From Bacteroidales bacterium (GTDB lineage Bacteria > Bacteroidota > Bacteroidia > Bacteroidales > P3), in the NCBI GenBank assembly GCA_017480245.1, contig JAFVBA010000012.1, positions 62,001-126,000 on the forward strand: 64,000 bases of DNA. Reading direction: 5' to 3'. Made by a program: the position numbers and the translations under genes. Of the stretch, positions 1 through 64,000 are shown one piece after another (positions within the stretch are counted from its first letter, which is position 1; each line of letters begins with the position of its first letter). The notes beneath the pieces were generated by a model. That model was given only the letters and a program-made list of their open reading frames with translations. It was not told the origin of the DNA and did not search any database.

Positions 1-472
1 TAACAACAATACGGACACACTTAAAGCCGGTTCAATAGTAACTACCTATGCCATGAAACACCTTAGAAACGCTTATGCCAATGTTTTCTTTATCGGACAG
101 AATGGTGGATTTGAAGATGCTACAGATTTAATCAAGCAATTGCAATCTATGGTCAATTACAGTAAATGCGACAAGTACGTTATCATAAGTTTTCATGCTG
201 TCAATAACGTTATGCCAACAGTTGAGAGATTAAAAGGAATGGAAGACTCTTTAGCCTCAGTTTTTGGCAAACACTATTTCAATCTACGGTCATATATGGT
301 TAATAACGGACTGAAAGATGCAGGTATTACTCCGACACAAGCCGATAAAGACTCTATCCTTCACGGACAGGTGCCGCCTTCATTGATGTCGGATAGGGTT
401 CATTTCAATAAAAAGGGATATGAACTTATTGCGAACTCCGTTAAAAAGAAATTTGACGAATTAGGATACTAA
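1..472 (+). CDS. SGNH/GDSL-like hydrolase, C-terminal part (5' end outside window)
   Basis: The reading frame is open from the first bases of the window to the TAA at 470-472, so the gene starts upstream; the ATG at 53 is internal or at best an alternative start. The visible part ends with a DRVHFNKKGYELIAN segment, which matches the D-x-x-H catalytic block V of SGNH hydrolases, placed close to the C-terminus as expected. The Gly-Asp-Ser nucleophile block is not in the window. A full SGNH hydrolase with a comparable DKVHLTVKGYQL block lies at 57.5-58.7 kb, but the two are not near-identical. The substrate (acetylated glycan or lipid) cannot be told. The gene is convergent with the HIT gene, and a palindromic repeat separates them. 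Confidence 0.7.
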   Translation, partial: NNNTDTLKAGSIVTTYAMKHLRNAYANVFFIGQNGGFEDATDLIKQLQSMVNYSKCDKYVIISFHAVNNVMPTVERLKGMEDSLASVFGKHYFNLRSYMVNNGLKDAGITPTQADKDSILHGQVPPSLMSDRVHFNKKGYELIANSVKKKFDELGY

Positions 473-531
473 ATAATAGTAAAACAATTTTAGCAAATTT
501 CTTGCTATAAAACGGCTATCACTTGCTGCAA

Positions 532-594
532 AAATAAAGTGCGTGATTAATTTACTAACCACGCATTTTATTTTGCTAATCACGCACTTTATTT
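532..594. repeat. Palindromic repeat, GTGCGTGATTA subtype (copy 1)
   Basis: Two perfect 18-bp inverted arms, AAATAAAGTGCGTGATTA at 532-549 and its complement at 577-594, enclose a 27-bp spacer that holds a third degenerate arm (CCACGCATTTTATTTT). CTTGCT recurs 21 bp apart just upstream (501 and 522). The element lies between the convergent SGNH and HIT genes. The A-rich left and T-rich right ends would let it work as a two-way intrinsic terminator; that role is inferred. Confidence 0.85.
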
Positions 595-646
595 CAGCAC
601 AATATACATTGAATATAACAAATTATAAATCAACGATATTCAATTA

Positions 647-1039
647 TTACATATTCTTTGCTATATTAGATGCTATTTCTTTGAATTCCTCTTCAGTGAA
701 AGTTATTTTCGCATTTGCAAAATTCAAATCACCTTCTTTTTGCATAGGAACCAAATGTATATGAGCATGACGGACTTCCAAACCGATAACTGCCATTCCC
801 ACCTTAACGCAAGGGTAAGCCTTTTTGATGGCATTGGCAATACGTTTGGCAAAACATATATACTCTTTCAAATCTTCGTCATCTATGTCAAAGATATAGT
901 CCTCTTCTTTCTTAGGAACGACTAATGTGTGTCCTTTTTGCAAAGGAGAAATATCCAAAAAGGCATAAAACTTATCATTTTCCGCAACTTTGTATGACGG
1001 AATCTCACCTGCTATGATTTTTGAGAATAATGATGCCAT
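647..1039 (-). CDS. HIT family (histidine triad) nucleotide-binding protein
   Basis: The 130-residue protein has the standard HIT layout: an N-terminal FSKIIAGEIPSYKV segment, the GHTLVVPKK strand in the middle, and the signature H-x-H-x-H (RHAHIHLVPM) at about residues 90-100. The family binds nucleotides and hydrolyses phosphoramidate or dinucleotide substrates in the cytoplasm; the physiological substrate here is unknown. Length and motif are complete. It lies 4 bp downstream of greA and is almost certainly co-transcribed with it, an arrangement I recall from other Bacteroidota. The ATG at 1037-1039 is the only start that gives the full conserved N-terminus. Confidence 0.93.
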   Translation of the reverse strand: MASLFSKIIAGEIPSYKVAENDKFYAFLDISPLQKGHTLVVPKKEEDYIFDIDDEDLKEYICFAKRIANAIKKAYPCVKVGMAVIGLEVRHAHIHLVPMQKEGDLNFANAKITFTEEEFKEIASNIAKNM

Positions 1040-1043
1040 AATA

Positions 1044-1517
1044 TTAACGTGAAATTTTAGTTATCTTTAATTTCATTACCCCCGCAGGAACTTTAACTTC
1101 GGCAACATCACCAACCTGTTTGCCCAAAAGACCTGCCGCAATAGGAGATGTAACAGATATTTTGCCTTGTTTCAAATCTGCTTCATTCTCCGGCACAATT
1201 TCGTAAGTCATTTTCTTTTTCAATGCAACGTTTTCAAACTCCACTTTGGAAAGAAGTAAAACCTTTGAAGTATCTATCTTACTTTCGTCAAGCAAACGTG
1301 CATTGGCTACCATATCCTGCATTTGTACGATCTTAGCTTCCAAATGCGATTGAGCCTCTTTTGCAGCATCATACTCGGCATTCTCACTCAAATCCCCCTT
1401 TTCCCTTGCCTCTGCAATAGCCGCTGACACCGCAGGGCGCTCTACTGCAATCAAGTGATGAAGTTCGTCTTTTAATTTTTTCAGTCCTTCTGCTGAATAA
1501 TATTTTATTTCTGACAT
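1044..1517 (-). CDS. greA: Transcription elongation factor GreA
   Basis: GreA rescues backtracked RNA polymerase by stimulating cleavage of the nascent transcript. The start chosen is the ATG at 1515-1517 (MSEIKYYSAEGL), giving 157 residues, the family length; the frame stays open for 22 further codons upstream, but those have no counterpart in GreA and run into a hairpin. The N-terminal coiled coil carries the GDLSENAEYDAAKEAQ tip motif with the acidic residues needed for cleavage. The C-terminal FKBP-like domain includes SPIAAGLLGKQVGDVAEVKVPAG. It is the first gene of a two-gene unit with the HIT protein and is separated from the PorV/PorQ-like gene by a terminator-like hairpin. Confidence 0.97.
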   Translation of the reverse strand: MSEIKYYSAEGLKKLKDELHHLIAVERPAVSAAIAEAREKGDLSENAEYDAAKEAQSHLEAKIVQMQDMVANARLLDESKIDTSKVLLLSKVEFENVALKKKMTYEIVPENEADLKQGKISVTSPIAAGLLGKQVGDVAEVKVPAGVMKLKITKISR

Positions 1518-1547
1518 ATCCGCTTTTTTATATTTTAACAAATTAAA

Positions 1548-1582
1548 TGAATAGAAGACTGGTATTTCAAGTCTTCTATTCA
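1548..1582 (-). terminator. Intrinsic terminator-like hairpin after the PorV/PorQ-like gene
   Basis: A perfect 13-bp stem (TGAATAGAAGACT at 1548-1560 with its complement at 1570-1582) encloses a 9-nt loop. In the minus-strand transcript it is followed by a U-rich but interrupted tract. It sits 45 bp after the PorV/PorQ-like stop codon and 31 bp before the greA start, so it could end the upstream operon or attenuate read-through. Confidence 0.7.
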
Positions 1583-1627
1583 ATTTTTGAATATATTTAA
1601 CTATCTGTTATCTATATCACGATTGTT

Positions 1628-2710
1628 TTACAATGTTAATCTGACTCCGACAGTATGAATTCCGCCCATGATTACCGTTGTTCTGTAAGCGTAATCAATA
1701 GAAAGGTCTTTACTGCGTTTATCTCCTTTAGCCTTTACGATTGTTGCATTAACGGTTGCACCGGCTGTAAATCCGTTTGTGAAATTCGTTTTGTCGGTAT
1801 TGGTATATATATCCTTTGTACCGCCACCTTGGTATGTGTAACCACAACGAACCATAAACAAATTCTTAAATGCATATTCTGCTCCCGCAGTATAAAGGTC
1901 TTTAGCAAATGCCATAGATTCGTAATTACCCGCAATTGTCAAACGATGTTCCTTCTCTGCAAACAAAAAGTCGTAAGAAGCACCGATATTCAAACTTGAA
2001 GGCAATTCCCATGACAAAGAACGTTGTTCAAGAGTCATATTGAAATCTGCATCCTGCACTTGCGCCATTGTAGCAAGACCATCACCAGAGAAACTCATGG
2101 AAGGTCCCCAGTTTTTCAATGAGATACCGAATTTAATTTCGTAATCTGCGCCAGTTACATACTGAATACCTGCATCGAATCCAACACCTGTTGCATTAAC
2201 ATTGTCTATTCCTTCATTGATTACTTTCAAAGTAACACCGGCATAAATAGAACTTGAAAACGCTTTAGCAAAAGTAACACCGATATTCATAAGCGTAGGC
2301 TTGAAAGAACCTCCGGTTGGCTCAGGAGAATAAACGGTTGTTCTGTCTATAGAACCGAAGCTCATAGAATTAACAGTCAAACCCAATACTCCGTAATCAC
2401 CTAAATTCTGTGCTAAACCTGCAGACAAGATACCTATATCAGAGTTATTCAAGAAATGAGAATAATTGAAATAGAACTCTGTTCCGGTAGTATGTCCCAA
2501 ACCTGCAGCATTAGTAAATAATGCATCCAATCCAGTACCGTTAGCAGTATTAACGCTTGACCAACCTGCACTTCTTGCCCAAGGATTTATCAAAAGTTCT
2601 CCTGCGCCAGCCGTACCGCGTCTGTCGTCATTACCTGCCTTTATTGTCATATTAGGCAATAGTATCGTCAATAATATGACCAAACTGATTATTTTATGTA
2701 TTTTATTCAT
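1628..2710 (-). CDS. PorV/PorQ family outer-membrane beta-barrel protein
   Basis: The product of about 360 residues has a hydrophobic signal segment (IISLVILLTILLPN) and then the PorV/PorQ (UPF0164) pattern: AGELLINPWARSAG, NPAGL-like NAAGLGHTTGTEFYFNYSHF, and repeated amphipathic strands to the end (VGVRLTL). PorV proteins shuttle T9SS cargo to the attachment machinery at the outer membrane; PorQ is a related accessory barrel. The sequence does not decide between them. The ATG at 2708-2710 (MNKIHK) gives the better signal peptide; an in-frame ATG lies 12 bp upstream. It is the last gene of an operon with a giant T9SS-type cargo and a TonB receptor, which suggests a dedicated partner for that cargo rather than the housekeeping PorV. 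Confidence 0.8.
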   Translation of the reverse strand: MNKIHKIISLVILLTILLPNMTIKAGNDDRRGTAGAGELLINPWARSAGWSSVNTANGTGLDALFTNAAGLGHTTGTEFYFNYSHFLNNSDIGILSAGLAQNLGDYGVLGLTVNSMSFGSIDRTTVYSPEPTGGSFKPTLMNIGVTFAKAFSSSIYAGVTLKVINEGIDNVNATGVGFDAGIQYVTGADYEIKFGISLKNWGPSMSFSGDGLATMAQVQDADFNMTLEQRSLSWELPSSLNIGASYDFLFAEKEHRLTIAGNYESMAFAKDLYTAGAEYAFKNLFMVRCGYTYQGGGTKDIYTNTDKTNFTNGFTAGATVNATIVKAKGDKRSKDLSIDYAYRTTVIMGGIHTVGVRLTL

Positions 2711-2760
2711 AACTTCTATCATTTTTTAAGTTGAACATTAAACTGTTTGGTTAGTAACTA

Positions 2761-5700
2761 TTATTGGAATGAGTTTAAATCCACCGGACGTAAAGCTCCA
2801 AACCATTTAATAAGTTTTTCACCGATACCATCAGCCTTGATATGAATTAAATATACACCTCCTGAAATCTGAAGCCCTCTTTCGTTCTTCAAATCCCAAT
2901 CAATACTTGTTAAAGCTGTACCACCGCCAGATACTAAAGAAGCATCAGGTCCTCTAAGTTTGCGGACAACTGTTCCATCTACGGAATAGATTGTAACATA
3001 ACAAGCAGGAGGAAGATTAGTTATCTTAACTACATTCTCAATCTGATCTCCTTCGTACAAATCAAATGCGAAATATGGATTAGGAACAACCATTATATTA
3101 TCCAATGCACTCTCTGCTATACTTGTAACACCAGTACGTGTTTCAAGGTCTGTTCCGATAGAGAATTCATACATAGGATAATTTGCATTTTGTACTTCCT
3201 CGTCAGATGGCTTGTAATAAGAGTCGTAATTATTATTTGCCCAATACAATTGATAAGGTTTTCTTACTCTTATCTTTACTGTAGCATCCGTAGGAATTAA
3301 TGACGGAGATTTATCTGCGATAGGTTCATTAACACCTTGAGCAAATAACTGTGTCATAGGAGCAGGCATTCCGACCCACATAATAGAAGCAAACAACGTT
3401 TCAACTTCATCTAAAGTCATAATAGAAGTAACACCAGTTACACCGTTAATATCATTGAGTTTCTTCAAAATTGAATGAGCCCAATTACCTTCATCATATC
3501 TTCTTGGTGCAACTTGAACTCCGGCTGCAGAACCGAACTGAGTTCTCATTGTGAATTTGGATGTTCCAATTATATAAACGTAGTGCATTCCACCATAAGA
3601 AGAACCGTTACCTACACTGTAGTAAGAAGGATTCCACATCATATCACGTCCGTTGTACTGACCCAATGAAGAGTTTTCACCGAACATAATATTCAATCTT
3701 TCTCCAGTCTCTACATTTACAGCATATCCAGGGAACCATCCCATACCATAACCGTCATCTTTATTAGCTGCGTCAGATTCAGAATACATTTCATTTCCGT
3801 CTTTATCAACAGAAATATGTTTTCTCAACATAAATTTCTTTGCGCCGTTTTCTGTCATAGTAGTATCTGTTCCCATTTCTATAACAGGGCATCTTGTCCA
3901 TTTAGACTTATCGTTGGTAAATACAATATCAACTGATGCAAGATTATTCAAATCATTATACAATAATGAATTCATCTTTAACGGATCAACCATATCATTG
4001 CTATAACTATCATCGGCAGTCATCAAATATCTGCTTGAGAAAGCAGGATGAGCTGCAGTGAATGAAGTAAGTTTATAAGGAGCCCATGTTCCATAAACGC
4101 AATTTTCAAACTGACTGCTTGGGTCTAAAGCTGCTTTTCCTGTTCCTTTGCCCCAATAATAGTCTGCATTAGGGTCAGTTACCAATGTAGCAGAGTCTCC
4201 TGCTGGTATAGAAGAGCCACTCCTAATCCAGTTAGTAGCAGCAGAAGCATCATTATCTGCAAATCCGTACAACCATGATTGATTTACATCTGCATATTCT
4301 ATGGATGAAGATAAATAAGCACCTGAAGATTTAACTGAATTATTAATATTCTCACCTGAAGTCTCAGAAATATTTATTCTGTTTGCAATAGAATCAACGT
4401 TAGTCAATGATATAGAAATACCCAATGGGAAAATAATCTGTTCATTTACATCTCCAATAGGACGGTCAGAAGAAATTTCATAGATAGCAGAATCTCTACT
4501 GTCCTTATAAAGAGGAGAACCATCAACAGAAGTTATTTGCCATGTACAACTGTCAATAATTGAAGGATTAGTTGCACTTGGTATTAATTTGATATTATAA
4601 TTTCCTTGTTTAACACTCAACGGATCCACTACCTTAATATTAACAGGACCGTAGTTTTCTTCGTATTTAGGATGTTTTATAATATTATTGCTGCCTTGAG
4701 CAAATAAACTGTCTATAGATTCTGATTTCAAATTCAATACCATTCCTCCGTTACCGTTACCTTCTATTCTTATAAGTTCAGGAGAAATTCCATAAGAAGA
4801 TTGAACCAAAGTACCGTTTTGTTCTGCTTCTAACATGTGAGGAATTGCGACAACAGACTCTATACTGCTACCGTCTCCTTTCTTTCTTGAAGGTAGATAA
4901 GGTTCTTTCTGTCCGTCAATCTTTGTTGCGTCTTCTGCATTATAATGTTTGTAATCATTATAAGCATAAGCTATTGCAACATAGTAGTATTTCTTATTAT
5001 TAACAACACGCTTATCAGTAGTTGTTGCAAACTTATCTTCTGTAATACGGAATGAATGTCTAATACCTGAATTTTCACCAGATACCATAGTCTGAGTTAC
5101 AGGATAACCGTCTGTTATAGTAACATTCTTCAATTCAGCAATAGCTGCATTATTTTGTGCAGGGTCATAATTCTCTATATCACACTGAGCAACTAAACGA
5201 GCCTTGCTATTATCATAAATGTCAGCAACAGAAACAGTAGCATCTTTCAATTGGAATATTTGATAACCTTCAAATCTATAGTATCTGTCATATTCATGAG
5301 TAATAGTAGTGTCGGTACCGTCTGCCCTTGTTATAGTTTCAGTCCATTCTCTTGGTATAGTTTGATCCATTGCTCTGAATGATTCATTAACATTGTTACC
5401 AGTTTCATTAGTCAAATAAAGTATAATCTCTCTATCTAACTCCTGAACTACAACATTAGGAGCGTCCGGTCCTTCAAGAACATTGAAGCAATTATCAAAC
5501 AATGCTTGACATTTGTCATCTACCGTACGAAGCAATTCAACAGAAGCCTCTGGACCTCCTGTTACAGCCTGAGCCCAAGGAATACCAACAGTGATATAGT
5601 TAATAGCACCTGGTTTCAAAGTGAAAGGCCCTGCAGATTGCATAAAACGCCTATCTTCTGGTGTATTACCTGCAGTCTGTTCTGTCCAAGGTTTTTTAGA

Positions 5701-7416
5701 ACCTGCAAATTCTTCTTCTCTACCAGATTCTCTTACGCCCCAACCCCATATATCTGAAGTACCAGGGAACATAAAGTCTGCATAAACACCTGCTTCAACA
5801 CCGTCATTATAACCATTTCCTCCGTATAACATTCGAGAGTTATCTTTCCATATACCTCTTAAATAGTTATAATAGTCAGATGCTTTGCTCGGCTCACCAT
5901 TAGATGCTGTGGAATTATTGTAATAAACGAAACGTCTCATACCAAAACGTTCATCATCTACAATACCGTTTCCGAAATTCACACCATTGATAGCACATGC
6001 ATCAACTTCATTCTTTGATTTTGGATACCATGCTCTTTTGTATTTATGAGCATTATCTGTCAATATAATTCTCAAAGAATCACTATCTTTCAATTTTGCC
6101 ATATTAGCAGTATCTGCAAGAGTCAAATTTGCCTGAAGACAATATTGTCCCAATTCTGCTGCGCCATAATTTTCAATGAAAGCTTCTATATCAACTTTAG
6201 GATTATCTCTTCCGTCAGGGTCCATATAAGGTCCTTGGAAAAAGTCAATACCAACAGCTGGAGGATTACCAGAATAGGCACCGGTACCAGGACCGTCTTT
6301 AGCCGTTCCATTATAACAATAACCTAATCCTCTTTCAACATCACAACCAACATAGTCATCTCCTGCAAAACCTAAATCAGGATCTACCCATTGGCTAAAA
6401 TAAGTATTAGTCAAAGTGAATGTTGAACGGTTGATTATCTCGTATGAATAGAAAGTCATATTATTGATTTCATTATTCATAGTGAAAGCAAATGCTTGGG
6501 CACGTATCTCCAAACCGATAGGATTTTCTGAACCGGACTCTGTGTGAGCAGCTCCTTTATCATTGAATATCCACCACAAAGTTTCATCGCCTTTCAAAAC
6601 TTGATCGACCAACAAACCTCCGTATGCAGCTATTTTACCACCTGTTCCGTAGTTTGAATTAGTTGAGTCAGACTCCATTGTAGGAGTAGGTGTATATGGA
6701 CTACCTGCAGGTAACTCGGCCTTTATCTTTGCAGGACAAAGTTTGCCTTCAAAGTCATAGTAAGGATAATCTCCTTGTTCAGGTTCGTACTTTCCATTTT
6801 TATTCCAATCATAGAAAGGTGCAAGGAATTTAGATTGTTTTAAAGAAGTGTTTCCGTTTCCAGGCCAATTCTTTATAACATCCGTAAATGTTTCAGGGTC
6901 ATAAGTTCCGGCAATAGGCTTACCTTCACCATCCTTAGTAAAGGAATTTATAAATGCTTGAACTTCAGCTTTGGTTACTCTGTAAAGTTTATCCCACTCA
7001 TCACAAACGGCTTTATTTACAGAAGCATTACCATCTACAGTTAATGGACCAGGCCAAAAGTCATCTCCGGATTGTCCGAATCTCAAAGCAGCTACACGCA
7101 ACTGTTGATTCTCATCTTGTCCTCCGATCCATAATGCAGCACAATACATTGCAGTACTTGTTCCGTCTTTAGGAACATAGTATTGCGTATTAGCTCCGTC
7201 ATACCACATATTACCTCCTTGATTAATACGGGCGCGGACATTGTTTATACTTAATTCTGCAGATCCCTGTGCTCTTCTACAAGTTACGAGATCTCCGTCT
7301 GCTTTTGTTACTGCTCTTTTAACAACTTTACCTTTATAAGGCAAAGCATCTGCTGACATGCTAACAAAGCATAAACAAAGCACTAATACCGATAATTTAC
7401 AAACAATATGTTTCAT
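2761..7416 (-). CDS. Giant secreted protein with C-terminal T9SS/FlgD-like sorting domain
   Basis: The 1551-residue product begins with a clear signal peptide (MKHIVCKLSVLVLCLCFVSMSADA); this ATG is preferred over one seven codons upstream because it gives a normal n-region and follows GAAAGAG. The mature N-terminus contains NQGGNMWYDGANTQYYVPKD and AALWIGGQD, which I recall from large cargo proteins of Bacteroidota and Ignavibacteria. The middle has fibronectin/Ig-like segments. The end (VVPNPYFAFDLY, VTIYSVDGTVVRKLRG, ISGGVYLIHIKA) is a T9SS type A or FlgD-like domain. It does not stop at the usual basic end but continues about 15 residues (KWFGALRPVDLNSFQ). Its place 13 bp after a TonB receptor and 51 bp before a PorV/PorQ-like gene suggests one surface system. 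Function unknown. Confidence 0.85.
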   Translation of the reverse strand: MKHIVCKLSVLVLCLCFVSMSADALPYKGKVVKRAVTKADGDLVTCRRAQGSAELSINNVRARINQGGNMWYDGANTQYYVPKDGTSTAMYCAALWIGGQDENQQLRVAALRFGQSGDDFWPGPLTVDGNASVNKAVCDEWDKLYRVTKAEVQAFINSFTKDGEGKPIAGTYDPETFTDVIKNWPGNGNTSLKQSKFLAPFYDWNKNGKYEPEQGDYPYYDFEGKLCPAKIKAELPAGSPYTPTPTMESDSTNSNYGTGGKIAAYGGLLVDQVLKGDETLWWIFNDKGAAHTESGSENPIGLEIRAQAFAFTMNNEINNMTFYSYEIINRSTFTLTNTYFSQWVDPDLGFAGDDYVGCDVERGLGYCYNGTAKDGPGTGAYSGNPPAVGIDFFQGPYMDPDGRDNPKVDIEAFIENYGAAELGQYCLQANLTLADTANMAKLKDSDSLRIILTDNAHKYKRAWYPKSKNEVDACAINGVNFGNGIVDDERFGMRRFVYYNNSTASNGEPSKASDYYNYLRGIWKDNSRMLYGGNGYNDGVEAGVYADFMFPGTSDIWGWGVRESGREEEFAGSKKPWTEQTAGNTPEDRRFMQSAGPFTLKPGAINYITVGIPWAQAVTGGPEASVELLRTVDDKCQALFDNCFNVLEGPDAPNVVVQELDREIILYLTNETGNNVNESFRAMDQTIPREWTETITRADGTDTTITHEYDRYYRFEGYQIFQLKDATVSVADIYDNSKARLVAQCDIENYDPAQNNAAIAELKNVTITDGYPVTQTMVSGENSGIRHSFRITEDKFATTTDKRVVNNKKYYYVAIAYAYNDYKHYNAEDATKIDGQKEPYLPSRKKGDGSSIESVVAIPHMLEAEQNGTLVQSSYGISPELIRIEGNGNGGMVLNLKSESIDSLFAQGSNNIIKHPKYEENYGPVNIKVVDPLSVKQGNYNIKLIPSATNPSIIDSCTWQITSVDGSPLYKDSRDSAIYEISSDRPIGDVNEQIIFPLGISISLTNVDSIANRINISETSGENINNSVKSSGAYLSSSIEYADVNQSWLYGFADNDASAATNWIRSGSSIPAGDSATLVTDPNADYYWGKGTGKAALDPSSQFENCVYGTWAPYKLTSFTAAHPAFSSRYLMTADDSYSNDMVDPLKMNSLLYNDLNNLASVDIVFTNDKSKWTRCPVIEMGTDTTMTENGAKKFMLRKHISVDKDGNEMYSESDAANKDDGYGMGWFPGYAVNVETGERLNIMFGENSSLGQYNGRDMMWNPSYYSVGNGSSYGGMHYVYIIGTSKFTMRTQFGSAAGVQVAPRRYDEGNWAHSILKKLNDINGVTGVTSIMTLDEVETLFASIMWVGMPAPMTQLFAQGVNEPIADKSPSLIPTDATVKIRVRKPYQLYWANNNYDSYYKPSDEEVQNANYPMYEFSIGTDLETRTGVTSIAESALDNIMVVPNPYFAFDLYEGDQIENVVKITNLPPACYVTIYSVDGTVVRKLRGPDASLVSGGGTALTSIDWDLKNERGLQISGGVYLIHIKADGIGEKLIKWFGALRPVDLNSFQ

Positions 7417-7450
7417 AACTCTTTCAATATTTCTCATTATTAACTACTCT

Positions 7451-10400
7451 TTAGAAACTATATGAAACTCCTATTTCAAATCTTCTTGGAGAAGCATAGT
7501 TATAAGAACCATTATCCAAATACATGAAATAATAGTTTCTGTATGCCTTTTCATCCAATTGAGTTCTGATTATTGTCTGAGTTTCAGGGTCTGTCAAATA
7601 ACCATTATCGTCAGGGTCTCCTGTTACACCGAAAACTCCCGTAATATTCTTAGTATCAAGAAGGTTATATACAGTACAGAAAACATCTAAATAGGTATTA
7701 CGTTTTCCAACCTTAACTATGAATGTCTTATTAACAGTCATATCCAAACGGAATATCCAAGGCAAACGGGAACCACGGTAACTACCAACTATAGTACTTT
7801 GAGTTTGACTGAAATATCTCGTATAAGGAGCTCCAGATTCTGCCAAACCTGTAATATTAACACCAAAGTTTTGTAACCATTTGATAGTTCTAACTTTGTC
7901 TTCTTCGCCGTTCTTACCCTTAACTATTTTCTGAGTTACAGGTCCATTGTATTTGTCTCCACCAGGGAAACGGAAATCCAAACCTAATTTAAATGCATGA
8001 CGTCTATCATCACTAATAGGGAACATCATCTTAACATTAGGATAACCTGCACGAATCAAAGAAACTATTGTTGATGTAGGCAAACCTGTTGTTCCTTCTG
8101 CATATTGAAGGGTATAGTTAGCATTGATTCTAACATTCTTTGAACGTCTAAGGTCGTATCCAATAGTCAAACCTTTCGTTGTTCTGAAATCTTGGTTATC
8201 ATAAGAATAGTACATAGTAGTAGGGTCAGCACCTGTATATTGAACCAAATTAATAAGGTCTCTTGTCTGTTTATAGTATGCAGAAATTGATAATGCAGAA
8301 CTTTCGGAAAGAACCTGTTGGAAACCTAATTCATAGTTGGTAATCTTTTCAGGTTTCAAATTAGGATTAGTAAGTGCTGCACCATCCATCTTCTCCATAA
8401 ACAAATAACTTGAGTAACTTGCCATCCATGTACCAGAACTTGGTCGGCGGGCAATAATATCATAAGATGCTTTAAACTCAGATTTATCAGATACAGGGAA
8501 TGAGAATGCAATACGAGGCATAGCTACAACTTGCGGTTCATAGTCTTTGAATGCATCTGTACTAATATTTTCAGGCAAACCAGTATCTCTTAAAGCGCCT
8601 TTTCTAAACGGCAACGGTTGTCCTGAAGCACCTTTTACTTTCTGAGGGTCAGAAACAATCTCTCCACTTGCAGCATACCATGTAGAAGCAGAACCTTCTC
8701 CAGAACGGTAACCAGTAATTTGAACACCTAAGAAGTTTTCACTCAAGCTACTATTCAAAGTATTTACATAAACTATAGCATCATTAGGAACACCTTCAGG
8801 AATATCTGTTCTTCCGTTAGCTTTCAAATCTGCAACAGTGTAAGCACTATATAGCAAATAAGGATCTTTCATACCCATTTGATTTCCATCAAATCTATCA
8901 ACACGAACACCTATATTGAAAATCAAATCTCTGAAGTTAAACTGGTCTTGAATATATCCTGCCATATAGATTGGCTGCCAAGCGCCTAATTCTCTTTTTC
9001 CGTTCGTACCGTTAAAATAATCTTGCAAAGAAGTCTTGCCTGATAACTTCTTTCCAGTATAATCATATCCTAAGAAAGAAACAACTGAATTACCTTGATT
9101 ATACAACTCATCTGCAGAAAACATATCCAAAGAAAATGTTGATGGGTCATATTTATCAATATCAATATAGTCAGTTCCGCTTAAATTCATTCTCTGTCTG
9201 AACTCTCTGTCAAAATAAGTCTGAGAACCTTCGTCTATATTTCTTTCGTAAGAAACAACCGGATAATATCCACTATAATCTATTATAGGATTATCCAAAT
9301 TTCTATATAATATATGTTGATTTGCTTCTTGTCTCATTAAAGTCCATAAACTTCCTGCAGCTAAACTATATGACCTATAAATTTGTTGGTCATACTGGAA
9401 TCCTAATTCCAAAGAATGCTTACCAATACCTGCAGTTATCTTTGCCGTAGCATAGATAGACTGTTGCTCTGCTTTAGAAAAAGAAGTAGAAGGAACTCCT
9501 ACATTTGTATACATGCCGTAAATAGAACCAGGAGTATCTCCATTAATCAAACCATTATATGCTCTTATATTAACGTAGTTAATCCAAGCTGATCTATAGT
9601 CAGCAAACATCTCGTCATTATACAATTGATTAGTATAAGCAGCTAAACCAGGATTATCATCTGAAGGTGTAAAATCTACTTGATAATCTAACCAACCATT
9701 CTGTTCATAAACATATTCCTCAAGTCCGTCTCCGTCAATATCCATCTTGGTTAAAGCATAAGTAGGACGTTTATGTGTTACGAATGTTCCTATATGACCA
9801 TATCTAAAGAAGTCATCTTTAAAATTCTTATTATATGTCTCAGAATATTGACGTTGATAAGAACCTAACAAACTAAATACAACATCCTTAATTTTAGAAC
9901 TTCCCTCATTTGAAGATAATCTCTGAGAGAAGTCAGCCATAATCTGAAAACTATTGCTTTTGCTCTCACTATTATTATCATTATTCAACAACATTGAAGC
10001 TAAACTACCATTCTTACCTATACTATATATATATTCTCCATTAATTTTCAATGCTGTTGTTTCTGTAGGTCTGAAATCCAAACCACCCTCTAAATAAACA
10101 GTATTAGACCATAAGTTAGGCTTACGTCCTACTCTCTTAAAATCATCTGCAGTAAGATAAGAAGCCGCATACTGTATAGAACCCGTAGTAGGGTCTAATA
10201 CTAAAGGAGATTGTTCTATTCTTTGACGAACATCATCTTTAGACATAAAATACCATCTATCCTTAGGTCTTCTGTAAGGGTCATGAACGTATGATTCAAA
10301 ACCACTTAAACGGAAACCTAAAATAGTTTTTTCCGAACCAGTTTCACTCGTCTTTGTCCAAACAGGACCGGTCAAATAGAATTCACCTCTATGATAACCA

Positions 10401-11134
10401 CGGGTATCAAAAGGTTCAGAAGTTCTATAAGAAACCATTACTTCAAATTTATTCTGTGGCGGTCTTAATGTAACCATTGTTGAACCTCCGATAGCTTCAC
10501 CAATACTTGCAGGTGTTCCCCCAAGAATAACTTGAATTTCCTGAATTGCAGATTTTGGAACATTTACAGAGCCTTGCTTTTTAGCTCCATTAACGTAGTT
10601 CTGCATATCAGATTCACCTCTGGCACTACCAGCGCTTCCGTCTCCGTTATCTGTAATACCACCGACAGAAGCAATAATACCATCAACAGAAGTTGCAGAC
10701 ATTTTTTCAATTTCTTCTGCAGAAAGACGTTTTCCTTGCTCTGCCGCTCCGATATCAATCAACGGAACTGCACGCTCTACGACTTCAACAACATCCAACA
10801 TTTCTGAAGTAGGTTCCATTTGTATGTTACCTTCTCTTGAGAAACCTGATGCGGAAACCTTAATACCAGTCTTTAAAACGGATTTATACCCCATAAAAGA
10901 AGCCTGCATGTCATATGTACCAGGATTCAGATTCTTGATTTGGAAGTTACCGTCTATATCCGTAGCGGCACCTCCCATCTGCTGTCCGTTCTGAGTTACA
11001 ATGACATTAACAAATGGCAAGGGTTCTCCTGTTTTTGCATCGGTAATCGTACCAACCAGGATGCCCTGTGCGATTACCAAATTGGCCGTAATTAACAGCC
11101 CCAGCGTAATTAATATTCTCTTAAGCATACTCAT
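7451..11134 (-). CDS. TonB-dependent receptor with N-terminal carboxypeptidase-regulatory-like domain
   Basis: The 1227-residue outer-membrane receptor has a signal peptide (LKRILITLGLLITANLVIAQ), a carboxypeptidase-regulatory-like Ig domain at about 25-115 (GTITDAKTGEPLPFVNVIV, DIDGNFQIKNLNPGTYDMQ), a plug at about 130-230 (SAIQEIQVILGGTPASIGEA) and a long barrel ending in an aromatic strand (RRFEIGVSYSF). The fold resembles SusC-like receptors, but no SusD lipoprotein gene is nearby. The partners are a small membrane protein upstream and the giant T9SS-type protein and PorV/PorQ-like porin downstream, so it may serve that surface system rather than glycan uptake. The substrate is unknown. 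A second in-frame ATG two codons on (MLKRI) is an equally good start. Confidence 0.92.
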   Translation of the reverse strand: MSMLKRILITLGLLITANLVIAQGILVGTITDAKTGEPLPFVNVIVTQNGQQMGGAATDIDGNFQIKNLNPGTYDMQASFMGYKSVLKTGIKVSASGFSREGNIQMEPTSEMLDVVEVVERAVPLIDIGAAEQGKRLSAEEIEKMSATSVDGIIASVGGITDNGDGSAGSARGESDMQNYVNGAKKQGSVNVPKSAIQEIQVILGGTPASIGEAIGGSTMVTLRPPQNKFEVMVSYRTSEPFDTRGYHRGEFYLTGPVWTKTSETGSEKTILGFRLSGFESYVHDPYRRPKDRWYFMSKDDVRQRIEQSPLVLDPTTGSIQYAASYLTADDFKRVGRKPNLWSNTVYLEGGLDFRPTETTALKINGEYIYSIGKNGSLASMLLNNDNNSESKSNSFQIMADFSQRLSSNEGSSKIKDVVFSLLGSYQRQYSETYNKNFKDDFFRYGHIGTFVTHKRPTYALTKMDIDGDGLEEYVYEQNGWLDYQVDFTPSDDNPGLAAYTNQLYNDEMFADYRSAWINYVNIRAYNGLINGDTPGSIYGMYTNVGVPSTSFSKAEQQSIYATAKITAGIGKHSLELGFQYDQQIYRSYSLAAGSLWTLMRQEANQHILYRNLDNPIIDYSGYYPVVSYERNIDEGSQTYFDREFRQRMNLSGTDYIDIDKYDPSTFSLDMFSADELYNQGNSVVSFLGYDYTGKKLSGKTSLQDYFNGTNGKRELGAWQPIYMAGYIQDQFNFRDLIFNIGVRVDRFDGNQMGMKDPYLLYSAYTVADLKANGRTDIPEGVPNDAIVYVNTLNSSLSENFLGVQITGYRSGEGSASTWYAASGEIVSDPQKVKGASGQPLPFRKGALRDTGLPENISTDAFKDYEPQVVAMPRIAFSFPVSDKSEFKASYDIIARRPSSGTWMASYSSYLFMEKMDGAALTNPNLKPEKITNYELGFQQVLSESSALSISAYYKQTRDLINLVQYTGADPTTMYYSYDNQDFRTTKGLTIGYDLRRSKNVRINANYTLQYAEGTTGLPTSTIVSLIRAGYPNVKMMFPISDDRRHAFKLGLDFRFPGGDKYNGPVTQKIVKGKNGEEDKVRTIKWLQNFGVNITGLAESGAPYTRYFSQTQSTIVGSYRGSRLPWIFRLDMTVNKTFIVKVGKRNTYLDVFCTVYNLLDTKNITGVFGVTGDPDDNGYLTDPETQTIIRTQLDEKAYRNYYFMYLDNGSYNYASPRRFEIGVSYSF

Positions 11135-11157
11135 ATAGTGTTATTGATTTATATTCA

Positions 11158-11484
11158 TTATTTATAAGGTCTGTCTAATATAGAAGAATAGATAACTGCT
11201 TTTCTTAGATTAAAATCACTCATATCTTTTTCTTCCGTTATCGAATTAGTTCTGATTGTATTATCTCTTGAAACAGTTTTCTTTTCTTCATAATTATTAG
11301 TTTCGTAATTATTAATTATAGGGTCTTTTTTTACTTCCTGCTCATCACCTTGAGAAGAAAACATTTTTGCCCAATCATCAAAAACAGTTTTTCCTCCTGT
11401 GGAATTATCCTCAGGATTCTTCTTTATCTTAGAAAGAATAGAAACAACTGCTCCGATTAATAATACTAAAACTAAACCTTCCAT
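11158..11484 (-). CDS. Small single-pass membrane protein of unknown function
   Basis: The 108-residue protein has one N-terminal membrane segment (MEGLVLVLLIGAVVSILSKI), a charged and Asn-rich linker at about 25-85, and a short ordered tail (MSDFNLRKAVIYSSILDRPYK). The tail resembles a conserved end I recall in small Bacteroidales proteins of this kind, but I recognise no family. It would be anchored in the inner membrane with the tail in the cytoplasm or be a short anchor for a partner. It lies 23 bp upstream of the TonB receptor and downstream of secDF, so it could belong to either unit; the hairpin at 11493-11526 favours grouping with the receptor. Confidence 0.75.
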   Translation of the reverse strand: MEGLVLVLLIGAVVSILSKIKKNPEDNSTGGKTVFDDWAKMFSSQGDEQEVKKDPIINNYETNNYEEKKTVSRDNTIRTNSITEEKDMSDFNLRKAVIYSSILDRPYK

Positions 11485-11492
11485 ATTTATAT

Positions 11493-11526
11493 AAGAGTCT
11501 CACGGTAAAATAACCGCAAGACTCTT
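11493..11526 (-). terminator. Hairpin between secDF and the small membrane protein gene
   Basis: AAGAGTCT at 11493-11500 pairs with AGACTCTT at 11519-11526, and an inner CGGT/ACCG stem continues it after a 2-nt internal loop. The following minus-strand tract is AU-rich but not a clean U run, so partial termination or mRNA stabilisation is as likely as full termination. Confidence 0.6.
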
Positions 11527-11533
11527 TGTTCAT

Positions 11534-14500
11534 TTATTTTTTATCACTAACAACTTCTTTGTTTTTTCTTGTTATCAAATAGTAAGCAGTAGGACATGCT
11601 ACACACAAAGATGCAAAACATCCAGTTGCAATACCGATGAACATTGAGAATGAAAATCCTCTCAAACCTTCACCACCAAACAAGAATATAATTAACAATG
11701 TCAATAATGTTGTTCCCAATGTATTGAATGTACGGCTCAATGTTTGATTCATTGCATCGTTCATTAACTTACCGTAATTCTCTTTAGGGAATAGTTTAAC
11801 ATTCTCTCTTACACGGTCAAACACAATAACAGTATCGTTGATTGAATAACCGATAACCGTCAATACAACGGCAACAAACTGTTGATCCACCTCTAATGTG
11901 AATGGCAATATCTTATTGAATAAAGAGAATGCTCCGATAGTTATCAACGCATCGAAAGACAATGATGCCAAACCAGCCAAACCGTATTGCCATTTATTAA
12001 ATCTTATAGCAATGTAGATAAATATCAATACCAAAGATATAATAACTGCAATGATTGCAGAGCGTTGAATATCCTCCGCCATAGTAGGTCCGACTATTTC
12101 AGAACTGATAATTCCCAAAGGAGAAGTTTCAGTTGATTGGAATTTTCTTTCAGTTATGGATTTATCTTTGAATAAATCTTTAGTTCCGTTAAACAATTTG
12201 GAGATAACCTCACGTTTAACTTCTTCACTGTCTTCTTTTACTTTATAATCGGTAGTAACCTTTACTTGATAGTTTGGTCCGTAAGTCTTAACCTCAGGAG
12301 CAGAACCAAATTCTTTTGTCAAAGATGATTTTACATTTTCTGGAGTAACATCTTGGTCAAAACGAATCACATAAGTTCTACCTCCTGCGAAATCAACACC
12401 GAAGTCTAAGCCTTTAATAGCCAATGAACCTATTGCAAGCAATCCTAATATTGCAACAACAATCATTTGTTTCTTGTGAGTTCCTACGAAATTAACTTTA
12501 GGATTTTCTAAGAAATGCTGAGTAAGTTTAGTATAGAATGCAATGTTTGCTTTCTTTTCACCTTTGCGGTTTAACAATGCTTCAAAGACTAATCTTGAAA
12601 TAAAGATACCGCAGAATAATGAAGTAAGGATACCTATACATAATGTAATAGCAAAACCTTGTACAGGACCGCTACCGAAATAAGCAAGAACGATACCTGT
12701 CAATAATGTAGTAACGTTACCGTCTATAATAGCGGAATATGCAACTTTGTATCCGTCAGCAATAGCACTCGCAATATTCTTTCCTTTTAATATTTCTTCT
12801 TTTACACGCTCATTAATAATAACGTTGGCATCCACAGCCATACCCATAGTAAGTACAATACCTGCGATACCAGGCAAAGTCAATACTGCGCCCAATGATG
12901 CAAGAACTCCGAATAAGAAGAATAAGTTACAAATCAATGCAACACATGCAGCAATACCGGCAGTGCTGTAGAAGAATATCATATAAATAAGTACAAGAAT
13001 AAATGCAAATAAGAATGAAATCATACCAGCTCTGATTGATTCTTCTCCTAATGAAGGTCCGACAACAGACTCCTGAACGATTTTTGCAGGAGCAGTTAAT
13101 TTACCTGACTTTAATATATTTGCTAAGTCCTTAGTTTCATCAACGGTGAATGAACCTGAAATTTCAGAACGTCCTCCAGTGATTTCGCTATTAACTCTAG
13201 GTGCAGAATAAACTGCGCTGTCCAAAACGATAGCGATACATTCTCCTTTATGATTTGCAGTTATCTTTGCCCATTTACTTGCAGCCTCACTCTTCATTAC
13301 CATTGTAACAACAGGGTTACCTTGTTGGTTAAAGTCATCTTTAGCATCAGAAATAACATCTCCGTCTAACAAAGCAGCACGGCTTTTATCCAAATGAATA
13401 GCATAAAGTTCGTATTGATTGGTCTTATTAATAGGTTTAGCACTCCATAAGAACATTATGTCTTTAGGAAGTACCTTACAATCTTTCAATAATCTTGTAA
13501 TCTCATCTTTATTAGCAGAAGATGCAGTACCAACAGCTAATGTCATCTGAGGATTTCCGAAAGAAGAGAACAATGATGTCAAAGGATGAGATTTTTGTAC
13601 AGCAGAAAGAGTATCATTTGCTTTTGCAGAATTTTCTGCTAATTCACTTACACTCTCAGTTGAAGATTCAGAATTAACTTCGGTTGATTTTCCGCTATTA
13701 ACAGCAGCCAACCAAGAATCTGCCTCCTGAATAGCTTTATATGCTTTATTCAAATCTTTCTCAACTAACCAAAATTGCAACTGAGCGCTACCTTCCAAAA
13801 GTTTAGCTACACGTTGAGGGTCTTTAATACCCGGAAGTTCTATTGCAATTCTCTCAGATTGGTCTAATTTCTGAATTGTAGGTTGTGCAACTCCGAATTT
13901 ATCTATACGTTTTGATAAAACCTGAAAAGTTCTTTCGTAAGAATCCGTACATTCTTTTCTAATTGCACTTATAACTTGGGAATTTGAAGAAGTGGCTGTA
14001 ATTCCTTTATCTTGTAATTTAACTCTGAAAAATGAAGAAAGGTCAATTTTTTGCTTATTATTAGCATTATTAACCGCTTTTTCAAAACAATCTATATACT
14101 TACCTCCGTCGTTGCGGTGGATTGTTGTTGCATTGTCAATCAGAGAAACTAAAACAGGGTCGTTTGGATTAATTGCTAAATTTTTGATAACATCAACGGT
14201 TGAAACTTCCATCATCACGTTCATACCGCCCTTTAAGTCCAAACCTAAATTAATTTCTCTTGCCTTACATTCTTTGTAAGTGAATTTACGCATGAATAAG
14301 AAATTGTATACCGGCTGTTCCGAAACGGAATCAAGGTAAGCATTTTCTCTTGCGCTTGAAATTGAATCAAATACTTCTTGATAACGTAATTCGTTACCTT
14401 CAGACAATTTCTTTGCCTCGTTTTGTGCGAATTGGTTTGTTGCATATTCTTTCGCATTTGACTCTACCCTTTTGGTAAAGTACGTGAAGGAAAGTTGATA

Positions 14501-14557
14501 TATACAAATCAATGCGAACACAATGGCAATGACCTTAATAGCTCCTTTGTTCTTCAT
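11534..14557 (-). CDS. secDF: Protein translocase subunit SecDF (fused)
   Basis: SecD and SecF are joined in one 1007-residue polytopic inner-membrane protein that uses proton motive force to help export through SecYEG. The SecD half shows GLDLKGGMNVMMEV near residue 105, a long periplasmic domain with an RIDKFGVAQPTIQ segment, and AMAVDANVIINERVKEE in its membrane part. The SecF half starts near residue 725 with DFGVDFAGGRTYVIRF and has GYSINDTVIVFDRVREN. Twelve membrane segments are expected. A fused SecDF is usual in Bacteroidota. The periplasmic domain contains a Ser/Asn/Glu-rich stretch at about 280-320 (STESVSELAENSAKANDT), a low-complexity linker. A TAACTTTG box lies 48 bp upstream of the start. 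Confidence 0.97.
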   Translation of the reverse strand: MKNKGAIKVIAIVFALICIYQLSFTYFTKRVESNAKEYATNQFAQNEAKKLSEGNELRYQEVFDSISSARENAYLDSVSEQPVYNFLFMRKFTYKECKAREINLGLDLKGGMNVMMEVSTVDVIKNLAINPNDPVLVSLIDNATTIHRNDGGKYIDCFEKAVNNANNKQKIDLSSFFRVKLQDKGITATSSNSQVISAIRKECTDSYERTFQVLSKRIDKFGVAQPTIQKLDQSERIAIELPGIKDPQRVAKLLEGSAQLQFWLVEKDLNKAYKAIQEADSWLAAVNSGKSTEVNSESSTESVSELAENSAKANDTLSAVQKSHPLTSLFSSFGNPQMTLAVGTASSANKDEITRLLKDCKVLPKDIMFLWSAKPINKTNQYELYAIHLDKSRAALLDGDVISDAKDDFNQQGNPVVTMVMKSEAASKWAKITANHKGECIAIVLDSAVYSAPRVNSEITGGRSEISGSFTVDETKDLANILKSGKLTAPAKIVQESVVGPSLGEESIRAGMISFLFAFILVLIYMIFFYSTAGIAACVALICNLFFLFGVLASLGAVLTLPGIAGIVLTMGMAVDANVIINERVKEEILKGKNIASAIADGYKVAYSAIIDGNVTTLLTGIVLAYFGSGPVQGFAITLCIGILTSLFCGIFISRLVFEALLNRKGEKKANIAFYTKLTQHFLENPKVNFVGTHKKQMIVVAILGLLAIGSLAIKGLDFGVDFAGGRTYVIRFDQDVTPENVKSSLTKEFGSAPEVKTYGPNYQVKVTTDYKVKEDSEEVKREVISKLFNGTKDLFKDKSITERKFQSTETSPLGIISSEIVGPTMAEDIQRSAIIAVIISLVLIFIYIAIRFNKWQYGLAGLASLSFDALITIGAFSLFNKILPFTLEVDQQFVAVVLTVIGYSINDTVIVFDRVRENVKLFPKENYGKLMNDAMNQTLSRTFNTLGTTLLTLLIIFLFGGEGLRGFSFSMFIGIATGCFASLCVACPTAYYLITRKNKEVVSDKK

Positions 14558-14604
14558 ATATTTTTATTAAATTTTTATTAGTTTTCATTAGTTTTTTAAA
14601 GTTG

Positions 14605-14612
14605 CAAAGTTA
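14605..14612 (-). promoter_or_regulatory. secDF: secDF promoter, -7 box TAACTTTG
   Basis: The minus strand reads TAACTTTG, a match to the Bacteroidota -7 consensus TAnnTTTG, 48 bp before the secDF start. No good -33 TTTG at the usual 19-20 bp spacing is visible. Confidence 0.5.
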
Positions 14613-15073
14613 GAAGTTTATTTGCAAACTGCATAATTTCTCGCAATTTTTTTACAAAAAAAATGAATTTTCAAATTATAAATTACTGAAAACAAATTTT
14701 TTAATTTTCCGTTCATATCTCACTACCTCAAATTTTGAAAAACAAAAATCACAAAGTTCATACATTATAATATACTCATTAGTCAATAAAATTTATTTTC
14801 AACTCAAATTTTATAAATCGGCAATAATTGCAGCCTTTCGCTCTTATTTTTACGCCCAATGCAGATTTCCCGCCGCCCTTTCGCAATTTATTCCAGAAAA
14901 AACTATTTTTTTACACTAAAAAAACTCTTTTTTTGACCATAAAAAACAGTTTTTTTGAAAATAATATGCGAAAGGGCGGCAAAAAGAACTTTAAGGGCGG
15001 AAAAAATATCACTTTCGGCATCCGTAAATTCAAAAAAATTATCAATTTTTCATATTTATACTGCAAAAAATAA
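14613..15073. other. Divergent intergenic region between secDF and MFS transporter
   Basis: This strongly AT-rich region holds no convincing gene. Short reading frames here cross the large palindrome at 14872-14980 and read as Phe/Lys-rich low complexity. It carries the promoters of the two divergent genes and the palindrome, and I saw nothing else recognisable. Confidence 0.6.
14872..14980. repeat. Large palindrome with GC-rich arms and A/T modules
   Basis: Perfect 14-bp arms GCCGCCCTTTCGCA (14872-14885) and TGCGAAAGGGCGGC (14967-14980) flank three A6-7/CNN/T7 modules starting at 14897, 14918 and 14941 (21, 23 and 22 bp long). The inner modules also pair across the centre, so the whole 109 bp could form a cruciform or a long RNA hairpin. 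It lies upstream of both secDF and the MFS gene. The GC-rich arms stand out against the AT-rich background. Confidence 0.85.
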
Positions 15074-15081
15074 TATCTTTG
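15074..15081 (+). promoter_or_regulatory. MFS transporter promoter, -7 box TATCTTTG
   Basis: TATCTTTG matches TAnnTTTG and lies 32 bp before the ATG at 15114. No clear -33 element is visible. Confidence 0.5.
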
Positions 15082-15113
15082 CAGTTTGAAAATCATTTAA
15101 AATTTTTACGAAT

Positions 15114-16553
15114 ATGACAGAAAAAATTCAAAAACTAATTAATGACAGTCCTGCTATGCGTTGGACTGCGCTGATTCTCATCGCTTTGATGATGTTTTTC
15201 GGCTACATGTTTGTGGACTTAATGTCCCCGCTTCAACAAATGATTGAGGCTGAAAGAGGATGGACTCCGAGCGCATTCGGAACTTATGCCGCAGGCGAGT
15301 ATATCCTTAATGTCTGCGGATTTCTTATCATCGCAGGTATTATTTTGGACAAATGCGGAATACGTTTCACAGGAACATTGTCCGCCTCGCTTATGTTTAT
15401 CGGAGCGTGCATCAAATTTATGGCAGTAAGCGACTGGTTCCAAACAACTTCGCTTAACGAATGGCTGAACACTTGGTGGGTTGCAATGCCAGGCAGTGCT
15501 AAAATGGCTGCATTCGGATTTATGATATTCGGTTGTGGATGCGAAATGGCCGGTATCACAGTTTCCCGTGCTATTGCTAAATGGTTTGAAGGTAAAGAGA
15601 TGGCTTTGGCTATGGGATTGGAAATGGCTATCGCCCGCGTGGGTGTTTTCGCTATCTTCTCCATATCTCCTTGGATTGCTACGCACTTAGGACAGTCTAT
15701 GTTCGGGAAAACAACCGTTGTTGCCTCTGTTGCATTCTGCACAACCTTATTATTAATAGGTTTAATCTTCTTCTTGGTGTTCTGCGTTATGGACAAAAAA
15801 TTTGACCATCAATTAGGACAAAAAGCAGCAGCCGAAGGAGCAAGCGAAGAAGAGTTCAAAGTAAGCGATATAGGCAAGATATTGTCCTCACAAACATTCT
15901 GGGTTGTCGCTTTATTATGTGTTCTTTACTATTCTGCAATATTCCCGTTCCAAAGATACGGAGCAAATATGTTGCAGTGTAATATCGGTAATATGTCTGC
16001 ACAAGAGGCTTCAAACATATTCCGTTGGTTCCCTATAGGTGCCGCAGTTATTACGCCGTTCCTTGGTAATTTCCTTGACAGAAAAGGAAAAGGTGCAACG
16101 ATGTTAATCTTCGGTGCATTATTATTGATTGTCTGCCACTTGGTATTCGCATTCCTATTACCTGCAACTCACAGCAAAGTATTGGCATACGCAACCATCG
16201 TCATCTTGGGTGTATCCTTTGCATTGGTTCCTGCAGCTTTGTGGCCGAGTGTTCCAAAGATTATGGACCCTCGTTATTTAGGAAGCGCTTATTCACTAAT
16301 CTTCTGGGTACAAAACGTTGGTCTTTGCTTCGTTCCTATGCTTATCGGTTCAGTATTGGAATCTTCCAACGCAAATAACCCAGACGTTATATCAGCAAAA
16401 GCAAGCGGCGCAGAGTTTATCCCTTACAATTACACTACTCCGCTAATTATCTTCGCAAGTTTCGGTGTTTTAGCTTTATTAATCGCCCTTTATTTGAAAG
16501 TTATGGATTCTAAGAAACATCTTGGCTTAGAAGAACCGAACATTAAGAAATAA
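15114..16553 (+). CDS. MFS transporter (MFSD1-like)
   Basis: The 479-residue inner-membrane protein has about 12 hydrophobic segments and the major facilitator pattern. The first loop between segments 2 and 3 has ILDKCGIRFTGTL, a variant of the D-x(4)-R signature, and the second half has a matching FLDRKGKGATML. Overall it resembles the MFSD1-like group (lysosomal dipeptide exporters in eukaryotes, uncharacterised carriers in bacteria); this assignment rests on overall pattern only, so the substrate is not known. It is transcribed alone and diverges from secDF, followed by a hairpin terminator. Confidence 0.85.
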   Translation: MTEKIQKLINDSPAMRWTALILIALMMFFGYMFVDLMSPLQQMIEAERGWTPSAFGTYAAGEYILNVCGFLIIAGIILDKCGIRFTGTLSASLMFIGACIKFMAVSDWFQTTSLNEWLNTWWVAMPGSAKMAAFGFMIFGCGCEMAGITVSRAIAKWFEGKEMALAMGLEMAIARVGVFAIFSISPWIATHLGQSMFGKTTVVASVAFCTTLLLIGLIFFLVFCVMDKKFDHQLGQKAAAEGASEEEFKVSDIGKILSSQTFWVVALLCVLYYSAIFPFQRYGANMLQCNIGNMSAQEASNIFRWFPIGAAVITPFLGNFLDRKGKGATMLIFGALLLIVCHLVFAFLLPATHSKVLAYATIVILGVSFALVPAALWPSVPKIMDPRYLGSAYSLIFWVQNVGLCFVPMLIGSVLESSNANNPDVISAKASGAEFIPYNYTTPLIIFASFGVLALLIALYLKVMDSKKHLGLEEPNIKK

Positions 16554-16598
16554 GATTTTAATTAATAGCGCAAATAAATTATTTGTTTGCAAAAAGTT

Positions 16599-16630
16599 AA
16601 GAGGGATTTTTAATAAAAAGTCTCTCTTTT
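16599..16630 (+). terminator. Terminator of the MFS transporter gene
   Basis: AAGAGGGATTTTTA pairs imperfectly with TAAAAAGTCTCTCTT and is followed by TTCTATTTTTATT. The hairpin is 46 bp past the stop codon. Confidence 0.65.
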
Positions 16631-16898
16631 CTATTTTTATTAAATTATATCTTTATTTCACTGCAAACAAATCTATTAAGAAATTTTTATCATCTGATAA
16701 AATTCTCTGCAATTGCGAAAATAAAACATCAACTTTAAATCCCCATACATTAAATATTCAAGATAAATTATCAAATAATCTAATCCGTGCAATTCTCAGC
16801 CTATTTAAATAGCAAAATTTAATAATTATTATATTGTATTACAATAATATATAATTAATACAAAATATTATTAAAACAGATTCAGAATAAGAAAAAGC

Positions 16899-16953
16899 AA
16901 TCACTCAAAAGAATTTTTCGCAATCAAACGACAATTTATTCTTTTGAGTGATT
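16899..16953. terminator. Bidirectional hairpin before the TonB receptor 3' end
   Basis: Perfect 16-bp inverted arms AATCACTCAAAAGAAT (16899-16914) and ATTCTTTTGAGTGATT (16938-16953) are separated by 23 bp. The element is 35 bp past the receptor stop on the minus strand and could terminate transcription in both directions. Confidence 0.6.
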
Positions 16954-16987
16954 AACTTACAATAACACTAAAAAAGAAAATCTAATC

Positions 16988-19255
16988 CTACAATTTAAAA
17001 CTTATACCCGCATACCATATTGCTCCATAGACCGGTGCATACATGAAAGCGGCATCATCGGTATGTTTTTCGTCCTGAACATACCCAAAGATATTCTTTC
17101 CGCCGGCATAAACAGTGGCTTTACCCGCAACTTTCTTTGCAACACGGCAGTTAAACAACATAAAAGTATTCGTCTGTTTGATTTTAGACAAATTTCCGTC
17201 GTCTTCGGAATTATAATCAATGTACATCTTACCTTGAAGTGAGCCGCTAACCGAAAAAGTCCAGGTGCCAGGAGTATAATCCAAAGATATATCCCCCGTC
17301 ATTGCAGGAAAACGCGATATATACTTACTTTCCTTAGCATAATTCAAACGGTTAGGAAATTCTTTATTCATTTCATCTTCAGGGTCTGCCCATTCGGCTC
17401 TTTCGTGTTTGAATTTACCTTGATTGAATGTCCAATCCAAATTGATTGCTAAGTTTTTAGCAACTTTTGTTTTCAATCCTATCTCCAAACCTTGCACAAA
17501 AGCATCGTCAATATTCTCCCACTGGTAAGTATATCCCAATAGTTTGACTTTATCATCGGCTGGACTAAACTGAATCTTATCTTTCAAATCTGTTCTGAAT
17601 AAATTAATACTCATTTGAAACTTATCCGAATAATAATCTGCCGAAAGATTGTAACTTATAGAACTCTCTCCTTTCAAATCTGAAGATTTCCAAACACGAG
17701 GCGACCCACTGCAAAGATGCAAATCCTCCGAAAAACCATAAGGTGCCCTAAAACCTGTTCCAACATTAGCTCTGACAACAAATCTTTCGGATAATTCATA
17801 TTTTATTGCCAAACGCGGATTAACAGAAGTTTCTTCAAATTTACTTTTAGGGAAAGTGCCATCAAAAACAGTCTTACTTGCTGTGTATTTCTCGTCAGAA
17901 GAATGAAAATCAACCCTTACTCCAGGAACAACTGTCAATTGATGAATAATATTCCATTCATCTTGAATAAATACTCCGAATTCATTAGCTTTTTTGTTGC
18001 CGATAGAAGAGTAAGCCTCACCGTAATAAGCACTTGTCGGGTCATCAATGCAATAAAGTCCCGTTTCTTCTAATTTAGTAAAGAATCCTTGGGTACCGAT
18101 AAGCAAATCATGCCTTTTGAATTTTGAAGAAAATGTAACCGATGCCGTAAAAGTATTTTCTGTTGCTAAATATGGACGCATCATTTCAACATCAGGGCTC
18201 TCTCCTTCAGGATTTTCCGTTGTTTTGTGAGAATCTCTGTAACTATTAAGGAATGTATCATTAGTTGCATTACGTTTATGATGGACATAAGCCGCAGCCA
18301 CGCTCAAATTGTGTCTAAGTCCGATAGGCAATATATAATTCATATCGGAAGAAAGGCGGTTGGTTCTTATATTTTCCGTACCTGCCGAAAACGGATTAAG
18401 ATAAGTATCATCTGTCATCACACCTCCGAAGCGCAATTCGTCCATAGACTTAATTCGGATTATCAATTTATCATCGTCAGTAAAAGGATTGAAGAAATAA
18501 ATTCCTGCTCCTAAATTAGTAGCTATCGAACTAACTCTATCGGATATTCCGTCCTTGTGTTTAACTTCTTTTCTTGTCCATCCATCTTGGGTTTCATCTA
18601 TGGCATCTGCCTCAGTCCTTTGAGCAAACAGACTTAATCCCAATTTCTTATAACGCATTGAACCCGACAGATTCATATTTTTAAATCCATAATTACCCAT
18701 CTGCAAATCTGCTTTCAAAGTTGGGTCAAACGAAGGTTCTTTACTTATTACATTTATCACACCTGCAACTGCGCTGCTACCGTATAATGCACTTCCTGCA
18801 CCTTTTACTATCTCCAAACGGTCAATATCGTTAGTTCCTATTTGTTGCAAACCATATACTCCTGCCAATCCCGAATATATAGGCTCACCGTCTAACAATA
18901 TTTGCGTATGTTCGGCACCCAATCCTTGCATTCGCACCATAGAGAAATTGCAAAACTGACATTGTTGCTCAACTCTAACTCCGGGAACCGACTCCAAAGC
19001 CTCAAAAATATTCTGGGCATTCTTTCTTATCAGGGATTCAGCCGTTAAAACTTCAGTTCTTATAGGTACATCTTTGATAAAATGCTGCGTTCTTGTACCT
19101 GTAACAACCACTTGTTCCAAATTAACAGGTGATTCCTCCGATTTGTCAAATCCCTTATTATTGACACTACCGCCAAGTGTAGTTGTATCCGTTTGTGCTA
19201 TAACATTACCTAAGGAAAAAGTAATATAGCAGATTGTTAATAAACACTTTTTCAT
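16988..19255 (-). CDS. TonB-dependent receptor (BtuB/FepA-like)
   Basis: The 755-residue receptor has a signal peptide (KKCLLTICYITFSLGNVIAQ), a TonB-box-like VNLEQVVVTGTRT segment at about 44-56, a plug with VPGVRVEQQCQFCNFSMVRM and EIVKGAGSALYGSSAVAGVI, and a barrel to the end (MYAPVYGAIWYAGISFKL). The plug has a CxxC pair, unusual for this superfamily and possibly tied to ligand or disulfide formation. The substrate (metal chelate, heme, cobamide) cannot be assigned, and no cobalamin riboswitch is visible upstream. It is transcribed alone from a good promoter. The stop codon is TAG, evidence that TAG is a real stop in this genome. Confidence 0.92.
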   Translation of the reverse strand: MKKCLLTICYITFSLGNVIAQTDTTTLGGSVNNKGFDKSEESPVNLEQVVVTGTRTQHFIKDVPIRTEVLTAESLIRKNAQNIFEALESVPGVRVEQQCQFCNFSMVRMQGLGAEHTQILLDGEPIYSGLAGVYGLQQIGTNDIDRLEIVKGAGSALYGSSAVAGVINVISKEPSFDPTLKADLQMGNYGFKNMNLSGSMRYKKLGLSLFAQRTEADAIDETQDGWTRKEVKHKDGISDRVSSIATNLGAGIYFFNPFTDDDKLIIRIKSMDELRFGGVMTDDTYLNPFSAGTENIRTNRLSSDMNYILPIGLRHNLSVAAAYVHHKRNATNDTFLNSYRDSHKTTENPEGESPDVEMMRPYLATENTFTASVTFSSKFKRHDLLIGTQGFFTKLEETGLYCIDDPTSAYYGEAYSSIGNKKANEFGVFIQDEWNIIHQLTVVPGVRVDFHSSDEKYTASKTVFDGTFPKSKFEETSVNPRLAIKYELSERFVVRANVGTGFRAPYGFSEDLHLCSGSPRVWKSSDLKGESSISYNLSADYYSDKFQMSINLFRTDLKDKIQFSPADDKVKLLGYTYQWENIDDAFVQGLEIGLKTKVAKNLAINLDWTFNQGKFKHERAEWADPEDEMNKEFPNRLNYAKESKYISRFPAMTGDISLDYTPGTWTFSVSGSLQGKMYIDYNSEDDGNLSKIKQTNTFMLFNCRVAKKVAGKATVYAGGKNIFGYVQDEKHTDDAAFMYAPVYGAIWYAGISFKL

Positions 19256-19286
19256 TTGTTCTTTCGTTTTTTTTATTTTTACGGTG

Positions 19287-19318
19287 CAAAATTACTGCCT
19301 TTATTAACTCTGCACAAT
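19287..19318 (-). promoter_or_regulatory. TonB receptor promoter, TTG-N20-TAATTTTG
   Basis: On the minus strand a TAATTTTG -7 box (19287-19294) has TTG 20 bp upstream, which fits the Bacteroidota sigma-factor consensus TTTG-N19/20-TAnnTTTG. The -7 box is 31 bp before the start codon. Confidence 0.7.
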
Positions 19319-19423
19319 ACCAATAAATGAGTATATTAATATAAATGGTTACAAATCCTAATATTTACTGCAATTAAAACAAATGAATCCGCTTTATTTT
19401 AAATTCTTTTCAAAAACTAATTT

Positions 19424-19513
19424 CAAAAAACCTATGTTTTTCAAATAAAAAACCTATGTATTTTGATTAAAAAACATAGGTTTTTTGAATAAAATACATA
19501 GGTCTTTCTAAAT
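19424..19513. repeat. Array of four 22-bp modules in alternating orientation
   Basis: Four units start at 19425, 19447, 19469 and 19491, exactly 22 bp apart. Units 1 and 2 read AAAAAACCTATG followed by T-rich sequence; units 3 and 4 carry the complement (ACATAGG). The 18-bp arms at 19424-19441 and 19470-19487 are perfect complements, as are CCTATGTATTTT (19453-19464) and AAAATACATAGG (19491-19502). It starts its repeats 44 bp past the stop of the sugar transferase gene, so it may form its terminator. Confidence 0.9.
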
Positions 19514-19556
19514 TAATATCAAATAATGCTTTCGTAAGGTAGCGATTAGAATTATT

Positions 19557-20138
19557 TTAAAGCGCAAAAAATGTTTGGAAAATCACATTTATATCACTGA
19601 AAAACGTTCTTGAATTGATATATTCTAAATTGATTCTCAGTTTGTCGGGCATTACGACGTCAATGTAATATTGTTTCGGATTGTCTTGCCTCTCCAACAA
19701 CTCGTTTTCATTTCGGTAGGCGATGGATGCAGGGTCGGTAATCCCAGGACGGACATTCAAAACCTGCATTTGCTCCTTGGAATACATATCAACGTAATAT
19801 CTCACCTCGGGGCGCGGTCCGACAAACGACATATCGCCGATTAGAACATTGAAAAATTGTGGCAGTTCGTCCAATTTGAATTTGCGGATAAAATAACCGA
19901 CTTTCGTTATCCTGCTATCGCGTCCGCCGATAGTGATAAGCGAACCTTTATCCGCACCGACACGCATCGAACGGAATTTGTAAAGAGTAAAATCCTTATT
20001 GTAACGCCCTACCCTTTTCTGTTTGTAAAATACTCCGCCTTTGCTTGTCAATCCTACTGCAAACGAGAGGATTACAAACACAGGACTTAATATCAACAGC
20101 CCGAAAAACGAAAAAACTATATCAAATACACGTTTCAT
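19557..20138 (-). CDS. Bacterial sugar transferase (PglC-like phosphoglycosyl transferase)
   Basis: The 193-residue protein matches small monotopic phosphoglycosyl transferases that move a sugar phosphate from a UDP-sugar to undecaprenyl phosphate at the inner membrane. It has an N-terminal re-entrant hydrophobic segment (KRVFDIVFSFFGLLILSPVF), FTLYKFRSMRVGAD, and the catalytic KLDELPQFFNVLIGDMSFVG followed by PRPE. The length is that of the PglC type without an extra membrane domain. Together with the DegT aminotransferase 59 bp upstream, this suggests synthesis of an amino- or acetamido-sugar initiating a lipid-linked glycan or O-glycan. No flippase or further glycosyltransferases are adjacent. 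Confidence 0.92.
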   Translation of the reverse strand: MKRVFDIVFSFFGLLILSPVFVILSFAVGLTSKGGVFYKQKRVGRYNKDFTLYKFRSMRVGADKGSLITIGGRDSRITKVGYFIRKFKLDELPQFFNVLIGDMSFVGPRPEVRYYVDMYSKEQMQVLNVRPGITDPASIAYRNENELLERQDNPKQYYIDVVMPDKLRINLEYINSRTFFSDINVIFQTFFAL

Positions 20139-20197
20139 TATATTATTATCTTGTTTGCAAATAGTTACATTATATTATTTACAAATATTTCCGCATT

Positions 20198-21418
20198 TTA
20201 TTTGCCGCTAATAACCTCAGCATGAGCCGAAATCAGATTTTCCAAAATAAAATCCACTTGCTCGTTGGTCAATTGGGGATATAACGGCAGTGTTATTTCG
20301 TGTTCAAATGTCTTGTTTGCAATTGGATAGTCAGATATTTTAAATCCTATTTTCTTAAATACAGTCAATTCCGGTAAAGGTATATAATGAACGTTTGTTG
20401 CAATCTCTTTCTCCGCCAACTTGTTAATTAATCTATCTCTTTGGTCTGCAGATATATCCGCTATGCAAAGAGGGTACAAATGATAGGCGTTTTCTATATC
20501 TAATTTGTCGGTCTGAAAAGGAAGAATTGCCCATTTAAACTGCTGCAAACAAGAGTTATAACGGTCAAAAAACCTTTTACGCTCACTAAGTAAGTAATCG
20601 TATTTGCGGATTTGAGCTAAAGCAATCGCAGCATTCACGTCAGGCATATTAATCTTCAATCCCATATCCACAACATCGTAGCGCCAACCTGCAAGTTGCG
20701 TCTTAGCAAAAGCATCTTTGGACTGCCCGTTCAAAGACATAATTTTGAACCATTTTTTCAGTTCCTTGTTGTCAAAAGGTGCGGGAAGATTCAGACAAAT
20801 CATACCTCCCTCCGCCGAAGTTATGTTCTTAACTGCATGAAAACTCAATACCGCTATATCAACGTAGTTTGCAACGGATTGACTGTTAATTTTAGCACCT
20901 ATAGAATGCGCACTATCGGAAAGAAGCATTATTCTGCCTAAAAGTCTTTGGTTTTCAGAATTAGGAGTATATAATTTAAGAATTTTAGGTAAAGTAATAA
21001 TTTCTTTGATTTTAAGATAATTACAAGGAAATCCGCCTATATCAACAGGAAGTATGGCTTTGGTGTTGGGAGTTATGGCATTCAGGACAAGATTTTCGTC
21101 AATAGTCATATCTTCTTTGATATCCACCATAACGGGTTTGCCTCCTGCTTCAATAACTGCCATAGCGGTCGCACAATATGTATAAGCCGGTACAATAACT
21201 TCGTCATTGGGTTTCAAACCGAGCCATTTCAACGCCAAGATTGCGCCACTTGTCCAAGAATTGACGGCACTGCAAGCCTCAACATTAAGTAATTTTTCCG
21301 TTTCTTCCTCCAAAGTTTTAACTTTCGGCCCTGTTGTTATCCAACCGCTGCGTAAAGAATCGGTAACTTCATTAATCACATCATCGTCTATATAAGGCGG
21401 CGAAAAAGGTATCTTCAT
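20198..21418 (-). CDS. DegT/DnrJ/EryC1/StrS family aminotransferase
   Basis: The 406-residue enzyme is a PLP-dependent sugar aminotransferase, expected to convert a UDP- or dTDP-4-keto-sugar to the 4-amino sugar. Diagnostic segments are IPFSPPYIDDDVINEV at the start, EVIVPAYTYCATAMAVIEAG, LLSDSAHSIGA and the Schiff-base lysine in SFHAVKNITSAEGG at about residues 190-205. The C-terminal part (NVHYIPLPELTVFKKIGF) completes the fold. It is the first gene of a pair with the sugar transferase and resembles PglE-type enzymes in genetic context. The exact sugar is not known. Confidence 0.93.
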   Translation of the reverse strand: MKIPFSPPYIDDDVINEVTDSLRSGWITTGPKVKTLEEETEKLLNVEACSAVNSWTSGAILALKWLGLKPNDEVIVPAYTYCATAMAVIEAGGKPVMVDIKEDMTIDENLVLNAITPNTKAILPVDIGGFPCNYLKIKEIITLPKILKLYTPNSENQRLLGRIMLLSDSAHSIGAKINSQSVANYVDIAVLSFHAVKNITSAEGGMICLNLPAPFDNKELKKWFKIMSLNGQSKDAFAKTQLAGWRYDVVDMGLKINMPDVNAAIALAQIRKYDYLLSERKRFFDRYNSCLQQFKWAILPFQTDKLDIENAYHLYPLCIADISADQRDRLINKLAEKEIATNVHYIPLPELTVFKKIGFKISDYPIANKTFEHEITLPLYPQLTNEQVDFILENLISAHAEVISGK

Positions 21419-21486
21419 TATATTATCTGTTTTTCAATATGTTATATCTAATTTAAAACTAATCCAAACAAGATGCCGTTTGGCTA

Positions 21487-21549
21487 AATTAAAGTGGCAC
21501 TTCAGTAAAATAAAGTCAAGGAATAATTTACTGAAACGCCATTTTATTT
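21487..21549. repeat. Palindromic repeat, CTTCAGTAAA subtype (copy 2)
   Basis: The left arm AATTAAAGTGGCACTTCAG plus TAAA (21487-21509) pairs imperfectly with TTTACTGAAACGCC plus ATTTTATTT (21528-21549). TAAAGT recurs 21 bp apart at 21490 and 21511. It lies 13 bp past the stop of the sugar permease gene. Confidence 0.75.
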
Positions 21550-21562
21550 CAACCGACTATTA

Positions 21563-22963
21563 TTACATTATTTTCTTTCCTATTTTGTAACCTTTCAAAC
21601 CGTAGAAACATAGGTAGCAATATGATATCATCGGAATGATAAACGAATATTTTATACCGATTGCGTCTGCCAACAATCCTTGAAGAGGAGGCAACAATGC
21701 ACCGCCTACAATCATCATAATCAATATTGATGAAGCAGAAGCCGTTTGTTTTCCCAAACCGTCTATTGCCAAAGTGAATACATTTCCCCACATAATTGAA
21801 TTAAACAATCCTATTGCCAAGATACACCAAACGGCGATGGTCGGCGCAGCAATAAATGAAGAAATAATCAATCCTAAATTCACTAAAGCAAATATGCTTA
21901 AACTCAACGCTGGTTTGCCTTTACCAAGATAGAAAAATAGGAAATTCAAAGCGATAAACACAATAAAGAACCAAACTTGGTGAAATACCAAACCGTGAAG
22001 TGAATAATTGACAAGGAAAATAATTAAGAATGACGCAACAGCAAGCAATACCATATAGATTACCTTATTTGTTGCCTTGGCGTTGGATAATGACACGGCG
22101 CCAAGAAATCTGCCAATCATAGTTCCGCCCCAATAGTAACTAAGGAATGCAGAGGCTACGGCTTCGGGCTTATTCAACATTTCTTTCATATATGACACGA
22201 AATTGCTACCAATACTTACTTCTGCGCCTACATAAAAGAATATACCCAATGCACCTAACAATACGTAAGGTTTCTTAAATATGCTCTCTTGTTGAGTTAC
22301 TGTTTCCTCTTTTTCTTCAGTGTATGAAATTTTTGATGTGTAGATGAAAACGGTTACTGCTAACAACAGGCAGGCAAGGAATAAATAAGGGATAAATACA
22401 GCATCCGTTCCCGTAGAATTCTTTGCGAAGTAATTGAATACGAAATATCCGCCAAGGGCAGGTCCTAACGTTGTTCCCAAAGAGTTGAACGCTTGGGTAA
22501 GATTAAGTCTTGAGGAAGCGGTTTCCCTGTCGCCGATAATAGAAACGAAAGGATTGGCAGCGATTTGCAAAAATGTCAGACCGATTCCCAATAAGAAAAG
22601 CGTCAATAGAAATATCAAGAAGTCAAGATTGGCTTTTGCAGTCATAGCAAATAAAAAGCAGGCAACAGCAGAGATTATCAAGCCGATAACAAGGGTATTT
22701 TTGTAACCCATTTTAGTTATCGGGTCTTTGCCTTTGCGTGCGAACAAATAGAAAACAAATGCCCCGACAAAATATGCGCCGAAGAATGCAAACTGAACTA
22801 TATTTGCCTGAAAATGACTTAAAGAATAAACGCCCTTTAGATAAGGTATCAAAATATCATTTAAAGACGTGATAAAACCCCACATAAAAAACAGTACCGT
22901 TACCGAAATCATCGGCATAAGTGAGGAGTTTTTTGTTTGTAATTGCGAATTAGTGTTTTTCAT
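21563..22963 (-). CDS. Sugar MFS transporter, FucP/GluP family
   Basis: The 466-residue inner-membrane symporter has about 12 segments and the FucP-family signatures MWGFITSLNDILIPYLKGV at the start, GLTFLQIAANPFVSIIGD in segment 4-5, and SIMWGNVFTLAIDGLGKQT plus GGALLPPLQGLLAD near the end. The family imports fucose, glucose or galactose with protons. The asparagine/aspartate of LND and the glutamate-free ANPF segment are typical, but the sugar cannot be chosen. No catabolic genes are adjacent. A TATCTTTG box lies 36 bp upstream of the start, and a palindromic repeat follows the stop. Confidence 0.92.
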   Translation of the reverse strand: MKNTNSQLQTKNSSLMPMISVTVLFFMWGFITSLNDILIPYLKGVYSLSHFQANIVQFAFFGAYFVGAFVFYLFARKGKDPITKMGYKNTLVIGLIISAVACFLFAMTAKANLDFLIFLLTLFLLGIGLTFLQIAANPFVSIIGDRETASSRLNLTQAFNSLGTTLGPALGGYFVFNYFAKNSTGTDAVFIPYLFLACLLLAVTVFIYTSKISYTEEKEETVTQQESIFKKPYVLLGALGIFFYVGAEVSIGSNFVSYMKEMLNKPEAVASAFLSYYWGGTMIGRFLGAVSLSNAKATNKVIYMVLLAVASFLIIFLVNYSLHGLVFHQVWFFIVFIALNFLFFYLGKGKPALSLSIFALVNLGLIISSFIAAPTIAVWCILAIGLFNSIMWGNVFTLAIDGLGKQTASASSILIMMIVGGALLPPLQGLLADAIGIKYSFIIPMISYCYLCFYGLKGYKIGKKIM

Positions 22964-22998
22964 ATCGTTATTTGTTTAATTATCTGTAATTGCGGTTG

Positions 22999-23006
22999 CA
23001 AAGATA
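22999..23006 (-). promoter_or_regulatory. Sugar permease promoter, -7 box TATCTTTG
   Basis: TATCTTTG on the minus strand, 36 bp before the permease ATG, matches TAnnTTTG; no clear -33 element is seen. Confidence 0.5.
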
Positions 23007-23096
23007 AACGTTTTTTCTCAAATTCTTCTTGATTTACACAGAAATTCAAGAAACTTTCGTATTTTTGCAACTGCATTCGGCACAATAACCGAGACA

Positions 23097-23130
23097 TTTG
23101 ACATATTAAGATGATTACTTATTATCTTTG
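23097..23130 (+). promoter_or_regulatory. Probable promoter of the T9SS cargo remnant
   Basis: TTTG at 23097-23100 and TATCTTTG at 23123-23130 are 22 bp apart, slightly longer than the usual 19-20. A second candidate -7 box, TATTTTTG, is at 23060-23067. Confidence 0.4.
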
Positions 23131-23156
23131 AATACTGAAAACTCGCCATTTTCAAT

Positions 23157-23344
23157 TATTCATTCAAAGTGAAGTCAGTAATTGTTCGCGGTATGTTCTG
23201 TGAACTTTACTTATTTGAATGAATAGTTAGACGAGAACTTCAGTAGCAAATAAGAAATAATAAAGTTCACTTCTTGTTATGTCATCGGAAATTAAACACA
23301 CTAATTATTAACCCGATGTAATCAAAACAAAAGAAAATTACATC
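23157..23344 (+). promoter_or_regulatory. Leader with two sets of mutually exclusive hairpins
   Basis: Four perfect inverted pairs are visible: 23157-23168 with 23214-23225 (12 bp), 23200-23209 with 23261-23270 (10 bp), 23283-23288 with 23313-23318 (6 bp) and 23315-23322 with 23337-23344 (8 bp). Pair 2 interleaves with pair 1, and pair 4 shares bases with pair 3, so each set offers alternative folds as in attenuators. No known riboswitch class is recognised. Confidence 0.4.
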
Positions 23345-23387
23345 ACAAAACCGAGGGGCTTGATGGGATAACAAAGCAAAAAAGATT

Positions 23388-24218
23388 ATGTTCAAAAGAA
23401 CAATTAAACTTTTAACTCTTACCGTATTATTGTTTGCCGGTAGTAACGTCCTTGCTCAAAATTAATGGGATGAAAGTAATATTACCACAATAGAAAATGA
23501 ATACCTTAGTCCAGCTATTTACTGTGAAGGTATATCATATTTTCTTGGCAAAGATGGTATAAAAATTTATAACTCAGATTTTGAGAATATAAAAACTACA
23601 CCAATTTCTTTATTCTTTCCATCAAACGCAGAAGAGGTGTGGATAAATTATATCTCTTGTTTAACAAAAAACGTTTTTACGAATAGTAATAAATACGAAT
23701 TCGTTGTTCATGGTGAGTATTACTTACCTGGCGATTATAAATCCCATCGGATAGACGGTATTTATAACGAAGACGGAGAGTTATTATACAGTTTCGGTGA
23801 TTATAACTTGGCAATGGTATCTGATATGAGTTTAAAACGAGATCCTTACATCATTAACAACAAATTGGTTGTTAAATTATATAATGAATACAAAACCGAT
23901 AACGGCGATTACAAAACAAAAACTCAAACAAAGATATTTACATTAGCCAACAGTGTTAAACAAAATGCTGTTGCTACCGTCATGCAACAAAACCAGGCTA
24001 AACTTTATCCTAATCCTGCAAGACAATCCATTACTTTGGAATATAATATCCAAGGACAGATGCAAGAAATGCAGATTGTGGATATTAACGGACGTGTGAT
24101 AGCAAATTATTTACTTGACCCGTCTCAAAAACAATTGCAAATCAACACCTCCAACTACAAAAAGGGTGTTTATATTTACCGTTACGGCAATAATTCAGGT
24201 AAATTTGTAGTTGAATAA
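23388..24218 (+). pseudogene. T9SS cargo protein interrupted by a nonsense codon after the signal peptide
   Basis: The ATG at 23388 opens a 276-codon frame that begins with a good signal peptide (MFKRTIKLLTLTVLLFAGSN, then VLAQN) and is interrupted by TAA at 23463-23465. After the stop the same frame continues without further damage (WDESNITTIENEYLS) to a complete T9SS type A sorting domain: KLYPNPARQSITLEYN, QMQEMQIVDINGRVI and GVYIYRYGNNSGKFVVE. Reading the stop as CAA would give AQNQWDES, a natural signal-peptidase region. A GTG at 23637 could start only a truncated product without signal peptide. The passenger is not recognised. A single C-to-T change therefore seems to have silenced a secreted surface protein. 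Confidence 0.8.
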
Positions 24219-24260
24219 CAGCAAATTCAACTTTACGGCAAACAATTAAGAGTTTAAAGA

Positions 24261-24290
24261 AAAGGTGCAGGAAATATCTCCCGCACCTTT
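24261..24290 (+). terminator. Intrinsic terminator after the T9SS cargo remnant
   Basis: AAAGGTGCAGG (24261-24271) pairs with CCGCACCTTT (24281-24290) apart from one bulged base, followed by ATTTTAT. It is a good plus-strand terminator 42 bp past the stop. Confidence 0.8.
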
Positions 24291-24320
24291 ATTTTATAAT
24301 AAAAAATCTTCAAAGTAAAT

Positions 24321-25556
24321 TTACTTCTTTGCAGAATAATACAAGGTGTTGTGCTTATCGGTGAAAAAGATTCTTTGTGCAAGTGCGGTCAAATCATCAA
24401 CCGTAACTTTGGCATAGTAATCTTTTTCGGTGTTTATTCGTTCTAACATATCCAAATGTGCATAATAAGCAAGGTTAAGCGCTTTATCTGCAATCTTTAT
24501 ATTATTAAATGTAGCGTTTGCACGGTTTTTATTCTTAACCTTTTGAAATTCTCTCTCAGCCGGCGGATTGGAGATAAGATTGCGTAATTCCGGCCAAATC
24601 ATTTCTTCACCTGTTTTCATATCAAGCCCGTCCTTGCATTTGGCAACTATCATAAACAATCCCTTATCATCATCGCCCGAAACGACTGCGTCAATACCCG
24701 TGAAGACTTGTTTATTGCGAACCAAGGAATCATACAAACGCGAACTCTTACCGTTAGACAAAATATCGGAAAGCAAATCAAAGGTATAAAACTCAGTATT
24801 TACTCTCTCGCACATAGGAAACGTCATAATGATTACACTTGCAGGTACCTCCCTTTCAACACTTAAAAAACGGTCTTCAGTTTGCAGTGGTTCGTCTTTA
24901 TAATCTATTGTTTTTATATCGCGGTTGTCAAAGTTGAATATTGACTTGCAAAGGCTGAAAACTTCTTCTGCCTGAACGTTACCTGATATTGCAAGCACAG
25001 AGTTAGCAGGATTGTAATATTTCTTATAAAACGCACGCACAATATCCAAGTCAGCACTTTCAATATGGGAAATATCCTTACCGATTGTCTGCCACTTGTA
25101 CGGATGCTGCTTATAGGATAACTCACGCATAAGTTTGTATAAATCACCGTACGGTTGGTTAAGATAACGTTGCTTAAACTCTTCGGTAACTACCTTTTTC
25201 TGAACGCTTAGATGCTCTTCGTCTATGATAAGGTTGCGCATACGGTCGGCTTCTATACGCAATATCGTTTCCAAATACAATGACGGAACGGTGCAATAGA
25301 AATTCGTTATATCGCAAGTAGTAAAAGCGTTACTCTCTCCGCCTATTGAATTGATAAGATTATCAAAATCCGGGAAGTTTTCGCTGCCCGAGAACATCAA
25401 ATGCTCAAACAAATGAGCAAATCCCGTATGCTGTTCATTTTCATTCTTACTTCCTACCTTATATAGCAGATTGACGGTTACGAGTTCGGTCATTGCGTCC
25501 TCATTAACTACAATCTGCATTCCGTTATCAAGTCTTGTCTCTTTATATTGTATCAT
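24321..25556 (-). CDS. M16 family zinc peptidase (insulinase-like)
   Basis: The 411-residue protein has the inverted zinc motif HxxEH in GFAHLFEHLMFSGSENF at about residues 46-60, with the downstream glutamate region typical of M16 (VVTEEFKQRYLNQPYGDLY). The C-terminal half is the second M16 fold (PASVIIMTFPMCE, RLYDSLVRNKQVFTGIDAVV). One polypeptide of this length forms half of the M16B clamshell and usually works as a dimer or with a second homologue; none is adjacent. No signal peptide is present, so it is probably cytoplasmic. It lies 20 bp after addB in the same direction. Confidence 0.92.
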   Translation of the reverse strand: MIQYKETRLDNGMQIVVNEDAMTELVTVNLLYKVGSKNENEQHTGFAHLFEHLMFSGSENFPDFDNLINSIGGESNAFTTCDITNFYCTVPSLYLETILRIEADRMRNLIIDEEHLSVQKKVVTEEFKQRYLNQPYGDLYKLMRELSYKQHPYKWQTIGKDISHIESADLDIVRAFYKKYYNPANSVLAISGNVQAEEVFSLCKSIFNFDNRDIKTIDYKDEPLQTEDRFLSVEREVPASVIIMTFPMCERVNTEFYTFDLLSDILSNGKSSRLYDSLVRNKQVFTGIDAVVSGDDDKGLFMIVAKCKDGLDMKTGEEMIWPELRNLISNPPAEREFQKVKNKNRANATFNNIKIADKALNLAYYAHLDMLERINTEKDYYAKVTVDDLTALAQRIFFTDKHNTLYYSAKK

Positions 25557-25576
25557 CTTATTTATGTATTATCTAT

Positions 25577-28423
25577 TTATATACTGCAAAGCAGTTTATA
25601 TTCGCACCATTTGCATTTTTCTTCGCTTATTACGGCATCATACAGTTCTTTATCTTGTTTTTCAAGTACGGAACTAAGCAATTGCACTAAACATTTTTCA
25701 AATTCATCATTCATTGCCTTATCGTAATAAAACACTTCCTTACCTCTGCCGCGCCCGTAGTCTATTGCCAAATTTCTTTCCTTCATTTGCGAAAGATACA
25801 TCAATTCTGGTTTTATTGTTGATACGTTTTCGTTATTGAATACCAAATAACAATAAAGCAATATCTCAAAAATATTCTCAAAACCTTCTTTTCTTACTCC
25901 CGTATCTTCATTACAAAACATCAAATCTTCAAAGCATTTGAAATGTCTGTCTTTTAGTTTTCCTGTTTTGTAATCTACAATCCTTAAAACCTTACTTCCG
26001 TCTTTTCTTATCACATAATCCATTCTGTCCAAACGGCCTTTCAAATGCACCGTGTGATTTCCTACCTGCAAATCTTTTGAATATTCTTTTTCTCCGCAAA
26101 GATACTCAATTTTTTCCTCACAATCCAACAGATAAACGTCTTTTATGTATTTTCTTATCATATTCAAATGAATCAAATCACCGCAAACACGCTTTTCTTT
26201 TGCGTTTTCTTCCTTTGAAATATAATCATTTACAACTTGTTCTATTATATTGTCAATTTCTTGAGAAGAATGATTTTTGCCTTGTATGGTTTGATAAAAA
26301 ATACTTGCGCAATTGTGGAAAACATTACCGAAAGCAATGGCTAAATACTCATCGTCCTCAATTTCTTCACGCAAATAACGGATATTATTCAAGTAAAATT
26401 TTTGCTGACAATGAATAAGATTATTCAGAGCAGACGGACTGAGAGTTTTTCCTTTATTATCAATGAATTTTAATTCGTTTATATCAAAATAATATTCCCT
26501 CTTGTCTGCACGCAATGCCTTAACGGAAGTCAAACTCTTGTAATTAATCTGTTTATTTACGTTTTTAAGATTAGCAAACTCTATTTCAATCTGACGGATA
26601 AACCTGCTTTTTTCCTTTAACTTATTTTCACCGCCAACGGTTGTGTAAATATAATCCACCCGCTTAGCCCTATGCAAAAGACGGTAGAAATAATAAGCGA
26701 AAACGCCTGCCTTACGGTCGGTATTCATCATCTCGTAAGCCTTACGGAACGAATAAGGAATAAACGATGTCTCTTTATTCAGTTTAGGCAGGTTATCATC
26801 GTTTGCACTCAACATCAAAATGTATTCAAAATCCAACGCACGCGTCTCTAACATACCCATAAGTTGCACACCGTTGATCCCGTCAGAAAGAATATCCAAG
26901 TTAAGCATTGAAAGTTCTTTTTTAAGGACGTTTTTGATGATTTCTCCGCTTAAAACTGCCTCACCTCTGTCAGTATATGAGGTATTAACTTTTTCAATAG
27001 AGGAAATAAATCCCAAAAGCGCCTTACAAACCTTTTTAAGTGCGGAAATCTGCCATAGACTTTCTTCGCTATTGTCCTTAGTTATGCTTTCAGCAATGGC
27101 TTTTATAGAATTAAAAACATTTTCTTTGGTAAAATTACCGTTATCCGCCAATTTGTTCATTTCAGTCAGCACTTCGTTGTAAAGCCATGTCTGATTGAAC
27201 GGATAACCCATAGTAATATTTATCTTATCCTTGAATTTCTCAGGCAGTGCTTTGATAACAAGCGGAATTAACGACTCATCGTTTAATATAATTGCGACAT
27301 CGGAAAGTTTAGGGTTTAGTGTTGAAAGTTTAGGGCTTGAAGTCGTGTTATCCGCACTCAGATTCTCTAAACCATAAACATTAGACTCTAAACTGTCAAG
27401 CCATTTGGAGATATATGCAAGCGATGTTGTTTCGTAGGGCGAAGAAATAATATTTATCTGTTGGTCATTTGTTGAAATATTATCAAATTTAACATCTTTG
27501 AAATCCTGACTTTGCGGAAATAACTTCAGATTTTCACGCACAAAAATTCCCGCCTCGTTACTTTCATCTTTGAAATAATATTCGTCATAATCCCAATAAA
27601 AATCCGTATCGTAGTTTTCCTTTAACAGACGGAAGATTTTCTTCTCAACATTATTCAAAACAGAGAATCCTATTACCTTTATTTTGTCGCAGGATAGGTT
27701 GATTTCGCCGTTTTCCAACCTTTTTGCAAATTCTCTGTACATTTTACCCGAATAAGCCAAGCGATTAGCGTCCAAAAGTGCATTGAATTTCTCGTAAATA
27801 TCGTAAAGACAATTCCAAACTTTGACAAAATTCTTACGCATTGAGGAGTTATCCTTTTCAAGTGAAGTATTAAACAAACGATTAACCAATTCAATCTGTT
27901 CTTTGGTGAGATAACCGCTCGGGTCTGCCTCCAAATTCTTGTATTCCTCTAAGTTGCGAAACAAAGCCCTTGCATCAACCAATTCTTTATCAATCTGGTC
28001 AAAATCATTCAATATAATATTCCCCCAAAAATAGAATTCGTCAAAAGTTTCCACACTCTCCGAACCCATCACCTCGCAATACACGGTGTAAAGCATATAT
28101 AAAAGTTCAAGATTTTCGCCTTTCTGAAAATCGTTCATAGAACCCACGACCATCTCATCAATAGAAAAAATCTCAGGTACGAAAAACGGCGTTGAGGTGT
28201 GAGGGTTTAATGTTGAAAGTTTAGGGTTTAAAGAATTGTTATCCGCACTCGGATTCTCTAAACCATAAACGTTAAACTCTAAACTCTCAAATTCCTTAAG
28301 ATATTCGAAGAAAAAACGAATTGCACGGCGGTTCGGAAACAACACCATTACATTATGCAGATTGTTTTTCTCGTTTTCAAAAATTTTCCTTGCCGTTTGT
28401 TTTAAAAATCCTTCACTTTGCAT
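25577..28423 (-). CDS. addB: AddB/RexB-like PD-(D/E)XK nuclease with inactivated helicase domain
   Basis: The 948-residue protein starts with the degraded helicase region (NVMVLFPNRRAIRFFFEYL) and has no proper Walker A, as in AddB. TRALDFEYILMLSANDDNLP and a DYIYTTVGGENKLKE segment follow. The C-terminal nuclease contains GRLDRMDYV and LRIVDYKTGKLKD. Four cysteines in the AddB arrangement, one in LIHCQQKFYL and three in CKWCEYKLLC at the end, are expected to bind an iron-sulfur cluster. Two homologous inserts of about 30 residues (45-75 and 342-373; NVYGLENLSADN and PKLSTLNPKLS) lie in surface-loop positions and are encoded by repeat DNA. It lies 161 bp after addA. The pair should resect double-strand breaks. 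Confidence 0.9.
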   Translation of the reverse strand: MQSEGFLKQTARKIFENEKNNLHNVMVLFPNRRAIRFFFEYLKEFESLEFNVYGLENPSADNNSLNPKLSTLNPHTSTPFFVPEIFSIDEMVVGSMNDFQKGENLELLYMLYTVYCEVMGSESVETFDEFYFWGNIILNDFDQIDKELVDARALFRNLEEYKNLEADPSGYLTKEQIELVNRLFNTSLEKDNSSMRKNFVKVWNCLYDIYEKFNALLDANRLAYSGKMYREFAKRLENGEINLSCDKIKVIGFSVLNNVEKKIFRLLKENYDTDFYWDYDEYYFKDESNEAGIFVRENLKLFPQSQDFKDVKFDNISTNDQQINIISSPYETTSLAYISKWLDSLESNVYGLENLSADNTTSSPKLSTLNPKLSDVAIILNDESLIPLVIKALPEKFKDKINITMGYPFNQTWLYNEVLTEMNKLADNGNFTKENVFNSIKAIAESITKDNSEESLWQISALKKVCKALLGFISSIEKVNTSYTDRGEAVLSGEIIKNVLKKELSMLNLDILSDGINGVQLMGMLETRALDFEYILMLSANDDNLPKLNKETSFIPYSFRKAYEMMNTDRKAGVFAYYFYRLLHRAKRVDYIYTTVGGENKLKEKSRFIRQIEIEFANLKNVNKQINYKSLTSVKALRADKREYYFDINELKFIDNKGKTLSPSALNNLIHCQQKFYLNNIRYLREEIEDDEYLAIAFGNVFHNCASIFYQTIQGKNHSSQEIDNIIEQVVNDYISKEENAKEKRVCGDLIHLNMIRKYIKDVYLLDCEEKIEYLCGEKEYSKDLQVGNHTVHLKGRLDRMDYVIRKDGSKVLRIVDYKTGKLKDRHFKCFEDLMFCNEDTGVRKEGFENIFEILLYCYLVFNNENVSTIKPELMYLSQMKERNLAIDYGRGRGKEVFYYDKAMNDEFEKCLVQLLSSVLEKQDKELYDAVISEEKCKWCEYKLLCSI
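27304..27398. repeat. TTTAGGG-heptamer/21-bp repeat inside addB (copy B)
   Basis: GTTTAGGG occurs at 27307 and 27328 and CTCTAAAC at 27365 and 27386, each 21 bp apart, and the left half reads as degenerate GTTTAGG heptamers. About 88 bp align to 28203-28290 with roughly nine mismatches by eye. In the minus-strand protein it encodes the second NVYGLEN-type insert of AddB. Confidence 0.85.
28201..28290. repeat. TTTAGGG-heptamer/21-bp repeat inside addB (copy A)
   Basis: GGGTTTA at 28203 and 28224 and CTCTAAAC at 28256 and 28277 are each 21 bp apart. It is the homologue of the copy at 27304-27398, in the same orientation and reading frame, and encodes the first insert (FNVYGLENPSADN) of AddB. 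Confidence 0.85.
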
Positions 28424-28468
28424 ATTCTTTATATAATCTTATTTTCTTATTACTACAACATTTTGAAA

Positions 28469-28550
28469 TTTTGTGCCGTTTCAGTAAATTCTTTTCTGAA
28501 AAGAGTAAAATGTTTTCAGAAAACAATTTCGTGATTCGGCACTTTATTTT
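28469..28550. repeat. Palindromic repeat, GTGCCGAATCA subtype (copy 3)
   Basis: About 82 bp with imperfect inverted ends (TTTTGTGCCG and CGGCACTTTATTTT) and inner modules TTTTCTGAAAA and TTTTCAGAAAA whose TTTTC starts are 21 bp apart (28492, 28513). Its reverse complement matches the element at 46573-46658 nearly throughout. It lies 35 bp past the addA stop and 46 bp before addB. Confidence 0.9.
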
Positions 28551-28584
28551 AGTGCATCTAATTTACCAATAAACCTTTTGATAT

Positions 28585-31500
28585 TCAACATTTTTCTATT
28601 GTGCTTTCGGTGGGGTTTTCAGGGTTGATATAGTAGAGGTAGCCGATGAAATTTTTGTTTTTAAACGCTTCCATCTGAGAAATTAACTGCATGTATTGTT
28701 TAACTTGCTTATGATATTTTTCTTCACGCTTACCGAATTTGTAATCAACCACTATAACCTCGTTATCATTGTACATAACCCTATCAGGTCGTTTGATAAG
28801 CAGTTCGTTTGCGTTGTCAAAACAAATAACAGCCCTTTCGTTGAGGATTTTGTAGGTGTTGTCGTACCAATGCAACTCTTCGGTTTGGGCAATCACAGTA
28901 TCAAAAATTTCTCTTAATACGGAAGTGTCTTCATTTGCCTTTTCCGCTTGCAGAATTATGTTTTCAATGTCGTTTTCTCTCTTCAAACGGGAGATATATG
29001 AATGATACTTAGTTCCTAATTCCATTTGAGAAAGATTGTTGTAGGTATCGGCAAAATATTCTTCCAATTCGTCCTCCTTAGATGTTGAAAATACAACGTT
29101 ATTATCCGACAACTCTATTTTATCAACTGTTATTTCGCCGTTGTTTTCTGTATTTGATATTTTGTTTGAGGATTTTGTTTTTTCGCAATTGCGATACACG
29201 AAAAGATTACCGCCTTTATCGGCAAAATCTTGCGGATTGACTGAAGTAACATAATTAAACAAAAGAGCGTTAAGCGCTTTGGGTTCGCTTTTGAGAGCGT
29301 TGGCTGACGGAACAGTGGATATTACTGAAAGGTTATCACGGCAACGGGTGAAGGCAACGTATAATAAATTGACGGTATCCATAAACTGCGAATGCTTTTC
29401 ACTTTCAAACAAATCATTATATGAAGTGTTTTCAAGATTTGAGGCTGTTGTCATAAAGACAGGCAGTTTGGCGGTGGCGTCATCGGATTTTACCCAGATG
29501 TTTTCCGATTTGTAGAAATTATTGTCGCAATACGGCACAATCACAACACGGTATGCCAATCCCTTACTCTTATGTATGGAAGTCAAACGCACACCTGCTT
29601 TAACGCCGCTCATATCTACACTCCGTTCTTGCAATGTCTCCTGCCAATAATCAAGAAATTCCTTAAGGTTACCGCTCCGCGTTTTGATATAATCTTTAAT
29701 GGTATCATAGAATGCAGGTAAGAAAACGGCGTCATCATCAATTTGTAGAATGTTTGCTATTTTCATCACAACTTCCAGCAGTGATTTTTCTTTGCGGGAA
29801 GTTCTTGCAAAATCGTCAAGACGTTTTTGTGCCGTATCATCGGCATTGATTATCTCCTTTGATATACATTTTGTGCTGTCATCAAGATATTTCAACGTCT
29901 CTACTATCTTATTAACCGCAAGAGAGGAAGAAAATTTAAAAGCAATATCACTTACGGGATTGTAATCAAATTCGGTGTCATTTTTCAGACGGTTGGCTAC
30001 ATCAATAAGTTTATCGTTGGAGCGGAATAGCAATGCAATGTCGCTTAAATCATATCCTTTTTCACTGTGATAGTAATTGATTTCGTGCTTTATATAATTG
30101 TATATATCGTCTTTGCTATCGGTGAATTTTATGCGCACAATTCCTATATTATCATCGCGTCTTACTTTTTGCGGAACGAAATTCACGCCGTTATTTTCGT
30201 ATATCGTTTTGAACAAATCATTATTAAATTTAACGATATTACCGAGCGAGCGGAAATTTTCTTTCAAATGAATGACGCTGTCGCTATTGTCTTCGGTAAG
30301 TTTTTGCAATATGGTAAAATCTCCGCCGTTGAAACGATAGATACTCTGTTTTATGTCGCCGAAAATGAAAGAAGAACCGCCTGTTTGCAGACTTTCGTCT
30401 ATCAATTTCTTAAGATTTTTATACGAAGAACGGCTTGTGTCCTGAAATTCGTCAATAAAAATATGTTCAATGCGTTGCGAAATCTTTTCAAACACGAAAG
30501 GAACGTCCCCTTCATTGAGTTTGCTGAGCAAGTATGCAGTATCATTCAATATAAATATGTTATCTTTTTTGAGAATTCCGCTTTTGATTTGCGCAATATT
30601 GTTCAAAACTCCCAATTGATAGATATTGTTGTAATAAATCTTGTTCAAACGGAAATCATTATAGTTTTCTTTCAAATAATCAATGATATCATATGTTTCC
30701 TCAGCGACTTCGGGCAGAGTTTTTCTCTCTTCCAATTCCTCAATTGCCGTAATTTCTTCGGGCATCTTGATTATATAATTGTAAATTCCGTTCTTCCTGC
30801 CGTCTTTGAAGTCTTTAGCCTCCAAAGATAAGGTTTTGCATTTATCAATAAATGCTTCTTTCTTCTCTTTTAAGGTCTTTTCAAATTGTTTTACCTCTTT
30901 GGCTAATTGTTTGCGCAAATTCTCAAGGTTTTCAAGTGATAACAGGGTATTGTTTTCCGATTGTAAAACAGAGGAAACTTCATCGGATTTGAACGCTTTG
31001 GCTGCAAACTTATTCAAAGTCTTTTCTATGTTCCACGACTTGCCGTCTTCCTGACTTTTTATAAAGAAATTAAGTAGCCAGTTTAGAGTTGAGGGGTTAG
31101 AGTTAAGAGCATGTTCGTTTGTATCTTGAATTTTTGGCGTTTCGTTATCATCGGAAATTTCGGAATTGACTAATGTCTTTACTGCCAACTCATCGTATTT
31201 TTGCGAATCCAATGCTAAGATATAATTTCCCGTAACTCCCAGTTCTTTGGTGAGATTTTTCAAAACCAATTGGAAAAAAGAATCTATTGTTGAGACATTA
31301 AAAAACGAATAATGGTGAAGAATTTGTTTCAAGACCTCATTTGCTTTTTGTTGTATCACTTTTTCGTTTTTCACAATAAACTCTTCACGCCATTTTTTTG
31401 AGTATTTTTCCCAGTCTTTTGCGGAAATATTGTTGTACAGACGGATTATATTTTCCTTATATCCTGCGGTTTCTCCGTCAGTTGCGCCGACGGAAAGGTT

Positions 31501-31674
31501 TTGCAACACGTCAATAATACGGTCTTTCATCTCCTTAGCGGCGGCATTGGTAAAAGTAACGGCAAGAATGTTCTCAAATCCGCTTTTCATCGCCGTAACG
31601 ATATAATTACTCGCAAGATTGAACGTTTTTCCGCTCCCCGCAGAAGCATCATAGATTTTGAAATTAGTTTGCAT
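28585..31674 (-). CDS. addA: AddA-like UvrD/Rep helicase-nuclease
   Basis: The start at 31672-31674 (MQTNFKIYDAS) places the Walker A motif (ASAGSGKTFNLA) at the N-terminus as in this family; the longer frame upstream adds 15 unsupported residues. Further helicase motifs are AVTFTNAAAKEMKDRI, the DEFQDTSRSSYKNL Walker B, FGDIKQSIYRFNGGDF, LKENFRS, TSIHKSKGLAYRVVIVP and LLYVAFTRCRDNLSV. The C-terminal nuclease has KRPDRVMYNDNEVIVVDYKF. At 1029 residues it is the complete helicase-nuclease partner of AddB for processing double-strand ends. A short insert (NEHALNSNPSTLN) is encoded by degenerate heptamer DNA. The promoter at 31695-31725 is strong. Confidence 0.92.
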   Translation of the reverse strand: MQTNFKIYDASAGSGKTFNLASNYIVTAMKSGFENILAVTFTNAAAKEMKDRIIDVLQNLSVGATDGETAGYKENIIRLYNNISAKDWEKYSKKWREEFIVKNEKVIQQKANEVLKQILHHYSFFNVSTIDSFFQLVLKNLTKELGVTGNYILALDSQKYDELAVKTLVNSEISDDNETPKIQDTNEHALNSNPSTLNWLLNFFIKSQEDGKSWNIEKTLNKFAAKAFKSDEVSSVLQSENNTLLSLENLENLRKQLAKEVKQFEKTLKEKKEAFIDKCKTLSLEAKDFKDGRKNGIYNYIIKMPEEITAIEELEERKTLPEVAEETYDIIDYLKENYNDFRLNKIYYNNIYQLGVLNNIAQIKSGILKKDNIFILNDTAYLLSKLNEGDVPFVFEKISQRIEHIFIDEFQDTSRSSYKNLKKLIDESLQTGGSSFIFGDIKQSIYRFNGGDFTILQKLTEDNSDSVIHLKENFRSLGNIVKFNNDLFKTIYENNGVNFVPQKVRRDDNIGIVRIKFTDSKDDIYNYIKHEINYYHSEKGYDLSDIALLFRSNDKLIDVANRLKNDTEFDYNPVSDIAFKFSSSLAVNKIVETLKYLDDSTKCISKEIINADDTAQKRLDDFARTSRKEKSLLEVVMKIANILQIDDDAVFLPAFYDTIKDYIKTRSGNLKEFLDYWQETLQERSVDMSGVKAGVRLTSIHKSKGLAYRVVIVPYCDNNFYKSENIWVKSDDATAKLPVFMTTASNLENTSYNDLFESEKHSQFMDTVNLLYVAFTRCRDNLSVISTVPSANALKSEPKALNALLFNYVTSVNPQDFADKGGNLFVYRNCEKTKSSNKISNTENNGEITVDKIELSDNNVVFSTSKEDELEEYFADTYNNLSQMELGTKYHSYISRLKRENDIENIILQAEKANEDTSVLREIFDTVIAQTEELHWYDNTYKILNERAVICFDNANELLIKRPDRVMYNDNEVIVVDYKFGKREEKYHKQVKQYMQLISQMEAFKNKNFIGYLYYINPENPTESTIEKC
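31080..31111. repeat. Degenerate GTTTAGG heptamer tract inside addA
   Basis: The plus strand reads GTTTAGA, GTTGAGG, GGTTAGA, GTTAAGA in consecutive 7-bp steps from 31081. It encodes the HALNSNPSTLN segment of AddA, related to NPKLSTLN in AddB. Confidence 0.6.
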
Positions 31675-31694
31675 ATATTTGTTATTTAGATATG

Positions 31695-31725
31695 CAAAAA
31701 TAATAAATTTCCTGCACAAAACAAA
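31695..31725 (-). promoter_or_regulatory. addA: addA promoter, TTTG-N19-TATTTTTG
   Basis: On the minus strand TTTG (complement of 31722-31725) is followed after 19 bp by TATTTTTG (31695-31702). Both boxes and the spacing match the Bacteroidota consensus; the -7 box ends 20 bp before the start codon. Confidence 0.75.
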
Positions 31726-31740
31726 ATTCTGAACATAAAA

Positions 31741-31908
31741 ATCATTGAAATAAATCTAAAAGTCATTGAAACTAATTAGTACAAGATTTTTATGCAATCG
31801 CAAGCGACGAAATTAATATGCGTGATTAGTGAAATATTTCTTGAGATTAATAAAATAAAGTGCGTGATTATTTTTGCATAATCACACACTTATTTTCAAT
31901 TACGAAGC
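31741..31908. repeat. 21-bp-period array with palindromic repeat (copy 4)
   Basis: TCATTGAAA recurs 21 bp apart (31742, 31763) and GCGTGATTA 42 bp apart (31820, 31862). The right part is a palindrome of the GTGCGTGATTA subtype: AAAATAAAGTGCGTGATTA (31852-31870) with TAATCACACACTTATTTT (31879-31896). It fills the spacer between porN and addA and may terminate the T9SS operon. Confidence 0.8.
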
Positions 31909-31964
31909 GATAATTTGGATAATCTCCGTATTGATGTTTTATTTTTATGAAACGATTACTCCTA

Positions 31965-32873
31965 TTAGTACTCCCACATATCTTGTTCTCTGTTGAATAT
32001 CTCCTCTTCTATAGCTTCGGATTCCAACAAAGCATCCAAACCAGTAAGATAGTCTGCTATTCTTCTGTTATACACATTTGAAGTACGTAATACGTAAGAA
32101 GTGAAAAGACGTTTTACAAAGACATCATCGTAAGAGATTTGTTGTACATCATTTCTCGGATTGTACATTTCTGCATTAGCAAGAAGATTTCTTACTGCAG
32201 GATCATTGTAACGAATCCAACCAAGAGTATTTTCAGATGTTCCTTCTCCATTAGCATTAGGTCTATCATAAACAAGAGCAAAAGCTATTATTCTGACATC
32301 TCTAACAGAACGTTGTTTATCTACATACCAATCCTCTTTGATTCTCATTTTCTTTATATTATCAGCTCTTACTGGTGTAAATATTGTAGAATCTTTAGTA
32401 TATGTTCCCCATAATCCATCAGGATCATCTGGATTCGTCTCCTCTATTGGTACAATCTCCACTCCTCCTAAACGTTGGAATAGGTCTGCATAATCTTCTT
32501 CTTCCTTGAATTCGTCATCCTTGTAACATTTAATCTCTCCTGCTCTCAAAGCTCTATCAAGGACGGTAAACAAATTTGCTCTACCTTGTGCGCCATAATT
32601 AACATCGCCAGCATCCTCCTCTCTTGGATAATAGAATGGTTGATTCATTTTTTCTCTAAAATCTACCAAACGCCAAACTCTTTGTTTCCACACAACATCA
32701 GCATCACGAACATAAGGATAAACAAAAGGTTTTTTCGTTCTGTTGCTATTAGAGATTTCATAGAAAGAATCTAAATTTTCATTTGATTCCTCTTCTTCAA
32801 CAACCTGTGCAAATAAATTACCGCTTACAAAAAGCATTATTGCACTCAATACTAACAAACTTGTTCTTTTCAT
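31965..32873 (-). CDS. porN: T9SS ring subunit PorN/GldN
   Basis: The 302-residue periplasmic protein has a signal peptide (KRTSLLVLSAIMLFVSGNLFAQ) and the GldN family segments RPYVYPYV-like KPFVYPYVRDADVVWKQRVW and REKMNQPFYYPREE early, then KEDWYVDKQRSVRDVRIIAF in the second half. PorN joins the PorK lipoprotein in the periplasmic ring of the type IX secretion machine. It is the last gene of the porP-K-L-M-N block, 25 bp after porM, the canonical order. Length matches the family. Confidence 0.95.
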   Translation of the reverse strand: MKRTSLLVLSAIMLFVSGNLFAQVVEEEESNENLDSFYEISNSNRTKKPFVYPYVRDADVVWKQRVWRLVDFREKMNQPFYYPREEDAGDVNYGAQGRANLFTVLDRALRAGEIKCYKDDEFKEEEDYADLFQRLGGVEIVPIEETNPDDPDGLWGTYTKDSTIFTPVRADNIKKMRIKEDWYVDKQRSVRDVRIIAFALVYDRPNANGEGTSENTLGWIRYNDPAVRNLLANAEMYNPRNDVQQISYDDVFVKRLFTSYVLRTSNVYNRRIADYLTGLDALLESEAIEEEIFNREQDMWEY

Positions 32874-32898
32874 ATCGCTTTGTATTTATAGTTAGTTA

Positions 32899-34494
32899 CT
32901 ATTTTATTTTAAATGCTAACTGTCCATCAGCCGCATGTACTCCGTCTGGTCCTTTGTATCTAATATTACTAAATACAACTGAATTTCCTCTTCTTAACTT
33001 AGAAAACTTAACCTTCATCTCTGGAGTAAGTTGTCCTCCTGTAGCAGTCATTGGAGGTTGTCCATCGCCTCCTGTTGTTATATCAACTGTATAACTAATA
33101 ACCTCATATTTAACAGGGAAATCAAAGCCATTCAAATCCATCTTAAGACCCGTCTGAGCAGCTAAAACTTCTTTTGCAATTGCACCACCACTTAATGTTC
33201 CTAATTTAGCAGACATCTTTGGAATTTGTTTACTTCTAAAATCCATATGTCCTAAGGTTTTAGTAGCACCTCCAACTTTAGCACTAACTGAAATAGTTGC
33301 TTTACCAGGAGACTTAACGTGTGCAATATAAGTACCATCAGGTTTTTTAGTCATAGACAATCCGGCTCCATTTGTAGAAACTACCAAATCATTACTATTA
33401 ACACCAGGAGCAGCTATTGAAATAGGGTTATCAACTCCTATATACAATACATTCATATTTGTCGGAGAAATAGTTACAGAAGGAGGAGCAACGAAAAATT
33501 CACCGCTGAAATCATAAGGAATACTTCCTGATTCTTTCTTTACTCTAACAGTTCCTTTATATGTTCTCTTTCCTAAAGCCCCCCCGCCAATCTTCAAACG
33601 AAGAGTACCGGAATCTGTTGCAGTTAAAGAACCTGCAGCACAATCTCCTTCCAATTGTCCACGGGAATCATAAGCAGCTACGATAACATCCGCTTCGTAA
33701 GTTCCGCCTTGCATAATGTAAGTTTCTTTCGGAATAACCCTCGCGATTACTTTATCAAATTTGAAATCATCAGCAGAAATTGCAGAATACAAATTATTAA
33801 CAACATCATATTCTTGGTTAAGAATTTCGGATTTCAATTTATTCAAAACAACAATATCCGCAACCAAGACACCGTGATAGAAATTGTATTGCATCCAATT
33901 AACTTCCTGATGAGAAGCATTCTTGAATTTTTTCTTAGTGTCTATCTGCATTTTCTTCAATTGGTCATGAAAACGAGGATCACTCAAAGACATCATTTTC
34001 GCTTGATATGATTCTATTTTCTTTCTTAGTTCTATTCCCTTACCTTGACTTCCGTCATCGGTATCTCCAAAGAAATAACGGGTAGGAGCTGAAAACTCGT
34101 CTTTTTTCTGAATATTAATATATCCTTCTTTTGACATCAAAGTCTTAGCCTCACCTGCTCCGCCTTTATATCCTTCAACATTAGCAATAAGTTCATACTT
34201 CATATTGTCGATATAAGCAACAAGCTCCTTACTGTCCTTTCTTACTTGCTGAGCTTTATCCCAATTCTCCTGAACTTTAGTAGGATTGTTGTTATATGCA
34301 TTTTCAAACATCTGGTAAGAACTTTCAGCTTTTGATTGTAAAAGGTTATTAGTTATTTCCAGAGAATCTCCCACGGTAACAAAGCCGTTAAGAATCTCAG
34401 CCGATACATTCAGTGCCAACATTGCTGTATACACCAAATACATCATTCCTATCATCTTTTGCCTCGGGGTCTCCGGGCAATTTGTAGCACCCAT
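32899..34494 (-). CDS. porM: T9SS motor subunit PorM/GldM
   Basis: The 531-residue protein begins MGATNCPETPRQKMIGMMYL with one membrane helix (YLVYTAMLALNVSAEI), then a long periplasmic part of stacked beta domains (D1-D4). GldM pairs with GldL to form the proton-driven rotary motor that powers T9SS and gliding. The helix has the characteristic conserved N-terminal PETPRQKMI and the periplasmic helix NGFVTVGDSLEITNNLL. It lies between porL (53 bp upstream) and porN. Nothing unusual is seen. Confidence 0.96.
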   Translation of the reverse strand: MGATNCPETPRQKMIGMMYLVYTAMLALNVSAEILNGFVTVGDSLEITNNLLQSKAESSYQMFENAYNNNPTKVQENWDKAQQVRKDSKELVAYIDNMKYELIANVEGYKGGAGEAKTLMSKEGYINIQKKDEFSAPTRYFFGDTDDGSQGKGIELRKKIESYQAKMMSLSDPRFHDQLKKMQIDTKKKFKNASHQEVNWMQYNFYHGVLVADIVVLNKLKSEILNQEYDVVNNLYSAISADDFKFDKVIARVIPKETYIMQGGTYEADVIVAAYDSRGQLEGDCAAGSLTATDSGTLRLKIGGGALGKRTYKGTVRVKKESGSIPYDFSGEFFVAPPSVTISPTNMNVLYIGVDNPISIAAPGVNSNDLVVSTNGAGLSMTKKPDGTYIAHVKSPGKATISVSAKVGGATKTLGHMDFRSKQIPKMSAKLGTLSGGAIAKEVLAAQTGLKMDLNGFDFPVKYEVISYTVDITTGGDGQPPMTATGGQLTPEMKVKFSKLRRGNSVVFSNIRYKGPDGVHAADGQLAFKIK

Positions 34495-34547
34495 AATCTT
34501 CTATTTTTTTAATTAAACATTAATTAATTTGATTTATGGACTATCTA

Positions 34548-35519
34548 TTAACCTTTTACCTGCATAGCAGCAAGCATATTGCCGTAAATGTCATTCAATG
34601 AACCGACTTTCTTAGAAAGTGCATTAACTTGTTCTTTATATTTAAGAACATTCTCTGCTGTATCTGCAAAGTTTGTAACAAGATTGTCTATTCTTTCCTG
34701 AACATTCTTCGTTGCCTCCAATTGTGCAGAAGAATTTTGGATTTGCATTTCATACAATGCGTTAATTGAAGAAAGACTTGACGCCATTGTCTTCAATTCA
34801 TCTATGTAAGAAGCATCTCCTACGGACAATGTATTTGCTGTTTCTTTGTAAATATTTGCCAAAGTAGATACTGCACTCGTAGCTTCTTGAACAGACGCCA
34901 AATATTCACCTGAAGCCAATAAGTCTTTGTTCAAATAATCTGCAGTCTTCTTGTAAGCAGCAGTCAATCCAGTAACTTGAGTTGAAGCCTCGCCAACATT
35001 CTTAATAAATGTCTCAGATGTTTCGGCAGCCTTAGCAACAGAACCCAATCCATTGGTTGTTTCAGCCAAATTTTGAAGACCTTTACCCAAACTTTCAATC
35101 AATTCAGGTCCGATTTTAGCATCTTCTAACATCTTATCCAACTCTTGTGTAGCACTTGCACTGCCACCACCGCCAAGAACGATGTCTCCGCCACCTTCAA
35201 CAGTGATACCACCTAAGCCGTTTCTCTTTGCTGTAGCTTCTTCTCTTCTCTGTTGTTTTTCTTCTTCGGTAAGATCTTCCATTCCTGCCAATTCAGGATA
35301 AGCCAATGACCAATCGTATTCTACATGCAAAGGTTCAAATGCCGATGCAAAGAATATCAGAGACTCAATACCCATACCGATAATCAACATAGGCGTTGCA
35401 CCTGGCCAGTGTTGAATTTTAAACAAGGCACCTACGATAACTATTGATGCACCCCAACCGTACAATTTAGCTGTAATCTGTTTGTACGTCTTACTTCTAA
35501 CAAAACTGTCTATACCCAT
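34548..35519 (-). CDS. porL: T9SS motor subunit PorL/GldL
   Basis: The 323-residue protein has two N-terminal membrane helices (KLYGWGASIVIVGALFKIQH and TPMLIIGMGIESLIFFASAF), with the glutamate of GIESLI in the second, the residue position implicated in proton transfer in the GldLM motor. The rest is a cytoplasmic coiled-coil region with LTEEEKQQRREE and several alpha-helical repeats ending LSKKVGSLNDIYGNML. A Gly-rich linker (TVEGGGDIVLGGGGSASAT) joins the parts. It lies between porK and porM. Confidence 0.96.
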   Translation of the reverse strand: MGIDSFVRSKTYKQITAKLYGWGASIVIVGALFKIQHWPGATPMLIIGMGIESLIFFASAFEPLHVEYDWSLAYPELAGMEDLTEEEKQQRREEATAKRNGLGGITVEGGGDIVLGGGGSASATQELDKMLEDAKIGPELIESLGKGLQNLAETTNGLGSVAKAAETSETFIKNVGEASTQVTGLTAAYKKTADYLNKDLLASGEYLASVQEATSAVSTLANIYKETANTLSVGDASYIDELKTMASSLSSINALYEMQIQNSSAQLEATKNVQERIDNLVTNFADTAENVLKYKEQVNALSKKVGSLNDIYGNMLAAMQVKG

Positions 35520-35676
35520 AATAAAATTAGTTTTTAATTGTTTTTTAGTTATTGTTTATTGATTTATTTAATTTTTTATCTTCTATTTCTTCTCTTATTC
35601 TACCAGAATAAACTGGCTGTCAATTATATTTGATTTTGCAAGCCGATTAATCCGTAGTGTATTTCTTTATATAATC

Positions 35677-37056
35677 CTATTTGTTATATACATTTGAAGA
35701 TGTTTTTGGATTATCACCTCTTACACGTCCCAAATATGTTTGCACACAACGGAAACCGATATAACTCTTTCCTGTATCTTGATACTCGTAAGAACGAGTA
35801 GATGTTTGAATAAAGAATTTACTGTCTTTCCAAGAACCTCCTCGGATAACTTTTCTCTTCATAATTATATCTTCATCGTCTGCAGCACGGTAAAGGTTAT
35901 ATTGATTCAAATCATGTGCAAAATCATAAGCAGATTCGTTATAAGCATCAGCACACCATTCGGAAACATTACCTGCCATATCGTAAAGACCAAAATTATT
36001 AGGAGCATAATGAGCAACAACTATCGTAGTAGCGCCGCCATCTCCGTCATAAGCACCACGTAAAGGTTTATAATTAGCTAAGAAACATCCTCTGCCATTA
36101 TTAACATAAGGTCCGCCCCAAGGATAAGGAGAACCATCAACTCCACCTCTTGCTGCATATTCCCATTCAGCCTCAGTCGGCAAACGGAAATCACCCATAC
36201 GAGCATAATCATTTCTTTCCAAATAATCATTCATCTGAGTTGTTCTCCACCATGAAAAAGCCTGAGCCTGCATATAACTAACGCCAACAACAGGATAGTT
36301 ATCATATTTAGGATGGTCAAAATAAGAACGAGTAGCTTCATCATTATATGAATAAGCATAATCATGAATCCAGCAAAGAGTGTCAGGATAAATATTTATC
36401 TTTTCTTTCTGAATAAGATTCTTTCTTGCTCCTCTCAACTGTGCAGGACGATTGTTAAAACCAGAACCTCTATACTCATGATTTGCCTGTTCTGCATCAA
36501 AATCTTTCTCTGCAGCTGCATGGTAATCAATCCATGTGTATTCATATATCATCTTAGCAGCATCTAACTGCTGTTTATTATAAAATCTTTCGTCAGATTT
36601 AATATACAAATCGGATAAAGCCTCTCTTTCATCCTCACTCTTATTATTATCCCAATTGATTTTTGCTTTCCAATTGATAAGCGGAGTCTCTAAATCCTGT
36701 CCCCATTGGTCAGCTTCTATCAAATAAGTCTCAGGAGAAACTTCGCCCAACAATCTATAAGCAAGAGAATCTCTTACCCAATAAACAAATTGACGATATT
36801 CATTGTTAGTAATCTCTGTTTCGTCCATCCAGAAAGATTGTACTTGAACAGTTTTAGGTGCAAACGCAAAATTATGATTAACATCCTCATCGGCACTTCC
36901 CATAGTAAAACTACCTTGAGGAACATCAACCATACCATACGGTTGCATATCCATAGTTTTCGGTCTTTCTTGAACTCCTATCAATTCTCCATTGTCCGAA
37001 CTGCCGCAACTTACCATTACCATTGCCGTTGCTACTAACAAAACTAACTTTTTCAT
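35677..37056 (-). CDS. porK: T9SS ring lipoprotein PorK/GldK
   Basis: The 459-residue lipoprotein has a signal peptide with lipobox (VATAMVMVSCGSS, Cys17) and a formylglycine-generating-enzyme (SUMF1) fold: VDVPQGSFTMGSADED, FWMDETEITNNEYRQFV, FRLPTEAEWEYAARGG, DMAGNVSEWCADAY, RKVIRGGSWKD and YIGFRCVQ. In PorK this fold is structural; with PorN it forms the outer-membrane-associated ring of T9SS. It lies 157 bp upstream of porL and 194 bp downstream of porP, with larger spacers than the rest of the block, so separate regulation is possible. Confidence 0.96.
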   Translation of the reverse strand: MKKLVLLVATAMVMVSCGSSDNGELIGVQERPKTMDMQPYGMVDVPQGSFTMGSADEDVNHNFAFAPKTVQVQSFWMDETEITNNEYRQFVYWVRDSLAYRLLGEVSPETYLIEADQWGQDLETPLINWKAKINWDNNKSEDEREALSDLYIKSDERFYNKQQLDAAKMIYEYTWIDYHAAAEKDFDAEQANHEYRGSGFNNRPAQLRGARKNLIQKEKINIYPDTLCWIHDYAYSYNDEATRSYFDHPKYDNYPVVGVSYMQAQAFSWWRTTQMNDYLERNDYARMGDFRLPTEAEWEYAARGGVDGSPYPWGGPYVNNGRGCFLANYKPLRGAYDGDGGATTIVVAHYAPNNFGLYDMAGNVSEWCADAYNESAYDFAHDLNQYNLYRAADDEDIIMKRKVIRGGSWKDSKFFIQTSTRSYEYQDTGKSYIGFRCVQTYLGRVRGDNPKTSSNVYNK

Positions 37057-37250
37057 ATCCTTATCTCCTAAATTTTATCAAATCTTTATACTTTCTTTAT
37101 TTTTACGGTCAATTTGTGTTTTTGGTTTCATTTTTCATTAAAATAATGATTTATATATCCTCAACGTCAAATTAACACTACATCTTAATTATACAATAAT
37201 ACAACTTACTTTATTACTCACAAATCTTACTTCCATTTTGAAAACAAACA

Positions 37251-38261
37251 TTACATGTAAATCGTATTTTTGTAACTTGTCGGTCGCTTAGGAGAGGTTT
37301 CTAATTTGAAGCACCATCTCAAAAAGACTTCAAAAGAACCTGTTCCTTGAGTCGATACTCTTGATGTTGGAATATCATATGATAAACCAACTTTAAAATC
37401 TTTTACGGTAAAACCTCCTAACAACATTACAGCATCATCTATTCTGTAAGACAAACCTCCCCAAATCTTATGTTCATATTCGGCAAGTAAAGAGGCATCT
37501 ATTTGATATGCAGATGATGATGCAAAATCTGTTTTCAATAATGCCGACGGTAATAATCGCCAAGAAGGATAATCCGGCATAGTCCATTCATATCCAGCAA
37601 GCACATAATAAAATCTTCTATTATTCCATTTAAGTTTATCGCTTTTTGTTTCCATTATCTTACTGGTTGCAAGACCTAAATAAACTTTTCCCGGAACCTG
37701 ATAATAAATACCTAAGCCCAAATCAAACAACATATCTTCTTTATCTAAATTATTCAACACAGGATCGGTTGTTTGTTTTGGTTGATCATCGGTTCCCCAT
37801 TGATCTGATCCAATTAAATTACTGTTATCTAATGAAGCATTGAACAATTGGGCTTCTATACCTATTGCTAAATTACCCGTAGGTAACTGAAAACGATATG
37901 CATAATCCAATTTTATATATGTATTGTCGTAATATCCTATTTTATCTGAAATAAATGTTGCACCTATACCACCATGTAAGAATTTAACTGGCATATCAAA
38001 GGAAATATTCATAGTTTCTCCCTTAGAAGCAGAAGAGTTTTGGCCGTTATCCGTCAATTTTAACCCCATCCATTGTTCTCTAAAGAATCCTGTAACACAA
38101 ATAGCTCCATTACTGCCAGCATACCCTGGGTTATAGGACAATCTATTAAACATATACTGAGTAAAATGAGGTTCCTGTTGTGCATGCAAAGAAACACTAC
38201 ACGTAACCGAAATTATCAGAAATGATACTATTATAATAAATATATTCTTTATCCTTATCAT
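37251..38261 (-). CDS. porP: T9SS outer-membrane protein PorP/SprF
   Basis: The 336-residue protein has a signal peptide (IFIIIVSFLIISVTCSVSLHAQ) and the PorP/SprF signature QEPHFTQYMFNRLSYNPGYAGSN split around the start of the mature part, followed by FFREQWMGL and a beta-barrel. PorP associates with the PorK/N ring and links it to the outer membrane and PG-binding partners. As the first gene of the porPKLMN block it has a promoter with TAATTTTG 48 bp upstream. Confidence 0.94.
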   Translation of the reverse strand: MIRIKNIFIIIVSFLIISVTCSVSLHAQQEPHFTQYMFNRLSYNPGYAGSNGAICVTGFFREQWMGLKLTDNGQNSSASKGETMNISFDMPVKFLHGGIGATFISDKIGYYDNTYIKLDYAYRFQLPTGNLAIGIEAQLFNASLDNSNLIGSDQWGTDDQPKQTTDPVLNNLDKEDMLFDLGLGIYYQVPGKVYLGLATSKIMETKSDKLKWNNRRFYYVLAGYEWTMPDYPSWRLLPSALLKTDFASSSAYQIDASLLAEYEHKIWGGLSYRIDDAVMLLGGFTVKDFKVGLSYDIPTSRVSTQGTGSFEVFLRWCFKLETSPKRPTSYKNTIYM

Positions 38262-38308
38262 AAAAACATTACAAATTTTTGTTCTCTTCTATATAGAAAG
38301 AGATTGTG

Positions 38309-38316
38309 CAAAATTA
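38309..38316 (-). promoter_or_regulatory. T9SS operon promoter, -7 box TAATTTTG
   Basis: TAATTTTG on the minus strand, 48 bp before porP, matches TAnnTTTG. A -33 element at the right spacing is not clear. Confidence 0.5.
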
Positions 38317-38429
38317 AAGATTTTTTCTCATTAATTAATACTAAAACTTCATTTTTTTGCATTATTTTTTTCATTTTTTATTTTATTATCCAAATTATTA
38401 ACTAATAATCAATTATTTAAACTATTAAT

Positions 38430-39158
38430 TTACATTTCTTTCTTTTTTATTAGATGTGCAAGAGGATACATCTTTTTAAGTTCATTTATTGCCAAATTAG
38501 CAGCATTTTCTGTCGGAAACGGTCCGATATTTATATAATAAAATTTTTCATTATATATCTTCTCTGCAGACATCATTCTTTTATATTGTTCAGGAAGATT
38601 ATCCTGTATCTTTTTTACATTTTTTTCTCCTTCAACCGTTTTTAACCTTACGTAATATTGATATTCAGATATAACTTTACGTTCTGTAATTAATGAATCT
38701 ATATAAGCAACTCTTTCACTATCAACGACCAATCCTTCAGCAAACATTGCATTTTGTTGATTCCATATATCTATGTAATCTTTCCCTAAAACTTCTATAG
38801 TAACTGTTTCGGAACCATTAAGACTTATTTTATCTGCTGCACTTTTTGATAAATCAATTATACCATTTCTTCCGCAACGATCATTAATTTTAACCAAAAC
38901 ACTTTTTCCTGTACGATTATTTGTCACTTTTACTATTGTATGTAAGGGTAACGTCCTGTGTGCTGCAGTATATAATTTTTGAGAAAATAATTCTCCGCTG
39001 GAAGTTCGTCTATTTTCAAATTTATTATGATAATACGTTCCTCTACAAGTAAAAATATTCTCTTTAGATTGCGCATAAATTGTACTACAGAATAAAAGAA
39101 GTATCGTTAATCCTGTAATAAAAATCCTATTTACTGTCTTTAAACTTAATTTTACCAT
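38430..39158 (-). CDS. rlpA: RlpA-like septal ring lytic transglycosylase with SPOR domain
   Basis: The 242-residue protein has a signal peptide (IFITGLTILLLFCSTIYAQS), an RlpA-like double-psi beta-barrel at about 35-115 (CRGTYYHNKFENRRTSSGE, AAHRTLPLHTIVKVTNN, VKINDRCGRNGIIDLSKSAA) and a C-terminal SPOR region (YYINIGPFPTENAANLAINE). RlpA cleaves denuded peptidoglycan strands at the division site, and SPOR binds such strands. There is no lipobox, unlike the E. coli protein. Its start overlaps the kdsC stop by 7 bp (GAATGGTAA), so translational coupling is likely. It is last in the lptB-hldD-kdsC envelope operon. Confidence 0.92.
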   Translation of the reverse strand: MVKLSLKTVNRIFITGLTILLLFCSTIYAQSKENIFTCRGTYYHNKFENRRTSSGELFSQKLYTAAHRTLPLHTIVKVTNNRTGKSVLVKINDRCGRNGIIDLSKSAADKISLNGSETVTIEVLGKDYIDIWNQQNAMFAEGLVVDSERVAYIDSLITERKVISEYQYYVRLKTVEGEKNVKKIQDNLPEQYKRMMSAEKIYNEKFYYINIGPFPTENAANLAINELKKMYPLAHLIKKKEM

Positions 39159-39670
39159 TCCTTTGAATCTTCGTTAAACCATTTGTTGTGCAACTTTAAT
39201 ACTTGCTCAACAATATCCCTAACACAACCTTGCCCTCCTTTTTTATCCGAAATATAATCTGCAATTTGTTTTATCTCACAAGCGGCATCTGCAGGACAAG
39301 TTGCCACTCCTACATTCTGCATTATATCATAATCCGGAATATCATCCCCCATATATAAAATATTTTTGCGTTCAAGATTATGTTCTTTGCAATATTTATA
39401 ATATATCTCTAATTTATTGCCAGCAGATATAAATACATCTCTCACCCCTAACATTCTCATTCGGGTTTCTATACTTTTACCGCTACCTCCTGAGATTATA
39501 ACTATATTATATCCTTTTTTTATAGCATACTGTATAGCATAACCATCCTTTACATTACCGCTACGCATTATAATATCATCATTTGCAGTATAAATATAAC
39601 CGTCACTGATTACTCCGTCGTAATCAAAAATGAACGTATTTATATCCTTTAATTTTACTTTATAATTCAT
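39152..39670 (-). CDS. kdsC: 3-deoxy-D-manno-octulosonate 8-phosphate phosphatase KdsC (HAD)
   Basis: The 172-residue HAD phosphatase has the nucleophile motif IFDYDGVISDG at about residues 13-23, motif II in NIVIISGGSGKSIETRM, and motif III/IV in ILYMGDDIPDYDIM, with the late VGVATCPADAACEIKQIAD typical of KdsC. It removes phosphate from KDO-8-phosphate in LPS inner-core synthesis. The usual DVDGVLTDG is written DYDGVISDG here; both catalytic aspartates are kept. It is 1 bp from hldD and overlaps rlpA. Confidence 0.94.
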   Translation of the reverse strand: MNYKVKLKDINTFIFDYDGVISDGYIYTANDDIIMRSGNVKDGYAIQYAIKKGYNIVIISGGSGKSIETRMRMLGVRDVFISAGNKLEIYYKYCKEHNLERKNILYMGDDIPDYDIMQNVGVATCPADAACEIKQIADYISDKKGGQGCVRDIVEQVLKLHNKWFNEDSKEW

Positions 39671-39671
39671 A

Positions 39672-40637
39672 TTAATAATATAAATGATTAATTAAATAAT
39701 TCTGCACGTAATCTTTCACACCTTCTTCTAAAGAATAGAATTTTTCAGAATAACCAACGTGTCTTAACTTATTTATTTTAGCTTCTGTAAAATATTGATA
39801 TTTATCTCTAATATCCTCAGGCATAGATATAAATTCTATATTCACATTTCTATTCATAGCAACAAAAGTATTCTTTGCCAAATCCCAGAAACTCCTTGCA
39901 TGACCGGTTCCTATGTTATAAATATCACTTTTAGGTTTATTAACCATAAAAAAATACATAACATCAACCAAATCCTTTACATAAACAAAATCTCTTAACT
40001 GCCAACCATCTTCATATCCTTCTTTATATGATTTAAACAAACAAACTTTACCACTATTATTTATTTGATTAAAAGCATGCAGAATAACAGAAGCCATTCT
40101 CTGTTTATGATATTCATTGGGTCCATAAACATTAAAGAATTTCAACCCTGCCCAAAAAGGAGGTCTCTTTTCTTGTTTCAATTGCCATAAATCAAACTCT
40201 TGTTTTGACTTTCCGTATAAATTCAACGGCTGTAATTTAGGTATAATAGTCAAATCATCATCATATTCTTGTTCTCCCGCACCATAAGTTGCAGCTGATG
40301 ATGCATATATTAAAGGAATATCATTCTCTGAACAAATTTTCCAAATCTGTTTTGTATAATTCAAATTCAATCTTTCCAAAACTGTCCAACTTAATTCCGT
40401 AGTAGCAGAGCGAGCTCCTAAATGATAAAATTCATTTATTTTATTTGCATTCTCTGAAAACCAAGTCAAAAAATCTTCTCTATCAATTTTTTCTATATAT
40501 TGTTTATTTTCCCAATTAGCTCTTCTATCCTCTTTTGTAAAATCATCAACGATAATTATATCATTAACACCCTCTCTATTGAGTTTGCCAACCATACAAC
40601 TTCCAATAAATCCTGCTGCTCCAGTTACTACTCTCAT
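39672..40637 (-). CDS. hldD: ADP-L-glycero-D-manno-heptose 6-epimerase
   Basis: The 321-residue short-chain dehydrogenase has the NAD(P)-binding GAAGFIGS near residue 6, VDDFTKEDRRANWENK, FYHLGARSATTELSW, the catalytic YGKSK (LNLYGKSKQEFDLW) and a C-terminal RDFVYVKDLVDVMYFFM followed by YNIGTGHARSF. These are the standard HldD segments. It epimerises ADP-D-glycero- to ADP-L-glycero-manno-heptose for LPS core synthesis. The N-terminus MRVVTGAAG is one residue shorter than most homologues but complete. Its place with lptB and kdsC marks an LPS operon. Confidence 0.95.
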   Translation of the reverse strand: MRVVTGAAGFIGSCMVGKLNREGVNDIIIVDDFTKEDRRANWENKQYIEKIDREDFLTWFSENANKINEFYHLGARSATTELSWTVLERLNLNYTKQIWKICSENDIPLIYASSAATYGAGEQEYDDDLTIIPKLQPLNLYGKSKQEFDLWQLKQEKRPPFWAGLKFFNVYGPNEYHKQRMASVILHAFNQINNSGKVCLFKSYKEGYEDGWQLRDFVYVKDLVDVMYFFMVNKPKSDIYNIGTGHARSFWDLAKNTFVAMNRNVNIEFISMPEDIRDKYQYFTEAKINKLRHVGYSEKFYSLEEGVKDYVQNYLINHLYY

Positions 40638-40653
40638 TTTCCTACTTCAAGTT

Positions 40654-41967
40654 TTAAAGATTTTCTATATACCTTATCTGTTTCTCAAATAACGTTCTCC
40701 AACCTTGCCATTGTTCATAATCTGACAAAGATTCGTTATGCCATAAACTTATAAACACTCCATTAACCTGTTTCACCTCATCAATCAACTCTTTTATTCT
40801 TTCCCAAGAACTATCTTCCGTAAGAGATAATCCATTCTTTAATGCCACATCCATAAATGCAAAAGGATGAACTTTTAATTTAGTTTCGCAATCCCTGTCT
40901 AAGTCATAAAAATTATAAGGTGTACATATACCGGCACGAAATCCTATACAATCCGAATACCCCATAGAATACTCATCCGTAATACCGTTATCTGCCATCT
41001 CATTATAAGATTGAGGCAACGAAAATCTCAAATAATGAAAACGTGATGCCAAAACTTTCTTATGAATAAGAGAAGTCATCATCTTTATTTGCCGTGTTAT
41101 CTCTTGAGGATATTCAATTGAATAATACGAAGGATGGATTCCTATCTGTGAATAATCACTTAAATTCTTTACAAGCAACTGAAAAGAACGGTTATAAGGC
41201 GATGTATTTTTGTCAAATTTAGAATGAGTTCCGAAAAGAAAGAAGAAAATTGTATGAAGTTTGTATTTAGTAACATTTTGTAAGATATAATCAAAGCAAT
41301 TGTAAGGGTCTTCGTCCAAATTACATAAAATCTTAAATCTCTGCAAGCATTTTTTAAAATCTCTATGCAATATATCACGCATAAATCCTCCAACAGTTCT
41401 ATACAATCCCTTATGTTTGTAACAATATGCCTGATCCACATCTATTGTATTAACAAAAGTAAATTCTCTTGTTGCAAATTGCAAATCTGGATATTTTTCC
41501 AATAATTTTTTCTTCAAAAACTCAGCCCAAATATTAACGACAGGTTTCTCTAAAAACTTTTTATGCCAAGCAATACTGTCTTTAGCATTAAATCTCAAGT
41601 GTTCATCTCGGATAAATGGCAAATACTCTTCATATCTTGAGACCATATAAAAAGTTGCTGCAAATATATCAAATCCCAACGAATCATCATTGCCATAATT
41701 ACGGAATATTTTATGAATACCGTCCTCAAAAACATAATCAATGTCCAAGGAATAAATATTAGTTTCAAAAAGAAGATTATTAGTATTGGATATATGTATT
41801 TCGTCATATATTTTACTCTCACAATAAGACAATTTAGCACCACCAAGAGCAATAAACTGTTCTCTTGATGTGGTTACCATATAATCAACTTGCAATAATT
41901 CCTTAAATATTAAGTTGATTGTGTAACCTAATCGATTTGTTTGTTTGTCTATATATATGAGTAGCAT
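40654..41967 (-). CDS. DUF7033 / polysaccharide deacetylase-like protein
   Basis: The 437-residue protein begins with a DUF7033-type domain (LLIYIDKQTNRLGYTINLIF, then LGFDIFAATFYMVSRYEEYL) and continues with a NodB-like segment: FVNTIDVDQAYCYKHKG supplies the metal-binding D-x-D-like pair, IGIHPSYYS the histidine, and VFISLWHNESLSD a late histidine. Polysaccharide deacetylases remove N-acetyl groups from glycans. I recall this combination in Bacteroidota envelope gene clusters. The location between lptB and hldD, 6 bp and 16 bp away, suggests a role in surface glycan or LPS modification, which is inference. Confidence 0.85.
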   Translation of the reverse strand: MLLIYIDKQTNRLGYTINLIFKELLQVDYMVTTSREQFIALGGAKLSYCESKIYDEIHISNTNNLLFETNIYSLDIDYVFEDGIHKIFRNYGNDDSLGFDIFAATFYMVSRYEEYLPFIRDEHLRFNAKDSIAWHKKFLEKPVVNIWAEFLKKKLLEKYPDLQFATREFTFVNTIDVDQAYCYKHKGLYRTVGGFMRDILHRDFKKCLQRFKILCNLDEDPYNCFDYILQNVTKYKLHTIFFFLFGTHSKFDKNTSPYNRSFQLLVKNLSDYSQIGIHPSYYSIEYPQEITRQIKMMTSLIHKKVLASRFHYLRFSLPQSYNEMADNGITDEYSMGYSDCIGFRAGICTPYNFYDLDRDCETKLKVHPFAFMDVALKNGLSLTEDSSWERIKELIDEVKQVNGVFISLWHNESLSDYEQWQGWRTLFEKQIRYIENL

Positions 41968-41973
41968 TTGTTT

Positions 41974-42696
41974 TTACCTTAATTCAAAATTATCTCCTAA
42001 ATATTTTTTTCTCACTTCTTCATCCGAGGCAAGTTCTTGAGGAGTGCCGCTTTTAAATACCTGTCCGTCTATAAGCAAATATGCTCTGTTCGTTATGGCA
42101 AGAGTTTCATGTACATTGTGGTCAGTAATTAGTACCCCGATATCTTTATCCTTAAGTTTCTTTACAATATACTGAATATCCTGTACTGCTATAGGATCAA
42201 CACCTGCGAAAGGTTCGTCCAAAAGTATGAATTTAGGATTAGAAGCTAACGCCCTGGCTATTTCAGTTCTTCTTCTCTCACCTCCTGATAATTGATTACC
42301 TTTACTTTTCCGAATCTTAGTCAAAGAAAACTCCTCCAACAATTCATTCATTCTTATGTTTCTCTGCTGAGATGTCATATTTTGAAACTCCAATATTGCC
42401 ATAATATTGTCTTCCACGCTAAGATTTCTGAAAACTGAAGCTTCCTGAGGTAAATATCCTATGCCGTTTTGAGCTCTTTTGTACATAGGCATATCTGTTA
42501 TCTCTTTATCATCTAAAAATACCTTTCCGGAAAATGGTTTTATCAATCCGACAATCATATAAAACGTTGTAGTCTTCCCTGCACCGTTAGGACCTAACAG
42601 ACCTACGATTTCACCTTGATTAACCTCTATTGAGGCTTCTTTAACAACGGTTCTTTTCCTATATTTCTTTACAACTTTATCGGTATATAACCTCAT
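41974..42696 (-). CDS. lptB: LPS export ABC transporter ATP-binding protein LptB
   Basis: The 240-residue ATPase shows Walker [21 protein letters not shown] at about 31-50, the Q-loop [18 protein letters not shown], signature [17 protein letters not shown], Walker [17 protein letters not shown] and the switch [17 protein letters not shown] and [11 protein letters not shown] are hallmarks of LptB, which powers LPS extraction from the inner membrane with LptFG (not present in this window). It is the first gene of the envelope operon, divergent from the methyltransferase remnant. Confidence 0.97.
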
Positions 42697-42716
42697 AGTT
42701 TATCAAGTTTTTTATT

Positions 42717-42724
42717 TATCTTTG
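42717..42724 (+). promoter_or_regulatory. -7 box TATCTTTG upstream of the methyltransferase remnant
   Basis: TATCTTTG on the plus strand 23 bp before the ATG at 42748 matches TAnnTTTG, so the shortened gene still appears to have a promoter. Confidence 0.45.
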
Positions 42725-42747
42725 CATCTTATTAAGTTATTACAATA

Positions 42748-43161
42748 ATGAGCAAATTATTTAAAATAAAACACTACATATATTATCTAATAAGAGCAAA
42801 GGGAGCATTCTCTGTCCATTCTCCGTTTGTATTTACACTGTTTAATAATGTTATTAAACGTAAAAATGTCCAAAAAGGTTCAAAAAAAGAGCAATTAATT
42901 GAAAATATTTATTTGTTTTATCCAAATTTTACAATCATAAACCTATCTGTTAAAACGAATTACGAGAATATTTTATCTGTTATCAAAAAACCATACACTA
43001 TAATTATTTTTCCGGATATTAATTCAAATAAAGAAAACTATCTTACTTGGAAAGAAATCATAAATTCAGAAAATAAGTTTATTTCCGTCAATATTTGGCA
43101 TATCGGATTGTTGATTAATAATCCTAACATCAAACAAAAACAAAATTATATCTTAAAATAA
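42748..43161 (+). CDS. Internally shortened SAM-methyltransferase homologue (137 aa)
   Basis: The N-terminal 40 residues (YIYYLIRAKGAFSVHSPFVF and FNNVIKRK) match the conserved start of a Bacteroidota class I methyltransferase family that normally runs to about 240-270 residues. The last 45 residues (SNKENYLTWKEIINSENKF, NIWHIGLLINNPNIKQKQ) match its end. The SAM-binding Rossmann core with its glycine motif (E/D-x-GxGxG) is missing between them. The gene is intact as a frame and has a promoter-like box, so it may be a decayed or repurposed protein without methyltransferase activity. Its last 16 bp overlap the convergent helix-hairpin-helix gene. Confidence 0.65.
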   Translation: MSKLFKIKHYIYYLIRAKGAFSVHSPFVFTLFNNVIKRKNVQKGSKKEQLIENIYLFYPNFTIINLSVKTNYENILSVIKKPYTIIIFPDINSNKENYLTWKEIINSENKFISVNIWHIGLLINNPNIKQKQNYILK

Positions 43162-45155
43162 ATCTGCCCTCCTATGTAATGACGGATATTACCTTCTATT
43201 TTATCATTGCCGGAGGATATTTCATTGGTATGATTGTACCTTGTAATATTATAACGTAAGTGAATTTGAATATTTTTTGTCGGTTTATAAGACAAAATTG
43301 CGTAAAAACGATGTCCTGTATTGTAAAGCATCTGCGAAGAATAAGAAATGGGTAAAGAATATTCATAAATATAAAAACGGTTATCATAATCCGTTGTATG
43401 AAAATAAGTATAACGTGCGTTTAATGTTAATTTGGAGTTGAATAATTTTGAAATCATTTCAATGTATGCGAAATATCCGTTATTACTTTTTGAATCGTTG
43501 GTAAAAGAGTGTGAATATCCAGTCCTGCCTGCGAATGTCAAATAATCATTCATACAATATTTATAACGCAATTGCCATTGTGCTACAATATTATTCATCG
43601 GTAATATTTCGCCTTTTGAATTTGTATCATTGTATTGATGATTATTCAACCTAAAATAAAGATTTACCGTCTGTTTTTCGTTATATTTATATTCCAATTG
43701 CCCTTTCATTTTCATTCCGTACGAAGAAGAATTTGCCCGATAGGCTAAAAACGGAAAATAATAGTAATCTAATCCTACGAAATACGACATTCTTTTATTC
43801 AAATAGCGGGAATAATCTATGTATATGCCTCTTTCGTTTTGATTGTTGGTGTGATAACCCAATGCATCGGCATAATAATTTTGGTATTTCTTATCATAAT
43901 TTCTTGCAACTACGGAAAGAGTGGTTTTATAATTAAAATTAATCTGCAAACCTAATAACTGGGCAAAAGCATTATTCTTACTGCGGGCAATTTCCGTAAA
44001 AACAATAAACTTTTTCCATTCATAAGAAGAATTAATTGCGACAATGTTATTATCTGTCCCCTCAAAATTATATTGTTGATAAGATTGATTGCCTTTTTGT
44101 ATTGAATCTTTGTAATGATAAGCAAAAGCAGTCAGTCCTATTATCCAACCTTTATTATAATATTGAATATTAGTCCCTGCCAACAGTACGTCATCAGAAT
44201 CTTTTTGCAAAAGTTCTTTTTCTGTTCTGTGATAACCCGTTTGTTGTATGGTTTTACCGTTAAAATCCAACTTATTGTAAGCACCGAATAAAGTTACATC
44301 AAATTTATTTACCTCTATTTTGACTGCAATTCCTGTATTATAATTGTACTCTGTCGTTGAACGGAATGGAGATATAGTATTATTAGAATGTTTTGCTCCA
44401 TAACCTGAGGCAAGCGAATTAAGAGCAAAACTTTGTTTCATCGCAAGACCTTCACCTAAGTTAATACGGTAATTTCCAAGCGTAACCTGCTTTAGATTCT
44501 TGGTTATATCTCTGATGGTAAAAGAAAAACTATAATGATCATAGCCATAAGTTTTATTTTTATAGTAAAGAGGTTCGCCATAATCCTTTTCGCCGACCAA
44601 AGACAACTCCATACAGTCATAATATTTTAAATTATAACGAAGTGATGAAGAAAAATTTTCTCCTTTAAAGTCTTTGCCGTCCTCACGTAAAAATCCATAA
44701 GGAGTTTTCAAGTTTTGGATATATTGAAACCTTATATCCTGTCTTCCTTTTGAAAAAACACTGTCCAATTTCAAAGTATGTTTCTTCTCTATCGGTACAG
44801 CCACAAGATAAGGTGCTATTTTACTTATAGTAAGCGAATCAAAACCATTTACAAAGTTCAATTCATTAACCGAAAACAACTGTCCTGTACGTTGAATATA
44901 GTTCTCAAGAGCAAATATCTGAAAATTATTTAAGCCGAGAAGCATCATCTCTTCCCGGCTCAACTCATTAATGTTATAAATATTTATTAGGTTATTGCTT
45001 CTTTGTTCAACAGCGTCCAATAAACGCTCAGCATTTTCGCCGCTAATCTCTTCAGTTTCCAATATTTCCAAAATATTGTCCACTGTCTGTGAATAAAGAT
45101 AAAAAAAGGGAAATATCACACTTATAAATAATGATATAAAACTGACTCTCTTCAT
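43146..45155 (-). CDS. Helix-hairpin-helix outer-membrane protein
   Basis: The 669-residue protein has a signal peptide (VSFISLFISVIFPFFYLYSQ), a helix-hairpin-helix/ComEA-like region at about 25-130 (LLDAVEQRSNNLINIYNINE, QLFSVNELNFVNGFDSLTIS), and then many alternating beta strands to a C-terminal barrel (ISSGNDKIEGNIRHYIGGQI). The family is known in Bacteroidota as helix-hairpin-helix domain proteins, with unproven function; a role in DNA or peptide contact at the outer membrane is only a guess. It is transcribed alone and shares a 16-bp overlap at its 3' end with the convergent remnant gene. Confidence 0.8.
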   Translation of the reverse strand: MKRVSFISLFISVIFPFFYLYSQTVDNILEILETEEISGENAERLLDAVEQRSNNLINIYNINELSREEMMLLGLNNFQIFALENYIQRTGQLFSVNELNFVNGFDSLTISKIAPYLVAVPIEKKHTLKLDSVFSKGRQDIRFQYIQNLKTPYGFLREDGKDFKGENFSSSLRYNLKYYDCMELSLVGEKDYGEPLYYKNKTYGYDHYSFSFTIRDITKNLKQVTLGNYRINLGEGLAMKQSFALNSLASGYGAKHSNNTISPFRSTTEYNYNTGIAVKIEVNKFDVTLFGAYNKLDFNGKTIQQTGYHRTEKELLQKDSDDVLLAGTNIQYYNKGWIIGLTAFAYHYKDSIQKGNQSYQQYNFEGTDNNIVAINSSYEWKKFIVFTEIARSKNNAFAQLLGLQINFNYKTTLSVVARNYDKKYQNYYADALGYHTNNQNERGIYIDYSRYLNKRMSYFVGLDYYYFPFLAYRANSSSYGMKMKGQLEYKYNEKQTVNLYFRLNNHQYNDTNSKGEILPMNNIVAQWQLRYKYCMNDYLTFAGRTGYSHSFTNDSKSNNGYFAYIEMISKLFNSKLTLNARYTYFHTTDYDNRFYIYEYSLPISYSSQMLYNTGHRFYAILSYKPTKNIQIHLRYNITRYNHTNEISSGNDKIEGNIRHYIGGQIYFKI

Positions 45156-45289
45156 CTTTATACATCCTTTTTTGATTTGCGGTTGCGAAGGTAATACATT
45201 TTTTAATTACATAGCCTCAAACTTCAATTTTTTTGTCTTATTCTTTTTTCACAGTCTAACGAACATCTTCATAATACTGAAAATATTTG

Positions 45290-45297
45290 TAATTTTG
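45290..45297 (+). promoter_or_regulatory. Anion permease promoter, -7 box TAATTTTG
   Basis: TAATTTTG on the plus strand, 41 bp before the ATG at 45339, matches TAnnTTTG. Confidence 0.5.
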
Positions 45298-45338
45298 CAC
45301 TTCAAAAAAGAATCTTAATTAAATTTGGATTGCTTAGT

Positions 45339-46574
45339 ATGGATATTGATAAATTGACAGCACTTATAATTTTTGTCATTACTTACTTGGGGATAATTTT
45401 CAATAAATTGCCTCTTTTGAATCTCAACCGCAAAACATCGGCATACGCAGGCAGTGCGGCAATGATACTTTTCGGTATGATAAGTTTTGAAGATGCCGTC
45501 AAAAGTATAGATTTCAATACCATAGTATTACTTTTGGGAATGATGATTATTATTTCAGCTTTGCAATTAGAAGGATTTTTCACCTTGATTTCCCGTAAAA
45601 CCATGTCTTCGGCTAAAAACACTTCAAGGCTTTTAACTCTTGTTGTTTTTATTACGGGAATTGCTTCGGCGTTTTTAGTTAATGATGCGGTAGTGTTGTT
45701 ATTTACTCCCGTAATTATCAATATATGCAAAAAGTCTTCCGTTAATTCCATCCCATTTTTGCTCGGTGAGATATTTTCTTCCAATGCAGGCTCATTGATG
45801 ACTATAACAGGTAATCCGCAAAATATGATTATCGGTATTGCTTCGGGTATTTCTTATGTCAAGTTTATAGTTTATATGCTGCCCATAGCAATCGTGTCCA
45901 TGCTTATCATTATTTATATTATCAAAAAGACAAACCGCGATATTTTTTCAAAAAAGCAAATTATCAAAACGGCAAATGAAGACGGCGAAACATATAATTT
46001 GAAAAATATGCGTGCAACTTTGATAATTTTTGTTTTGGTAGTATTGGGATTTTTCTTCGGTAAAATATTCAATTTGTCCATTCCGTTGATTGCACTTGTC
46101 GGCTCGGCTTTGACAATTATGTTTTCCAAACAGGACAGTAAGGAAATATTCAAAGGAGTTGATTTCTCGCTGCTTTTGTTTTTCGCCTCACTGTTTATAA
46201 TCGTTGCAGCAGTGAAACAAAGCGGAGTGTTGGATGCAGTTTTTGAGATAACTTTACATCAAAATGCCGTTTCATTGCTTATAATTTTTGCTCTTTCGCT
46301 TGTTTTGTCGCAATTAGTTTCCAATGTTCCTTATACTATCTTAGTTTTGCCTATATTTACTTTGGCAAACAGTCAGATACTTTGGTTGTCTTTGGCAGCC
46401 TCTTCAACGCTTGCAGGCAATTTGACGATTATCGGTGCAATGGCAAATTTGATTGTAATAGAGCAGGCTGAAAAAGAAGGAGTAAAAATAACGGCACGCA
46501 AATTCTACCGACCTGCAATACTAATCACGATACTAACTTATCTATTTGCAATAGTGATGTTTATGATTTACTAA
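45339..46574 (+). CDS. SLC13/ArsB-type anion permease
   Basis: The start is the ATG at 45339 (MDIDKLTALIIFVITYLGII); a TTG three codons upstream also opens the frame but is less likely. The 411-residue inner-membrane protein has about ten hydrophobic segments with ion-transporter superfamily features: SIDFNTIVLLLGMMIIISAL, FLVNDAVVLLFTPVIINI, SSNAGSLMTITGNPQNMIIG and SNVPYTILVLPI, the last two matching the paired re-entrant SNT-like/GNPQ hairpins of ArsB/CitT/NhaD carriers. The substrate (sulfate, dicarboxylate, arsenite or Na+/H+) is unknown. The stop codon is the first base of a palindromic repeat. Confidence 0.85.
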   Translation: MDIDKLTALIIFVITYLGIIFNKLPLLNLNRKTSAYAGSAAMILFGMISFEDAVKSIDFNTIVLLLGMMIIISALQLEGFFTLISRKTMSSAKNTSRLLTLVVFITGIASAFLVNDAVVLLFTPVIINICKKSSVNSIPFLLGEIFSSNAGSLMTITGNPQNMIIGIASGISYVKFIVYMLPIAIVSMLIIIYIIKKTNRDIFSKKQIIKTANEDGETYNLKNMRATLIIFVLVVLGFFFGKIFNLSIPLIALVGSALTIMFSKQDSKEIFKGVDFSLLLFFASLFIIVAAVKQSGVLDAVFEITLHQNAVSLLIIFALSLVLSQLVSNVPYTILVLPIFTLANSQILWLSLAASSTLAGNLTIIGAMANLIVIEQAEKEGVKITARKFYRPAILITILTYLFAIVMFMIY

Positions 46575-46658
46575 AATAAAGTGCCGAATCACGAAATTGT
46601 TTTCAGAAAACATTTTACTCTTTTCTGAAAAGAATTTACTGATTCGGCACTTTATTTT
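46573..46658. repeat. Palindromic repeat, GTGCCGAATCA subtype (copy 5, type element)
   Basis: An 86-bp element with perfect 13-bp outer arms AAAATAAAGTGCC and GGCACTTTATTTT and inner modules in which TTTTC (46600, 46621) and TTTAC (46614, 46635) each recur 21 bp apart. The stop codon of the permease overlaps its left end. It is nearly the reverse complement of the element at 28469-28550 and has the same 86-bp length as the copy within 60658-60743. Confidence 0.95.
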
Positions 46659-46683
46659 GAGGGTTCATAAATACAAAATAAAA

Positions 46684-46713
46684 AGGACGGAATTAAAAAA
46701 ATTTTTCCGTCCT
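46684..46713 (-). terminator. Terminator of the leucine-rich-repeat remnant
   Basis: AGGACGGA (46684-46691) pairs with TCCGTCCT (46706-46713); on the minus strand it is followed by TTTTATTTTG. It is 28 bp past the remnant's stop. Confidence 0.75.
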
Positions 46714-46740
46714 CAAATTATTATGAACCGAAATTTTAAT

Positions 46741-47684
46741 TTATTGTACAACTAACTTAGTTATCTTTCTGCCCGCATTGACAAAATAAATTCGGTTTTC
46801 AAGGTCTGAAATATCTATCTTGTCAGACTGTTTTAGGTTTTTAATAAATTTAACTATCTGTCCCAAAGAATTGGTTATAGAAACATCGCCTTGAGTTTGC
46901 ACCGAGATAAAATCACTTGCTGGGTTAGGGTAAATATTTATTGTGTTATTGCTTGCAATTTGCTCAATACCCGAAAGATTGCAGTCTTCCTGAATATTAG
47001 TAAAGACTTTCCAATCGCTGTTGTCGTATGCATCTTTTCTATCGCACATAACGAAAACATCAATTCCTTTCAAACTTTCGTCAAAAGAATCATCGGCTAA
47101 AGAAGGTGGGTTATCTGCCAAAACAATTAAGGCCTTGATGGCTGTACTTCCCGTAAAAACGCCTTGATCAACCACCGTAACACCGTCCCATAGAGTAACC
47201 TTTTCCAAAGAAGAACAATAGGCGAAAGAATACCAAGTAACTTTCTTTACTTTAGCGGGAATAGTAATTTATTTCAATGCACTGCACATTGCAAAAGCGC
47301 CGTCAGAAACGGTTTCTAAGCTTTCAGGCAAATCTATTGCGGTAAGAGAGCTGCATTCCATAAAAGCCCACCAACCAATTGTCTTCAAAGTGTAAGGAAG
47401 TTTGATACTTGTGATATATCTTCCGCCTTGGAAATCCGAATTTTCCAATTCGGTAACTTTATAAGTTACTCCTTCGTACTAAACTTCGGATGGAACGACA
47501 ATATCTCCCTCATAATAATATTCTCCGCCCGAATCGCACCAAACAGCGACGCAAACATTACCGTTAGTTAATTGTTTGTAAAAAAGTTTTCCTACTTTGA
47601 ACGCTCCGTCAGGCTTATCGGCAGCATAGACATTAACAAATACCAAACAAAGCACCGATACTAAATTTTCTTAAGTTTTTTCAT
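46741..47684 (-). pseudogene. Decayed leucine-rich-repeat (BspA-like) T9SS cargo gene
   Basis: The ATG at 47682-47684 starts MKKLKK, then a one-base deletion shifts the frame; the shifted frame continues a signal peptide (LVSVLCLVFVNVYAAD). The rest reads as a BspA-type repeat protein (ITSIKLPYTLKTIGWWAFME, SLTAIDLPESLETVSDGAFA) ending in a T9SS sorting domain (NIYPNPASDFISVQT, ITNSLGQIVKF, RIYFVNAGRKITKLVVQ). Two more in-frame stops interrupt it, TAG at 47479-47481 (SEV*YEG) and TAA at 47269-47271 (ALK*ITIP); both fit former Gln codons. Only the last 155 codons are uninterrupted. A surface repeat protein has clearly been lost. Confidence 0.85.
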
Positions 47685-47737
47685 TTTATTTATTCCTTAT
47701 TTCTTGTTATTAATTTCAGATTTCGCAGACAAAAATA

Positions 47738-47770
47738 GGGTATTTAATTTTGCTAAATTAAATACCACCC
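47738..47770 (-). terminator. Terminator of the response-regulator remnant
   Basis: GGTATTTAATTT (47739-47750) and AAATTAAATACC (47755-47766) form a perfect 12-bp stem with a 4-nt loop. The minus-strand transcript continues CUAUUUUUG, a good terminator tail. Confidence 0.8.
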
Positions 47771-47833
47771 TACCAAATTCAGAATTTTGCTTACCAAATA
47801 CCGAAATTATCTTACCAAATCAATTATTTATCT
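47771..47833. repeat. 21-bp tandem units with TACCAAAT at the gene end
   Basis: TACCAAAT occurs at 47771, 47792 and 47813, exactly 21 bp apart, and the terminator hairpin continues the array on the left. The last unit overlaps the end of the response-regulator frame (TGA at 47820-47822). Confidence 0.8.
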
Positions 47834-48713
47834 CAATCCAATGCAGAAAATCCGCCGTGTTTTCTCTGCTTATAGTGACAATATCATCATTAATTTTGGG
47901 GTTAAGGGTAATTTTCAGCGTGGAATTGAAATATTTTTCAATGTTTTCAAGACTTGCTACATTAATTATATAACTGCGGTTGATAGGGTAGAATTGCGTA
48001 TTATCCACTTCGGTTATTATCTTACTAAGACTGTCATCCATAAAATATTTATCACCTGAAAAAGTAACCAAATAGCAATTCCTGTTTTCCGAAACTAAAT
48101 AAACTATTTCGTTTGCGTCAATTATTTTTATCTTATCGTTGAATTTCAAAATAAATTTGCGTTTTATCTCTTTTTCTTTCGGTTTTATATTCATTTGTTG
48201 CAACAGCGATGCAAGGTTTTCATTAAAAGATGTCTTTTCTTTCAATTGCATGATTTTATTTACCGCACTTATGAATTTGTCTTCGTTTAACGGTTTGAGA
48301 AGATAACCTATTGCGTTATGTTCAAAGGCTTCCAGTGCATATTTATCGTATGCCGTTGTAAAGATTATATATGCCGAGGGATTGACTTGCGAAAAAATAT
48401 TGAAACTGTTGCCATCCGTGAGTTGAATATCCATAAATATCAAATCAACTTCGTTTTTCTTCAAAAATTCTGCGATAACACGCAGTACATTACGCTTATA
48501 AAAATACTTAGAATTAAACCACGAGGCAAGAATCATTGAAGATATGGTCATCAATGAATAAACCATAAAATTGAAAAAGAAATAAAAGCCGTCAAATTCG
48601 TAAGCCTAAGCATAGTCATTAATTAAAATATCAATGGGTAATGACGTTACGAAAGTAAATAGCATTATCACCAAATAATATTGCAAATATGTCTTCAGTT
48701 TTTGATATTTCAT
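47820..48713 (-). pseudogene. LytTR response regulator fused to the membrane start of its sensor kinase, with an in-frame TAG
   Basis: From the ATG at 48711-48713 the frame reads a membrane N-terminus (YYLVIMLFTFVTSLPIDILI), a TAG at 48606-48608 (DYA*AYEF, formerly Gln if C-to-T), another membrane segment (VYSLMTISSMILASWFN), and then the second half of a receiver domain with the phosphorylated Asp (VDLIFMDIQLTDG, FTTAYDKYALEAFEHNAIGY), ending in a complete LytTR DNA-binding domain (EIVYLVSENRNCYLVTFSGD). The receiver lacks its first third, including the acidic pair. The likely history is a deletion joining the start of a LytS-type kinase to the regulator. The part after 48566 is an open 248-codon frame and could be translated from its own ATG, but probably not as a normal regulator. 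Confidence 0.75.
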
Positions 48714-48717
48714 TTTG

Positions 48718-48725
48718 CAAAATTA
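48718..48725 (-). promoter_or_regulatory. -7 box TAATTTTG directly upstream of the sensor-regulator remnant
   Basis: TAATTTTG lies only 5 bp before the ATG at 48713, so transcription would start at or inside the first codons; either the transcript is leaderless or the true start lies downstream. Confidence 0.4.
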
Positions 48726-48791
48726 CCTCTTCATTACTGTAAATTCACCGAACAGTTTCACAAAATTGCTTTTCCAAAAAACCCTATCGCT

Positions 48792-50705
48792 TTAACGTGA
48801 AATATAAAGCACCAAAACCGAAATATCAGCAGGAGATACTCCGCTTATTCTCGATGCCTGCCCGATGGTATGCGGACGGATTTTGCTCAGTTTCTCCCTT
48901 GCCTCAAAGGAAAGTGATTTCAAGGCATTGTAATCAAAATCGTCCTTAATAATAAGTGATTCGTATTTATTGATTCTATCAACCGTTTCCTGTTCTTTAA
49001 GAATGTAGTTCTCGTATTTGATATTTATCTGCGCCAAATCGCTTATCTCCTTACGCAAAGCCTTTGGTATCTTGGTGATTTGTACGCTTAGTTTATCAAT
49101 ACACGAAGACAAATCCGTCAATTGCACTTGCGGACGGAGTAAAAGGTTACTTATCTTGGTAGGATTGGCAATTGCAGGAGTGGATAGTGAATCTAACGTT
49201 TCATTAACCTCATTTGGTTCGGCGTTTGTGGATTTTATAAAACTTACAAGCGAATTTCTGTATTTAAGTTTCCTATCCAAATTACGCATTCGTTCTTTTG
49301 TCGCAAGTTTAAGCGCAAAACCTTTCGGGGTAAGCCTTTCGTCTGCATTGTCTTGACGCAACAAAATACGGTATTCCGCTCTTGAAGTGAACATTCGGTA
49401 AGGCTCATCAACGCCTTTGGTTACCAAATCATCAATAAGCACTCCGATATAAGCCTCACTGCGTTTTAAAACAAAAGGTTCAAGATTCTTTATATTCTGG
49501 TTGGCATTTATTGCCGCAATCAACCCTTGCGATGCCGCTTCTTCGTAACCTGTCGTTCCGTTTATCTGACCTGCAAAAAACAAATTGGCTATAGGTTTGG
49601 TCTCAAGTGTGTTTTTAAGTTGCGTAGGCGGGAAATAGTCGTACTCAATTGCGTATCCGGGTTTTTCAATCACCGCTTTTTCAAATCCTTTTATATGATG
49701 AAGGGCTTTTAATTGCACATCCAAAGGCAGAGATGACGAAAAACCGTTTATATACCACAAGTTAGTAAAATTACTTTCGGGTTCAATGAACAATTGATGG
49801 TGATCCTTGTCGGCAAAACGCTCAATCTTGTCTTCAATTGACGGACAATAACGCGGACCGCGCCCTTGAATACGTCCTTGAAACATCGGAGAATCTTTAA
49901 ATCCAGTCCGAAGAATGTCATGCACAGTCTCATTGGTATTAGCAATGAAACAACTGCGCTGATTCAATGCCTTTTTTCGTTTATATAAGAAAGAAAACTG
50001 CTGAGGGTCGTCATCGCCTTTTTGTTCGGAGAGAACGGAAAAATCTATTGAGCGTCCATCAACTCGCATCGGCGTTCCCGTTTTGAGTTTGGCGGAAATG
50101 AATCCGAGTTTTTGTAAATTCTCTGTCAAATTTTCTGCATTTGCTTCACCCAGACGTCCTCCCGTGAAATTAGTGTTGCCTATGTGTATTCTGCCGTTAA
50201 GAAAAGTTCCGTTAGTAAGCACAACCGCTTTGGCTTTTATTGATATGCCCAATTTGGTTTTAACTCCCGTAACGGCATTGCTCCGTGTCGTTATACCGAT
50301 TACCTCATCTTGCCAAAGGAAAAGGTTTTCCGTATTTTCAAGTCTTCTTCTCCACGCAATAGGAAATAAAATATCATCAACCTGTGCGCGCGGTGAGTGC
50401 ATAGCAGGACCTTTGGAGGCATTAAGAATGCGGAATTGCATAGTGTTTTCGTCAGTTACTATGCCCGAATAACCTCCCAAAGCATCAATCTCCCTTACAA
50501 TCTGCCCCTTTGCCACTCCACCCATAGCAGGATTGCATGACAGTTGGGCAATATTATTTAAATTTTGAGTGATAAGCAAGGTACGGTTACCCAAATTGGC
50601 ACTTGCCATAGCGGCCTCACAACCTGCATGACCCGCACCGACAACGATTATATCAAAGTGCGAGCCGCACGCGCTATTTGCGCAAAGCGATGTAGTTTTA
50701 TTCAT
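48792..50705 (-). CDS. mnmG: tRNA uridine 5-carboxymethylaminomethyl modification enzyme MnmG (GidA)
   Basis: The 637-residue FAD protein has the dinucleotide-binding IIVVGAGHAGCEAAMASANL, the conserved NIAQLSCNPAMGGVAKGQIV and REIDALGGYSGIVTD, AMHSPRAQVDD, TGTPMRVDGRSIDF, GRGPRYCPSIEDKI and C-terminal KIRPHTIGQASRISGVSPAD. With MnmE it forms cmnm5U or tau-type modifications at U34 of tRNAs. The N-terminus carries 15 extra residues (NKTTSLCANSACGSH) before the FAD fold. It is the last gene of the atpB-DUF4175-ATPase-ybeY-mnmG operon. Confidence 0.97.
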   Translation of the reverse strand: MNKTTSLCANSACGSHFDIIVVGAGHAGCEAAMASANLGNRTLLITQNLNNIAQLSCNPAMGGVAKGQIVREIDALGGYSGIVTDENTMQFRILNASKGPAMHSPRAQVDDILFPIAWRRRLENTENLFLWQDEVIGITTRSNAVTGVKTKLGISIKAKAVVLTNGTFLNGRIHIGNTNFTGGRLGEANAENLTENLQKLGFISAKLKTGTPMRVDGRSIDFSVLSEQKGDDDPQQFSFLYKRKKALNQRSCFIANTNETVHDILRTGFKDSPMFQGRIQGRGPRYCPSIEDKIERFADKDHHQLFIEPESNFTNLWYINGFSSSLPLDVQLKALHHIKGFEKAVIEKPGYAIEYDYFPPTQLKNTLETKPIANLFFAGQINGTTGYEEAASQGLIAAINANQNIKNLEPFVLKRSEAYIGVLIDDLVTKGVDEPYRMFTSRAEYRILLRQDNADERLTPKGFALKLATKERMRNLDRKLKYRNSLVSFIKSTNAEPNEVNETLDSLSTPAIANPTKISNLLLRPQVQLTDLSSCIDKLSVQITKIPKALRKEISDLAQINIKYENYILKEQETVDRINKYESLIIKDDFDYNALKSLSFEAREKLSKIRPHTIGQASRISGVSPADISVLVLYISR

Positions 50706-50733
50706 TATTATTTTTTATATGAACGTATTTATT

Positions 50734-51150
50734 TTATTTATAAAAGATTTCCAAAGCCTCGTTTTCCTTTTGACGCATTTGTTTGTCCTCCTCGGGCGAA
50801 TGGTCTTTGAATCCCAACAGGTGAAGTACCCCATGAATAATCACTCTGTGCAATTCATTGTCAAAACTCACGTTAAAATCTTTCGCATTCTCCTTAACAC
50901 GGTCTGCAGATATGAAAATATCACCGCTTATTATGTCATCTTGAACGTAATCAAAGGTAATGATGTCGGTATAGGTGTCATGGTTAAGATATTGTTGATT
51001 GACATCAAGCATACTTGCGTCATCGGTAAAAATATATGATATATCACCGCATCTTTTACCGTGAAGAGCAATTATTTCCTTGACCCACGCCTTTGTTTTC
51101 AATCTGTTATTAAATTTACACGGCGTTTGAACTGAAAAACTTACAGCCAT
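50734..51150 (-). CDS. ybeY: Endoribonuclease YbeY (rRNA maturation factor)
   Basis: The 138-residue protein carries the zinc motif H-x3-H-x5-H in VIIHGVLHLLGFKDHS near residues 103-117, and the conserved TDIITFDY strand at about 60-68. YbeY acts in 16S rRNA 3'-end maturation and ribosome quality control. Length is typical. It lies 28 bp before mnmG and 8 bp after the small ATPase-like gene, an order I recall from other Bacteroidota. Confidence 0.95.
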   Translation of the reverse strand: MAVSFSVQTPCKFNNRLKTKAWVKEIIALHGKRCGDISYIFTDDASMLDVNQQYLNHDTYTDIITFDYVQDDIISGDIFISADRVKENAKDFNVSFDNELHRVIIHGVLHLLGFKDHSPEEDKQMRQKENEALEIFYK

Positions 51151-51158
51151 AATCTTTT

Positions 51159-51578
51159 CTATTGAGCAATTGCTAATCTTTTACACGAAAAGGATTTTAT
51201 TCTTTCCTTTCTGCTTACGGCAAGCTCCTCTTCTATTCCGTCAATAGAGAAATACAAATCAATAACTTTACCGTCCCGCGAAATATTTACCGTATCCGTC
51301 AAATTCTTTATAAGAAATAATGATTCAAAATTGTTGTTACTTGTATCGGAAAAACTTAATGACGAAAACTTATCACTATCCGTTTGAACGGAAAAGCAAA
51401 TACCGTCTTTGTAATGGGAATATGACATAACAATATCACAATCCGCTATCTTCAATACGCTTTCCAGTGCAATATCTATCGCACCTATGTAATTATAAAG
51501 ACGGTTTTTCTCACAGACTTGCTCCATGAAGGTTTCAAACTCGGAAAATTGTCCTTTTTTTATATATATCTGTTCCAT
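51159..51578 (-). CDS. Small GHKL/anti-sigma-like ATP-binding protein (degenerate)
   Basis: The start at 51576-51578 (MEQIYIKKGQFSEFETFMEQ) gives 139 residues and does not overlap the upstream gene; the longer frame would run into it. NYIGAIDIALESVLKIADCD is the region where GHKL ATPases and RsbW-like anti-sigma kinases carry the N-box (E-x3-N), but the asparagine is not evident here. The later FESLFLIKNLTDTVNISRDG resembles the G2-lid end of such domains. It may bind nucleotide weakly or act as a partner-binding scaffold. It lies between the DUF4175 and ybeY genes, where a small ATP-binding protein is usual in Bacteroidota. Confidence 0.6.
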   Translation of the reverse strand: MEQIYIKKGQFSEFETFMEQVCEKNRLYNYIGAIDIALESVLKIADCDIVMSYSHYKDGICFSVQTDSDKFSSLSFSDTSNNNFESLFLIKNLTDTVNISRDGKVIDLYFSIDGIEEELAVSRKERIKSFSCKRLAIAQ

Positions 51579-51594
51579 GACATTTGATTTTACT

Positions 51595-54500
51595 TTATTT
51601 TCTTTCGCTGTTTGAATTTTCAAAATTACTAAAATAATCCGAAATCTTCGTTTTGTAATAAGGAGAATACATCGCAGGAATTTTTCTGAACAATTCAGTG
51701 TCCCTACTTTTCAATTTCTTAAATTCTTCAAACGCTGCATTGCCATTTTTCTGCTTATCAACTCCCGTTTTGGACTCGCGCTTTTCTTCTTTGTCCTTTT
51801 TCATTTCGGCTTTTTCGCTTTCAAGCATACGGGTTAAGATTTGCTTTTGACGGTTAAGCGTTTGAGTGTTTATTCTCTTATTTACAATATCTTTTTCGGT
51901 ATCTTCCATTTGTTTAATTGCCTTGTTCATATCTCCGGCTGCCTTTCCTCCGTCTTTTTTCAACTCGTTAAGATACTCTTGCATCATCTTTCGAATCATT
52001 TCTTGCTGTGCGGCGGCTTTAGCCAACCTTTCGTTGAGTTCTTTTCCCTCTCCGATTTGCTGTTTATTCTGATTACCGCGTTTTTCCAACTCTTTGCTCA
52101 AACGTTCTATCTCATTGTTCAACGCTTCCTGCAATTGACGCATATTTTTAGGGTCTTTACCCTGCTTACTTTGCGAAGGATTGTTGCATTGATTCTTCGC
52201 ATTTTTGCTACTGCTCTTTTTGTTGCTGCGCATTTGCTGTTGCTGTTGGTTCATCTTGTCAAGACTTTCGGCAAGTAGTAACGCAAGATTGTTCATTGAG
52301 GACATGGAATACTGTTGTGAAGTTGCGGCTTGATTATTCTTATAATTATTATAGTAACTTTGGTTAAAATATAACAGAGAGGACAAAGTCTTTTCTATAT
52401 TTTCGGAAACCTTGAACGTTTCATCGTTAATAGTTTTTGAAACCTGCGGTTGGCGTTTGCTAATGGCGTAAAGACTGTCCGAAATGGTCTGCATACTTTC
52501 TTTAACCGTGTTTTGCGAATTGATAATCTTCTGATAAGTCGGGTCAGTTACGGAAGTTTTTTGCGTAGAATAAATAAGGTCTTCCTGTTTTTTGGAAAGA
52601 GTAACCAAATTCTTCAATATCTGGCGCACATCTTCAATATCCTCAGCCAATTGTTCCTCTTGGCTTTCTTCCATTGCCTGTTCCATTTGCTGAGCCATCT
52701 CCTGCATTTGCTCTGATGCTTGTTTTTGATTTTCGGATGCTTTTTTGTTTTTGTTATTCTTCAGATTATCCTGCGCTTGTTTCTGTTGGGAACTGATTTG
52801 TTGCTCTTTTTGTTTGTCTTGTTTGAAATTGAACGGGTCTTGCAACTGATTGTCTTTCTCTTTGGTCTCATCCATCTTTTTTTGCAAGTCCTTAAATTCC
52901 TTGTTCAACTCTTCCTGACGGCGTTGTAAGTTCTCTTCGGAATCTTTCCTGTTTTTGGTGTCTTCAGATAACTGTTTTTGTTTTTCAGACAACTCTTTAA
53001 GTTTGTCAATACTCTCATTAATATCTTTTTCTACGTCCAAACGTTTGTAAAGTTCCAAATTCTTGTCCAGTTGTTTGGATATATCCTCGTTTTTCTTGGA
53101 AATATTCTTCAGTTGTTCGTTAATTTGGTCTTTATTGAGGTTTTTGTCCATCAGTTGTTCCATTTGCTTTAGCAATTCTTCCAAATCCTTATTCTGAAGT
53201 TGCTTAAACAATTCTTCAATCAGCTTCTGCTTTTCCAAAAATTCCTCGTCAATATCTTTATATTTCTTTTCCAATAAAGAATTTTCCTCTATCTTCTTTT
53301 CTATTTCGTTTATCTTATCCTGAATCTCCTCTTGTTTTTGCTTCAATTGCTGTAAATCTTTCTCGTCTTGCCAAGAGAGTTCTTTCTTTTCGGTTAATTT
53401 CTTTGTCAAATCGTTTATTTCTTGTTGCAATTTGCGGATTTCGTCCAACGTTTTGTCTGCACCTTTCTTTATGTCCTCACTGTTTTTACTCAACTTCTCA
53501 TCTAACTGTTTTTCTGTCGGAATATCAACAGTAAATGTCTGCGATTTAGTGCTTTTTGCTCCATTTATAGCGTCATTATCCCACACTTCAAACCAATAAT
53601 CCGCTTTATCACCTTGTTTGATACCGTATTCGCTCAAATTTTCTGCATGATAAAACTCCTGGGTACTCTCATTGTCGGTAACAGGTAACTTTTTAGTATA
53701 GATTTTTGCTTGATTGCTGTTTTGAGGAGTGATTTTCAAATGAAATTCCAACCTGGAAAATCCGTAATCGTCCTTTATCTGACCACGGAAATAGATATTA
53801 TCAACTATAAGAGTGTCCTTCTGCTCTATAACGGCGATAAACGGTTTTTCGTCAGCCACGGTATTGATATTAAACGCTATGCTGTCCGAAGAAACTGTGA
53901 ATTCGTTCTGCGTTTTTATAACAACGGAAGTATTTTCCCTGTAAGTTGCAGGAACATTAACCAATCCTTTTTTATCGGGAGTAAATTCAGTTGAAATAAA
54001 GTGCCACTTCAGTAAATTGTTTTCTGAAATCATTTTACTCTTTTCTGAAAACAATCCCATAGAATGCGATGTTATTAAAACCTTACTGCAATCTTTGGTT
54101 CTCAAATGCCAAATAACTTTAGTACCCTGCGGAACGGACAAATCGGTTACATTGTTTATCGTCTCGTTTTTAATATGTGTGTAAGCAGGATAAACAATCT
54201 CCGCACTTAAATCAGTAAGTATCGGTTTTGGATTGACTGTTATTTGATAGATTTTGCTATATACGTCAGCCGCTTCAAATTGTACGGGAATGGTTTTCTG
54301 AATCTGTGAGATAATATAAGAAAAATGCGTTTTATCTTTCTTTTTCATCTCAAAGGTTTGTCCGTTTATCACGGCATTGACCCTTTCGGGAAGAATATCT
54401 CCTTTAACCGTTACTTCTATTTCATAATCGCTTTGTTGGACTGCCGTCAAAGGTGAAGTGATTTCAAAAGAAAACGGCGCAGGTTTCTCATAAAATGTAT

Positions 54501-55053
54501 TGTGGTTAATATAGCGTTTGCTTGGTTCGGAAAACAATTTCGGAAATGCGAATGCCAAAACAATGACTATTGCAACCACACCGATAAGATATTTTGAAAA
54601 TTTCTTTGTCTGCGTTGTATCAACAGCTTTTTGGAAAGGTATCGGACTTAATTGGGCAGTCTTTTGCTCAATTGCGGCAGAAAGTAATTCGTTTTCCTGA
54701 TTTTTGGCAATGTCTTGCAATTGCAAAAGATTTAAAAGTTTATCCTGTATAGTTGAAAAGTGATTTCCGATTATTGAGGCGGCTTGCTCATACGTTAAAG
54801 TCTTACCTATTTTAAATAATTTGAATAACGGTCTTATTATCCACACACAACCAACCGCCAAAGTCAGCAAAATGTATGCATAAAACACAATTGTGCGGAA
54901 TAAAACCGAAGTCCAACCGAAATATTCTATCAAATTAAGGGCTACAAAGAAGAGAATAAGTAATAAAAGTGCATAAACGATGCCTTTAACCACAAGATTC
55001 TTGTAGTATTTTCTTATAAAAGCATTCAGTTTTTCCGTTATTTTGTTCTGCAT
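51595..55053 (-). CDS. DUF4175 family coiled-coil membrane protein
   Basis: The 1152-residue protein has two N-terminal membrane segments (VYALLLLILFFVALNLIEYF; TIVFYAYILLTLAVGCVWII) and a third at about 155-170 (YLIGVVAIVIVLAFAF), then beta-rich repeats to about residue 510, and a very long coiled coil rich in Lys, Glu and Gln from about 520 to 1100. This is the DUF4175 layout, with unknown function, probably a periplasmic or membrane-associated scaffold. A repeat element is embedded in its coding sequence (53994-54055), encoding GLFSEKSKMISENNLLKWHF at about residues 333-353. It lies between atpB and the small ATPase-like gene. Confidence 0.88.
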   Translation of the reverse strand: MQNKITEKLNAFIRKYYKNLVVKGIVYALLLLILFFVALNLIEYFGWTSVLFRTIVFYAYILLTLAVGCVWIIRPLFKLFKIGKTLTYEQAASIIGNHFSTIQDKLLNLLQLQDIAKNQENELLSAAIEQKTAQLSPIPFQKAVDTTQTKKFSKYLIGVVAIVIVLAFAFPKLFSEPSKRYINHNTFYEKPAPFSFEITSPLTAVQQSDYEIEVTVKGDILPERVNAVINGQTFEMKKKDKTHFSYIISQIQKTIPVQFEAADVYSKIYQITVNPKPILTDLSAEIVYPAYTHIKNETINNVTDLSVPQGTKVIWHLRTKDCSKVLITSHSMGLFSEKSKMISENNLLKWHFISTEFTPDKKGLVNVPATYRENTSVVIKTQNEFTVSSDSIAFNINTVADEKPFIAVIEQKDTLIVDNIYFRGQIKDDYGFSRLEFHLKITPQNSNQAKIYTKKLPVTDNESTQEFYHAENLSEYGIKQGDKADYWFEVWDNDAINGAKSTKSQTFTVDIPTEKQLDEKLSKNSEDIKKGADKTLDEIRKLQQEINDLTKKLTEKKELSWQDEKDLQQLKQKQEEIQDKINEIEKKIEENSLLEKKYKDIDEEFLEKQKLIEELFKQLQNKDLEELLKQMEQLMDKNLNKDQINEQLKNISKKNEDISKQLDKNLELYKRLDVEKDINESIDKLKELSEKQKQLSEDTKNRKDSEENLQRRQEELNKEFKDLQKKMDETKEKDNQLQDPFNFKQDKQKEQQISSQQKQAQDNLKNNKNKKASENQKQASEQMQEMAQQMEQAMEESQEEQLAEDIEDVRQILKNLVTLSKKQEDLIYSTQKTSVTDPTYQKIINSQNTVKESMQTISDSLYAISKRQPQVSKTINDETFKVSENIEKTLSSLLYFNQSYYNNYKNNQAATSQQYSMSSMNNLALLLAESLDKMNQQQQQMRSNKKSSSKNAKNQCNNPSQSKQGKDPKNMRQLQEALNNEIERLSKELEKRGNQNKQQIGEGKELNERLAKAAAQQEMIRKMMQEYLNELKKDGGKAAGDMNKAIKQMEDTEKDIVNKRINTQTLNRQKQILTRMLESEKAEMKKDKEEKRESKTGVDKQKNGNAAFEEFKKLKSRDTELFRKIPAMYSPYYKTKISDYFSNFENSNSERK
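53994..54055. repeat. Palindromic repeat embedded in the DUF4175 gene (copy 6, partial)
   Basis: About 62 bp match the left arm and centre of the type element at 46573 with roughly nine mismatches. TTTTCTGAAA is repeated exactly 21 bp apart (54020, 54041). The right GGCACTTTATTTT arm is missing or diverged. Read from the minus strand it encodes 20-21 residues with a 7-residue pattern. Confidence 0.85.
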
Positions 55054-55055
55054 CC

Positions 55056-55097
55056 TAATCCCTAAACTATGAACATTAAACTTTAAACCTTAAACTA
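55056..55097. repeat. Degenerate TAAACTT heptamer tract between atpB and DUF4175 gene
   Basis: TAAACT or TAAACC occurs at 55063, 55077, 55084 and 55091, multiples of 7 bp apart. It resembles the CTCTAAACCATAAACATTAG half of the addB repeats. It fills the whole spacer and overlaps the atpB stop codon (TAG, 55095-55097). Confidence 0.65.
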
Positions 55098-56171
55098 ATG
55101 TTTCACTCTTGCCATTCCGATATATATTGCCGAAAGCAGTGTAAAGACGTAAGCCTGAATGAAAGCCACCAGCATTTCTATTAACATCATAAAAACGCTG
55201 AATATTAACGGTATTATACTTGTCGAATACCCTAAAACAATACTCTTACTTCCGAAGATAAATATAATACACACCAAAGACAACATAATAACGTGGCCTG
55301 CGGTTATGTTAGCGAAAAGTCGGACTGTTAAAGAAAACGGTTTGGTGAATATTTCTATAAACTCCAAGGCTGGCATCAACGGAATAGGAAGTTTCAACCA
55401 AGTAGGTACATCGGGATTGAAAGTGTGTTTCCAGAAAGTTTTGGTAGTGGATACTTGAGTTATAACAAAGGTAAATAAAGCCAAAGTAAGCGTCACTGCA
55501 ATGTTGCCCGTAATATTCGCTCCTCCAGGGAAGAATGGCAACAAACCCATAATGTTACATAAAAAGATAAAGGTGAATACGCTTAAAAGGTAGTTCATAT
55601 ACTTTAAATAAGCCCCCTCTCCTATTGACGGAACGGCAATGTCTTTTGTTATGAAATCAACAAGAAATTCGGTCAAAGTCTGTACGCCTTTAGGTGCTTT
55701 GCCTTCGCGCTTTTTGGATTGTTTTGCAGAAGAAAGGACGATACAAACTATTATTGCCGCAACGATAAATATTCCCAGCACATTTTTAGTAACAGAAAAA
55801 TCCAAAGGTTGCTTTCCTGTGTATTTGCCTTCGGAATCTACGCATATTATTTTGCCTGACAAATCCTTACCGTCTGCTTCCGTACCGATTTTAAAGCCTT
55901 TGTAAGCGCTGTGTCCGTGATTGAATTTTGAAGACATAAAACAAGTTAGTTTGCCTTCGTTAATCAGTATAACAGGCAACGGAATAGACACTTCGGTTTC
56001 TCTCCAAGTGAGAATATGCCACGAATGTTCGTCTCCCAAATGCTCCATTATTACATCACCTGCATTGAAAGATTCTTTCTTTTCAGTATTCTGCGTATCG
56101 TTTGAGGCATTTAAATCAGTGTAACCCAATGTCAATACAGTTGTTATCAATATCAAAAATATCTTTTTCAT
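55095..56171 (-). CDS. atpB: F0F1 ATP synthase subunit a
   Basis: The 358-residue subunit has an N-terminal cleavable segment and an extended periplasmic N-terminus (GDEHSWHILTWRETEVSIPL) typical of Bacteroidota AtpB, then the membrane part with the essential arginine in SLTVRLFANITAGHVIMLSL and the preceding FIEIFTKPF helix. It forms the proton half-channels next to the c-ring. The gene ends in TAG. Unlike the usual atpBEFHAG order, no c-subunit or other ATP synthase gene follows: the DUF4175 gene starts 41 bp on, so the gene is isolated here. It has a good promoter. Confidence 0.95.
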   Translation of the reverse strand: MKKIFLILITTVLTLGYTDLNASNDTQNTEKKESFNAGDVIMEHLGDEHSWHILTWRETEVSIPLPVILINEGKLTCFMSSKFNHGHSAYKGFKIGTEADGKDLSGKIICVDSEGKYTGKQPLDFSVTKNVLGIFIVAAIIVCIVLSSAKQSKKREGKAPKGVQTLTEFLVDFITKDIAVPSIGEGAYLKYMNYLLSVFTFIFLCNIMGLLPFFPGGANITGNIAVTLTLALFTFVITQVSTTKTFWKHTFNPDVPTWLKLPIPLMPALEFIEIFTKPFSLTVRLFANITAGHVIMLSLVCIIFIFGSKSIVLGYSTSIIPLIFSVFMMLIEMLVAFIQAYVFTLLSAIYIGMARVKH

Positions 56172-56202
56172 ATTTATTTCAACGCTGTCAAAATTGAAAA
56201 TA

Positions 56203-56233
56203 CAAAGTTATGAAAATTTCACCATACCGCAAT
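56203..56233 (-). promoter_or_regulatory. atpB: atpB operon promoter, TTG-N19-TAACTTTG
   Basis: TAACTTTG (56203-56210) on the minus strand has TTG 19 bp upstream (complement of 56230-56232). The -7 box is 31 bp before the atpB start. It probably drives the whole five-gene operon. Confidence 0.7.
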
Positions 56234-56366
56234 AATTTTTCTCCGCTTTTTATTCAACTATATTTCTCTAACCGCCATTTTACTTCTGTTTAATTGCAAC
56301 TATATTTGCGAACTAATGAAACAAAATCGTAAAATAAAATCTCAATTCAATGAAGTTTCTCATCAA

Positions 56367-56412
56367 TAAAATAAAGTCCCATCTTATTTCTATAAGACGA
56401 GACCTTATTAAA
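56367..56412. repeat. Palindromic repeat, AGTCCCATCTTA subtype (copy 7)
   Basis: AAAATAAAGTCCCATCTTA (56368-56386) pairs with TAAGACGAGACCTTATT with three mismatches in 17, separated by a short loop. It lies 33 bp past the gapA stop and shares the outer AAAATAAAGT with the other copies. Confidence 0.7.
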
Positions 56413-56444
56413 ATCAATTGCTGAAATGCAATTATTTTTCTTTA

Positions 56445-57531
<1,087 letters not shown>

Positions 57532-57537
57532 GAATAA

Positions 57538-58746
57538 TCAGAAGTTTTTTTCTATTGCATTCCACAAAGCATTATACAACAAATCGCCCTTCAATTGATA
57601 ACCTTTTACCGTCAAATGTACTTTATCACTTTGCATTAATGAATTTTGGAAAAGTTTATTGCTGCTGTTTTTACCGCCAAGTACAGAATACATATCCAAA
57701 TAAGCACAGCCTGTTTTTTGTGCGGTATTGCGGATAATCTCTACTGTTCTCTCCTGACGGGGATTAATTCTGCGTTTGTGATGCCAACACTCTACGGAGG
57801 AGATTAGCAGTATAGGTATATTCGTTTGTACATTCTTTATTCTATTTACAAGATTTGTCAGATTGTCTTCAAAAGTGTTTTCACCGCCGGGCTCATACGT
57901 ATCATTAGTTCCCAATGACACAATTATTAAATCAAAATCCATGGCCGAAAGTTCTGAGGTAAATCTCTCTGCATTAAGATATGACAAAGCCGATGCACCG
58001 TTAGTTCCCGTAACATTATAAACCACTCCTGCGTCTGCATTATCAAAATAAAAACCATAAAGATAAAACGTGCTGTTGTCTGTTTTGGTTACCGTGATTT
58101 TAATATCCGTCAAATAATCTGCAAATACGAATTCCGTATAACCTTTATCTTTGTTACGGATTTTTTGATATGCCGTTTCAATATCCGATATTACGATATT
58201 ATCTTCTTCTTTCAATTCGGAATGATAGATACGCATCCTGTTGAAATCATATTTTATGTAATTTTTATTATTCACGCTTAAATTGATTGTGCTGCTTTGT
58301 GAGGTAGTATAGGCAGTTGTTCCCCAAAGACCTAAATTTGCATTATCCGAGTGTGAAAGAATATTGACCGAATGCCAATCTGAAGAGAAGTTTATCTTAT
58401 AAGAATCGGGCGAACCCTTAACAAACGGCGTAATCATTCCTCTTGAGCCTTCCAAACCCGAAAGAAAACTTTGGAAATTCTTACGTGCTTGTCCTGTATA
58501 TAAATCTGCTTGCAAGTGAGAGTCTCCTATGTGCAGTATTTTGACTTGTCCTTTTCCCGTTTGTATCATTTTGGAAAATTTCTTGGACAATTGTTGAAAT
58601 TGTTTCTCACTTTGCGAAAATAAAACCAAAGTATCCGCCTTTGTATTCAAAAAAGAATACGAAGTGATGGGTACAGGTTGGCATTTTGTCTGAAAACAAA
58701 ATAAGAAAAGCAGTATATATAATATGTATATGCGTTTCAATTGCAC
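57538..58746 (-). CDS. SGNH/GDSL hydrolase with signal peptide
   Basis: The 402-residue secreted protein starts with a signal segment (QLKRIYILYILLFLFCFQTK) and has SGNH blocks in order: HIGDSHLQADLYTGQ (block I with a Ser-His style GDSH), a TYEPGGENTFE region after SLGTNDTYEPG (block III Asn) and DKVHLTVKGYQLKGD at the end (block V D-x-x-H). It probably removes acetyl groups from peptidoglycan or exopolysaccharide, as related AlgX/PatB-like proteins do; this is inference. It is co-transcribed with gldA (7 bp upstream). Confidence 0.85.
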   Translation of the reverse strand: MQLKRIYILYILLFLFCFQTKCQPVPITSYSFLNTKADTLVLFSQSEKQFQQLSKKFSKMIQTGKGQVKILHIGDSHLQADLYTGQARKNFQSFLSGLEGSRGMITPFVKGSPDSYKINFSSDWHSVNILSHSDNANLGLWGTTAYTTSQSSTINLSVNNKNYIKYDFNRMRIYHSELKEEDNIVISDIETAYQKIRNKDKGYTEFVFADYLTDIKITVTKTDNSTFYLYGFYFDNADAGVVYNVTGTNGASALSYLNAERFTSELSAMDFDLIIVSLGTNDTYEPGGENTFEDNLTNLVNRIKNVQTNIPILLISSVECWHHKRRINPRQERTVEIIRNTAQKTGCAYLDMYSVLGGKNSSNKLFQNSLMQSDKVHLTVKGYQLKGDLLYNALWNAIEKNF

Positions 58747-58753
58747 CGAAATA

Positions 58754-59464
58754 TTATTGCATCAAAGTTATTTGTCTGAAAGTTTTCTCTAATGAGCCTC
58801 CCGAAGCAAGATGTTCCACTGTGTCGTCAGCAACAAGGCGTCCGTTATTGATGATTACCGCTCTAGTGCAAACGGCTTCAACTTCCTGCATAATGTGAGT
58901 GGATAACAAGACGGTCTTCTCCTCTCCCATTTGTTTTATTATCTGACGGATTTCTACCAATTGGTTAGGGTCTAAGCCTGTTGTAGGTTCGTCCAGAATC
59001 AAAACCTTAGGATTGTGAATCATTGCCTGAGCAAGTCCTACTCTTTGGCGGTAACCTTTTGACAAAGCACCTATTTTCTTATTTACTTCCTTTGTTAAAC
59101 CTACCAACTCCACCATTCGTTCCACTCTTTGCTTTTTTTCTTTGCCCTTGATGTGATGCAATCCTGCTATAAACTCCAAAGATTCCCTTACATACAAGTC
59201 TAAATAAAGCGGATTCTGCTCAGGAAGATAACCGATTAAGGAACGGATTTGCATAGGCTGTTCAAAGATGTCAAAACCGCACACTTTAACCTCTCCCGAT
59301 GTAGGAGGAATAAAGCAAGTTATGATTTTCATCATCGTACTCTTGCCTGCACCGTTAGGACCTAACAATCCGACAATTTCACCCTGTGAAGCAGTCAAAG
59401 AAACATCGTTTAATGCCTTTTGACTGCCGTATATTTTAGTCAGATTTTTTATTTCAATTGTCAT
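58754..59464 (-). CDS. gldA: ABC transporter ATP-binding protein, GldA-like
   Basis: The 236-residue ATPase has Walker [17 protein letters not shown], the Q-loop IGYLPEQNPLYLDLYV, signature GALSKGYRQRVGLAQA, Walker B VLILDEPTTGLDPNQLVEIR and switch LSTHIMQEVEAVC. IGYLPEQNPLY and EVEAVCTRAVIINNG are the pattern of GldA, the ATPase of the GldFG export system linked to gliding in Bacteroidota. The permease genes gldF/gldG are not adjacent, so the assignment stays at family level. It is followed by the SGNH hydrolase gene. Confidence 0.85.
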   Translation of the reverse strand: MTIEIKNLTKIYGSQKALNDVSLTASQGEIVGLLGPNGAGKSTMMKIITCFIPPTSGEVKVCGFDIFEQPMQIRSLIGYLPEQNPLYLDLYVRESLEFIAGLHHIKGKEKKQRVERMVELVGLTKEVNKKIGALSKGYRQRVGLAQAMIHNPKVLILDEPTTGLDPNQLVEIRQIIKQMGEEKTVLLSTHIMQEVEAVCTRAVIINNGRLVADDTVEHLASGGSLEKTFRQITLMQ

Positions 59465-59514
59465 TTTTCTTATCTGTTTTAACCAAATTGAGTGCGAAAT
59501 TACGGAAAATTCCT

Positions 59515-59522
59515 TATTTTTG
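59515..59522 (+). promoter_or_regulatory. -7 box TATTTTTG upstream of the RluA-like operon
   Basis: TATTTTTG on the plus strand is 20 bp before the ATG at 59543 and matches TAnnTTTG; a TTG lies 24 bp further upstream, longer than the usual spacing. Confidence 0.45.
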
Positions 59523-59542
59523 CCGAAAATTTAGGAAATAAA

Positions 59543-60430
59543 ATGAAAATTGAGGTAAAACAGGATGCGAAATTACTGGATTTTGTATTGAATTACTTTC
59601 CCGAAGTATCGGTAACAAAAGCCAAGAAAATGATTCTTTACAATTGTTTCTCAATGCAAGGAGCGAGTTTAAAGAGTTTTGAATTTATTTTACACAAAGG
59701 CGACACTATTGAATATCAAAAGTACAGTGGCGGGCAGCATATAGCAAAAGAAAAAAGAGATATTGCAATTATATATGAAGACAGGGATATTATAATTGTC
59801 AATAAGCTATCCGGGCAAAGTGTTACGCAATATAAAGACAAGAAAGAGGATACTTTGCTAAGTATGACCAAAAGTTATTTGAAAAAGAAGTATCACCGCA
59901 ACGACTTGTTCGTAGTTTTTGCTCCGCAGACCGAAGAAAGCGGAATTGTTCTGTTTGCTAAAAACCGTCTGGTGCTGAATTGGTTGAATAACCAGGCGGA
60001 AAGTTTCAAATTCAACATATCTGCCGTTGTGGAAAACACATTAAAACATAAGAATGATAAGATTCGTTTCAATGTTGTCAATAATAACGGTATTTATTCC
60101 ATAGCAGACAAAGACGATAAGGCATCGCAGGAAGTTTTTTTGCAATACACTACCGTTGAAGACTTGAGTATGGGAGATGAAGACTATTTTCAAATCAATA
60201 TAACCCAAACGGGCGACAAACCGTACTTAAATCGTTTTCTTTTGTCGCAAATCGGCAATCCTGTATATGGAGATAATGCCTTTCATAAGCAAAAACAAGG
60301 AAATAAAATCTTAAGATATTGCGTTTATGGAATGGAGTTGTTGCGCCCGAGTACAAATAAAAAATTGAGAATTGAGACAACACTGCCGAGAAATTTCGAC
60401 TCAATAGCTTTACCGGCCAATAAAAAATAA
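59543..60430 (+). CDS. RluA-family pseudouridine synthase homologue lacking the catalytic Asp
   Basis: The start at 59543 (MKIEVKQDAKLLDFVLNYF) gives 295 residues with an S4-like N-terminus (VSVTKAKKMILYNCFSMQGA) and an RluA fold (IAIIYEDRDIIIVNKLSGQS, then KPYLNRFLLSQIGNPVYGDN). In motif II, where active enzymes read HRLDRDTSG, this protein reads FAPQTEESGIVLFAK: the catalytic aspartate aligns with glutamine, and the Arg and Asp after it are also changed. The fold and the GNPVYGD segment are kept. It is therefore probably an RNA-binding protein without synthase activity. It is the first gene of a four-gene plus-strand operon. Confidence 0.85.
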   Translation: MKIEVKQDAKLLDFVLNYFPEVSVTKAKKMILYNCFSMQGASLKSFEFILHKGDTIEYQKYSGGQHIAKEKRDIAIIYEDRDIIIVNKLSGQSVTQYKDKKEDTLLSMTKSYLKKKYHRNDLFVVFAPQTEESGIVLFAKNRLVLNWLNNQAESFKFNISAVVENTLKHKNDKIRFNVVNNNGIYSIADKDDKASQEVFLQYTTVEDLSMGDEDYFQINITQTGDKPYLNRFLLSQIGNPVYGDNAFHKQKQGNKILRYCVYGMELLRPSTNKKLRIETTLPRNFDSIALPANKK

Positions 60431-60458
60431 ACAGTAAATAAATAAAAATACAGATAAA

Positions 60459-61394
60459 ATGAACGATAACCTTAATAACTTAAAATCAAAAACCGAAGAA
60501 GCATTGCAGCAACTTTTCGTTTGTTTGCAGGAAAATCAAACGTGCAATGAAATTCTTAAATTAGAGGAAAAAATAGATTTGTTATTGCAAAATACTAACG
60601 AAATCCTGCGTCAAAACAAAGAGATAATATCTCTGACTAACGAGGTTTTGAATAACCAAAATAAAGTGCCGTTTTACGAAACTAATTTCAAAAAAGAATC
60701 TACTGATTTCAAAAAAGATTTTACTGAAACGCCACCTTATTTTGAGGAAAAGCAAACAAAAGAAAATGAATCTGTTACCAAAGAATCAGAAGAGGTAAAG
60801 AAAGAAGAAGAAACTAAGAAAGAAGAAAGCGTTTCTTTGGAACAGCAGATAGTTCAGACGCAAAAAGAAATAGAAGAGTTGCAAAGACAACGGGAAGAAG
60901 CCCAAAAGGCAGAACTAACTGTTGAAGAAGAACCGAAAGAAGAAGAGAAACCTCAAGAGCAGCAAAAGACATCTTCCGTTTTGGAGTTTCTGCACAAAAG
61001 AGTTATCAAAGACAAAACTACAGAAGACATAAAAGAACAGCAAAACGAAGAATCACCACAACCGTCTGCCATAAGAAACTTAACAGAACAGATAAAAGCG
61101 GAAGCAAAACAGTCTTCGGAGAAAAAACCGCGCTCAATAGCCGAGCAGTTTGAGGACAGAACGAACAAAGATTTGCTTTCGGCAATAGGAGTAAGCGAAA
61201 AGTTTATGTTTATCAATGATTTGTTTTCTGGAAGTATAAAAGACTACACAGAATTTATCAATGATTTGAACTCAAAGGCGGATTTGCAGACATCTTTATC
61301 ACAAATGGAAATGATGCAAAAACAAAAAAAATGGGCTAAAACATCATTAGCTTATACGACATTGGAAAATATAATAACAAAAAGATTTGAATAA
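60459..61394 (+). CDS. Coiled-coil protein of unknown function containing a repeat-encoded insert
   Basis: The 311-residue protein has a short alpha-helical start (NLNNLKSKTEEALQQLFVCL), a Lys/Glu/Gln-rich coiled coil at about 95-190, and a conserved C-terminal domain at about 215-310 (RTNKDLLSAIGVSEKFMFIN, FSGSIKDYTEFINDLN, AKTSLAYTTLENIITKRF). I recall the last domain in uncharacterised Bacteroidota proteins next to gmk. Residues at about 68-95 (KVPFYETNFKKESTDFKKDF) are encoded by a complete 86-bp repeat element. It lies 3 bp before gmk. Its function is unknown; the coiled coil suggests a structural or scaffold role. Confidence 0.85.
   Translation: MNDNLNNLKSKTEEALQQLFVCLQENQTCNEILKLEEKIDLLLQNTNEILRQNKEIISLTNEVLNNQNKVPFYETNFKKESTDFKKDFTETPPYFEEKQTKENESVTKESEEVKKEEETKKEESVSLEQQIVQTQKEIEELQRQREEAQKAELTVEEEPKEEEKPQEQQKTSSVLEFLHKRVIKDKTTEDIKEQQNEESPQPSAIRNLTEQIKAEAKQSSEKKPRSIAEQFEDRTNKDLLSAIGVSEKFMFINDLFSGSIKDYTEFINDLNSKADLQTSLSQMEMMQKQKKWAKTSLAYTTLENIITKRFE
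60658..60743. repeat. Complete palindromic repeat embedded in a coding sequence (copy 8)
   Basis: An 86-bp element starting AAAATAAAGTGCCG and ending CACCTTATTTT, the same length as the type element at 46573. Its inner modules ATTTCAAAAAAGA recur exactly 21 bp apart (60685, 60706). It is read through in frame by the coiled-coil protein and encodes the 7-residue pattern NFKKEST / DFKKDFT. Confidence 0.9.
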
Positions 61395-61397
61395 ACG

Positions 61398-61955
61398 ATG
61401 AATCTTATAGTTTCCGCACCGAGTGGCAGTGGCAAGACAACGATATTGAAAAAATTGTTTGAGAAATACCCTAATGATTTCGGTTTTTCAGTATCGGCAA
61501 CCACCCGTGCGCCGCGTAAGGGAGAAGAAAACGGGAAAGATTATCATTTTCTCACCCCTGAAGAGTTTAACAAGAGAATAACCGAAGAGGAATTCTTGGA
61601 ATACGAACAGGTTTATGCCAATCTGTATTACGGAACGCTGAAAAGTGAGATAGAAAGGATAAGCGGTGAGGGCAAATACCCTGTTTTTGATGTTGATGTC
61701 AAAGGCGGAGTGAATATCAAGAAAAGTTTGGGCGATAAAGCGCTGAGCGTGTTTATTATGCCGCCGAGTATTGAAGTTCTAAGGCAAAGACTGCTTAACC
61801 GAAATACAGAAAACGAAGATACTTTGAAAAAACGTTTGGACAGAGCGGAAATGGAAATCGGTTATTCCAAGTTTTTTGACAAGGTTATCATCAATGACGA
61901 TTTGAATAAGGCTGTTGAAGAATTTGTAAAGACAGTAGAAGAAAATATTTTTTAA
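61398..61955 (+). CDS. gmk: Guanylate kinase
   Basis: The 185-residue enzyme has the P-loop VSAPSGSGKTTILKKLF at residues 4-20, the GMP-binding SATTRAPRKGEENGKDYHFL and the LIYGTLKSEI-like NLYYGTLKSEIERI, then KYPVFDVDVKGGVNIKKS. It phosphorylates GMP with ATP. It starts directly at residue 1 of the kinase core, without the usual 10-20 N-terminal residues, a short but complete version. It is 3 bp from its neighbours on both sides in the operon. Confidence 0.96.
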   Translation: MNLIVSAPSGSGKTTILKKLFEKYPNDFGFSVSATTRAPRKGEENGKDYHFLTPEEFNKRITEEEFLEYEQVYANLYYGTLKSEIERISGEGKYPVFDVDVKGGVNIKKSLGDKALSVFIMPPSIEVLRQRLLNRNTENEDTLKKRLDRAEMEIGYSKFFDKVIINDDLNKAVEEFVKTVEENIF

Positions 61956-61958
61956 ATT

Positions 61959-63155
61959 ATGACTGACACTTTGCCGTATTACGTGGAAGTTTCCAATGCC
62001 CAGCGTTATTATGAGGGACAATATATTTGCGGAGACGTATTTCTTTCCAAAAGATTGAAAACACAAAACCGAATACTCAGTGTTTTGTCTGACGGAATGG
62101 GACACGGAGTTAAAGCCAACGTACTTGCAACTCTTACCGCCCACATGTCGCTCAATTTTGCCGAAGAACACAGAGATGCTTCTACTATTGCACAGATTAT
62201 TATGGACACTCTGCCCATCTGCAGCGAAAGACATACTTCTTACGCTACATTTACGATAGTTGATATAGCAAACGGCAAAGTCAGTATATTGGAATATGAC
62301 AACCCTACGTGTCTCATCATGCGCGGAGGCAATATCTATGAACCCGAATGGCAACAAGTTCAATTGGAGAACGTGGATCACGAAGGCAGAAGCCGAACTC
62401 TTCATACTTGTGAGTTCGTTCCGATGAAAGAAGACAGGATTATATACATTTCGGACGGAGTTACTCAAAGCGGAATGGGAAGTGATAAATGGCCGTTCGG
62501 TTGGCAAAGAGAGAACTACGTGGAATATGTCCGCAAATCCGTACTTAACGACCGTTATATCCCTGCCGGCAAACTTGCACAGCGTGTTGTGGATATGGCG
62601 CACACAAACGATAATTTTGATTCCAAAGATGATACTTCGTGTGGGGTGATTTATTTCCGCGATGCAAGGCAATTGATTATCGCAACAGGGCCTCCGGTAG
62701 ATGAAAAGTCAGATAAAGACTATGTGGAGAGAGTTATGAATTTCAACGGCAAGAAGATTCTTTGCGGAGCTACAACCTCCGAGATTTTCTCAAGAGAGTT
62801 AAACCGAGAGATAACCGATAATTACGATGAATCTGTAAAAGGACTTCCGCCTTGTTCGTCTATGGAAGGTGTGGATTTGATAACCGAAGGTGTATTGACA
62901 TTAAGTAAAGTTGAAACAATACTAAATAAAATCACTTCAACAAATTCACCTTTAGGAAACAGTCCTGCGGATAAGATTGTGGCACTCCTGATGGATTCGG
63001 ACAGGATTAAATTTCTTGTCGGGACAAAAATAAACCAAGATCACCACGATGCTACTATGCCTGTGGTAATTGAAATCCGCCGAACCTTGATTATGAGGAT
63101 TGCATCCATATTGGAAAACAAGTTTATCAAAGAAGTAGAAATAGAATTTATATAA
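61959..63155 (+). CDS. SpoIIE-family PP2C-like protein phosphatase
   Basis: The 398-residue protein begins with a SpoIIE phosphatase domain: YYEGQYICGDVFLSKRL supplies the GD metal site, ILSVLSDGMGHGVKANVLAT the DGMGHG motif, and a late DDTSCGVIYF the final metal-binding aspartates. The C-terminal 150 residues (PPVDEKSDKDYVERVMNFNG, KILCGATTSEIFSRELNREI) form a domain I recall in SpoIIE proteins found next to [FeFe]-hydrogenase genes in anaerobes. No hydrogenase gene lies in this window. It is last in the operon with gmk. Confidence 0.88.
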   Translation: MTDTLPYYVEVSNAQRYYEGQYICGDVFLSKRLKTQNRILSVLSDGMGHGVKANVLATLTAHMSLNFAEEHRDASTIAQIIMDTLPICSERHTSYATFTIVDIANGKVSILEYDNPTCLIMRGGNIYEPEWQQVQLENVDHEGRSRTLHTCEFVPMKEDRIIYISDGVTQSGMGSDKWPFGWQRENYVEYVRKSVLNDRYIPAGKLAQRVVDMAHTNDNFDSKDDTSCGVIYFRDARQLIIATGPPVDEKSDKDYVERVMNFNGKKILCGATTSEIFSRELNREITDNYDESVKGLPPCSSMEGVDLITEGVLTLSKVETILNKITSTNSPLGNSPADKIVALLMDSDRIKFLVGTKINQDHHDATMPVVIEIRRTLIMRIASILENKFIKEVEIEFI

Positions 63156-63195
63156 TAGAATTATATTACTTTAACATACAACATTTAATCAAGTC

Positions 63196-63216
63196 GTGCA
63201 ATTTCAACGGTTGCAC
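63196..63216 (+). terminator. Weak terminator after the phosphatase gene
   Basis: GTGCAA at 63196-63201 pairs with TTGCAC at 63211-63216, followed by AACTTTCTTTTTT. The stem is short, but the U-rich tail fits a terminator for the plus-strand operon. Confidence 0.5.
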
Positions 63217-63319
63217 AACTTTCTTTTTTAGTCATATAATATCTTTGAGGAATCTGAGATTCACAATATGAATAATCAAAAGTGATTATGTATTGCAAAT
63301 TCTGTTCTCTCAATATAAA

Positions 63320-63350
63320 AAACGGTAGCAATCAATGACTGCTACCGTTT
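63320..63350 (-). terminator. Strong terminator of the T9SS cargo gene
   Basis: AAACGGTAGCA (63320-63330) and TGCTACCGTTT (63340-63350) form a perfect 11-bp stem with a 9-nt loop; the minus-strand transcript continues UUUAUAUUG. It is 19 bp past the stop codon. Confidence 0.9.
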
Positions 63351-63369
63351 CGGTTAGATTAGATATTTA

Positions 63370-64000
63370 CTATTTTCTCAACAACTTAGTTGTTCTTACT
63401 CTGTCTTTATCAACTATGATATTAACATTGTAATAACCAGCTGCCATTGTTGAAGAAGGTATTGTAATAGTTGTCTGTCCCTTAGGAAGAATGTCTGTGT
63501 AGATTACTCTTCCTTGAACGTCTGTTACTGTAATAGTAGCTTCTTTATTCAATCCTTCAACAGTCAATGTAGCATCGCTGTGAGTAGGGTTAGGATAAAC
63601 ATTTACAGACAAGTTGTTTTCAACATCCATCAAGCCACTTGCCTGAAGAACTAATGTAACAACGCTGTCGCAACCATTTACAGTTTGAAGAGTTTCAGTA
63701 TATACACCTTCTTTGTCGTAAGTCTTACCGTTAAATTCGTAAGTTCCTTCGAAAGGAAGAACAGCTGTTTCAACAGTTTTTTCTGTTGGATTAACTGTCA
63801 ATATAACTACTGTTACACTGTCGCAACCTGTTTCTTCTGATTGAGAAGTGAAAGTATAAGTACCGGACATTGATACCTTAGCAGTGTAAGTTTCGCCGTC
63901 AAGTTCGTAAGTTTCACCCTCACATACAGACAATTCAACTGTGTCGTAAATCTTTTCATTTACATTCAATGTCAATGTAACGATAGAATCACAACCATTT
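63370..64000 (-). CDS. T9SS type A cargo protein with NGCDS repeats, C-terminal part
   Basis: The frame is open to the right edge of the window, so the N-terminus is outside; the TTG at 63973-63975 is not the true start. The visible part contains three repeats with a CDS-V/T core (NGCDSIVTLTLNV, GCDSVTVVILTV, NGCDSVVTLVLQA), each preceded by a GETYELDG- or FNGKTY-like strand, a pattern of surface adhesin-like repeats in Bacteroidota. The end is a full T9SS type A sorting domain: VNVYPNPTHSDATLTVE, ITVTDVQGRVIY and AAGYYNVNIIVDKDRVRTTK with a basic C-terminus (LLRK). It should be secreted by T9SS and anchored to the cell surface. Confidence 0.9.
   Translation of the reverse strand, partial: NGCDSIVTLTLNVNEKIYDTVELSVCEGETYELDGETYTAKVSMSGTYTFTSQSEETGCDSVTVVILTVNPTEKTVETAVLPFEGTYEFNGKTYDKEGVYTETLQTVNGCDSVVTLVLQASGLMDVENNLSVNVYPNPTHSDATLTVEGLNKEATITVTDVQGRVIYTDILPKGQTTITIPSSTMAAGYYNVNIIVDKDRVRTTKLLRK

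Follow-up and report, generated by a model that had tools for sequence, protein, structure and literature searches.

The window is a 64,000-nt stretch of a Bacteroidales MAG (G000, from a gut bacterium, 70% complete). Its genes, taken here as mechanical, uncurated open reading frame picks, lie on both strands, and a 21-bp sequence cell is repeated through them and through the DNA between them. The features discussed below are as follows.

1..64000, no strand: 21-bp lattice of about 3040 cells, judging by length, of which 2445 were placed with confidence (hidden Markov model whose training data were other stretches).
501..594, no strand: gene end carrying 21-bp tandem copies and a CTTGCT pair, both members at state 13 (Tandem Repeats Finder, lattice states).
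2761..11134, minus strand: two long genes with weak or undetectable lattice (confident fraction 0.05 and 0.18; Pfam).
12200..64000, no strand: register traceable across genes on either strand and seldom interrupted; poorest around 32-36 kb (phase track).
14897..14964, no strand: A-tract/T-tract array built of A6-CTAT/CTC/CAG-T7 units at 21-23 bp spacing, which keeps the register of the lattice on either side.
19425..19513, no strand: four intergenic palindromes A5-CCTATG/CATAGG-T5, 22 bp apart, centred on the lattice dyad.
27303..28287, no strand: pairs of GTTTAGGG, CTCTAAAC and GGGTTTA within a nuclease-domain gene (25577-28423); the two members of a pair share a lattice state or sit on neighbouring ones.
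28483..28523, no strand: two adjoining cells with core TTTTCAGAAAA, TTTTC at state 7 (Tandem Repeats Finder, lattice states).
31965..39670, minus strand: genes including those for type IX secretion GldM, GldK and PorP; lattice mostly weaker, third-position GC low (0.17-0.30).
46600..46640, no strand: two adjoining cells with core TTTTCAGAAAA, state 7 (Tandem Repeats Finder, lattice states).
47771..47820, no strand: three cells with TACCAAAT, each at state 2 (word positions, lattice states).
54020..54051, no strand: in-gene pair of TTTTCTGAAA, which is the lattice core consensus, both at state 7 (word positions, lattice states).
60681..60727, no strand: in-gene pair of ATTTCAAAAAAGA, both at state 7 (Tandem Repeats Finder, lattice states).

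The mean lattice spacing in the window is 21.023 bp, and the register drifts by -71 nt over 63.8 kb, a figure made uncertain by unwrapping through the weak 2-11 kb part. The two genes in 2761..11134 encode a 1558-aa protein without a Pfam match and a 1227-aa protein of outer-membrane beta-barrel type. Foreign origin does not explain the two weak regions of the window.

The initial annotation had reported exact words recurring 21 or 22 bp apart at unrelated loci and proposed autocorrelation as a check. Every quoted word lies at the position and spacing given for it; of the 13 pairs or triples listed there, 11 each keep to one lattice state, and the other two have their members on neighbouring states (posterior 0.63-0.89). 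Tandem Repeats Finder returned 22-bp arrays at 14897 and 19425, together with several 21-bp pairs. The autocorrelation peak is real: genes in the window contain 31 runs of at least seven matching bases at lag 21, compared with 9.6 after codon shuffling (z 6.9), and lags 42, 63, 147 and 168 likewise reach z >=4. In a genome-wide sample of 20 stretches of 20 kb beyond the window (400 kb), a ranking of the lags divisible by 3, up to 640, has nothing but multiples of 21 in its first 25 places. A phase-coherent 21-bp wave was detected in 19 of these stretches (z >=7.5), so the period is genome-wide, within and between genes, as had been claimed. Spectral lines fall on the 1/21 harmonics (7.0, 10.5, 2.62, 4.2 and 5.25 nt); for G000 the fundamental is 21.02 with harmonics at 10.5, 7.0, 4.2, 5.25 and 2.6, the 7.0-bp harmonic being the strongest, codon line aside.

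The window gains +1139 nats and its reverse complement +1122 nats under a model re-estimated on other contigs (initial values came from a model already exposed to the window, followed by eight re-estimation rounds on 16 other loci). The reversed window scored -580 nats, and all four controls with synonymous codons shuffled inside each gene scored -424 to -468 nats. This held-out model was the starting point for a strand-tied hidden Markov model; early DNA-level models fitted plus-strand genes worse than minus-strand genes, a difference that was gone after tying the strands. Slips of +4 codons and apparent 8/13-nt offsets were output of a codon-only model and were resolved by the DNA-level model.

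The cells share a degenerate consensus that, starting at state 5 and read 5' to 3', is Y R A W T T S N S A A W T Y R N T R Y A N and has two-fold symmetry around the S-N-S centre. Because this symmetric profile is also periodic, a second dyad lies at the R|Y step 10.5 bp away. The intergenic profile correlates with its own reverse complement at r 0.974, symmetry not being imposed, and W centres are spaced alternately 8 and 13 bp. As expected of a nucleoid-protein array, a two-fold symmetric site is thus repeated at whole helical turns, spaced 21-22 bp. The earlier proposal that the loci share a module length rather than a sequence did not hold: all draw on this one profile, 21 bp long and dyad-symmetric, with the quoted TTTTC(TGAAA) as its core. 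Apart from a few local exceptions, neighbouring copies are not recognisably alike in the manner of tandem repeats or minisatellites.

Third codon positions are the main seat of the wave (z 18), with GC ranging from 15 to 73% within the cell. Intergenic GC ranges from 11 to 50% by lattice state, and gene-derived phases by themselves predict 18,176 intergenic bases at r 0.97. The lattice runs through coding, intergenic and promoter DNA on both strands, and upstream of starts its intergenic part dips shallowly at most. Amplitude is 2.4 bits per 21 nt at third positions versus 1.2-1.6 in intergenic DNA; a purely neutral mutational imprint does not predict the lower intergenic value. A protein heptad, a helix periodicity or a codon-level periodicity of translation would also give a 21-nt period, and amino-acid matches at multiples of seven residues are slightly raised, while the reading frame partly locks the lattice (its dwell is uneven across the three frames). 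This reading is refuted: the third-position signal vanishes once synonymous codons are shuffled, unlike a coiled-coil or heptad repeat the wave does not lie in the amino acids, and it continues across frames and strands and into intergenic DNA.

The register is continuous between genes. Among 325 gene gaps, 202 had a confident phase on each side, derived separately from the 450 nt there, and in 196 of these the two phases agreed within -4..+1 nt; shuffled partners agreed in only 52/187. The profile used was trained on 19 of the same stretches and not on the window's contig. Agreement was found in every gene arrangement (++ 49/50; -- 88/93; +- 33/33; -+ 26/26) and for gap lengths of 0, 1 and 2 mod 3. 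An earlier count of 134/134 came from a continuity-favouring model and is superseded by the separate phasing. Cells are 21 bp long, sometimes 22 and hardly ever 20, with step rates per nt of 0.0022 for p(-1), 0.0001 for p(+1) and 0.0004 for a random jump. Unlike the bacterial 10-11 bp periodicity, which persists for ~100 bp, the register can be traced through most 20-kb stretches and the window. We conclude, with near certainty, that the sampled chromosome of G000 carries one continuous 21-bp sequence lattice as described here. Of the two properties of 21 bp that had been pointed out, two helical turns stands; seven codons fails as a cause, since gaps in all three classes mod 3 are continuous, although the reading frame partly locks the lattice. 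The lattice can be accounted for without hairpin formation, to which the period had been linked.

Where gap length had changed between genomes, the register followed the lattice in five of eight informative cases, the sequence in two and neither in one, in a test that is small and not independent (G002 and G006 are much alike). The six in-gene indels divided into two lattice-following, one sequence-following and three of neither kind.

A fixed-step process of slippage or template switching had been put forward as the origin of the repeats, and tandem duplication in 21-bp steps belongs with it. Some adjacent cells are near-identical, and 10 of 22 ortholog gaps of at least six codons (in alignments that overlap between genomes) are multiples of seven codons (7, 14, 21 or 28), as in-register duplication or deletion, or its tolerance, would give. 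As the main cause, however, the process is disfavoured and very improbable: one symmetric profile is shared in genes, coherent over tens of kilobases and across gaps of any length, and most ortholog gaps are short (one codon in 44/101). Because the phase carries across 196/202 gene gaps, whatever the frame or strand arrangement, the quoted words are not isolated happenings at single loci. A certain amount of duplication or deletion in register may nevertheless take place.

The A5-CCTATG/CATAGG-T5 palindromes belong to a dispersed family with at least 46 matches on both strands of G000, and there are tens of palindrome arrays in G000 and in G013. Dyad-centring of arrays was consistent from both flanks in 8/8 cases, and 13 of 14 further array loci, three of them duplicates, lay within ~1.5 states from both flanks; at L176 the register fails from the left flank. 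Viral contigs searched with two exact array patterns gave no match.

The profile is recognisable in 11/13 genus relatives and in L052 (the named public record JAISLH010000089.1). For G010 and a short G003 locus it scored no better than scrambled profiles. Profile scoring used 74 of 80 loci (those <6 kb dropped), and a free-period comb test used 67 of 80 (<12 kb dropped); G014, G015, G036 and G057 were scored with the fixed profile only. In the re-estimated profile test, only fixed-profile columns were used because scrambled-start controls relearned much of the wave. The register is inherited between orthologs despite heavy synonymous-site divergence: with the best hit per genome at >=50% identity, phase was kept in 100% for G004 (707 codons) and G011 (940), and third-position identity at conserved residues was 0.44 and 0.37, respectively (pairs by any BLASTP hit, paralogs included). 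Four-fold substitutions that could be polarised were few (59), with a mean of -0.154 +- 0.115 versus -0.417 expected if they were lattice-blind. Between more distant lineages the register differs. G013 shares the profile (static z 7.5, 14.0 and 9.5 versus five scrambles) at a period of 21.2, with its register against G000 at chance (14%). An exact-21 comb had suggested that G013 was wave-free, a reading overturned by the free-period comb and the profile test. An artefact of assembly, binning or data handling would fit the origin of G000 as an incomplete MAG; it is exceedingly improbable, as several other genus genomes and L052 show the wave, long open frames are intact and lineages differ in register.

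Wave strength is graded: G027, from the same family, has a weaker 21-bp comb (21.16, z 7.7), and G022 (21.32, z 5.0) may have one too. The family members G014, G015, G033 and G036 are wave-free. On the comb alone, G007 (4.9), G012 (5.3) and G022 are borderline. Weak combs are unreliable, because the best combs of 66 named loci (without L052) reach z 4.7 at various periods and because L047 and L051, overlapping stretches of one genome, gave 21.10 and 21.94; G018 and G032 (both 4.2) were not counted as wave-bearing. This grading could favour an amplified form of 10-11 bp periodicity, a structural code in which the sequence is selected for a DNA shape (intrinsic curvature or supercoiling) tied to two helical turns and no dedicated array protein is needed. 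Bacterial genomes usually show ~11-bp periodicity ~100 bp long, according to PMC4132750, and the 10.5-bp harmonic is strong, exceeding the 7.0-bp one in G001. Yet the 7.0-bp harmonic leads in G000, with W centres at alternating distances; wave-free genomes give combs near 22 that do not exceed the best combs arising by chance; and curvature needs neither a register of tens of kilobases, nor its continuity across gene gaps, nor steps of 21 and 22 alone. We consider selection for shape unlikely, albeit the strongest of the alternatives.

We favour a protein array as the cause, with a probability of about two in three, and infer that the lattice is an imprint left over evolutionary time by a dimeric protein that coats the DNA. 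A symmetric dimer would coat the DNA contiguously, one per two turns of B-DNA, which would place all dimers on one DNA face. Contacts between neighbours would set the 21-22 bp spacing and carry the register across indels, and the palindromic arrays would be high-affinity cells that may seed or fix it. Occupied DNA would slowly gain preferred bases wherever the protein code allows, the agent being either position-dependent mutation or repair or else weak selection for binding, and the resulting sequence would in turn keep the lattice in place. More tentatively, and at slightly less than even odds, the lattice may be a self-templating nucleoprotein structure, in which array and sequence imprint each other and the register, meaning which base is turned towards which part of the protein, is inherited for longer than single bases, is continuous across genes, heals across indels and can be re-set as a whole upon a change of period.

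The one sampled stretch without the wave, L016 (z 0.6), carries phage-type domains. Under the protein-array reading it would be newly arrived DNA still lacking the imprint (one example). It would also suit a recognition code that labels self DNA, e.g. for a defence or uptake system, as would the lineage specificity of the pattern. We regard such a code as improbable: the unmarked stretch persists in the genome, and a mark would need no single continuous register.

Among candidate coat proteins, HU (PF00216) occurs in 40 of 41 relatives searched, with or without the wave, and its copy number does not track the wave among them. In the HU alignment, one paralog splits into two sub-types, a split confounded with phylogeny; two G015 rows are not HU. 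Archaeal-type histones (PF00808) were found in 0 of 14 genus genomes, including the 70% complete G000, and Hc1 was not found in the 14 genomes either. Very basic small open reading frames gave no candidate in ~30% of the genome.

If the protein-array reading is true, nearly the whole of a bacterial chromosome would hold a legible, base-by-base record of DNA packing, and packing would influence which synonymous codons are used and, to a small extent, the sequence of the proteins. The lattice would then offer a purely sequence-based assay of chromosome architecture for uncultured bacteria and a natural system for asking whether packing biases mutation or is selected. In genomes of this kind, the positional wave confounds analyses of codon usage and of selection.

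A full-text literature search found nothing comparable to a chromosome-wide 21-bp pattern, and several known systems share parts of it. Iteron, parS and palindrome arrays are tandem 22-bp palindromic sites in intergenic DNA, like the arrays described here; ours differ in their number in G000 and G013 and in being in register with the surrounding chromosome. Nucleosome and archaeal-histone positioning, and periodic mutation around nucleosomes, have a 10-bp period with a register over single nucleosomes. The likeness is an AT/GC alternation imprinted on sequence by bound protein, here a putative one; unlike archaeal-histone chromatin, the genus genomes searched have no PF00808 match. Fis and HU are dimeric nucleoid proteins able to cover DNA as adjoining dimers roughly two turns apart, with one Fis dimer per about 21 bp, the arrangement we propose; to our knowledge, no genome-wide sequence register has been reported for either. 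The Bdellovibrio nucleohistone filament is likewise a continuous protein coat on straight DNA, formed by a bacterial histone; its in-vitro filament has a dimer every 2.5 bp, and the main text of PMC10627809 uses neither 'periodicity' nor 'sequence preference' as a term. Prokaryotic 10-11 bp periodicity, the A-tract 'structural code', has a one-turn unit of ~11 bp and a length of ~100 bp (PMC4132750 and PMC7537859). Like the lattice, it is helix-related, runs through coding and non-coding DNA and is strong at third codon positions, where the wave mainly sits; unlike it, the lattice has no single-turn period near 11 bp and is built of two-turn cells with internal dyads, 7-bp and 10.5-bp harmonics and a register that extends over tens of kilobases.

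We computed the autocorrelation that the initial annotation had proposed, and the window gave a clear peak at 21 bp and its multiples, in coding and intergenic DNA alike. The spectrum has lines at harmonics of 1/21, and lag-21 matches in the window genes exceed those in codon-shuffled genes (z 6.9). The excess lies mainly at third codon positions (about 0.320 versus 0.290 at 7-codon multiples, z 18), where it is undiminished out to 70 codons, and an identical amino acid at a 7-codon multiple is encoded by the identical codon with a probability of about 0.49 versus 0.43. Every recurring word quoted in that annotation was found at its position, and the repeats are real. The view that the words share a period and no sequence did not hold: they are cells of one shared 21-bp profile, here called the lattice. 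TTTTC begins at state 7 of this profile at three quoted places (28492, 46600 and 54020), and ATTTC at 60685 likewise starts at state 7.

The profile was described with a hidden Markov model of 21 states, with separate tables for intergenic DNA and for each codon position per strand, which gained 10,552 nats over 464 kb. A strand-tied version gained 10,265 nats in training (19 loci) and 1226 nats on the window, which was outside the training set. The intergenic profile equals its reverse complement (r 0.974; intergenic DNA is a small share of the data) and, being both self-complementary and periodic, has two dyads 10.5 bp apart. From state 5, the consensus reads Y R A W T T S N S A A W T Y R N T R Y A N. 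Within a cell, GC in the strand-tied model ranges from 15% to 73% at third positions and from 15% to 52% in intergenic DNA; the effect on first and second codon positions amounts to 0.42 and 0.29 bits.

Repeats in the encoded proteins were considered as a source. Under a model re-estimated on 16 loci from contigs other than that of the window, the real window scored +1139 nats, its reverse complement +1122 and the reversed window -580. Four windows with synonymous codons shuffled within each gene scored -424 to -468 nats. Since these shuffles keep proteins and codon usage identical, protein repeats cannot be the source.

The register, i.e. the state that a base occupies, was followed along the chromosome. 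The phase falls slowly along nearly all stretches, with plateaus at exactly 21. Almost all steps are -1, corresponding to an occasional 22-bp cell (p(-1) 0.0022, p(+1) 0.0001 and random jumps 0.0004 per nt), and the register drifts by -71 nt across 63.8 kb of the window, a mean period of 21.023. When each gene end was phased from nothing but its own terminal 450 nt, both sides were confident in 202 of 325 gaps, and the phases agreed within -4 to +1 nt in 196 of these 202, versus 52/187 for shuffled partners. Agreement held for each of the four strand arrangements, and regardless of whether the gap length modulo 3 was 0 (74/77), 1 (63/65) or 2 (59/60). Intergenic composition (18,176 nt) was predicted by phases derived solely from genes (r 0.97). 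Upstream of starts, the mean lattice score is 0.056 in the 21-40 nt interval and 0.06-0.08 at other distances; downstream of stops it is 0.04-0.105. Reading-frame class 2 holds the lattice only 14% of the time, and stepping there is about three times faster (0.199 versus 0.057-0.064 per 99 nt). From this uneven dwelling and stepping, we read the codons as locking the lattice at 21.0 bp, or 7 codons, where the two fit.

Palindrome arrays between genes follow the same register. The array at 19425, with its 22-bp spacing, is a member of a dispersed family that has at least 46 matches in G000, the genome of the window (both strands), at least 33 in the same-genus genome G013 and at least 14 in eight others of the 41 genomes. 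Its units are A-tract/T-tract palindromes, with CCTATG/CATAGG or CCATGG in G000 and CATATG in G013; a second array type has CTC/CTG/GAG cores. Many of the 22-bp intergenic arrays of G000, G013 and G001 (L002-L008, L153-L181) are inverted repeats as wholes, and their core letters vary by species (CCATGG-like, CATATG, CTG). A search of 530 kb with a strict pattern yielded 17 arrays; at least one is of a different sequence type, and the array at 19425 was missed. Arrays occur in gaps of all three orientations (tandem, convergent and divergent), and three lie inside predicted ORFs, one long and two of <90 aa. We then masked each array, extrapolated the flanking lattice and counted 22 bp per unit. 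Palindrome centres fell on the dyad (state 12 ± about 0.5) from both flanks in 8/8 arrays, with a register drop of 4 in six, 5 in L006 and 2 in the array at 14897 of the window, where the phase of the right flank is poorly defined. Of 15 further loci tried, L154 does not contain any array text. Thirteen of the remaining 14 agreed to about 1.5 states when read from each flank; L176 did so from the right flank only. Three of these loci are duplicates, as L163/L167 and L178/L180 share array sequences and L177 coincides with L005. The arrays may seed the lattice or simply be its best cells. The two G013 pairs have identical arrays and matching flank phases on two different contigs, and are duplicated segments or an assembly duplication (G013 is listed with 9% contamination).

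The window (G000:C11:62001-126000) comes from a 1.75-Mb genome that is 70% complete. The lattice was detected in 19 of 20 sampled 20-kb stretches of this genome (z 7.5 to 23); the remaining one, L016 (z 0.6), encodes a 4133-aa protein with phage-type domains:

L016:7164-19565, 4133-aa open frame, matches to MuF_C, PBECR2 and MutS_I (MutS domain I); ART-PolyVal below the cut-off

Judged by these domain matches, the product is a putative polyvalent protein of a phage or mobile element. Slow imprinting of new DNA would leave a phage-type stretch unmarked in this way. Within the window, 2761-11134 and 31965-39670 have a weak lattice and low third-position GC with no foreign look; their genes include an outer-membrane type gene and type IX secretion genes.

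In comparisons with other genomes, a comb test at exactly 21 bp gave z 10-12 in five of ten same-genus genomes, 2.9-5.9 in four and 0.9 in G013, and z ≤2.4 in ten genomes from other genera. Named loci of 6 kb or more (n=74) gave 11.7 for L052 (Bacteroidales Hs463_bin99), 4.1 for L098 and ≤2.5 for the remainder. L098 (Paludibacteraceae, horse faeces) is an isolated case without a clear profile match (static z 1.1). With the period left free, the genus genomes gave 21.00-21.22 (z 4.9 to 83), L052 21.10 (z 17) and the family member G027 21.16 (z 7.7); G022 was borderline (z 5.0), and the remaining best combs (z up to 4.7, scattered periods) look like chance. In 11 of the 13 relatives from the genus, the unchanged G000 profile outscored each of four scrambled versions; it was not ahead of all four in G010 and a 6.8-kb G003 locus. 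Against five scrambles it reached z 7.5, 14.0 and 9.5 in three G013 stretches and 15.1 in L052, and an absolute z ≤1.3 in ten negative loci including L016. The 80 best named relatives of the window's mnmG product nearly all belong to Bacteroidales or to unclassified Bacteroidetes, and animal guts are the source of many.

Orthologs keep the register of G000 within one state in 0.92 of 6268 codons in G001 and in all codons of G004 (707) and G011 (940). The fraction is 0.58 in G007, 0.55 in G009, 0.54 in G002, 0.53 in G005, 0.41 in G006 and 0.23 in G008; chance would give 0.14. At conserved residues, the fraction of identical third positions is only 0.35-0.46 in genus genomes G002 to G012 (0.51 in one G010 stretch), where base composition alone, taken from the strand-tied model, predicts about 0.27. 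Because the register is inherited despite this low identity, we infer that the pattern must have been largely rewritten in place. The value for G013 equals chance (0.14) and that for L052 is lower still (0.04); as both bear the lattice in another register, the register is not bound to gene function. In relatives with a different gap length, the register of the next gene followed the lattice in 5/8 informative comparisons, the sequence in 2/8 and neither in 1/8, with some genomes common to several comparisons. Among 101 ortholog alignment gaps, 10 of the 22 of at least 6 codons are register-keeping multiples of 7 codons, a count from alignments that overlap between genomes. These gaps are of 7, 14, 21 or 28 codons, between G000 and at least nine genus genomes; such indels may preserve the register or arise by 21-bp slippage. 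Polarised four-fold substitutions (n=59) changed the pattern by -0.154 ± 0.115 versus -0.417 if random, which is only suggestive of substitutions sparing the lattice.

An array of dimers on B-DNA would leave just such a pattern: contiguous, two-fold symmetric, on one face of the helix and advancing by 21 or 22 bp per step. We interpret the lattice as the trace of such an array, with a probability of roughly two in three: dimers would sit side by side on one DNA face and leave an imprint in the sequence. Selection for intrinsic DNA curvature is the main rival, and we consider it unlikely. Either mutation or selection may write the pattern. The effect on first and second codon positions and the unmarked phage-type DNA fit a slow imprint, but the smaller amplitude in intergenic DNA than at third positions argues against a purely neutral one. 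A search for a lattice protein gave no candidate: HU copy number does not track the wave, archaeal-type histones and Hc1 were not found in the 14 genus genomes, and no small, very basic ORF stood out in about 30% of the genome. One HU paralog has two family sub-types (L184-L203), beginning MTK in the aligned genus genomes and G016 and MNK in G014, G018 and G023. G014 has 25 HU-like matches, and an HU-family match at G014:C8:6654-6914 contains one in-frame TAG.

Among the matches listed in a full-text literature search (few subscription papers, no bioRxiv preprints), no bacterial genome was reported to carry a 21-bp wave or one coherent over kilobases. PMC10341722 concerns repeats of 400-600 bp, divergent in sequence, from E. 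coli and nine further species, and PMC10627809 the Bdellovibrio nucleohistone filament, which we compared as a DNA-coating system. The nearest kind is ordinary helical periodicity of 10-11 bp, as described in PMC4132750 and PMC7537859; the lattice differs from it by keeping its register through genes, gaps and strands. A register held over tens of kb without a tandem repeat fits no kind known to us or found here, although the lattice could instead be viewed as an extreme of helical periodicity.
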